Position numbers and translations under genes: made by a program. This document shows positions 1-31,618 of a stretch of 31,618 nt of DNA, piece after piece; positions within the stretch are counted from its first letter, which is position 1; each line of letters begins with the position of its first letter. The stretch is from Saccoglossus kowalevskii (Eukaryota; Hemichordata; Enteropneusta; Harrimaniidae), in contig NW_003129656.1 of assembly GCF_000003605.2 (NCBI RefSeq), forward strand, positions 1-31,618. The letters run 5' to 3'. The notes beneath the pieces are model-generated. The model searched no databases. It saw nothing but the letters and a program-made list of their open reading frames with translations, and was not told where the DNA came from.

Positions 1-71
1 AAGTTAATCTGCATCAGGCGTGGTTAGTACTTGCATGGGAGACCGGCTGGGAATACCACGTACAGTAGGCT
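1..71 (+). rRNA. 5S rRNA-like copy 1, partial (5' part outside window)
   Basis: Only positions 50-120 are inside the window. It differs from the consensus at G57T, G65A and G111A. Confidence 0.85.
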
Positions 72-79
72 CATCAACA

Positions 80-84
80 TTTTT
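80..84 (+). terminator. Possible Pol III terminator of class B spacer (T5)
   Basis: A T5 run starts 9 nt after the 5S 3' end of copy 1. The same site recurs in all class B and C spacers. Confidence 0.45.
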
Positions 85-115
85 ATTCCACATTACATAC
101 TAACATTTTCCCATG

Positions 116-122
116 TTTTTTT
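116..122 (+). terminator. T7 run in class B spacer, second possible Pol III terminator
   Basis: A T7 run follows CCCATG about 45 nt past the 5S end. It is typical of class B spacers and would act as a backup terminator. Confidence 0.35.
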
Positions 123-167
123 GTCTAGCCGAAGCAATAAATGACATCCAATTGCAACGAATATTCA

Positions 168-287
168 GCCTACTGCCAAACCAATGCAGAATACACCAGT
201 TTACGTCCGATCACTGAAGTTAAGCTGCTTCGGGCGTGGTTAGTACTTGCAAGGGACACCGGCTGGGAATACCACGTGCATTAGGCT
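168..287 (+). rRNA. 5S rRNA-like copy 2
   Basis: Class III copy with T17A, C35T, T36A, A62T, T85A, G90C and G114T. Helices II, IV and I are each hit. Confidence 0.88.
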
Positions 288-383
288 CATCAACATTTTT
301 ATTCCACCGTACATACTAACTTTTTCCCGGAATTTTTTGCATAGCCGAAGCAATAAATGATCTCCAATTCCAACGATTATTCA

Positions 384-503
384 GCCTACTGCCAACCCAT
401 TGCAGAATACACCAGTTCTCGTCCGATCACTGAAGTTAAGCTGCATCGGGCGTGCTTAGTACTTGCATGGGAGACTGGCTGGGAATACGACGTGAAGTAG
501 GCT
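384..503 (+). rRNA. 5S rRNA-like copy 3
   Basis: Class I copy with A13C, G72C, C93T, C106G and C112A. Helix V is weakened at two pairs. Confidence 0.88.
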
Positions 504-599
504 TTTCAACATTATTATTCCACCGTACATACAAACCTTTTCCCGGGATTTGTTGCCTAGCCCAAGTGTTAAATTACATTCAATTCCGACAAATATTCA

Positions 600-719
600 G
601 CCTACTGCCAAACCATTGCAGAATACACCAGTTCTCGTCCGATCACTGAAGTTAATCTGCATCGGGCATGGTTAGTACTTGCATGGGAGACCGGCTGGGA
701 ATACCACGTGCAGTAGGCC
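600..719 (+). rRNA. 5S rRNA-like copy 4
   Basis: Class II copy with G57T, G69A and T120C only. Confidence 0.9.
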
Positions 720-815
720 TATCAACATTATTATTCCACCATACATGCAAACATTTTCCCGGGATTTGTTGCCTAGCCAAAGTATTAAATTACATTCAAT
801 TCCAACAAATATTCA

Positions 816-935
816 GCCTACTGCCAAACTATTGCAGAATACACCAGTTCTCGTCCAATCACTGAAGTTAATCTGCATCGGGCATGGTTAGTACTTGCAT
901 GGGAGACCGGCTGGGAATACCACGTGCAGTAGGCT
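816..935 (+). rRNA. 5S rRNA-like copy 5
   Basis: Class II copy with C15T and G42A besides G57T and G69A. Confidence 0.9.
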
Positions 936-1031
936 TATCAACATTTTTATTCCATCGTGCATACTAACTTTTTCCCATGATTTTTTGCCTAGCCGTAGCA
1001 ATAAATGACATCCAATTCCGACGTATATTCA

Positions 1032-1151
1032 GCCTACTGCCAAACCAATGCAGAATACACCAGTTCTTGTCCGATCACTGAAGTTAATCTGCATCGGGCA
1101 TGGTTAGTACTTGCATGGGAGACCGGCTGGGAATACCACGTGCAGTAGGCT
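1032..1151 (+). rRNA. 5S rRNA-like copy 6
   Basis: Class II copy with T17A and C37T. The preceding spacer (936-1031) has the rare GCCGTAGC and GACGTATAT forms shared with 24019-24113. Confidence 0.9.
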
Positions 1152-1247
1152 TATCAACATTATTATTCCACCGTTCATGCAAACATTTTCCCGGGATTTG
1201 TTGCCTAGCCAAAGTATTAAATTACATTCAATTCCGACAAATATTCA

Positions 1248-1367
1248 GCATACTGCCAAATCATTGCAGAATACACCAGTTCTCGTCCGATCACTGAAGT
1301 TAATCTGCATCGGGCATGGTTAGTACTTGCATGGGAGACCGGCTGGGAATACCACGTGCAGTAGGCT
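1248..1367 (+). rRNA. 5S rRNA-like copy 7
   Basis: Class II copy with C3A (helix I) and C14T. Confidence 0.9.
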
Positions 1368-1463
1368 TATCAACATTATTATTCCACCGAACATGCAAAC
1401 ATTTTCCCGGGATTTGTTGCCTAGCCAAAGTATTAAATTACATTCAATTCGGACAAATTTTCA
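1368..1463 (+). repeat. Spacer class A (representative)
   Basis: This spacer class follows many class I and II copies. It begins TATCAACATTATTATTCC, so the T5 run of other classes is interrupted and the first run of four or more Ts lies about 35 nt past the 5S end. It continues with TTTCCCGGGATTTGTTG, GCCTAGCC, and a TATTAAATTA element at -33 to -24 of the next copy. Sub-forms differ at CATGCAAACATTTT versus CATACAAACCTTTT and at CAAAG versus CGAAG. Confidence 0.85.
1431..1440 (+). promoter_or_regulatory. TATA-like element upstream of copy 8
   Basis: TATTAAATTA occupies -33 to -24 relative to the 5S start at 1464. The same element precedes most copies that follow a class A or D spacer. A promoter role is inferred from position only. 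Confidence 0.45.
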
Positions 1464-1583
1464 GCCTACTGCCAAACCATTGCAGAATACACCAGTTCTC
1501 GTCCGATCACTGAAGTTAAGCTGCATCGGGCGTGGTTAGTACTTGCATGGGAGACCGGCAGGGAATACCACGTGCAGTAGGCT
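1464..1583 (+). rRNA. 5S rRNA-like copy 8, one difference from consensus
   Basis: Class I copy whose only difference from the array consensus is T97A, just outside helix IV. All five helices can form and box A is intact. With copy 141 it is one of the two best candidates for a transcribed gene in the window. T97 is conserved in most animal 5S genes and lies in the C-box, so TFIIIA binding could still be affected. Confidence 0.92.
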
Positions 1584-1679
1584 TATCAACATTATTATTC
1601 CACCGTAAATACAAACCTTTTCCCGGGATTTGTTGCCTAGCCGAATTATTAAATTACATTCAATTCCGACAAATATTCA

Positions 1680-1799
1680 GCCTACTGCCTAACCATTGCA
1701 GAATACACCAGTTCTCGTCCGATCACTGAAGTTAATCTGCATCGGGCATGGTTAGTACTTGGATTGGAGACCGGCTGGGAATACCACGTGCAGTAGGCT
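1680..1799 (+). rRNA. 5S rRNA-like copy 9
   Basis: Class II copy with A11T, C83G and G86T, which damage helix IV. Confidence 0.88.
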
Positions 1800-1895
1800 T
1801 ATCAACATTATTATTCCACCGTACATGCAAACATTTTCCCGGGATTTGTTGCCTAGCCAAAGTATTAAATTACATTCAATTCTGACAAATATTCA

Positions 1896-2015
1896 GCCTA
1901 CTGCCTAACCATTGCAGAATACACCAGTTCTCGTCCGATCACTGAAGTTAATCTGCATCGCGCATGGTTAGTACTTGCATGGGAGACCGGCTGGGAATAC
2001 CACGTGCAGTCGTCA
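1896..2015 (+). rRNA. 5S rRNA-like copy 10, class IV 3' end
   Basis: Has A11T, G57T, G66C and G69A, and ends GCAGTCGTCA, so helix I carries two mismatches. Confidence 0.85.
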
Positions 2016-2111
2016 TATCAACATTATTATTCCACCGTACATACAAACTTTTTCCCGGGAATTGTTGCCTAGCCGAAGTATTAAATTACATTCAATTCCG
2101 ACAAATATTCA

Positions 2112-2231
2112 TCCTACTGCCAAACCATTGTAGAATACACTAGTTCTCGTCCGATCACTGAAGTTAATCTGCATCGGGCATGGTTAGTATTTGCGTGGGA
2201 GACAGGCTGGGAATACCACGTGCATTAGGCT
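2112..2231 (+). rRNA. 5S rRNA-like copy 11
   Basis: Has G1T, C20T, C30T, G57T, G69A, C79T, A84G, C93A and G114T. Every helix is affected, so it is probably not functional. Confidence 0.85.
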
Positions 2232-2327
2232 CATCAACATTTTTATTCCACATTACATACTAACATTTTCCCATGTTTTTTTGCCTAGCCGAAGCAATAA
2301 ATGACATCCAATTGCAAGGAATATTCA

Positions 2328-2447
2328 GCCTACTGCCAAACCAATGCAGAATACACCAGTTCACGTCCGATCACTGAAGTTAAGCTGCATCGGGCGTGGT
2401 TAGAACTTGCAAGGGAGACCGGCTGGGAATACCACGTGCATTAGGCT
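2328..2447 (+). rRNA. 5S rRNA-like copy 12
   Basis: Class III copy with T17A, T36A, T77A (loop E), T85A and G114T. Confidence 0.88.
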
Positions 2448-2543
2448 CATCAACATTTCTATTCCACCATACATACTAACTTTTTCCCGGAATTTTTTGC
2501 ATAGCCAAAGCAATAAATGATCTCCAATTCCGACGAATATTCA
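2448..2543 (+). repeat. Spacer class C (representative)
   Basis: This spacer is typified by TTTTTCCCGGAATTTTTTGC, ATAGCC in place of CTAGCC, and AATGATCTCC or AATCATCTTC near the next copy. The downstream copy usually has A13C, often with C14T. Confidence 0.8.
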
Positions 2544-2663
2544 GCCTACTGCCAACTCATTGCAGAATACACCAGTTCTCGTCCGATCACTGAAGTTAAG
2601 CTGCATCGGGCGTGGTTAGTACTTGCATGGGAGACCGGCTGGGAATACCATGTGCAGTAGGCT
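2544..2663 (+). rRNA. 5S rRNA-like copy 13
   Basis: Class I copy with A13C, C14T and C108T. Pair 69-108 becomes a G-U wobble. Confidence 0.9.
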
Positions 2664-2759
2664 TATCAACATTATTATTCCACCGTACATACAAACTTTT
2701 TCCCGGGAATTGTTGCCTAGCCGAAGTATTAAATTACATTCAATTCCGACAAATATTCA

Positions 2760-2879
2760 TCCTACTGCCAAACCATTGTAGAATACACTAGTTCTCGTCC
2801 GATCACTGAAGTTAATCTGCATCGGGCATGGTTAGTATTTGCATGGGAGACAGGCTGGGAATACCACGTGAAGTAGGCT
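2760..2879 (+). rRNA. 5S rRNA-like copy 14
   Basis: Has G1T, C20T, C30T, G57T, G69A, C79T, C93A and C112A. Confidence 0.86.
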
Positions 2880-2975
2880 TATCAACATTATTATTCCACC
2901 GTACATGCAAACATTTTCCCGGGATTTGTTGCCTAGCCAAAGTATTAAATTACATACAATTCCGACAAATGTTCA

Positions 2976-3095
2976 GCCTACTGCCAAACCATTGCAGAAT
3001 ACACCAGTTCTCTTCCGATCACTGAAGTTAATCTGCATCGGGCATGGTTAGTACTTGCATGGGAGACCGACTGGTAATACCACGTGCAGTAGGCT
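2976..3095 (+). rRNA. 5S rRNA-like copy 15
   Basis: Class II copy with G38T, G95A and G100T. Confidence 0.88.
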
Positions 3096-3189
3096 TATCA
3101 ACATTTTTATTCCACCGTACATACTAACATTTTCCCATTTTTTTTCCTAGCCGAAGCAATAAATGACATCCAATTGCAACGAATATTCA

Positions 3190-3309
3190 GCCTACTGCCA
3201 ACCCATTGCAGAATACACCAGTTCTCATCCGATTACTGAAGTTAAGCTGCATCGGGCGTGGTTAGTACTTGCATGGGAGACTGGCTGAGAATACCACGTG
3301 CAGTAGGCT
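3190..3309 (+). rRNA. 5S rRNA-like copy 16
   Basis: Class I copy with A13C, G38A, C45T, C93T and G99A. Confidence 0.88.
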
Positions 3310-3405
3310 CATCAACATTTTTATTCCACATTACATACTATCATTTTCCCATGTTTTTTTGCCTAGCCGAAGCAATAAATGACATCCAATTGCAACAAAT
3401 ATTCA

Positions 3406-3525
3406 GCCTACTGCCAATCCAGTGCAGAATACACCAGTTCACGTCCGATCACTGAAGTTAAGCTGCATAGGGCGTGGTTAGTACTTGCAAGGGAGACCGG
3501 CTGGGAATACCACGTGCAGTAGGCT
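3406..3525 (+). rRNA. 5S rRNA-like copy 17
   Basis: Has A13T, T17G, T36A, C64A and T85A. Helix I is intact. Confidence 0.88.
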
Positions 3526-3621
3526 TATCAACATTATTATTCCACCGTACATGCAAACATTTTCCCGGGATTTGTTGCCTAGCCAAAGTATTAAGTTACA
3601 TTCAATTCCGACAAATATTCA

Positions 3622-3741
3622 GCCTGCTGCCAAACTATTGCAGAATACAACAGTTCTCGTCCGATCACTGAAGTTAATGTGCATCGGGCATGGTTAGTAC
3701 TTTCAGGGGAGACCGGCTGGGAATACCATGTGCAGTAGGCT
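3622..3741 (+). rRNA. 5S rRNA-like copy 18
   Basis: Has A5G, C15T, C29A, G57T, C58G, G69A, G82T, T85G and C108T. A69 and T108 re-form a helix V pair. Confidence 0.87.
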
Positions 3742-3837
3742 TATCAACATTTTTATTCCACCGTGCATACTAACATTTTCCCATGTTTTTTTGCCTAGCC
3801 GAAGCAATAAATGACATCCAATTGCAACGAATATTCA

Positions 3838-3957
3838 GCCTACTGCCAACCCATTGCAGAATACACCAGTTCTCATCCGATCACTGAAGTTAAGCTGCAT
3901 CGGGCGTGGTTAATACTTGCATGGGAGACTGGCTGGGAATACCACGTGCAGTAGGCT
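3838..3957 (+). rRNA. 5S rRNA-like copy 19
   Basis: Class I copy with A13C, G38A, G76A and C93T. Confidence 0.89.
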
Positions 3958-4052
3958 CATCAACATTTTTATTCCACATTACATACTAACATTTTCCCAT
4001 GTTTTTTTGCCTAGCCGAAGCAATAAATGACATCCAATTGCAGGAATATTCA

Positions 4053-4172
4053 GCCTACTGCCAAACCAATGCAAAATACACCAGTTCTCGTCCGATCACT
4101 GAAGTTAATCTGCATCGGGCATGGTTAGTACTTGCATGGGAGACCGGCTGGGAATACCACATGCATTAGGCT
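4053..4172 (+). rRNA. 5S rRNA-like copy 20
   Basis: Has T17A, G22A, G57T, G69A, G109A and G114T. Confidence 0.88.
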
Positions 4173-4268
4173 CATCAACATTTTTATTCCACCATACATA
4201 CTAACTTTTTCCCGGGATTTTTTGCCTAGCCGAAGTATTAAATTACATTCAATTCCGACAAATATTCA

Positions 4269-4388
4269 TTCTACTGCCAAACCATTGTAGAATACACCAG
4301 TTCTCGTCCGATCACTGAAGTTAATCTGCATCGGGCATGGTTAGTACTAGCATGGGAGACCGGCTGGGAATACCACGTGCAGTAGGCT
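4269..4388 (+). rRNA. 5S rRNA-like copy 21
   Basis: Class II copy starting TTCTACTGCC (G1T, C2T), with C20T and T81A. Confidence 0.87.
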
Positions 4389-4484
4389 TATCAACATTAT
4401 TATTCCACCGTACATGCAAACATTTTCCCGGGATTTGTTGCCTAGCCAAAGTATTAAATTACATTCAATTCCGACAAATATTCA

Positions 4485-4604
4485 GCCTACTGCCAAACCA
4501 TTGCAGAATACACCAGTTCTCGTCCGATCACTGAAGTTAAGCTGCATCAGGCGTGGTTAGTACTTGCATGGGAGACCGGCAGGGAATACCACGTGCAGTA
4601 GGCT
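4485..4604 (+). rRNA. 5S rRNA-like copy 22
   Basis: Class I copy with G65A and T97A only. Confidence 0.9.
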
Positions 4605-4700
4605 TATCAACATTATTATTCCACCGTACATACAAACCTTTTCCCGGGATTTGTTGCCTAGCTGAAGTATTAAATTACATTCAATTCCGACAAATATTCA

Positions 4701-4820
4701 GCCTACTGCCAAACCATTGCAGAATACACCAGTTCTCGTCCGATCACTGAAGTTGATCTGCATCGGGCATGGTTAGTACTTGCATGGGAGACCAGCTGGG
4801 AATACCACGTGCAGTAGGCT
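4701..4820 (+). rRNA. 5S rRNA-like copy 23
   Basis: Class II copy with A55G and G94A. Confidence 0.9.
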
Positions 4821-4916
4821 TATCAACATTATTATTCCACCGTACATGCAAACATTTTCCCGGGATTTGTTGCCTAGCCAAAGTATTAAATTACATTCAA
4901 TTCCGACAAATATTCA

Positions 4917-5036
4917 GCCTACTGCCAAACCATTGGAGAATACAACAGTTCTCGTCCGATCACTGAAGTTAATGTGCATCGGGCATGGTTAGTACTTTCA
5001 TGGGAGACCGGCTGGGAATACCATGTGCAGTATGCT
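4917..5036 (+). rRNA. 5S rRNA-like copy 24
   Basis: Has C20G, C29A, G57T, C58G, G69A, G82T, C108T and G117T. C108T restores pairing with A69. Confidence 0.87.
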
Positions 5037-5132
5037 TATCAACATTTTTATTCCACCGTGCATACTAACATTTTCCCATGTTTTTTTGCCTAGCCGAAGC
5101 AATAAATGACATCCAATTGCAACGAATATTCA

Positions 5133-5252
5133 GCCTACTGCCAACCCATTGCAGAATACACCAGTTCTCATGCGATCACTGAAGTTAAGCTGCATCGGGC
5201 GTGGTTAGTACTTGCATGGGAGACTGGCTGGGAATACCACGTGCAGTAGGCT
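5133..5252 (+). rRNA. 5S rRNA-like copy 25
   Basis: Class I copy with A13C, G38A, C40G and C93T. Confidence 0.89.
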
Positions 5253-5347
5253 CATCAACATTTTTATTCCACATTACATACTAACATTTTCCCATGTTTG
5301 TTTGCCTAGCCGAAGCAATAAATGACATCCAATTGCAGGAATATTCA

Positions 5348-5467
5348 GCCTACTGCCAAACCAATGCAGAATACACCAGTTCTCGTCCGATCACTGAAGT
5401 TAATCTGCATCGGGCATGGTTAGTACTTACATGGGAGACCGGCTGGGAATACCAAGTGCCTTCGTCA
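5348..5467 (+). rRNA. 5S rRNA-like copy 26, class IV 3' end
   Basis: Has T17A, G57T, G69A, G82A and C108A, and ends GCCTTCGTCA. Helix I carries four mismatches. Confidence 0.84.
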
Positions 5468-5563
5468 TATCAACATTATTATTCCACCGTACATACAAAC
5501 TTTTTCCAGGGATTTGTTGCCTAGCCGAAGTATTTAATTACATTCAATTCCGACAAATATTCA

Positions 5564-5683
5564 GCCTACTGCCAAACCATTGCAGAATACACCAGTTCTC
5601 GTCCGATCACTGAAGTTAATCTGCATCGGGCATGGTTAGTACTTGCATGGGAGACCGGCTGGGAATACCACGTGCAGTAGGCT
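5564..5683 (+). rRNA. 5S rRNA-like copy 27, class II reference
   Basis: A plain class II copy that differs only at G57T and G69A. The A69-C108 mismatch is uncompensated. Confidence 0.91.
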
Positions 5684-5779
5684 TATCAAAATTATTATTC
5701 CACCGTACATGCAAACATTTTCCCGGGATTTGTTGCCTAGCCAAAGTATTAAATTTCATTCAATTCCGACAAATATTCA

Positions 5780-5899
5780 GCCTACTGCCAAACCATTGCA
5801 GAATACACCAGTTCTCGTCCGATCACTGAAGTTAAGCTGCATCGGGCATGGTTAGTACTTACATGGGAGACCGGCAGGGAATACCACGTGCAGTAGGCT
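5780..5899 (+). rRNA. 5S rRNA-like copy 28
   Basis: Has G69A without G57T, plus G82A and T97A. Confidence 0.89.
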
Positions 5900-5995
5900 T
5901 ATCAACATTATTATTCCACCGTACATACAAACCTTTTCCCTGGATTTGTTGCCTAGCCGAAGTATTTAATTACATTCAATTCCGACAAATATTCA

Positions 5996-6115
5996 GCCTA
6001 CTGCCAAACCATTGCAGAATACACCAGTTCTCGTCCGATCACTGAAGTTAAGCTGCATCGGGCGTGGTTGGTACTTGCATGGGAGACCGGCAGGGAATAC
6101 CACGTGCAGTAGGCT
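5996..6115 (+). rRNA. 5S rRNA-like copy 29
   Basis: Class I copy with A75G (loop E) and T97A. Confidence 0.9.
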
Positions 6116-6211
6116 TATTAACATTATTATTCCACCGTACATGCAAACATTTTCCCGGGATTTGTTGCCTAGCCAAAGTATTAAATTACATTCAATTCCA
6201 ACAAATATTCA

Positions 6212-6331
6212 GCCTACTGCCAAACCATTGCAGTATACAACAGTTCTCGTCCGATCACTGAAGTTAAGCTGCATCGGGCGTGGTTAGTACTTTCATGGGA
6301 GACCGGTTGGGAATACCATGTGCAGTATGCT
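6212..6331 (+). rRNA. 5S rRNA-like copy 30
   Basis: Has A23T, C29A, G82T, C96T, C108T and G117T with G57 and G69 kept. Confidence 0.88.
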
Positions 6332-6427
6332 TATCAACATTTTTATTCCACCGTGCATACTAACATTTTCCCATGTTTTTTTGCCTAGCCGAAGCAATAA
6401 ATGACATCCAATTGCAACGAATATTCA

Positions 6428-6547
6428 GCCTACTGCCAACCCATTGCAGAATACACCAGTTCTCATGCGATCACTGAAGTTAAGCTGCATCGGGCGTGGT
6501 TAGTACTTGCATGGGAGACTGGCTGGGAATACCACGTGCAGTAGGCT
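6428..6547 (+). rRNA. 5S rRNA-like copy 31
   Basis: Class I copy with A13C, G38A, C40G and C93T, as copy 25. Confidence 0.89.
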
Positions 6548-6641
6548 CATCAACATTTTTATTCCACATTACATACTAACATTTTCCCATGTTTGTTTGC
6601 CTAGCCGAAGCAATAAATGACATCCAATTGCAGAATATTCA

Positions 6642-6761
6642 GCCTACTGCCAAACCAATGCAGAATACACCAGTTCTCGTCCGATCACTGAAGTTAATCT
6701 GCATCGGGCATGGTTAGTACTTACATGGGAGACCGGCTGGGAATACCACGTGCCTTCGTCA
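6642..6761 (+). rRNA. 5S rRNA-like copy 32, class IV 3' end
   Basis: Has T17A, G57T, G69A and G82A, and ends GCCTTCGTCA. Confidence 0.85.
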
Positions 6762-6857
6762 TATCAACATTATTATTCCACCGAACATACAAACTTTTTC
6801 CAGGGATTTGTTGCCTAGCTGAAGTATTAAATTACATTCAATTCCGACTAATATTCA

Positions 6858-6977
6858 GCCTACTGCCAAACCATTGCAGAATACACCAGTTCTTGTCCGG
6901 TCACTGAAGTTAAGCTGCATCGGGCATGGTTAGTACTTGCAAGGGAGACCGGCTGGGTATACCACGTGCATTTGGCT
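6858..6977 (+). rRNA. 5S rRNA-like copy 33
   Basis: Class III copy with C37T, A43G, G69A, T85A, A101T, G114T and A116T. Confidence 0.87.
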
Positions 6978-7073
6978 CATCAACATTTTTATTCCACATT
7001 ACATACTAACATTTTCCCATGTTTTTTTGCCTAGCCGAAGCAATAAATGACATCCAATTGCAAGGAATATTCA

Positions 7074-7193
7074 GCCTACTGCCAAACCAATGCAGAATAC
7101 ACCAGTTCACGTCCGATCACTGAAGTTAAGCTGCATCGGGCGTGGTTCGTACTTGCAAGGGAGACCGGCTGGGAATACCACGTGCATTAGGCT
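7074..7193 (+). rRNA. 5S rRNA-like copy 34
   Basis: Class III copy with T17A, T36A, A75C, T85A and G114T. Confidence 0.88.
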
Positions 7194-7289
7194 CATCAAC
7201 ATTTTTATTCCACCGTACATACTAACTTTTTCCCGGAATTTTTTGCATAGCCAAAGCAATAAATCATCTCCCATTCCGACGAATATTCA

Positions 7290-7409
7290 GCCTACTGCCA
7301 ACTCATTGCAGAATACACCAGTTCTCGTCCGATCACTGAAGTTAAGCTGCATCGGGCGTGGTTAGTACTTGCAAGGGAGACCGGCTGGGAATACTACGTG
7401 CATTAGGCT
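7290..7409 (+). rRNA. 5S rRNA-like copy 35
   Basis: Class III copy with A13C, C14T, T85A, C106T and G114T. Confidence 0.88.
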
Positions 7410-7506
7410 CATCAACATTTTTATTCCACCGTACATACTAACTTTTTCCCGGAATTTTTTTGCATAGCCGAAGCAATAAATGATCTCCAATTCCGACGAA
7501 TATTCA

Positions 7507-7626
7507 GCCTACTGCCAACCCATTGCAGAATACACCAGTTCTCGTCCGATCACTGAAGTTAAGCTGCATTGGGCGTGGTTAGTACTTGCATGGGAGACCG
7601 GCAGGGAATACCACGTGCAGTAGGCT
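7507..7626 (+). rRNA. 5S rRNA-like copy 36
   Basis: Class I copy with A13C, C64T and T97A. Confidence 0.9.
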
Positions 7627-7722
7627 CATCAACATTTTTATTCCACCGTACATACTAACTTTTTCCCGGAATTTTTTGCATAGCCAAAGCAATAAATGAT
7701 CTCCAATTCCGACGAATATTCA

Positions 7723-7841
7723 GCCTACTGCCAACCCATTGCAGAATACACCAGTTCTCGTCCGATCACTGAAGTTAAGCTGCATTGGGCGTGGTTAGTA
7801 CTTGCATGGGAGACCGGCAGGGAATACCACGTGCAGTAGCT
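7723..7841 (+). rRNA. 5S rRNA-like copy 37
   Basis: As copy 36, but one G is missing near the 3' end (GCAGTAGCT), which shifts helix I. Confidence 0.87.
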
Positions 7842-7937
7842 TATCAACATTATTATTCCACCGTACATACAAACCTTTTCTCGGGATTTGTTGCCTAGCC
7901 GAAGTATTAAATTACATTCAATTCCGACGAATATTCA

Positions 7938-8057
7938 GCCTACTGCCAAACCATTGCAGAATACACCAGTTCTTGTCCGATCACTGAAGTTAAGCTGCAT
8001 CGGGCATGGTTAGTACTTGCAAGGGAGACCGGCTGGGAATACCACGTGCATTAGGCT
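7938..8057 (+). rRNA. 5S rRNA-like copy 38
   Basis: Class III copy with C37T, G69A, T85A and G114T. The same form recurs as copies 98 and 145. Confidence 0.88.
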
Positions 8058-8153
8058 CATCAACATTTTTATTCCACATTACATACTAACATTTTCCCAT
8101 GTTTTTTTGCCTAGCCGAAGCAATAAAAGACATCCAATTGCAAGGAATATTCA

Positions 8154-8273
8154 GCCTACTGCCAAACCAAAGCAGAATACACCAGTTCACGTCCGATCAC
8201 TGAAGTTAAGCTGCATCGGGCGTGGTTAGTACTTGCAAGGGAGACCGGCTGGGAATACCACGTGCATTAGGCT
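8154..8273 (+). rRNA. 5S rRNA-like copy 39
   Basis: Class III copy with T17A, T18A, T36A, T85A and G114T. T18A breaks a helix II pair. The same form recurs as copies 46, 99, 134 and 146. Confidence 0.88.
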
Positions 8274-8369
8274 CATCAACATTTTTATTCCACCGTACAT
8301 ACTAACTTTTTCCCGGAATTTTTTGCATAGCCAAAGCAATAAATCATCTTCAATTCCGACGAATATTCA

Positions 8370-8489
8370 GCCTACTGCCAACTCATTGCAGAATACACCA
8401 GTTCTCGTCCGATCACTGAAGTTAAGCTGCATCGGGCGTGGTTAGTACATGCATGGGAGACCAGCTGGGAATACCATGTGCAGTAGGCT
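8370..8489 (+). rRNA. 5S rRNA-like copy 40
   Basis: Class I copy with A13C, C14T, T80A, G94A and C108T. Confidence 0.88.
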
Positions 8490-8585
8490 TATCAACATTA
8501 TTATTCCACCGTACATACAAACTTTTTCCCGGGATTTGTTGCCTAGCCAAAGTATTAAATTACATTCAATTCCGACAAATATTCA

Positions 8586-8705
8586 GCCTACTGCCAAACC
8601 ATTGCAGAATACACCAGTTCTCGTCAGATCACTGAAGTTAATCTGCATCGGGCATGGTTAGTACTAGCATGGGAGACCGGCTGGGAATACCACGTGCAGT
8701 AGGCT
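8586..8705 (+). rRNA. 5S rRNA-like copy 41
   Basis: Class II copy with C41A and T81A. Confidence 0.89.
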
Positions 8706-8801
8706 TATCAACATTATTATTCCACCGTACATGCAAACATTTTCCCGGGATTTGTTGCCTAGCCAAAGTATTAAATTACATTCAATTCCAACAAATATTC
8801 A

Positions 8802-8921
8802 GCCTACTGCCAAACCATTGCAGAATACACCAGTTCTCGTCAGATCACTGAAGTTAATCTGCATCGGGCATGGTTAGTACTTGCATGGGAGACCGGCTGG
8901 TAATACCACGTGCAGTAGGCT
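8802..8921 (+). rRNA. 5S rRNA-like copy 42
   Basis: Class II copy with C41A and G100T. Confidence 0.89.
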
Positions 8922-9015
8922 TATCAACATTTTTATTCCACCGTACATACTAACATTTTCCCATTTTTTTTCCTAGCCGAAGCAATAAATGACATCCAAT
9001 TGCAACAAATATTCA

Positions 9016-9135
9016 GCCTACTGCCAACCCATCGCATAATACACCAGTTCTCATCCGATCACTGAAGTTAAGCTGCATCAGGCGTGGTTAGTACTTGCAT
9101 GGGAGACCGGCTGAGAATACCACGTTCAGTAGGCT
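9016..9135 (+). rRNA. 5S rRNA-like copy 43
   Basis: Has A13C, T18C, G22T, G38A, G65A, G99A and G111T. Helix II is broken. The same form recurs as copies 103 and 128. Confidence 0.87.
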
Positions 9136-9229
9136 CATCAACATTTTTATTCCACATTACATACTAACATTTTCCCATGTTTTTTTGCCTAGCCGAAGCA
9201 ATAAATGACATCCAATTGCAGAATATTCA

Positions 9230-9348
9230 GCCTACTGCCAAACCAATGCAGAATACACCAGTTCTTGTCCGATCACTGAAGTTAATCTGCATCGGGCATG
9301 GTTAGTACTTACATGGGAGACCGGCTGGGATACCACGTGCAGTCGTCA
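9230..9348 (+). rRNA. 5S rRNA-like copy 44, class IV 3' end
   Basis: Has T17A, C37T, G57T, G69A and G82A, lacks one A in loop E (GGGATACC), and ends GCAGTCGTCA. Confidence 0.84.
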
Positions 9349-9444
9349 TATCAACATTATTATTCTACCGTACATACAAACTTTTTCCAGGGATTTGTTG
9401 CCTAGCCGAAGTATTAAATTACATTCAATTCCGACGAATATTCA

Positions 9445-9564
9445 GCCTACTGCCAAACCATTGCAGAACACACCATTTCTTGTCCGATCACTGAAGTTAA
9501 GCTGCATCGGGCATGGTTAGTACTTGCAAGGGAGACCGGCTGGGAATACCACGTGCATTAGGCT
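9445..9564 (+). rRNA. 5S rRNA-like copy 45
   Basis: Class III copy with T25C, G32T, C37T, G69A, T85A and G114T. Confidence 0.87.
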
Positions 9565-9660
9565 CATCAACATTTTTATTCCACATTACATACTAACATT
9601 TTCCCATGTTTTTTTGCCTAGCCGAAGCAATAAAAGACATCCAATTGCAAGGAATATTCA

Positions 9661-9780
9661 GCCTACTGCCAAACCAAAGCAGAATACACCAGTTCACGTC
9701 CGATCACTGAAGTTAAGCTGCATCGGGCGTGGTTAGTACTTGCAAGGGAGACCGGCTGGGAATACCACGTGCATTAGGCT
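9661..9780 (+). rRNA. 5S rRNA-like copy 46
   Basis: Class III copy, same form as copy 39. Confidence 0.88.
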
Positions 9781-9876
9781 CATCAACATTTTTATTCCAC
9801 CGTACATACTAAATTTTTCCCGGAATTTTTTGCATAGCCAAAGCAATAAATCATCTTCAATTCCGACGAATATTCA

Positions 9877-9996
9877 GCCTACTGCCAACTCATTGCAGAA
9901 TACACCAGTTCTCGTTCGATCACTGAAGTTAAGCTGCATCGGGCGTGGTTAGTACTTGCATGGGAGACCAGCTGGGAATACCATGTGCAGTAGGCT
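9877..9996 (+). rRNA. 5S rRNA-like copy 47
   Basis: Class I copy with A13C, C14T, C40T, G94A and C108T. Confidence 0.88.
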
Positions 9997-10092
9997 TATC
10001 AACATTATTATTCCACCGTACATACAAACTTTTTCCCGGGTATTGTTGCCTAGCCGAAGTATTAAATTACATTCAATTCCGACAAATATTCA

Positions 10093-10212
10093 TTCTACTG
10101 CCAAACCATTGTAGAATACACCAGTTCTCGTCCGATCACTGAAGTTAATCTGCATCGGGCATGGTTAGTACTAGCATGGGAGACCGGCTGGGAATACCAC
10201 GTGCAGTAGGCT
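10093..10212 (+). rRNA. 5S rRNA-like copy 48
   Basis: Same form as copy 21: G1T, C2T, C20T, G57T, G69A and T81A. Confidence 0.87.
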
Positions 10213-10308
10213 TATCAACATTATTATTCCACCGTACATGCAAACATTTTCCCGGGATTTGTTGCCTAGCCAAAGTATTAAATTACATTCAATTCCGACA
10301 AATATTCA

Positions 10309-10428
10309 GCCTACTGCCAAACCATTGCAGAATACACCAGTTCTCGTCCGATCACTGAAGTTAAGCTGCATCAGGCGTGGTTAGTACTTGCATGGGAGAC
10401 CGGCAGGGAATACCACGTGCAGTAGGCT
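10309..10428 (+). rRNA. 5S rRNA-like copy 49
   Basis: Class I copy with G65A and T97A, as copy 22. Confidence 0.9.
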
Positions 10429-10524
10429 TATCAACATTATTATTCCACCGTACATACAAACCTTTTCCCGGGATTTGTTGCCTAGCCGAAGTATTAAATT
10501 ACATTCAATTCCGACAAATATTCA

Positions 10525-10644
10525 GCCTACTGCCAAACCATTGCAGAATACACCAGTTCTCGTCCGATCACTGAAGTTGATCTGCATCGGGCATGGTTAG
10601 TACTTGCATGGGAGACCAGCTGGGAATACCACGTGCAGTAGGCT
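10525..10644 (+). rRNA. 5S rRNA-like copy 50
   Basis: Class II copy with A55G and G94A, as copy 23. Confidence 0.9.
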
Positions 10645-10741
10645 TATCAACATTATTATTCCACCGTACATGCAAACATTTTCCCGGGATTTGTTGCCTA
10701 GCCAAAGTATTAAATTACATTCAAATTCCGACAAATATTCA

Positions 10742-10863
10742 GCCTACTACCAAACCATTGGGAGAATACAACAGTTCTCGTCCGATCACTGAAAGTTAAT
10801 GTGCATCGGGCATGGTTAGTACTTTCATGGGAGACCGGCTGGGAATACCATGTGCAGTAGGCT
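10742..10863 (+). pseudogene. 5S rRNA-like copy 51, two insertions
   Basis: Has one extra base near position 20 (ATTGGGAG) and one extra A near 51 (GAAAGTTA), with G8A, C29A, G57T, C58G, G69A, G82T and C108T. The insertions disturb helix II and box A. Confidence 0.82.
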
Positions 10864-10959
10864 TATCAACATTTTTATTCCACCGTGCATACTAACATTT
10901 TCCCATGTTTTTTTGCCTAGCCGAAGCAATAAATGACATCCAATTGCAACGAATATTCA

Positions 10960-11079
10960 GCCTACTGCCAACCCATTGCAGAATACACCAGTTCTCATCC
11001 GATCACTGAAGTTAAGCTGCATCGGGCGTGGTTAGTACTTGCATGGGGGACTGGCTGGGAATACCACGTGCAGTAGGCT
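10960..11079 (+). rRNA. 5S rRNA-like copy 52
   Basis: Class I copy with A13C, G38A, A89G and C93T. Confidence 0.89.
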
Positions 11080-11174
11080 CATCAACATTTTTATTCCACA
11101 TTACATACTAACATTTTCCCATGTTTTTTTGCCTAGCCGAAGCAATAAATGACATCCAATAGCAGGAATATTCA

Positions 11175-11294
11175 GCCTACTGCCAAACCAATGCAGAATA
11201 CACCAGTTCTCGTCCGATCACTGAAGTTAATCTGCATCGCGCATGGTTAGTACTTGCATGGGAGACCGGCTGGGAATACCACGTGCAGTCGTCA
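11175..11294 (+). rRNA. 5S rRNA-like copy 53, class IV 3' end
   Basis: Has T17A, G57T, G66C and G69A, and ends GCAGTCGTCA. Confidence 0.85.
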
Positions 11295-11390
11295 TATCAA
11301 CATTATTATTCCACCGTACATACAAACTTTTTCCCGGGAATTGTTGCCTAGCCGAAGTATTAAATTACATTCAATTCCGACAAATATTCA

Positions 11391-11510
11391 TCCTACTGCC
11401 AAACCATTGTAGAATACACTAGTTCTCGTCCGATCACTGAAGTTAATCTGCATCGGGCATGGTTAGTATTTGCATGGGAGACAGGCTGGGAATACCACGT
11501 GCATTAGGCT
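11391..11510 (+). rRNA. 5S rRNA-like copy 54
   Basis: Has G1T, C20T, C30T, G57T, G69A, C79T, C93A and G114T. Confidence 0.86.
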
Positions 11511-11605
11511 CATAAACATTTTTATTCCACATTACATACTAACATTTTCCCATGTTTTTTGCCTAGCCGAAGCAATAAATGACATCCAATTGCAAGGAAT
11601 ATTCA

Positions 11606-11725
11606 GCCTACTGCCAAACCAATGCAGAATACACCAGTTCACGTCCGATCACTGAAGTTAAGCTGCATCGGGCGTGGTTAGAACTTGCAAGGGAGACCGG
11701 CTGGGAATACCACGTGCATTAGGCT
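11606..11725 (+). rRNA. 5S rRNA-like copy 55
   Basis: Class III copy with T17A, T36A, T77A, T85A and G114T, as copy 12. Confidence 0.88.
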
Positions 11726-11821
11726 CATCAACATTTCTATTCCACCATACATACTAACTTTTTCCCGGAATTTTTTGCATAGCCAAAGCAATAAATGATC
11801 TCCAATTCCGACGAATATTCA

Positions 11822-11941
11822 GCCTACTGCCAACTCATTGCAGAATACACCAGTTCTCGTCCGATCACTGAAGTTAAGCTGCATCGGGCGTGGTTAGTAC
11901 TTTCAAGGGAGACCGGCAGGGAATACCACGTGCAGTAGGCT
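11822..11941 (+). rRNA. 5S rRNA-like copy 56
   Basis: Has A13C, C14T, G82T, T85A and T97A with an intact 3' end. It looks like a recombinant of class III and class I. Confidence 0.88.
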
Positions 11942-12037
11942 TATCAACATTATTATTCCACCGTACATACAAACCTTTTCCCGGGATTTGTTGCCTAGCC
12001 AAAGTATTTAATTACATTCAATTCCGACAAATATTCA

Positions 12038-12157
12038 GCCTACTGCCAAACCATTGCAGAATACACCAGTTCTTGTCCGATCACTGAAGTTAATCTGCAT
12101 CGGGCATGGTTAGTACTTGCATGGGAGACCGGCTTGGAATACCACCTGCAGTAGGCT
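12038..12157 (+). rRNA. 5S rRNA-like copy 57
   Basis: Class II copy with C37T, G98T and G109C. Confidence 0.88.
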
Positions 12158-12253
12158 TATCAACATTATTATTCCACCGTACATGCAAACATTTTCCCGG
12201 GATTTGTTGCCTAGCCAAAGTATTAAATTCCATTCAATTCCGACAAATATTCA

Positions 12254-12373
12254 GCCTACTGCCAAACCATTGCAGAATACACCAGTTCTCGTCCGATCAC
12301 TGAAGTTAAGCTGCATCGGGCGTGGTTGGTACTTGCATGGGAGACCGGCAGGGAATACCACGTGCAGTAGGCT
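12254..12373 (+). rRNA. 5S rRNA-like copy 58
   Basis: Class I copy with A75G and T97A, as copy 29. Confidence 0.9.
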
Positions 12374-12469
12374 TATCAACATTATTATTCCACCGTACAT
12401 ACAAACCTTTTCCCGGGATTTGTTGCCTAGCCGAAGTATTAAATTACATTCAATTCCGACAAATATTCA

Positions 12470-12589
12470 GCCTACTGCCAAACCATAGCAGAATACACCA
12501 GTTCTCGTCCGATCACTGAAGTTGATCTGCATCGGGCATGGTTAGTACTTGCATGGGAGACCGGCTGGGAATACCACGTGCAGTAGGCT
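12470..12589 (+). rRNA. 5S rRNA-like copy 59
   Basis: Class II copy with T18A and A55G. Confidence 0.89.
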
Positions 12590-12685
12590 TATTAACATTA
12601 TTATTCCACCGTACATGCAAACATTTTCCCGGGATTTGTTGCCTAGCCAAAGTATTAAATTACATTCAATTCCGACAAATATTCA

Positions 12686-12805
12686 GCCTACTGCCAAACC
12701 ATTGCAGAATACACCAGTTCTCGTCCGATCACTGAAGTTGATCTGCATCGGGCATGGTTAGTACTTGCATGGGAGACCGGCTGGGAATACCACGTGCAGT
12801 AGGCT
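12686..12805 (+). rRNA. 5S rRNA-like copy 60
   Basis: Class II copy with A55G. Confidence 0.9.
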
Positions 12806-12901
12806 TATTAACATTATTATTCCACCGTACATGCAAACATTTTCCCGGGATTTGTTGCCTAGCCAAAGTATTAAATTACATTCAATTCCGACAAATATTC
12901 A

Positions 12902-13021
12902 GCCTACTGCCAAACCATTGCAGAATACAACAGTTCTCATCCGATCACTGAAGTTAATGTGCATCGGGCATGGTTAGTACTTTCATGGGAGACCGGCTGG
13001 GAATACCATGTGCAGTAGGCT
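12902..13021 (+). rRNA. 5S rRNA-like copy 61
   Basis: Has C29A, G38A, G57T, C58G, G69A, G82T and C108T. A69 pairs with T108. Confidence 0.88.
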
Positions 13022-13117
13022 TATCAACATTTTTATTCCACCGTGCATACTAACATTTTCCCATGTTTTTTTGCCTAGCCGAAGCAATAAATGACATCCA
13101 ATTGCAACGAATATTCA

Positions 13118-13237
13118 GCCTACTGCCAACCCATTGCAGAATACACCAGTTCTCATGCGATCACTGAAGTTAAGCTGCATCGGGCGTGGTTAGTACTTGC
13201 ATGGGAGACTGGCTGGGAATACCACGTGCAGTAGGCT
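13118..13237 (+). rRNA. 5S rRNA-like copy 62
   Basis: Class I copy with A13C, G38A, C40G and C93T. Confidence 0.89.
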
Positions 13238-13331
13238 CATCAACATTTTTATTCCACATTACATACTAACATTTTCCCATGTTTGTTTGCCTAGCCGAAG
13301 CAATAAATGACATCCAATTGCAGGAATATCA

Positions 13332-13452
13332 GTCTTACTGCCAAACCAATGCAGAATACACCAGTTCTCGTCCGATCACTGAAGTTAATCTGCATCGGGC
13401 ATGGTTAGTACTTACATGGGAGACCGGCTGGGAATACCAAGTGCCTTCGTCA
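13332..13452 (+). rRNA. 5S rRNA-like copy 63, class IV 3' end
   Basis: The 5' end reads GTCTTACTGCC with one extra base, balanced by a T lost just upstream. It has T17A, G57T, G69A, G82A and C108A, and ends GCCTTCGTCA. Confidence 0.82.
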
Positions 13453-13548
13453 TATCAACATTATTATTCCACTGTACATACAAACTTTTTCCAGGGATTT
13501 GTTGCCTAGCCGAAGTATTAAATTACATTCAATTCCGACGAATATTCA

Positions 13549-13668
13549 GCCTACTGCCAAACCATTGCAGAATACACCAGTTCTTGTCCGATCACTGAAG
13601 TTAAGCTGCATCGGGCATGGTTAGTACTTGCAAGGGAGACCGGCTTGGAATACCACGTGCATTAGGCT
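13549..13668 (+). rRNA. 5S rRNA-like copy 64
   Basis: Class III copy with C37T, G69A, T85A, G98T and G114T. Confidence 0.87.
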
Positions 13669-13764
13669 CATCAACATTTTTATTCCACATTACATACTAA
13701 CATTTTCCCATGTTTTTTTGCCTAGCCGAAGCAATAAATGACATCCAATTGCAAGGAATATTCA

Positions 13765-13884
13765 GCCTACTGCCAAACCAATGCAGAATACACCAGTTCA
13801 CGTCCGATCACTGAAGTTAAGCTGCATCGGGCGTGGTTAGTACTTGCAAGGGAGACCGGCTGGGAATACCACGTGCATTAGGCT
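13765..13884 (+). rRNA. 5S rRNA-like copy 65
   Basis: Class III copy with T17A, T36A, T85A and G114T. Confidence 0.88.
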
Positions 13885-13980
13885 CATCAACATTTTTATT
13901 CCACCGTACATACTAACTTTTTCCCGGAATTTTTTGCATAGCCAAAGCAATAAATCATCTCCAATTCCGACGAATATTCA

Positions 13981-14100
13981 GCCTACTGCCAACTCATTGC
14001 AGAATACACCAGTTCTCGTCCGATCACTGAAGTTAAGCTGCATCGGGCGTGGTTAGTACTTTCAAGGGAGACCGGCAGGGAATACCACGTGCAGTAGGCT
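13981..14100 (+). rRNA. 5S rRNA-like copy 66
   Basis: Same form as copy 56: A13C, C14T, G82T, T85A and T97A. Confidence 0.88.
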
Positions 14101-14196
14101 TATCAACATTATTATTCCACCGTACATACAAACCTTTTCCCGGGATTTGTTGCCTAGCCAAAGTATTTAATTACATTCAATTCCGACAAATATTCA

Positions 14197-14316
14197 GCCT
14201 ACTGCCAAACCATTGCAGAATACACCAGTTCTTGTCCGATCACTGAAGTTAATCTGCATCGGGCATGGTTAGTACTTGCATGGGAGACCGGCTTGGAATA
14301 CCACCTGCAGTAGGCT
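14197..14316 (+). rRNA. 5S rRNA-like copy 67
   Basis: Same form as copy 57: C37T, G57T, G69A, G98T and G109C. Confidence 0.88.
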
Positions 14317-14412
14317 TATCAACATTATTATTCCACCGTACATGCAAACATTTTCCCGGGATTTGTTGCCTAGCCAAAGTATTAAATTCCATTCAATTCC
14401 GACAAATATTCA

Positions 14413-14532
14413 GCCTACTGCCAAACCATTGCAGAATACACCAGTTCTCGTCCGATCACTGAAGTTAAGCTGCATCGGGCGTGGTTGGTACTTGCATGGG
14501 AGACCGGCAGGGATACCACGTGCAAGTAGGCT
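14413..14532 (+). rRNA. 5S rRNA-like copy 68
   Basis: Class I copy with A75G and T97A, one A lost in loop E (GGGATACC) and one A gained at GCAAGTAGG. Confidence 0.86.
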
Positions 14533-14627
14533 TATCACATTATTATTCCACCGTACATACAAACTTTTTCCCGGGATTTGTTGCCTAGCCGAATTATTAA
14601 ATTACATTCAATTCCGACAAATATTCA

Positions 14628-14747
14628 GCCTACTGCCAAACCATTGCAGAATACACCAGTTCTCGTCCGATCACTGAAGTTAAGCTGCATCGGGCGTGGT
14701 TAGTACTTGCATGGGAGACCGGCATGGAATACCACGTGCAGTAGGCT
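14628..14747 (+). rRNA. 5S rRNA-like copy 69
   Basis: Class I copy with T97A and G98T only. Confidence 0.9.
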
Positions 14748-14840
14748 TATCAACATTATTATTCCACCGTACATACAAACCTTTTCCCGGGATTTGTTGC
14801 CTAGACGAATTATTAAATTACATTCAATTCCAAATATTCA

Positions 14841-14960
14841 GCCTACTGCCTAACCATTGCAGAATACACCAGTTCTCGTCCGATCACTGAAGTTAATCTG
14901 CATCGGGCATGGTTAGTACTTGGATGGGAGACCGGCTGGGAATACCACGTGCAGTAGGCT
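14841..14960 (+). rRNA. 5S rRNA-like copy 70
   Basis: Class II copy with A11T and C83G, which leaves G83 opposite G95. The upstream spacer lacks three bases (AATTCCAAATATTCA). Confidence 0.88.
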
Positions 14961-15056
14961 TATCAACATTATTATTCCACCATACATGCAAACATTTTCC
15001 CGGGATTTGTTGCCTAGCCAAAGTATTAAATTACATTCAATTCCGACAAATATTCA

Positions 15057-15176
15057 GCCTACTGCCAAACCATTGCAGAATACACCAGTTCTCGTCCGAT
15101 CACTGAAGTTAAGCTGCATCGGGCGTGGTTAGTACTTGCATGGGAGACCGGCAGGGAATACCACGTGCAGAAGACT
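15057..15176 (+). rRNA. 5S rRNA-like copy 71
   Basis: Class I copy with T97A, T115A and G118A, two of which hit helix I. Confidence 0.88.
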
Positions 15177-15272
15177 TATCATCATTATTATTCCACCGTA
15201 CATACAAACCTTTTCCCGGGATTTGTTGCCTAGCCGAAGTATTAAATTACATTCAATTCCGACAAATATTCA

Positions 15273-15392
15273 GCCTACTGCCAAACCATTGCAGAATACA
15301 CAAGTTCTTGTCCGATCACTGAAGTTGATCTGCATCGGGCATGGTTAGTACTTGCATGGGAGACCGGCTGGGAATACCACGTGCAGTAGGCT
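15273..15392 (+). rRNA. 5S rRNA-like copy 72
   Basis: Class II copy with C30A, C37T and A55G. Confidence 0.89.
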
Positions 15393-15488
15393 TATCAACA
15401 TTATTATTCCACCGTACATGCAAACATTTTTCCGGGATTTGTTGCCTAGCCAAAGTATTAAATTACATTCAATTCCGACAAATATTCA

Positions 15489-15608
15489 GCCTACTGCCAA
15501 ACCATTGCAGAATACAACAGTTCTCGTCCGATCACTGAAGTTAATCTGCATCGGGCATGGTTAGTACTTTCATGGGAGACCGGCTGGGAATACCACGTGC
15601 AGTAGGCT
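15489..15608 (+). rRNA. 5S rRNA-like copy 73
   Basis: Class II copy with C29A and G82T. Confidence 0.89.
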
Positions 15609-15704
15609 TATCAACATTTTTATTCCACCGTGCACACTAACATTTTCCCATGTTTTTTTGCCTAGCCAAAGCAATAAATGACATCCAATTGCAACGAATA
15701 TTCA

Positions 15705-15824
15705 GCGTACTGCCAACCCATTGCAGAATACACCAGTTCTCATCCGATCACTGAAGTTAAGCTGCATCGGGCGTGGTTAGTACTTGCATGGGAGACCGGC
15801 TGGGAATACCACGTGCAGTAGGCT
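15705..15824 (+). rRNA. 5S rRNA-like copy 74
   Basis: Class I copy with C3G, A13C and G38A. From position 39 on it equals the consensus. Confidence 0.9.
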
Positions 15825-15920
15825 CATCAACATTTTTATTCCACATTACATACTAACATTTTCCCATGTTATTTAGTCTAGCCGAAGCAATAAATGACAT
15901 CCAATTGCAAGGAATATTCA

Positions 15921-16040
15921 GCCTACTGTCAAACCAATGCAGAATACACCAGTTCTCGTCAGATCACTGAAGTTAATCTGCATCGGTCATGGTTAGTACT
16001 TGCATGGGAGACCGGCTGGGAATACCACGTGCAGTCGGCA
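15921..16040 (+). rRNA. 5S rRNA-like copy 75, class IV-like 3' end
   Basis: Has C9T, T17A, C41A, G57T, G67T and G69A, and ends GCAGTCGGCA. This end is intermediate between the normal and the GTCGTCA form. Confidence 0.86.
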
Positions 16041-16136
16041 TATCAACATTATTATTCCACCGTACATACAAACTTTTTCCAGGGATTTGTTGCCTAGCCG
16101 AAGTATTAAATTACATTCAATTCCGACGAATATTCA

Positions 16137-16256
16137 GCCTTCTGCCAAACCATTGCAGAATACACCAGTTCTCGTCCGATCACTGAAGTTAAGCTGCATC
16201 GGGCATGGTTAGTACTTGCAAGGGAGACCGGCTGGGAATACCACGTGCATTAGGCT
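16137..16256 (+). rRNA. 5S rRNA-like copy 76
   Basis: Class III copy with A5T, G69A, T85A and G114T. Confidence 0.88.
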
Positions 16257-16352
16257 CATCAACATTTTTATTCCACATTACATACTAACATTTTCCCATG
16301 TTTTTTTGCCTAGCCGAAGCAATAAATGACATCCAATTGCAAGGAATATTCA

Positions 16353-16472
16353 GCCTACTGCCAAACCAATGCAGAATACACCAGTTCACGTCCGATCACT
16401 GAAGTTAAGCTGCATCGGGCGTGGTTAGTACTTGCAAGGGAGACCGGCTGGGAATATCACGTGCATTAGGCT
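16353..16472 (+). rRNA. 5S rRNA-like copy 77
   Basis: Class III copy with T17A, T36A, T85A, C105T and G114T. Confidence 0.88.
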
Positions 16473-16568
16473 CATCAACATTTTTATTCCACCGTACATA
16501 CTAACTTTTTCCCGGAATTTTTTGCATAGCCAAAGCAATAAATCATCTCCAATTCCGACGAATATACA

Positions 16569-16688
16569 GCCTACTGCCAACTCATTGCAGAATACACCAG
16601 TTCTCGTCCGATCACTGAAGTTAAGCTGCATCGGGCGTGGTTAGTACTTGCAAGGGAGACCGGCTGGGAATACCACGTGCATTAGGCT
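16569..16688 (+). rRNA. 5S rRNA-like copy 78
   Basis: Class III copy with A13C, C14T, T85A and G114T. Confidence 0.88.
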
Positions 16689-16785
16689 CATCAACATTTT
16701 TATTCCACCGTACATACTAACTTTTTCCCGGAATTTTTTTGCATAGCCGAAGCAATAAATGATATCCAATTCCGACGAATATTCA

Positions 16786-16905
16786 GCCTACTGCCAACTC
16801 ATTGCAGAATACACCAGTTCTCGTTCGATCACTGAAGTTAAGCTGAATTGGGCGTGGTTAGTACTTGCATGGGAGACCGGCAGGGAATACCACGTGCAGT
16901 AGGCT
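16786..16905 (+). rRNA. 5S rRNA-like copy 79
   Basis: Class I copy with A13C, C14T, C40T, C61A, C64T and T97A. Confidence 0.88.
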
Positions 16906-17001
16906 TATCAACATTATTATTCCACCGTACATACAAACCTTTTCCCGGGATTTGTTGCCTAGCCGAAGTATTTAATTACATTCAATTCCGACAAATATTC
17001 A

Positions 17002-17121
17002 GCCTACTGCCAAACCATTGCAGAATACACCAGTTCTTGTCCGATCACTGAAGTTAATCTGCATCGGGCATGGTTAGTACTTGCATGGGAGACCGGCTGG
17101 GAATACCACGTGCAGTAGGCT
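17002..17121 (+). rRNA. 5S rRNA-like copy 80
   Basis: Class II copy with C37T. Confidence 0.9.
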
Positions 17122-17216
17122 TATCAACATTATTATTCCACCGTACATGCAAACATTTTCCCGGGATTTGTTGCCTAGCCAAAGTATTAAATTTCATCAA
17201 TTCCGACAAATATTCA

Positions 17217-17336
17217 GCCTACTGCCAAACCGTTGCAGAATACACCAGTTCTCGTCCGATCACTGAAGTTAAGCTGCATCGGGCGTGGTTGGTACTTGCA
17301 TTGGAGACCGGCAGGGAATACCACGTGCAGTAGGCT
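17217..17336 (+). rRNA. 5S rRNA-like copy 81
   Basis: Class I copy with A16G, A75G, G86T and T97A. Confidence 0.88.
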
Positions 17337-17432
17337 TATCAACATTATTATTCCACCGTACATACAAACCTTTTCCCGGGATTTGTTGCCTAGCCGAAGT
17401 ATTAAATTACATTCAATTCCGACAAATATTCA

Positions 17433-17552
17433 GCCTACTGCCAAACCATTGCAGAATACACCAGTTCTCGTCCGATCACTGAAGTTGATCTGCATCGGGC
17501 ATGGTTAGTACTTGCATGGGAGACCGGCTGGGAATACCACGTGCAGTAGGCT
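17433..17552 (+). rRNA. 5S rRNA-like copy 82
   Basis: Class II copy with A55G. Confidence 0.9.
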
Positions 17553-17648
17553 TATTAACATTATTATTCCACCGTACATGCAAACATTTTCCCGGGATTT
17601 GTTGCCTAGCCGAAGTATTAAATTACATTAAATTCCGACGAATATTCA

Positions 17649-17768
17649 GCCTACTGCCAAACCATTGCAGAATACACCAGTTCTTGTCCGATCACTGAAG
17701 TTAAGCTGCATCGGGCATGGTTAGTACTTGCAAGGGAGACCGGCTGGGAATACCACGTGCATTAGGCG
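17649..17768 (+). rRNA. 5S rRNA-like copy 83
   Basis: Class III copy with C37T, G69A, T85A, G114T and T120G. Confidence 0.87.
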
Positions 17769-17864
17769 CATCAACATTTTTATTCCACATTACATACTAA
17801 CATTTTCCCATGTTTTTTCGCCTAGTCGAAGCAATAAATGACATCCAATTGCAAGGAATATTCA

Positions 17865-17984
17865 GCCTACTGCCAAACCAATGCAGAATACACCAGTTCA
17901 CGTCCGATCACTGAAGTTAAGCTGCATCGGGCGTGGTTAGTACTTGCAAGGGAGACCGGCTGGGAATACCACGTGCATTAGGCT
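17865..17984 (+). rRNA. 5S rRNA-like copy 84
   Basis: Class III copy with T17A, T36A, T85A and G114T. Confidence 0.88.
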
Positions 17985-18080
17985 CATCAACATTTTTATT
18001 CCACCGTACATACTAACTTTTTCCCGGGATTTTTTGCCTAGCCGAAGTATTAAATTACATCCAATTCCGACGAATATTCA

Positions 18081-18199
18081 ACCTACTGACAAATCATTGC
18101 AGAATACACCTGTTCTCGTCCGATCATTGAAGTTAAGCCCACCAGACGTGTTTAGTACTTGCATGGGAGACCGGCTGGTAATACCACGTGCAGTAGGCT
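18081..18199 (+). pseudogene. 5S pseudogene copy 85, box A region replaced
   Basis: Positions 58-67 are rewritten and one base short: AAGCCCACCAGACGTG replaces AAGCTGCATCGGGCGTG. Helix II cannot form. Also present are G1A, C9A, C14T, A31T, C47T, G72T and G100T. Helices IV and I remain recognisable. The same form is seen at 22823 and, slightly altered, at 30588. Confidence 0.85.
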
Positions 18200-18292
18200 T
18201 ATCAACATTTTTATTCCACCGTACATACTAACATTTTCCCATTTTTTTCCTAGCCGAAGCAATAAATGACATCCAATTGCAACGAATATTGA

Positions 18293-18412
18293 GCCTACTG
18301 CCAACCCATTGCAGAATACACCAGTTCTCATCCGATCACTGAAGTTAAGCTGCATCGGGCGTGGTTAGTACTTGCATGGGAGACCGGCTGAGAATACCAC
18401 GTGCAGTAGGCT
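18293..18412 (+). rRNA. 5S rRNA-like copy 86
   Basis: Class I copy with A13C, G38A and G99A. Confidence 0.89.
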
Positions 18413-18508
18413 CATCAACATTTTTATTCCACATAACATACTAACATTTTCCCATGTTTTTTTGCCTAGCCGAAGCAATAAATGACATCCAATTGCAACA
18501 AATATTCA

Positions 18509-18628
18509 TCCTACTGCCAAACCAATGCAGAATACACCAGTTCACGTCCGATCACTGAAGTTAAGCTGCATAGGGCGTGGTTAGTACTTGCAAGGGAGAC
18601 CGGCTGGGAATACCACGTGCTGTAGGCT
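18509..18628 (+). rRNA. 5S rRNA-like copy 87
   Basis: Has G1T, T17A, T36A, C64A, T85A and A113T. Confidence 0.88.
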
Positions 18629-18724
18629 TATCAACATTATTATTCCACCGTACATACAAACCTTTTCCCGGGATTTGTTGCCTAGCCGAAGTATTTAATT
18701 ACATTCAATTCCGACAAATATTCA

Positions 18725-18844
18725 GCCTACTGCCAAACCATTGCAGAATACACCAGTTCTTGTCCGATCACTGAAGTTAATCTGCATCGGGCATGGTTAG
18801 TACTTGCATGGGAGACCGGCTGAGAATTCCATGTGCAGTATGCT
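18725..18844 (+). rRNA. 5S rRNA-like copy 88
   Basis: Class II copy with C37T, G99A, A104T, C108T and G117T. A69 pairs with T108. Confidence 0.88.
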
Positions 18845-18940
18845 TATCAACATTTTTATTCCACCGTGCATACTAACATTTTCCCATGTTTTTTTGCCTA
18901 GCCGAAGAAATAAATGACATCCAATTGCAACGAATATTCA

Positions 18941-19060
18941 GCCTACTGCCAATCCATTGCAGAATACATCAGTTCTCATGCGATCACTGAAGTTAAGCTG
19001 CATCGGGCGTGGTTAGTACTTGCATGGGAGACTGGCTGGGAATACCACGTGCAGTAGGCT
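18941..19060 (+). rRNA. 5S rRNA-like copy 89
   Basis: Class I copy with A13T, C29T, G38A, C40G and C93T. Confidence 0.88.
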
Positions 19061-19155
19061 CATCAACATTTTTATTCCACATTACATACTTACATTTTCC
19101 CATGTTTGTTTGCCTAGCCGAAGCAATAAATGACATCCAATTGCAGGAATATTCA

Positions 19156-19275
19156 GCCTACTGCCAAACCAATGCAGAATACACCAGTTCTCTTCCGATC
19201 ACTGAAGTTAATCTGCATCGGGCATGGTTAGTACTTACATGGGAGACCGGCTGGGAATACCACGTGCCTTCGTCA
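19156..19275 (+). rRNA. 5S rRNA-like copy 90, class IV 3' end
   Basis: Has T17A, G38T, G57T, G69A and G82A, and ends GCCTTCGTCA. Confidence 0.85.
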
Positions 19276-19371
19276 TATCAACATTATTATTCCACCGAAC
19301 ATACAAACTTTTTCCAGGGATTTGTTGCCTAGCTGAAGTATTAAATTACATTCAATTCCGACGAATATTCA

Positions 19372-19491
19372 GCCTACTGCCAAACCATTGCAGAATACAC
19401 CAGTTCTTGTCCGATCACTGAAGTTAAGCTACATCGGGCATGGTTAGTACTTGCAAGGGAGACCGGCTGGGTATACCACGTGCATTAGGCT
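19372..19491 (+). rRNA. 5S rRNA-like copy 91
   Basis: Class III copy with C37T, G60A, G69A, T85A, A101T and G114T. Confidence 0.87.
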
Positions 19492-19588
19492 CATCAACAT
19501 TTTTATTCCACATTACATACTAACATTTTCCCATGTTTTTTTTGCCTAGCCGAAGCAATAAATGACATCCAATTGCAAGGAATATTCA

Positions 19589-19708
19589 GCCTACTTCCAA
19601 ACCAATGCAGAATACACCAGTTCACGTCCGATCACTGAAGTTAAGCTGCATCGGGCGTGGTTCGTACTTGCAAGGGAGACCGGCTGGGAATACCACGTGC
19701 ATTAGGCT
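19589..19708 (+). rRNA. 5S rRNA-like copy 92
   Basis: Class III copy with G8T, T17A, T36A, A75C, T85A and G114T. Confidence 0.87.
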
Positions 19709-19804
19709 CATCAACATTTTTATTCCACCGTACATACTAACTTTTTCCCGGAATTTTTTGCATAGCCAAAGCAATAAATGATCTCCAATTCCGACGAATA
19801 TTCA

Positions 19805-19924
19805 GCCTACTGCCAACCCATTGCAGAATACACCAGTTCTCGTCCGATCACTGAAGTTAAGCTGCATTGGGCGTGGTTAGTACTTGCATGGGAGACCGGC
19901 AGGGAATACCACGTGCAGTAGGCT
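19805..19924 (+). rRNA. 5S rRNA-like copy 93
   Basis: Class I copy with A13C, C64T and T97A. Confidence 0.9.
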
Positions 19925-20019
19925 TATCAACATTATTATTCCACCGTTCATACAAACCTTTTCCGGGATTTGTTGCCTAGCCGAAGTATTAAATTACATT
20001 CAATTCCGACAAATATTCA

Positions 20020-20139
20020 GCCTACTGCCAAACCATTGCAGAATACACCAGTTCTCGTCCGATCACTGAAGTTAATCTGCATTGGGCATGGTTAGTACTT
20101 GCATGGGAGACCGGCTGGGAATACCACGTGCAGTAGGCT
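20020..20139 (+). rRNA. 5S rRNA-like copy 94
   Basis: Class II copy with C64T. Confidence 0.9.
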
Positions 20140-20235
20140 TATCAACATTATTATTCCACCGTACATGCAAACATTTTCCCGGTATTTGTTGCCTAGCCAA
20201 AGTATTAAATTTCATTCAATTCCGACAAATATTCA

Positions 20236-20355
20236 GCCTACTGCCAAACCATTGCAGAATACACCAGTTCTCGTCCGATCACTGAAGTTAAGCTGCATCG
20301 GGCGTGGTTGGTACTTGCATGGGAGACCGGCTGGGAATATCACGTGCAGTAGGCT
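20236..20355 (+). rRNA. 5S rRNA-like copy 95
   Basis: Class I copy with A75G and C105T only. Confidence 0.9.
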
Positions 20356-20451
20356 TATCAACATTATTATTCCACCGTAAATGCAAACATTTTCCCGGGA
20401 TTTGTTGCCTAGCCAAAGTATTAAATTACATTCAATTCCGACAAATATTCA

Positions 20452-20570
20452 GCCTACTGCCAAACCATTGCAGAATACAACAGTTCTCGTCCGATCACTG
20501 AAGTTAATGTGCATCGGGCATGGTTACTATTTCATGGGAGACCGGCTGGGAATACCATGTGCAGTAGGCT
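20452..20570 (+). pseudogene. 5S rRNA-like copy 96, one-base deletion in loop E region
   Basis: GGTTACTATTTCATGGG is one base short of the usual loop E to helix IV stretch. It also has C29A, G57T, C58G, G69A and C108T. Confidence 0.83.
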
Positions 20571-20665
20571 CATCAACATTTTTATTCCACATTACATACT
20601 AACATTTTCCCATGTTTTTTTGCCTAGCCGAAGCAATAAATGACATCCAATTGCAGGAATATTCA

Positions 20666-20785
20666 GCCTACTGCCAAACCAATGCAGAATACACCAGTTC
20701 TCGTCCGATCACTGAAGTTAATCTGCATCGGGCATGGTTAGTACTTACATGGGAGACCGGCTGGGAATACCACGTGCAGTCGTCA
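20666..20785 (+). rRNA. 5S rRNA-like copy 97, class IV 3' end
   Basis: Has T17A, G57T, G69A and G82A, and ends GCAGTCGTCA. Confidence 0.86.
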
Positions 20786-20881
20786 TATCAGCATTATTAT
20801 TCTACCGTACATACAAACTTTTTCCAGGGATTTGTTGCCTAGCCGAAGTATTAAATTACATTCAATTCCGACGAATATTCA
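20786..20881 (+). repeat. Spacer class D (representative), follows class IV copies
   Basis: This spacer follows copies whose 3' end reads GTCGTCA. It resembles class A but has CTTTTTCCAGGGATTTG in place of CCCGGG, and GACGAATATTCA just before the next copy. The link between the altered 5S end and this spacer suggests they have been copied together. Confidence 0.75.
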
Positions 20882-21001
20882 GCCTACTGCCAAACCATTG
20901 CAGAATACACCAGTTCTTGTCCGATCACTGAAGTTAAGCTGCATCGGGCATGGTTAGTACTTGCAAGGGAGACCGGCTGGGAATACCACGTGCATTAGGC
21001 T
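20882..21001 (+). rRNA. 5S rRNA-like copy 98
   Basis: Class III copy with C37T, G69A, T85A and G114T. Confidence 0.88.
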
Positions 21002-21097
21002 CATCAACATTTTTATTCCACATTACATACTAACATTTTCCCATGTTTTTTTGCCTAGCCGAAGCAATAAAAGACATCCAATTGCAAGGAATATTCA

Positions 21098-21217
21098 GCC
21101 TACTGCCAAACCAAAGCAGAATACACCAGTTCACGTCCGATCACTGAAGTTAAGCTGCATCGGGCGTGGTTAGTACTTGCAAGGGAGACCGGCTGGGAAT
21201 ACCACGTGCATTAGGCT
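21098..21217 (+). rRNA. 5S rRNA-like copy 99
   Basis: Class III copy, same form as copy 39. Confidence 0.88.
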
Positions 21218-21313
21218 CATCAACATTTTTATTCCACCGTACATACTAACTTTTTCCCGGAATTTTTTGCATAGCCAAAGCAATAAATCATCTTCAATTC
21301 CGACGAATATTCA

Positions 21314-21433
21314 GCCTACTGCCATCTCATTGCAGAATACACCAGTTCTCGTCCGATCACTGAAGTTAAGCTGCATCGGGCGTGGTTAGTACTTGCATGG
21401 GAGACCAGCTGGGAATACCATGTGCAGTAGGCT
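21314..21433 (+). rRNA. 5S rRNA-like copy 100
   Basis: Class I copy with A12T, A13C, C14T, G94A and C108T. Confidence 0.88.
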
Positions 21434-21529
21434 TATCAACATTATTATTCCACCGTACATACAAACTTTTTCCCGGGAATTGTTGCCTAGCCGAAGTATT
21501 AAATTACATTCAATTCCGACAAATATTCA

Positions 21530-21649
21530 TCCTACTGCCAAACCATTGTAGAATACACCAGTTCTCGTCCGATCACTGAAGTTAATCTGCATAGGGCATG
21601 GTTAGTACTAGCATGGGAGACCGGCTGGGAATACCACGTGCAGTAGGCT
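21530..21649 (+). rRNA. 5S rRNA-like copy 101
   Basis: Class II copy with G1T, C20T, C64A and T81A. Confidence 0.87.
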
Positions 21650-21745
21650 TATCAACATTATTATTCCACCGTACATGCAAACATTTTCCCGGGATTTGTT
21701 GCCTAGCCAAAGTATTAAATTACATTCAATTCCAACAAATATTCA

Positions 21746-21865
21746 GCCTACTGCCAAACCATTGCAGAATACACCAGTTCTCGTCAGATCACTGAAGTTA
21801 ATCTGCAATGGGCATGGTTAGTACTTGCATGGGAGACCGGCTGGTAATACCACGTGCAGTAGGCT
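21746..21865 (+). rRNA. 5S rRNA-like copy 102
   Basis: Class II copy with C41A, T63A, C64T and G100T. Confidence 0.88.
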
Positions 21866-21959
21866 TATCAACATTTTTATTCCACCGTACATACTAACAT
21901 TTTCCCACTTTTTTTCCTAGCCGAAGCAATAAATGACATCCAATTGCAACAAATATTCA

Positions 21960-22079
21960 GCCTACTGCCAACCCATCGCATAATACACCAGTTCTCATCC
22001 GATCACTGAAGTTAAGCTGCATCAGGCGTGGTTAGTACTTGCATGGGAGACCGGCTGAGAATACCACGTTCAGTAGGCT
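21960..22079 (+). rRNA. 5S rRNA-like copy 103
   Basis: Same form as copy 43, with broken helix II and G111T. Confidence 0.87.
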
Positions 22080-22174
22080 CATCAACATTTTTATTCCACA
22101 TTACATACTAACATTTTCCCATGTTTTTTTGCCTAGCCGAAGCAATAAATGACATCCAATTGCAGGAATATTCA

Positions 22175-22294
22175 GCCTACTGCCAAACCAATGCAGAATA
22201 CACCAGTTCTTGTCCGATCACTGAAGTTAATCTGCATCGGGCATGGTTAGTACTTACATGGGAGACCGGCTGGGAATACCACGTGCAGTCGTCA
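22175..22294 (+). rRNA. 5S rRNA-like copy 104, class IV 3' end
   Basis: Has T17A, C37T, G57T, G69A and G82A, and ends GCAGTCGTCA. Confidence 0.86.
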
Positions 22295-22390
22295 TATCAA
22301 CATTATTATTCTACCGTACATACAAACTTTTTCCAGGGATTTGTTGCCTAGCCGAAGTATTAAATTATATTCAATTCCGACGAATATTCA

Positions 22391-22510
22391 GCCTACTGCC
22401 TAACCATTGCAGAATACACCAGTTCTCGTCCGATCACTGAAGTTAAGCTGCATCGGGCATGGTTAGTACTTGCAAGGGAGACCGGCTGGGAATACCACGT
22501 GCATTAGGCG
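22391..22510 (+). rRNA. 5S rRNA-like copy 105
   Basis: Class III copy with A11T, G69A, T85A, G114T and T120G. Confidence 0.87.
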
Positions 22511-22606
22511 CATCAACATTTTTATTCCACATTACATACTAACATTTTCCCATGTTTTTTCGCCTAGTCGAAGCAATAAATGACATCCAATTGCAAGGAA
22601 TATTCA

Positions 22607-22726
22607 GCCTACTGCCAAACCAATGCAGAATACACCAGTTCACGTCCGATCACTGAAGTTAAGCTGCATCGGGCGTGGTTAGTACTTGCAAGGGAGACCG
22701 GCTGGGAATACCACGTGCATTAGGCT
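22607..22726 (+). rRNA. 5S rRNA-like copy 106
   Basis: Class III copy with T17A, T36A, T85A and G114T. Confidence 0.88.
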
Positions 22727-22822
22727 CATCAACATTTTTATTCCACCGTACATACTAACTTTTTCCCGGGATTTTTTACCTAGCCGAAGTATTAAATTAC
22801 ATCCAATTCCGACGAATATTCA

Positions 22823-22941
22823 ACCTACTGACAAACCATTGCAGAATACACCTGTTCTCGTCCGATCATTGAAGTTAAGCCCACCAGACGTGTTTAGTAC
22901 TTGCATGGGAGACCGGCTGGTAATACCACGTGCAGTAGGCT
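22823..22941 (+). pseudogene. 5S pseudogene copy 107, box A region replaced
   Basis: Same rewritten stretch as copy 85 (AAGCCCACCAGACGTG) with G1A, C9A, A31T, C47T, G72T and G100T. It lacks the C14T of copy 85. Confidence 0.85.
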
Positions 22942-23034
22942 TATCAACATTTTTATTCCACCGTACATACTAACATTTTCCCATTTTTTTCCTAGCCGAA
23001 GCAATAAATGACATCCAATTGCAACGAATATTGA

Positions 23035-23154
23035 GCCTACTGCCAACCCATTGCAGAATACACCAGTTCTCATCCGATCACTGAAGTTAAGCTGCATCGG
23101 GCGTGGTTAGTACTTGCATGGGAGACCGGCTGAGAATACCACGTGCAGTAGGCT
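23035..23154 (+). rRNA. 5S rRNA-like copy 108
   Basis: Class I copy with A13C, G38A and G99A, as copy 86. Confidence 0.89.
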
Positions 23155-23250
23155 CATCAACATTTTTATTCCACATAACATACTAACATTTTCCCATGTT
23201 TTTTTGCCTAGCCGAAGCAATAAATGACATCCAATTGCAACAAATATTCA

Positions 23251-23370
23251 TCCTACTGCCAAACCAATGCAGAATACACCAGTTCACGTCCGATCACTGA
23301 AGTTAAGCTGCATAGGGCGTGGTTAGTACTTGCAAGGGAGACCGGCTGGGAATACCACGTGCTGTAGGCT
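23251..23370 (+). rRNA. 5S rRNA-like copy 109
   Basis: Same form as copy 87: G1T, T17A, T36A, C64A, T85A and A113T. Confidence 0.88.
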
Positions 23371-23466
23371 TATCAACATTATTATTCCACCGTACATGCA
23401 AACATTTTCCCGGGATTTGTTGCCTAGCCAAAGTATTAAATTACATTCAATTCCGACAAATATTCA

Positions 23467-23586
23467 GCCTACTGCCAAACCATTGCAGAATACAACAGTT
23501 CTCGTCCGATCACTGAAGTTAATGTGCATCGGGCATGGTTAGTACTTTCATGGGAGACCGGCTGGGAATACCATGTGCAGTAGGCT
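23467..23586 (+). rRNA. 5S rRNA-like copy 110
   Basis: Has C29A, G57T, C58G, G69A, G82T and C108T. A69 pairs with T108. Confidence 0.88.
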
Positions 23587-23682
23587 TATCAACATTTTTA
23601 TTCCACCGTGCATACTAACATTTTCCCATGTTTTTTTGCCTAGCCGAAGCAATAAATGATATCCAATTGCAACGAATATTCA

Positions 23683-23802
23683 GCCTACTGCCAACCCATT
23701 GCAGAATACACCAGTTCTCATCCGATCACTGAAGTTAAGCTGCATCGGGCGTGGTTAATACTAGCATGGGAGACTGGCGGGGAATACCACGTGCAGTAGG
23801 CT
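23683..23802 (+). rRNA. 5S rRNA-like copy 111
   Basis: Class I copy with A13C, G38A, G76A, T81A, C93T and T97G. Confidence 0.88.
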
Positions 23803-23897
23803 CATCAACATTTTTATTCCACATTACATACTAACATTTTCCCATGTTTTTTTGCCTAGCCGAAGCAATAAATGACATCCAATTGCAGGAATATTCA

Positions 23898-24018
23898 GCC
23901 TACTGCCAAACCAATGCAGAATACACCAGTTCTCGTCCGATCACTGAAAGTTAATCTGCATTGGGCGTGGTTAGTACTTGCATGGGAGACCGTCTGGAAA
24001 TACCACGTGTAGTAAGCT
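23898..24018 (+). pseudogene. 5S rRNA-like copy 112, insertion in box A
   Basis: One extra A near position 51 (GAAAGTTA), with T17A, G57T, C64T, G95T, G100A, C112T and G117A. It opens the most diverged stretch of the window. Confidence 0.83.
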
Positions 24019-24113
24019 CATCAACATTTTTATTCACATTACATACTAACATTTTCCTACGATTTTTTGCCTAGCCGTAGCATTAAATGACATCCAATTC
24101 CGACGTATATTCA

Positions 24114-24232
24114 GCCTACTGCCAAACCATGCAGAATACACTCAGTTCACGTCCGATCACTGAAGTTAGCTGCATCGGGCGTGGTTAGTACTTGCAAGGG
24201 AGACCGGCTGGAAATACCACGTGCAGTAGGCT
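24114..24232 (+). pseudogene. 5S rRNA-like copy 113, several indels
   Basis: Lacks one T at 17-18 (CCATGCAG), gains a T at CACTCAG, and lacks one A in box A (GTTAGCTG). Also has T36A, T85A and G100A. The lost T happens to bring helix II to the usual animal length. Confidence 0.83.
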
Positions 24233-24329
24233 GATGAACATTTTTATTCCACCGGTACATACCAACTTTTTCCCATGATTTTTGGCCTAGACGAAGCATT
24301 AAACGACATCCAATTCCGACAAATATTCA

Positions 24330-24448
24330 GCTACTGCCAAACCATTGGAGAATACAACAGTTCTCGTCCGATCACTGAAGTTAATGTGCATCGGGCATGG
24401 TTAGTACTTTCATGGGAGACCGGCTGGGAATACCATGTGCAGTAGGCT
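24330..24448 (+). pseudogene. 5S rRNA-like copy 114, 5' deletion
   Basis: Starts GCTACTGCC with one C missing from helix I, and has C20G, C29A, G57T, C58G, G69A, G82T and C108T. The preceding spacer has rare forms such as ACCGGTACAT and GGCCTAGACG. Confidence 0.84.
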
Positions 24449-24544
24449 TATCAAGATTTTTATTCCACCGTGCATACTAACATTTTCCCATGTTTTTTTG
24501 CCTAGCCGAAGCAATAAATGACATCCAATTGCAACGAATATTCA

Positions 24545-24664
24545 GCCTACTGCCAACCCATTGCAGAATACACCAGTTCTCATCCGATCACTGAAGTTAA
24601 GCTGCATCGGGCGTGGTTAGTACTTGCATGGGGGACTGGCTGGGAATACCACGTGCAGTAGGCT
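24545..24664 (+). rRNA. 5S rRNA-like copy 115
   Basis: Class I copy with A13C, G38A, A89G and C93T, as copy 52. Confidence 0.89.
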
Positions 24665-24759
24665 CATCAACATTTTTATTCCACATTACATACTAACATT
24701 TTCCCATGTTTTTTTGCCTAGCCGAAGCAATAAATGACATCCAATAGCAGGAATATTCA

Positions 24760-24879
24760 GCCTACTGCCAAACCAATGCAGAATACACCAGTTCTCGTCC
24801 GATCACTGAAGTTAATCTGCATCGCGCATGGTTAGTACTTGCATGGGAGACCGGCTGGGAATACCACGTGCAGTCGTCA
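24760..24879 (+). rRNA. 5S rRNA-like copy 116, class IV 3' end
   Basis: Has T17A, G57T, G66C and G69A, and ends GCAGTCGTCA. Confidence 0.85.
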
Positions 24880-24975
24880 TATCAACATTATTATTCCACC
24901 GTACATACAAACTTTTTCCCGGGAATTGTTGCCTAGCCGAAGTATTAAATTACATTCAATTCCGAAAAATATTCA

Positions 24976-25095
24976 TCCTACTGCCAAACCATTGTAGAAT
25001 ACACTAGTTCTCGTCCGATCACTGAAGTTAATCTGCATCGGGCATGGTTAGTATTTGCATGGGAGACAGGCTGGGAATACCACGTGCATTAGGCT
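24976..25095 (+). rRNA. 5S rRNA-like copy 117
   Basis: Same form as copy 54: G1T, C20T, C30T, G57T, G69A, C79T, C93A and G114T. Confidence 0.86.
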
Positions 25096-25191
25096 CATCA
25101 ACATTTTTATTCCACATTACATACTAACATTTTCCCATATTTTTTTGCCTAGCCGAAGCAATAAATGACATCCAATTGCAAGGAATATTCA

Positions 25192-25311
25192 GCCTACTGC
25201 CAAACCAATGCAGAATACACCAGTTCACGTCCGATCACTGAAGTTAAGCTGCATCGGGCGTGGTTAGAACTTGCAAGGGAGACCGGCTGGGAATACCACG
25301 TGCATTAGGCT
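25192..25311 (+). rRNA. 5S rRNA-like copy 118
   Basis: Class III copy with T17A, T36A, T77A, T85A and G114T. Confidence 0.88.
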
Positions 25312-25407
25312 CATCAACATTTCTATTCCACCGTACATACTAACTTTTTCCCGGAATTTTTTGCATAGCCAAAGCAATAAATGATCTCCAATTCCGACGA
25401 ATATTCA

Positions 25408-25527
25408 GCCTACTGCCAACTCATTGCAGAATACACCTGTTCTCGTCCGATCACTGAAGTTAAGCTGCATCGGGCGTGGTTAGTACTTGCATGGGAGACC
25501 GGCTGGGAATACCATGTGCAGTAGGCT
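25408..25527 (+). rRNA. 5S rRNA-like copy 119
   Basis: Class I copy with A13C, C14T, A31T and C108T. Confidence 0.89.
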
Positions 25528-25623
25528 TATCAACATTATTATTCCACCGTACATACAAACTTTTTCCCGGGAATTGTTGCCTAGCCGAAGTATTAAATTA
25601 CATTCAATTCCGACAAATATTCA

Positions 25624-25743
25624 TCCTACTGCCAAACCATTGTAGAATACACTAGTTCTCGTCCGATCACTGAAGTTAATCTGCATCGGGCATGGTTAGT
25701 ATTTGCATGGGAGACAGGCTGGGAATACCACGTGAAGTAGGCT
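25624..25743 (+). rRNA. 5S rRNA-like copy 120
   Basis: Same form as copy 14, including C112A. Confidence 0.86.
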
Positions 25744-25839
25744 TATCAACATTATTATTCCACCGTACATGCAAACATTTTCCCGGGATTTGTTGCCTAG
25801 CCAAAGTATTAAATTACATACAATTCCGACAAATGTTCA

Positions 25840-25959
25840 GCCTACTGCCAAACCATTGCAGAATACACCAGTTCTCGTCCGATCACTGAAGTTAATCTGC
25901 ATCGGGCATGGTTAGTACTTGCATGGGAGACCGACTGGGAATACCACGTGCAGTAGGCT
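25840..25959 (+). rRNA. 5S rRNA-like copy 121
   Basis: Class II copy with G95A. Confidence 0.9.
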
Positions 25960-26057
25960 CATCAACATTTTTATTCTACATTACATACTAACATTTTCCC
26001 CATGTTTTTTTTGCCTAGCCGAAGCAATAAATGACATCCAATTGCAACGAATATTCA

Positions 26058-26177
26058 GCCTACTGCCAAACCAATGCAGAATACACCAGTTCACGTCCGA
26101 TCACTGAAGTTAAGCTGCATCGGGCGTGGTTAGTACTTGCAAGGGAGACCGGCTGGGAATACCACGTGCATTAGGCT
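26058..26177 (+). rRNA. 5S rRNA-like copy 122
   Basis: Class III copy with T17A, T36A, T85A and G114T. Confidence 0.88.
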
Positions 26178-26273
26178 CATCAACATTTTTATTCCACCAT
26201 ACATAGTAACTTTTTCCCGGAATTTTTTGCATAGCCGAAGCAATAAATGATCTCCAATTCCGACGAATATTCA

Positions 26274-26393
26274 GCCTACTGCCAACCCATTGCAGAATAC
26301 ACCAGTTCTCGTCCGATCACTGAAGTTAAGCTGCATTGGGCGTGGTTAGTACTTGCATGGGAGACCGGCTGGGAATACCACGTGCAGTAGGCT
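26274..26393 (+). rRNA. 5S rRNA-like copy 123
   Basis: Class I copy with A13C and C64T only. Confidence 0.91.
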
Positions 26394-26489
26394 TTTCAAC
26401 ATTATTATTCCACCGTACATACAAACTTTTGTCCGGGATTCGTTGCCTAGCCGAAGTATTAAATTACATTCAATTCCGACAAATATTCA

Positions 26490-26609
26490 GCCTACTGCCA
26501 AACCATTGCAGAATACACCAGTTCTCGTCCGATCACTGAAGTTAATCTGCATCGGGCATGGTTAGTACTTGCATGGGAGACCGGCTGGGAATACCACGTG
26601 CAGTAGGCT
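26490..26609 (+). rRNA. 5S rRNA-like copy 124
   Basis: Plain class II copy with G57T and G69A only. Confidence 0.91.
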
Positions 26610-26705
26610 TATCAACATTATTATTCCACCGTACATGCAAACATTTTCCCGGGATTTGTTGCCTAGCCAAAGTATTAAATTACATTCAATTCCGACAAAT
26701 ATTCA

Positions 26706-26825
26706 GCCTACTGCCAAACCATTGCAGAATACACCGGTTCTCGTCCGATCACTGAAGTTAATCTGCATCGGGCATGGTTAGTACTTGCATGGGAGACCGG
26801 CTGGGAATACCACGTGCAGTAGGCT
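26706..26825 (+). rRNA. 5S rRNA-like copy 125
   Basis: Class II copy with A31G, which gives a G-U wobble in helix III. Confidence 0.9.
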
Positions 26826-26921
26826 TATCAACATTTTTATTCCACCGTACATACTAACATTTTCCCATGTTTTTTTGCCTAGCCGAAGCAATAAATGACA
26901 TCCAATTGCAACGAATATTCA

Positions 26922-27039
26922 GACTACTGCCAACCCATTGCAGAATACACCAGTTCTCATCCGATCACTGAAGTTAAGCTGCATCGGGCGTGGTAGTACT
27001 GCATGGTAGACCGGCTGGGAATACCACGTGCATTAGGCT
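26922..27039 (+). pseudogene. 5S rRNA-like copy 126, two-base loss around loop E
   Basis: GGTAGTACTGCATGG lacks two Ts of the consensus loop E to helix IV stretch. Also has C2A, A13C, G38A, G88T and G114T. Confidence 0.83.
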
Positions 27040-27135
27040 CATCAACATTTTTATTCCACATTACATACTAACTTTTTCCCGGAATTTTTTGCATAGCCAA
27101 AGCAATAAATCATCTTCAATTCCGACGAATATTCA

Positions 27136-27255
27136 GCATACTGCCAAACCATTGCAGAATACACCAGTTCTCGTCAGATCACTGAAGTTAATCTGCATCG
27201 GGCATGGTTAGTACTTGCATGGGAGACCGGCTGGTAATACCACGTGCAGTAGGCT
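27136..27255 (+). rRNA. 5S rRNA-like copy 127
   Basis: Class II copy with C3A, C41A and G100T. Confidence 0.88.
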
Positions 27256-27349
27256 TATCAACATTTTTATTCCACCGTACATACTAACATTTTCCCATTT
27301 TTTTTCCTAGCCGAAGCAATAAATGACATCCAATTGCAACAAATATTCA

Positions 27350-27469
27350 GCCTACTGCCAACCCATCGCATAATACACCAGTTCTCATCCGATCACTGAA
27401 GTTAAGCTGCATCAGGCGTGGTTAGTACTTGCATGGGAGACCGGCTGAGAATACCACGTTCAGTAGGCT
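27350..27469 (+). rRNA. 5S rRNA-like copy 128
   Basis: Same form as copy 43, with broken helix II. Confidence 0.87.
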
Positions 27470-27564
27470 CATCAACATTTTTATTCCACATTACATACTA
27501 ACATTTTCCCATGTTTTTTTGCCTAGCCGAAGCAATAAATGACATCCAATTGCAGGAATATTCA

Positions 27565-27684
27565 GCCTACTGCCAAACCAATGCAGAATACACCAGTTCT
27601 TGTCCGATCACTGAAGTTAATCTGCATCGGGGATGGATAGTACTTACATGGGAGACCGGCTGGGAATACCACGTGCAGTCGTCA
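27565..27684 (+). rRNA. 5S rRNA-like copy 129, class IV 3' end
   Basis: Has T17A, C37T, G57T, C68G, G69A, T73A and G82A, and ends GCAGTCGTCA. Helix V is also damaged. Confidence 0.85.
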
Positions 27685-27780
27685 TATCAACATTATTATT
27701 CTACCGTACATACAAACTTTTTCCAGGGATTTGTTGCCTAGCCGAAGTATTAAATTATATTCAATTCCGACGAATATTCA

Positions 27781-27900
27781 GCCTACTGCCTAACCATTGC
27801 AGAATACACCAGTTCTCGTCCGATCACTGAAGTTAAGCTGCATCGGGCGTGGTTGGTACTTGCATGGGAGACCGGCTGGGAATATCACGTGCAGTAGGCT
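27781..27900 (+). rRNA. 5S rRNA-like copy 130
   Basis: Class I copy with A11T, A75G and C105T. Confidence 0.9.
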
Positions 27901-27996
27901 TATCAACATTATTATTCCACCGTACATGCAAACATTTTCCCGGGATTTGTTGCCTAGCCAAAGTATTAAATTACATTCAATTCCGACAAATATTCA

Positions 27997-28116
27997 GCCT
28001 ACTGCCAAACCATTGCAGAATACAACAGTTCTCGTCCGATCACTAAAGTTAATGTGCATCGGGCATGGTTACTACTTTCATGGGAGACCGGCTGGGAATA
28101 CCATGTGCAGTAGGCT
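27997..28116 (+). rRNA. 5S rRNA-like copy 131
   Basis: Has C29A, G49A, G57T, C58G, G69A, G76C, G82T and C108T. Confidence 0.87.
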
Positions 28117-28211
28117 CATCAACATTTTTATTCCACATTACATACTAACATTTTCCCATGTTTTTTTGCCTAGCCGAAGCAATAAATGACATCCAATTGC
28201 AGGAATATTCA

Positions 28212-28331
28212 GCCTACTGCCAAACCAATGCAGAATACACCAGTTCTCGTCCGATCACTGAAGTTAATCTGCATCGGGCATGGTTAGTACTTACATGGGA
28301 GACCGGCTGGGAATACCACGTGCAGTCGTCA
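28212..28331 (+). rRNA. 5S rRNA-like copy 132, class IV 3' end
   Basis: Same form as copy 97. Confidence 0.86.
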
Positions 28332-28427
28332 TATCAACATTATTATTCTACCGTACATACAAACTTTTTCCAGGGATTTGTTGCCTAGCCGAAGTATTAA
28401 ATTACATTCAATTCCGACGAATACTCA

Positions 28428-28547
28428 GCCTACTGCCAAACCATTGCAGAACACACCAGTTCTAGTCCGATCACTGAAGTTAAGCTGCATCGGGCATGGT
28501 TAGTACTTGCAAGGGAGACCGGCTGGGAATACCACGTGCATTAGGCT
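28428..28547 (+). rRNA. 5S rRNA-like copy 133
   Basis: Class III copy with T25C, C37A, G69A, T85A and G114T. Confidence 0.87.
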
Positions 28548-28643
28548 CATCAACATTTTTATTCCACATTACATACTAACATTTTCCCATGTTTTTTTGC
28601 CTAGCCGAAGCAATAAAAGACATCCAATTGCAAGGAATATTCA

Positions 28644-28763
28644 GCCTACTGCCAAACCAAAGCAGAATACACCAGTTCACGTCCGATCACTGAAGTTAAG
28701 CTGCATCGGGCGTGGTTAGTACTTGCAAGGGAGACCGGCTGGGAATACCACGTGCATTAGGCT
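28644..28763 (+). rRNA. 5S rRNA-like copy 134
   Basis: Class III copy, same form as copy 39. Confidence 0.88.
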
Positions 28764-28859
28764 CATCAACATTTTTATTCCACCGTACATACTAAATTTT
28801 TCCAGGAATTTTTTGCATAGCCAAAGCAATAAATCATCTTCAATTCCGACGAATATTCA

Positions 28860-28979
28860 GCCTACTGCCAACTCATTGCAGAATACACCAGTTCTCGTCC
28901 GATCACTGAAGTTAAGCTGCATCGGGCGTGGTTGGTACTTGCATGGGAGACCGGCTGGGAATATCACGTGCAGTAGGCT
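28860..28979 (+). rRNA. 5S rRNA-like copy 135
   Basis: Class I copy with A13C, C14T, A75G and C105T. The 5' half matches copy 47 and the 3' half copy 95, so it is probably a recombinant. Confidence 0.89.
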
Positions 28980-29075
28980 TATCAACATTATTATTCCACC
29001 GTAAATGCAAACATTTTCCCGGGATTTGTTGCCTAGCTGAAGCAATAAATGACATTCAATTCCGACAAATATTCA

Positions 29076-29195
29076 GCCTACTGCCAAACCAATGCAGAAT
29101 ACACCAGTTCACGTCCGATCACTGAAGTTAAGCTGCATCGGGCGTGGTTAGTACTTGCAAGGGAGACCGGCTGGGAATACCACGTGCATTAGGCT
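29076..29195 (+). rRNA. 5S rRNA-like copy 136
   Basis: Class III copy with T17A, T36A, T85A and G114T, preceded by a mosaic A/B spacer. Confidence 0.88.
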
Positions 29196-29292
29196 CATCA
29201 ACATTTTTATTCCACCGTACATACTAACTTTTTCCCGGAATTTTTTTGCATAGCCGAAGCAATAAATGATCTCCAATTCCGACGAATATTCA

Positions 29293-29412
29293 GCCTACTG
29301 CCAACCCATTGCAGAATACACCAGTTCTCGTCCGATCACTGAAGTTAAGCTGCATTGGGCGTGGTTAGTACTTGCATGGGAGACCGGCAGGGAATGCCAC
29401 GTGCAGTAGGCT
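29293..29412 (+). rRNA. 5S rRNA-like copy 137
   Basis: Class I copy with A13C, C64T, T97A and A104G. Confidence 0.89.
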
Positions 29413-29508
29413 TATCAACATTTTTATTCCACCGTACATACAAATCTTTTCCCGGGATTTGTTGCCTAGCCGAAGTATTTAATTACATTCAATTCCGACA
29501 AATATTCA

Positions 29509-29628
29509 GCCTACTGCCAAACCATTGCAGAATACACCAGTTCTTGTCCGATCACTGAAGTTAATCTGCATCGGGCATGGTTAGTACTTGCATGGGAGAC
29601 CGGCTGGGAATACCACGTGCAGTAGGCT
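29509..29628 (+). rRNA. 5S rRNA-like copy 138
   Basis: Class II copy with C37T. Confidence 0.9.
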
Positions 29629-29723
29629 TATCAACATTATTATACCACCGTACATGCAAACATTTTCCCGGGATTTGTTGCCTAGCCAAAGTATTAAATT
29701 TCATCAATTCCGACAAATATTCA

Positions 29724-29843
29724 GCCTACTGCCAAACCGTTGCAGAATACACCAGTTCTCGTCCGATCACTGAAGTTAAGCTGCATCGGGCGTGGTTGGT
29801 ACTTGCATGGGAGACCGGCAGGGAATACCACGTGCAGTAGGCT
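29724..29843 (+). rRNA. 5S rRNA-like copy 139
   Basis: Class I copy with A16G, A75G and T97A. Confidence 0.89.
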
Positions 29844-29939
29844 TATCAACATTATTATTCCACCGTACATACAAACCTTTTCCCGGGATTTGTTGCCTAG
29901 CCGAAGTATTAAATTACATTCAATTCCGACAAATATTCA

Positions 29940-30059
29940 GCCTACTGCCAAACCATTGCAGAATACACCAGTTCTCGTCCGATCACTGAAGTTGATCTGC
30001 ATCGGGCATGGTTAGTACTTGCATGGGAGACCGGCTGGGAATACCACGTGCAGTAGGCT
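29940..30059 (+). rRNA. 5S rRNA-like copy 140
   Basis: Class II copy with A55G. Confidence 0.9.
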
Positions 30060-30122
30060 TATTAACATTATTATTCCACCGTACATGCAAACATTTTCCC
30101 GGGATTTGTTGCCTAGCCGAAG

Positions 30123-30132
30123 CAATAAATGA
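30123..30132 (+). promoter_or_regulatory. TATA-like element upstream of copy 141
   Basis: CAATAAATGA lies at -33 to -24 relative to the 5S start. Class A spacers have TATTAAATTA at the same distance. AT-rich elements near -30 contribute to 5S transcription in insects, Neurospora and plants; the role here is inferred from position. Confidence 0.4.
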
Positions 30133-30155
30133 TCTCCAATTCCGACGAATATTCA

Positions 30156-30275
30156 GCCTACTGCCAACCCATTGCAGAATACACCAGTTCTCGTCCGATC
30201 ACTGAAGTTAAGCTGCATCGGGCGTGGTTAGTACTTGCATGGGAGACCGGCTGGGAATACCACGTGCAGTAGGCT
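30156..30275 (+). rRNA. 5S rRNA-like copy 141, one difference from consensus
   Basis: Class I copy whose only difference from the array consensus is A13C in loop A. All five helices pair, box A, the intermediate element and box C are consensus, and loop E is intact. It follows a mosaic spacer at 30060-30155. With copy 8 it is the best candidate for a transcribed 5S gene here. A13 is well conserved in animal 5S rRNA, so even this copy is not perfect. Confidence 0.92.
30206..30253 (+). promoter_or_regulatory. Internal control region of copy 141 (box A, intermediate element, box C)
   Basis: By alignment to the known type 1 Pol III promoter of 5S genes, box A falls at about positions 51-65, the intermediate element at 68-73 and box C at 81-98 of this copy. 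All three match the array consensus here. TFIIIA binding is expected from the family. The C-box carries C83 and G95, a swapped base pair relative to most animals. Confidence 0.6.
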
Positions 30276-30308
30276 TATCAACATTATTATTCCACCGTAC
30301 ATACAAAC

Positions 30309-30313
30309 TTTTT
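30309..30313 (+). terminator. Possible Pol III terminator after copy 141 (T5)
   Basis: This is the first run of four or more Ts after the 5S end at 30275. It lies 34 nt downstream because the nearer site reads ATTATTATT. Termination here would leave a 3' trailer to be trimmed. Confidence 0.4.
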
Positions 30314-30371
30314 CCCGGGATTTGTTGCCTAGCCAAAGTATTAAATTACATTCAATTCCGACAAATATTCA

Positions 30372-30491
30372 GCCTACTATCAAACCATTGCAGAATACAC
30401 CAGTTCTCGTCCGATCACTGAAGTTAATCTGCATCGGGCATGGTTAGTACTTGCATGAGAGACCGGCTGAGAATACCACGTGCATTAGGCT
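30372..30491 (+). rRNA. 5S rRNA-like copy 142
   Basis: Has G8A, C9T, G57T, G69A, G87A, G99A and G114T. Confidence 0.87.
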
Positions 30492-30587
30492 CATCAACAT
30501 TTTTATTCCACCATACATACTAACTTTTTCCCGGGATTTTTTGCCTAGCCGAAGTATTAAATTACATCCAATTCCGACGAATATTCA

Positions 30588-30706
30588 ACCTACTGACAAA
30601 CCATTGCAGAATACACCTGTTCTCGTCCGATCATTGAAGTTAAGCCCACCAGACGTGGTTAGTACTTGCATGGGAGACCGGCTGAGAATACCGCATGCAG
30701 TAGGCT
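30588..30706 (+). pseudogene. 5S pseudogene copy 143, box A region replaced
   Basis: Third copy with AAGCCCACCAGACGTG in place of the box A to helix II stretch, with G1A, C9A, A31T and C47T. It keeps G72 and adds G99A, A107G and G109A. Confidence 0.85.
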
Positions 30707-30801
30707 CATCAACATTTTTATTCCACCGTACATACTAACTTTTTTCCATGTTTTTTGGCCTAGCCGAGTATTAAATTACATTCAATTCCGACAAATATTC
30801 A

Positions 30802-30921
30802 GCCTACTGCCAAACCATTGCAGAATACACCAGTTCTCGTCTGATCACTGAAGTTAATCTGCATCGGGCATGGTTAGTACTTGCATGTGTGACCGGCTGG
30901 GAATACCACGTGCAGTCGTCA
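30802..30921 (+). rRNA. 5S rRNA-like copy 144, class IV 3' end
   Basis: Has C41T, G57T, G69A, G87T and A89T, and ends GCAGTCGTCA. Confidence 0.85.
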
Positions 30922-31017
30922 TATCAGCATTATTATTCTACCGTACATACAAACTTTTTCCAGGGATTTGTTGCCTAGCCGAAGTATTAAATTACATTCA
31001 ATTCCGACGAATATTCA

Positions 31018-31137
31018 GCCTACTGCCAAACCATTGCAGAATACACCAGTTCTTGTCCGATCACTGAAGTTAAGCTGCATCGGGCATGGTTAGTACTTGC
31101 AAGGGAGACCGGCTGGGAATACCACGTGCATTAGGCT
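31018..31137 (+). rRNA. 5S rRNA-like copy 145
   Basis: Class III copy with C37T, G69A, T85A and G114T. Confidence 0.88.
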
Positions 31138-31233
31138 CATCAACATTTTTATTCCACATTACATACTAACATTTTCCCATGTTTTTTTGCCTAGCCGAAG
31201 CAATAAAAGACATCCAATTGCAAGGAATATTCA

Positions 31234-31353
31234 GCCTACTGCCAAACCAAAGCAGAATACACCAGTTCACGTCCGATCACTGAAGTTAAGCTGCATCGGG
31301 CGTGGTTAGTACTTGCAAGGGAGACCGGCTGGGAATACCACGTGCATTAGGCT
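31234..31353 (+). rRNA. 5S rRNA-like copy 146
   Basis: Class III copy, same form as copy 39. Confidence 0.88.
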
Positions 31354-31449
31354 CATCAACATTTTTATTCCACCGTACATACTAACTTTTTCCCGGAATT
31401 TTTTGCATAGCCAAAGCAATAAATCATCTTCAATTCCGACGAATATTCA

Positions 31450-31569
31450 GCCTACTGCCAACTCATTGCAGAATACACCAGTTCTCGTCCGATCACTGAA
31501 GTTAAGCTGCATCGGGCGTGGTTAGTACTTGCATGGGGAGACGGGCTGGGATACCACGTGCAGTAATCT
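31450..31569 (+). rRNA. 5S rRNA-like copy 147, last in window
   Basis: Has A13C, C14T, one extra G in the helix IV loop stretch (ATGGGGAG), C93G, one A lost in loop E (GGGATACC), G117A and G118T. The following spacer (31570-31618) is cut by the window edge and has unusual TATCCACATTGTTATT. Confidence 0.86.
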
Positions 31570-31618
31570 TATCCACATTGTTATTCCACCGTACATACTA
31601 ACTTTTTCCCATGTTTTT

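Follow-up and report, generated by a model that had tools for sequence, protein, structure and literature searches.

A 216-bp satellite DNA with a divergent 5S rRNA gene as its probable ancestor in the hemichordate Saccoglossus kowalevskii

The window analysed here is a stretch of 31,618 nucleotides that makes up the entire contig C2140 of Saccoglossus kowalevskii. It raises the question of what a tandem array of 5S-like sequences represents when its copies differ from one another. An earlier note, made from the sequence alone, had proposed either a decaying 5S cluster or a unit turned satellite, with no selection on the RNA during its amplification. The tandem 5S array that it described is confirmed. 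Tandem Repeats Finder gives a single array from 1 to 31610, with a period of 216, 146.5 copies and 89% matches, the contig being satellite from end to end. With the Rfam 5S model (RF00001), 147 matches exceed the gathering score, each of them on the forward strand; 146 are full length and one is truncated by the left end of the window. Steps between units measure 216 bp in 108 out of 145 cases and 212-218 bp in the remainder. Only complete units, 145 in number, enter the aligned window set; the incomplete ones at either end (a half-unit on the left, a partial unit on the right) were dropped. The main features are the following:

1 to 31,618, forward strand: head-to-tail array of the presumed 5S-derived satellite, with a 216-bp unit (5S-like region at unit positions 1-120, spacer at 121-216), from repeat finding, Rfam and unit steps
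1 to 167, forward strand: incomplete unit at the left end, with 5S model positions 50-120 followed by spacer (Rfam match cut at its 5' end)
1464 to 1679, forward strand: seventh complete unit (copy 8), 5S region one base off the consensus with G at position 69
7883 to 8448, forward strand: 566-base exact repeat with a second copy at 30963, an example of recent multi-unit block duplication
18095 to 18655, forward strand: 561-base exact repeat with a second copy at 22837
20755 to 21324, forward strand: 570-base exact repeat, present again 46.9 units further on at 30891
22823 to 22941, forward strand: lowest-scoring full-length 5S region (60.5 bits with Rfam)
30156 to 30371, forward strand: 140th complete unit (copy 141), 5S region one base off the consensus with G at position 69

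The 145 units comprise 133 distinct whole sequences and 111 distinct 5S regions, so that nearly every copy is indeed different. The mean distance to the majority consensus is 5.27 differences per 120-base 5S region. The statement that only copies 8 and 141 come within one base of the consensus is exact (two of the 145 complete units) if the consensus takes G at 5S position 69, where the window has 73 A and 72 G; with A at this position, the two nearest units are instead the 26th and the 123rd. Copy 8 scores highest in the window with Rfam (98.7 bits) and copy 141 contains, at 30174-30267, its sole exact copy of a 94-base consensus core. The lowest score contrasts with the 110-113 bits of most true genes scored elsewhere in the genome. 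Outside the window, 401 units taken from pieces of 13 other contigs show the same variation (546 units in all).

These copies were described as not homogenised. Neighbours do differ, but homogenisation occurs by duplication of multi-unit blocks rather than between neighbours. Blocks were traced by exact repeats and unit-wise distances, since megablast yielded no duplicated or shared blocks after filtering by identity and length, and its alignments within the window were long whole-array shifts at about 90%. Within the window, 78 of the 145 units are matched by another unit at no more than two differences and 114 at no more than four. The repeat at 18095 to 18655 belongs to a run of five units (82-86 paired with 104-108, each pair 0-4 differences apart). 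We infer that the satellite spread mainly by such block duplications. Copies would mutate independently, and unequal exchange or a similar process would duplicate blocks of two to seven units; this would account for neighbours that resemble each other no more than distant units do, and for near-identical units tens of positions apart. Between the window and the other contigs (35 pieces, all in the same orientation), no exact match of at least 250 bases is shared, the longest being 138 bases.

The satellite is present at high copy number in many places. A 16-base spacer word has 2,984 exact matches genome-wide (none for the reversed-pattern control) and detects 399 of the 546 known units, which leads to an estimate of about 4,080 units, i.e. 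0.88 Mb. Matches lie on at least 44 contigs, of which a part was read. The head-to-tail arrays in the pieces read speak against a 5S-derived SINE, which would occur as dispersed single copies with a tail.

Separate and near-uniform arrays of true 5S genes exist in the same genome, as the earlier note had suggested checking. Of 18,217 first-look candidates, 47 were scored; all of them are true-gene matches (105-113 bits) on C3485, C2212 and C3801. Their diversity is 0.003-0.014 in four 10-kb samples of six to eight units each; in one of these samples, gene diversity exceeds that of the spacer (0.0105 vs 0.0058). The 3' end of the gene type, T-run included, likewise has 47 exact matches, on C3485, C2212, C3801 and C53. 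From these sequences, the genome appears to have normal-type 5S genes separate from the satellite. Like the satellite, these ordinary arrays consist of 5S plus spacer repeated head to tail, but they differ by their units of about 1,139 and 1,579 bp, their near-uniform genes and the T-run directly after the gene. This T-run, expected as a terminator directly after the coding region of a functional array, is missing from the satellite consensus. Of the 546 units, 421 have their first TTTT at unit position 128-129 and 84 at 154-155, and the exact form with TTTT directly after GGC is found at 10 places genome-wide. Moreover, unit matches to the four sampled true-gene pieces end at unit position 119-121 in 32 cases out of 32, and the only matches of the satellite spacer to these pieces are two of 16 bases, at chance level (E 0.17).

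Functional 5S arrays also have near-identical coding regions, with a diversity far below that of the spacer. In the window, per-site diversity is 0.072 in the 5S region, with its 111 distinct sequences, and 0.130 in the spacer (0.087 and 0.138 over all 546 units). The 5S region is thus the less variable part, but not to the extent that would have contradicted a loss of selection. Two spacer types, A and B, were defined mainly from spacer sites (16 of 18 common sites); that they lack 5S differences is due partly to this construction and partly to recombination. Type A shows equal decay of both parts (0.039 in 5S, 0.037 in spacer), and type B has values of 0.047 and 0.069. The types follow no order along the window (69 runs, 73.5 expected).

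Within the satellite, no constraint on the 5S region can be detected in the variation now present. Window variants found in at most 14 of the 145 units number 127 in the 5S region (1.06 per site) and 81 in the spacer (0.84 per site). They occur at 1.12 per paired and 0.98 per unpaired site, and break pairs at roughly the random rate. Array-private variants, which reach at least 10% in one array group, number 61 in 5S and 51 in spacer, and 26 of the 30 at paired sites break the pair (82% at random). No covariation was detected within the satellite (2.48 broken pairs per unit, 2.46 after shuffling). Variants common to many arrays do show 5S constraint. Those that reach a share of at least 10% in half or more of the nine array groups number 6 in 5S and 15 in spacer (p 0.034; p 0.058 at the 15% level). 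Likewise, window variants are equally split at 15-40 units (9 and 9) and depleted in 5S at 41-80 units (2 in 5S, 16 in spacer; Fisher p 6e-5 against the class of at most 14 units). The old-versus-young contrast by array-group number alone is weak (p 0.079) and close to saturation (532 of 648 possible variants seen). In our reading, the raw gap between 5S and spacer diversity is the trace of an earlier constrained phase.

These data lead us to consider, with a probability of about 0.8, that the window represents part of a satellite whose compact 216-bp unit goes back to a divergent 5S rRNA gene. Amplification without selection on the RNA is supported by the separate near-uniform arrays and the spread over many contigs, as well as by the equal density of rare variants in 5S and spacer, the near-random rate of pair breaking and the lack of covariation.

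A second 5S family that is still expressed, such as the oocyte-type 5S of Xenopus, would require selection at the level of the array, variants being tolerated while rare and removed when common. The rarity of common shared variants in the 5S region is consistent with this view, as is the consensus of the 546 units, which folds as a 5S RNA with zero broken pairs. In addition, 30 of the 145 window units and 53 of all 546 have no broken pair, and 14 of the 546 also keep the consensus at the counted internal control positions. However, variants common inside one array are equally dense in both parts and mostly break pairs, the T-run of the true genes is missing and near-uniform true genes exist. 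Moreover, the exact 94-base cores, 52 genome-wide against about 4,080 units, are close to what random decay at 4.4% per site would leave (our own estimate). We therefore regard an expressed family as unlikely.

The nature of the changes between gene and satellite bears on the other proposal, a decaying 5S cluster. The 5S-like region has an identity of about 91% with the true gene, from which the 546-unit consensus differs by nine substitutions and one insertion. Both sides have changed in three compensated pairs (7/113, 18/62 and 31/48), pairs 20/60 and 26/53 have gone from G-U in the gene to Watson-Crick in the satellite, and the remaining substitution is a loop change, T to A at position 12; no pair is broken. 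The window majority A at position 69 would break pair 69/108, but this position was omitted since it is polymorphic and the 546-unit consensus has G, like the gene. Pseudogenisation of present true-gene copies followed by their amplification would account for the high identity and for the six of the nine fixed substitutions that lie at CpG sites of the gene. However, when changes are placed at random, 20,000 times under each of eight settings (CpG weight 1-20), at least three compensated pairs arise in at most 0.17% of placements, and in at most 0.04% with no break, so that this pattern is unlikely for pseudogene decay even at CpG weight 20; homology to the true-gene arrays also ends at unit position 121. 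The unit descends from a 5S gene, as a decaying cluster implies, but does not resemble decayed copies of present-day genes, and we give simple decay of the present cluster even less credit than an expressed family.

For the satellite, we propose that the founder would have been a working 5S gene lineage of a second type, with at least two spacer types and under selection for RNA structure. Its arrays, whose role the long-unit arrays would fill, would then have been freed from selection and have expanded as a satellite. The change at position 12 affects a loop position with a capital (conserved) letter in the Rfam consensus line, so that a partial loss of function in the founder may have preceded amplification. 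Some of the changes may also have occurred on the branch of the present gene. More tentatively, the satellite may be what is left of a distinct and now retired second hemichordate 5S rRNA type, with a compensated fold of its own, which once worked beside the present one (for example in eggs) and whose best copies may still be transcribed.

That the satellite contigs stem from a foreign organism present in the sample (parasite, prey or symbiont) seems very improbable. The 13 other sampled satellite contigs are short (12-52 kb) and satellite throughout in the pieces read, and the 5S part is ten changes away from the true gene, as a foreign sequence might be. However, on C404, C1072 and C4545 satellite units adjoin a piece with relatives on the 442-kb C3651 (92% identity over 274 bases) and at 191 kb of C994 (81% over about 140 bases). 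From its translation, this piece is a putative retrotransposon, although a 54-residue part of it has no Pfam match; it would have landed in a unit and been carried along in some contigs. This link runs via a repeat and is good rather than final. Lastly, sequencing or assembly errors, to which the 101 singleton variants of the window could point, hardly explain the close partners of most units, the equal lack of constraint on variants common within an array, or the near uniformity of true 5S genes in the same assembly.

Satellites derived from 5S are already known from frogs and fish, and the present one, a tandem unit with a recognisable 5S-like region now free of RNA-level constraint (from the variant tests, with which the near-saturated comparison by array-group number agrees), is another. 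PcP190 of hyloid frogs has a unit of about 190 bp with a 120-bp 5S-like part and a variable part, is thought to derive from 5S rDNA and lies on contigs apart from the 5S arrays, which come in two types in the species studied (PMC11675491, PMC4201667). By this description it resembles our satellite in composition and separate location, but it belongs to hosts of a different phylum and its similarity to 5S is about 70%, against about 91% here. Its 5S-like part is about 80% similar between species, whereas here both parts decay equally within type A of one genome. 5SHindIII, the 5S-derived centromeric satellite of the fish Hoplias malabaricus, is likewise described as a tandem repeat derived from 5S rDNA. 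The 5S arrays of Tribolium freemani also associate 5S, satellite and retrotransposons (Jockey-like elements), but their full-length 5S genes are regarded as functional and the satellite forms the spacer, whereas here the 5S region lies inside the satellite unit (PMC11202950). Our literature search gave no account of a 5S-derived satellite in hemichordates or of 5S rDNA in Saccoglossus, and none of the titles on S. kowalevskii satellite DNA concerned this satellite.

For annotation, these arrays call for caution: Rfam passes all 147 window copies as 5S rRNA, whereas the near-uniform 5S genes are elsewhere. Since fixed changes kept the RNA fold and young variants ignore it, the loss of selection can be placed between them, which makes this a readable example of the transition from gene to satellite. 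If the satellite is a retired second type, its arrays would record, within one genome, when an rRNA gene type lost selection.

The assembly comprises 572 Mb in 4,830 contigs, and the window corresponds to all 31,618 bp of one of them (C2140), a single head-to-tail array of 216-bp units. It contains 147 Rfam 5S matches, all on the + strand, of which 146 are full-length (60.5-98.7 bits) and one is truncated at the left end. Among the 145 complete units that were aligned, the two partial units being excluded, 133 whole units and 111 5S regions are distinct, and the 5S regions carry on average 5.27 differences from the majority consensus; the 5S copies do differ, as the earlier note had stated. 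It had also singled out copies 8 and 141 (counting the left half-unit), and these are indeed the only units within one base of the consensus, provided that the evenly split 5S position 69 is taken as G; with A instead, two other units fall within one base. The comparison of per-site diversity that it had proposed gives, for the aligned units of the window, 0.072 in the 5S region versus 0.130 in the spacer.

Much of this spacer excess results from linked sites that separate the units into two spacer types, A (n=74) and B (n=71). Units were typed by the first component over 18 common sites; as 16 of these lie in the spacer, the split is biased toward it by construction. Between the A and B consensus sequences there are 14 differing spacer sites, with frequency differences exceeding 0.8 at seven of them, and two differing 5S sites (57 and 69, frequency differences 0.25 and 0.13). 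Divergence from the type's own consensus is 0.039 in the 5S region and 0.037 in the spacer for type A, and 0.047 and 0.069 for type B, which contains subtypes.

A second, uniform 5S cluster, whose search the earlier note had called for, is present: near-uniform arrays, which we consider as carrying the true genes from their sequence, occur on C3485 (unit of about 1,139 bp), C2212 and C3801 (about 1,579 bp). For the 47 candidates scored, Rfam gives 105-113 bits, and a few additional genes in fetched pieces reach 101-106 bits. Diversity across four 10-kb samples, each holding 6-8 units, is 0.0028-0.014 for the genes and 0.0058-0.019 for their spacers, the genes being more diverse than the spacer in one sample. 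A T-run directly follows the 3' end of the true gene, and the exact gene-type 3' end with its T-run occurs 47 times genome-wide, always within these three contigs except for one copy on C53. That copy (C53:384716-384733) is a lone 3' end within a large contig, apart from the arrays. Matches of satellite units to true-gene pieces all stop at the gene end (32/32). Furthermore, 12 of 14 genes of the 1,579-bp array type, from two fetched pieces, have a T at position 111, and the longer spacer of C2212 contains a degenerate 44/88-bp minisatellite.

Relative to the true gene, the consensus of 546 units (those of the window and 401 from 13 other contigs) carries nine substitutions and a one-base insertion. 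The majority consensus of the window has one extra change, A69, which is polymorphic (73:72), breaks a pair and was excluded from the nine fixed substitutions. Mapped onto the Rfam fold, these nine comprise six that make up three compensated pairs (7/113, 18/62 and 31/48), two (20 and 26) that convert G-U into Watson-Crick pairs and one (12) in a loop; none breaks a pair. Nine substitutions were also placed at random, with 20,000 trials for each of eight settings (CpG weight from 1 to 20). At least three compensated pairs arose in no more than 0.17% of trials, all pairs stayed intact in 0.16-1.9%, and the two outcomes coincided in no more than 0.04%. The change at position 12 falls at a site conserved in the Rfam consensus line and argues against the founder having been perfect.

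In the window, variants found in 14 units or fewer number 127 in the 5S region (1.06 per site; 1.12 at paired and 0.98 at unpaired sites) and 81 in the spacer (0.84 per site), and pairing is disrupted by 56 of the 76 paired-site variants (82% expected at random). Variants found in 15-40 units are equally numerous in both regions (nine each), and those found in 41-80 units number two in the 5S region and 16 in the spacer (Fisher p 6e-5 versus the rarest class). Over the 546 units, 34 of 41 paired-site variants confined to one of the 14 contigs are pair-breaking, versus 7 of 13 for those present in at least eight contigs. Covariation was sought in these units and none was found, with 2.48 broken pairs per unit observed and 2.46 with shuffled partners. 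Exact 94-base consensus cores number 52 genome-wide, one of them in the window, which by our estimate is about the expectation from random decay.

If common 5S variants were still being removed, those recently risen inside one array should be scarcer in the 5S region. No such depletion was found among array-private variants (at least 10% in one array group and below 2% elsewhere, a change qualifying in two groups being counted twice), with 61 in the 5S region and 51 in the spacer; of the 30 that fall at paired sites, 26 are pair-breaking. Variants reaching 10% in half or more of the nine groups (each of at least 20 units) are scarcer in the 5S region (6 versus 15 in the spacer; Fisher p 0.034 versus private ones), with 1 versus 8 at the 15% level (p 0.058) and 0 versus 8 at 20% (p 0.018). 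Comparing old and young variants between the two regions by group number alone showed no significant contrast (p 0.079), in a test that is close to saturated, with 532 variants seen out of 648 possible. From private variants being undepleted and widespread ones depleted, we read a phase during which the 5S region would have been constrained, followed by release from selection.

Units appear to spread mainly by blocks rather than to their neighbours. In the window, neighbouring units are no closer than distant ones (22.2 versus 21.8 differences), runs of 2-7 units recur at distances of 5-112 units with 0-4 differences per unit, and 26 exact repeats, 257-570 bp long, are separated by 6-107 units. 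A partner within four differences exists for 114 of the 145 units, at a median separation of 43 units. All four combinations are seen for 437 of 666 pairs of common sites, and exchange therefore also breaks within units. The closest unit to a window unit has a median of 2 differences inside the window and 13 in the pieces sampled from other contigs, with which no exact match of at least 250 bases was found. By medians, the closest unit lies in the same contig for 10 of 14 contigs and elsewhere for C1639, C3259, C3892 and C981; therefore, certain contigs either belong to a common array or exchange blocks. A shortened two-unit piece (unit 1-139 fused to 16-216), found on C1640 and C404 (fetched pieces L044 2133-2466, L045 542-875 and L059 1955-2288), is another block copied between or within arrays.

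Satellite matches occur on at least 44 contigs, window included, as tallied over several searches with some of these contigs read, and C1639, C1640 and C3800 carry satellite at both ends. The 401 units from other contigs resemble those of the window (pi over all 546 units: 0.087 in the 5S region, 0.138 in the spacer). Exact genome matches to a 16-base spacer word number 2,984 (none for the reversed-pattern control), and the word detects 399 of the 546 known units, hence an estimate of about 4,080 units (0.88 Mb) from an assembly that places these arrays on short contigs. On C3034, consensus-core matches lie on both strands (1089 + and 8479 -), and at least one array therefore switches orientation.

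By our reading of the sequence, a retrotransposon-like piece adjoins the satellite on C404, C1072 and C4545. On C1072, satellite lies to its left and right, and a target duplication of six bases corresponds to unit positions 142-147. The left junction of C4545 is identical, its right junction leading to non-satellite DNA; C404 shares the right junction of C1072 but has at least 252 further element bases on the left. A single shared insertion is therefore likely for C1072 and C4545, and C404 may or may not derive from it. Relatives of the piece are found on the 442-kb contig C3651 (92% over 274 bases) and on C994 (81% over about 140 bases), a link through a repeat which suggests that the satellite belongs to this genome.

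The assembly also has a mitochondrial contig (C4830, 17,037 bp), in which cox1 was identified by Pfam and the other genes were named by their reading frames. By our reading of conserved positions, ATA encodes Ile, AAA Lys and TGA Trp; cox1 lies on the strand opposite to cox2 and most genes, and nad2 then nad1 follow the 16S gene. PMC3121625 describes, for the S. kowalevskii mitochondrion, AUA coding for Ile and AAA for Lys, inversion of COX1 and a displaced ND1 or ND2. The contig resembles this description in its inverted cox1, AAA Lys and ATA Ile, which makes Saccoglossus, or a close relative of it, the probable source animal.

As a class, 5S-derived satellites are already known. A repeat of Hoplias is reportedly derived from 5S. 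PcP190 of frogs, as described in PMC11675491, combines a 120-bp 5S-like part, about 70% similar to 5S genes, with a variable part, and is located on contigs separate from the 5S arrays. Our literature search found no report of a 5S-derived satellite in a hemichordate. The C2140 satellite belongs with PcP190 and the Hoplias repeat, and what it adds to them is a fold-preserving founder contrasted with unconstrained copies.
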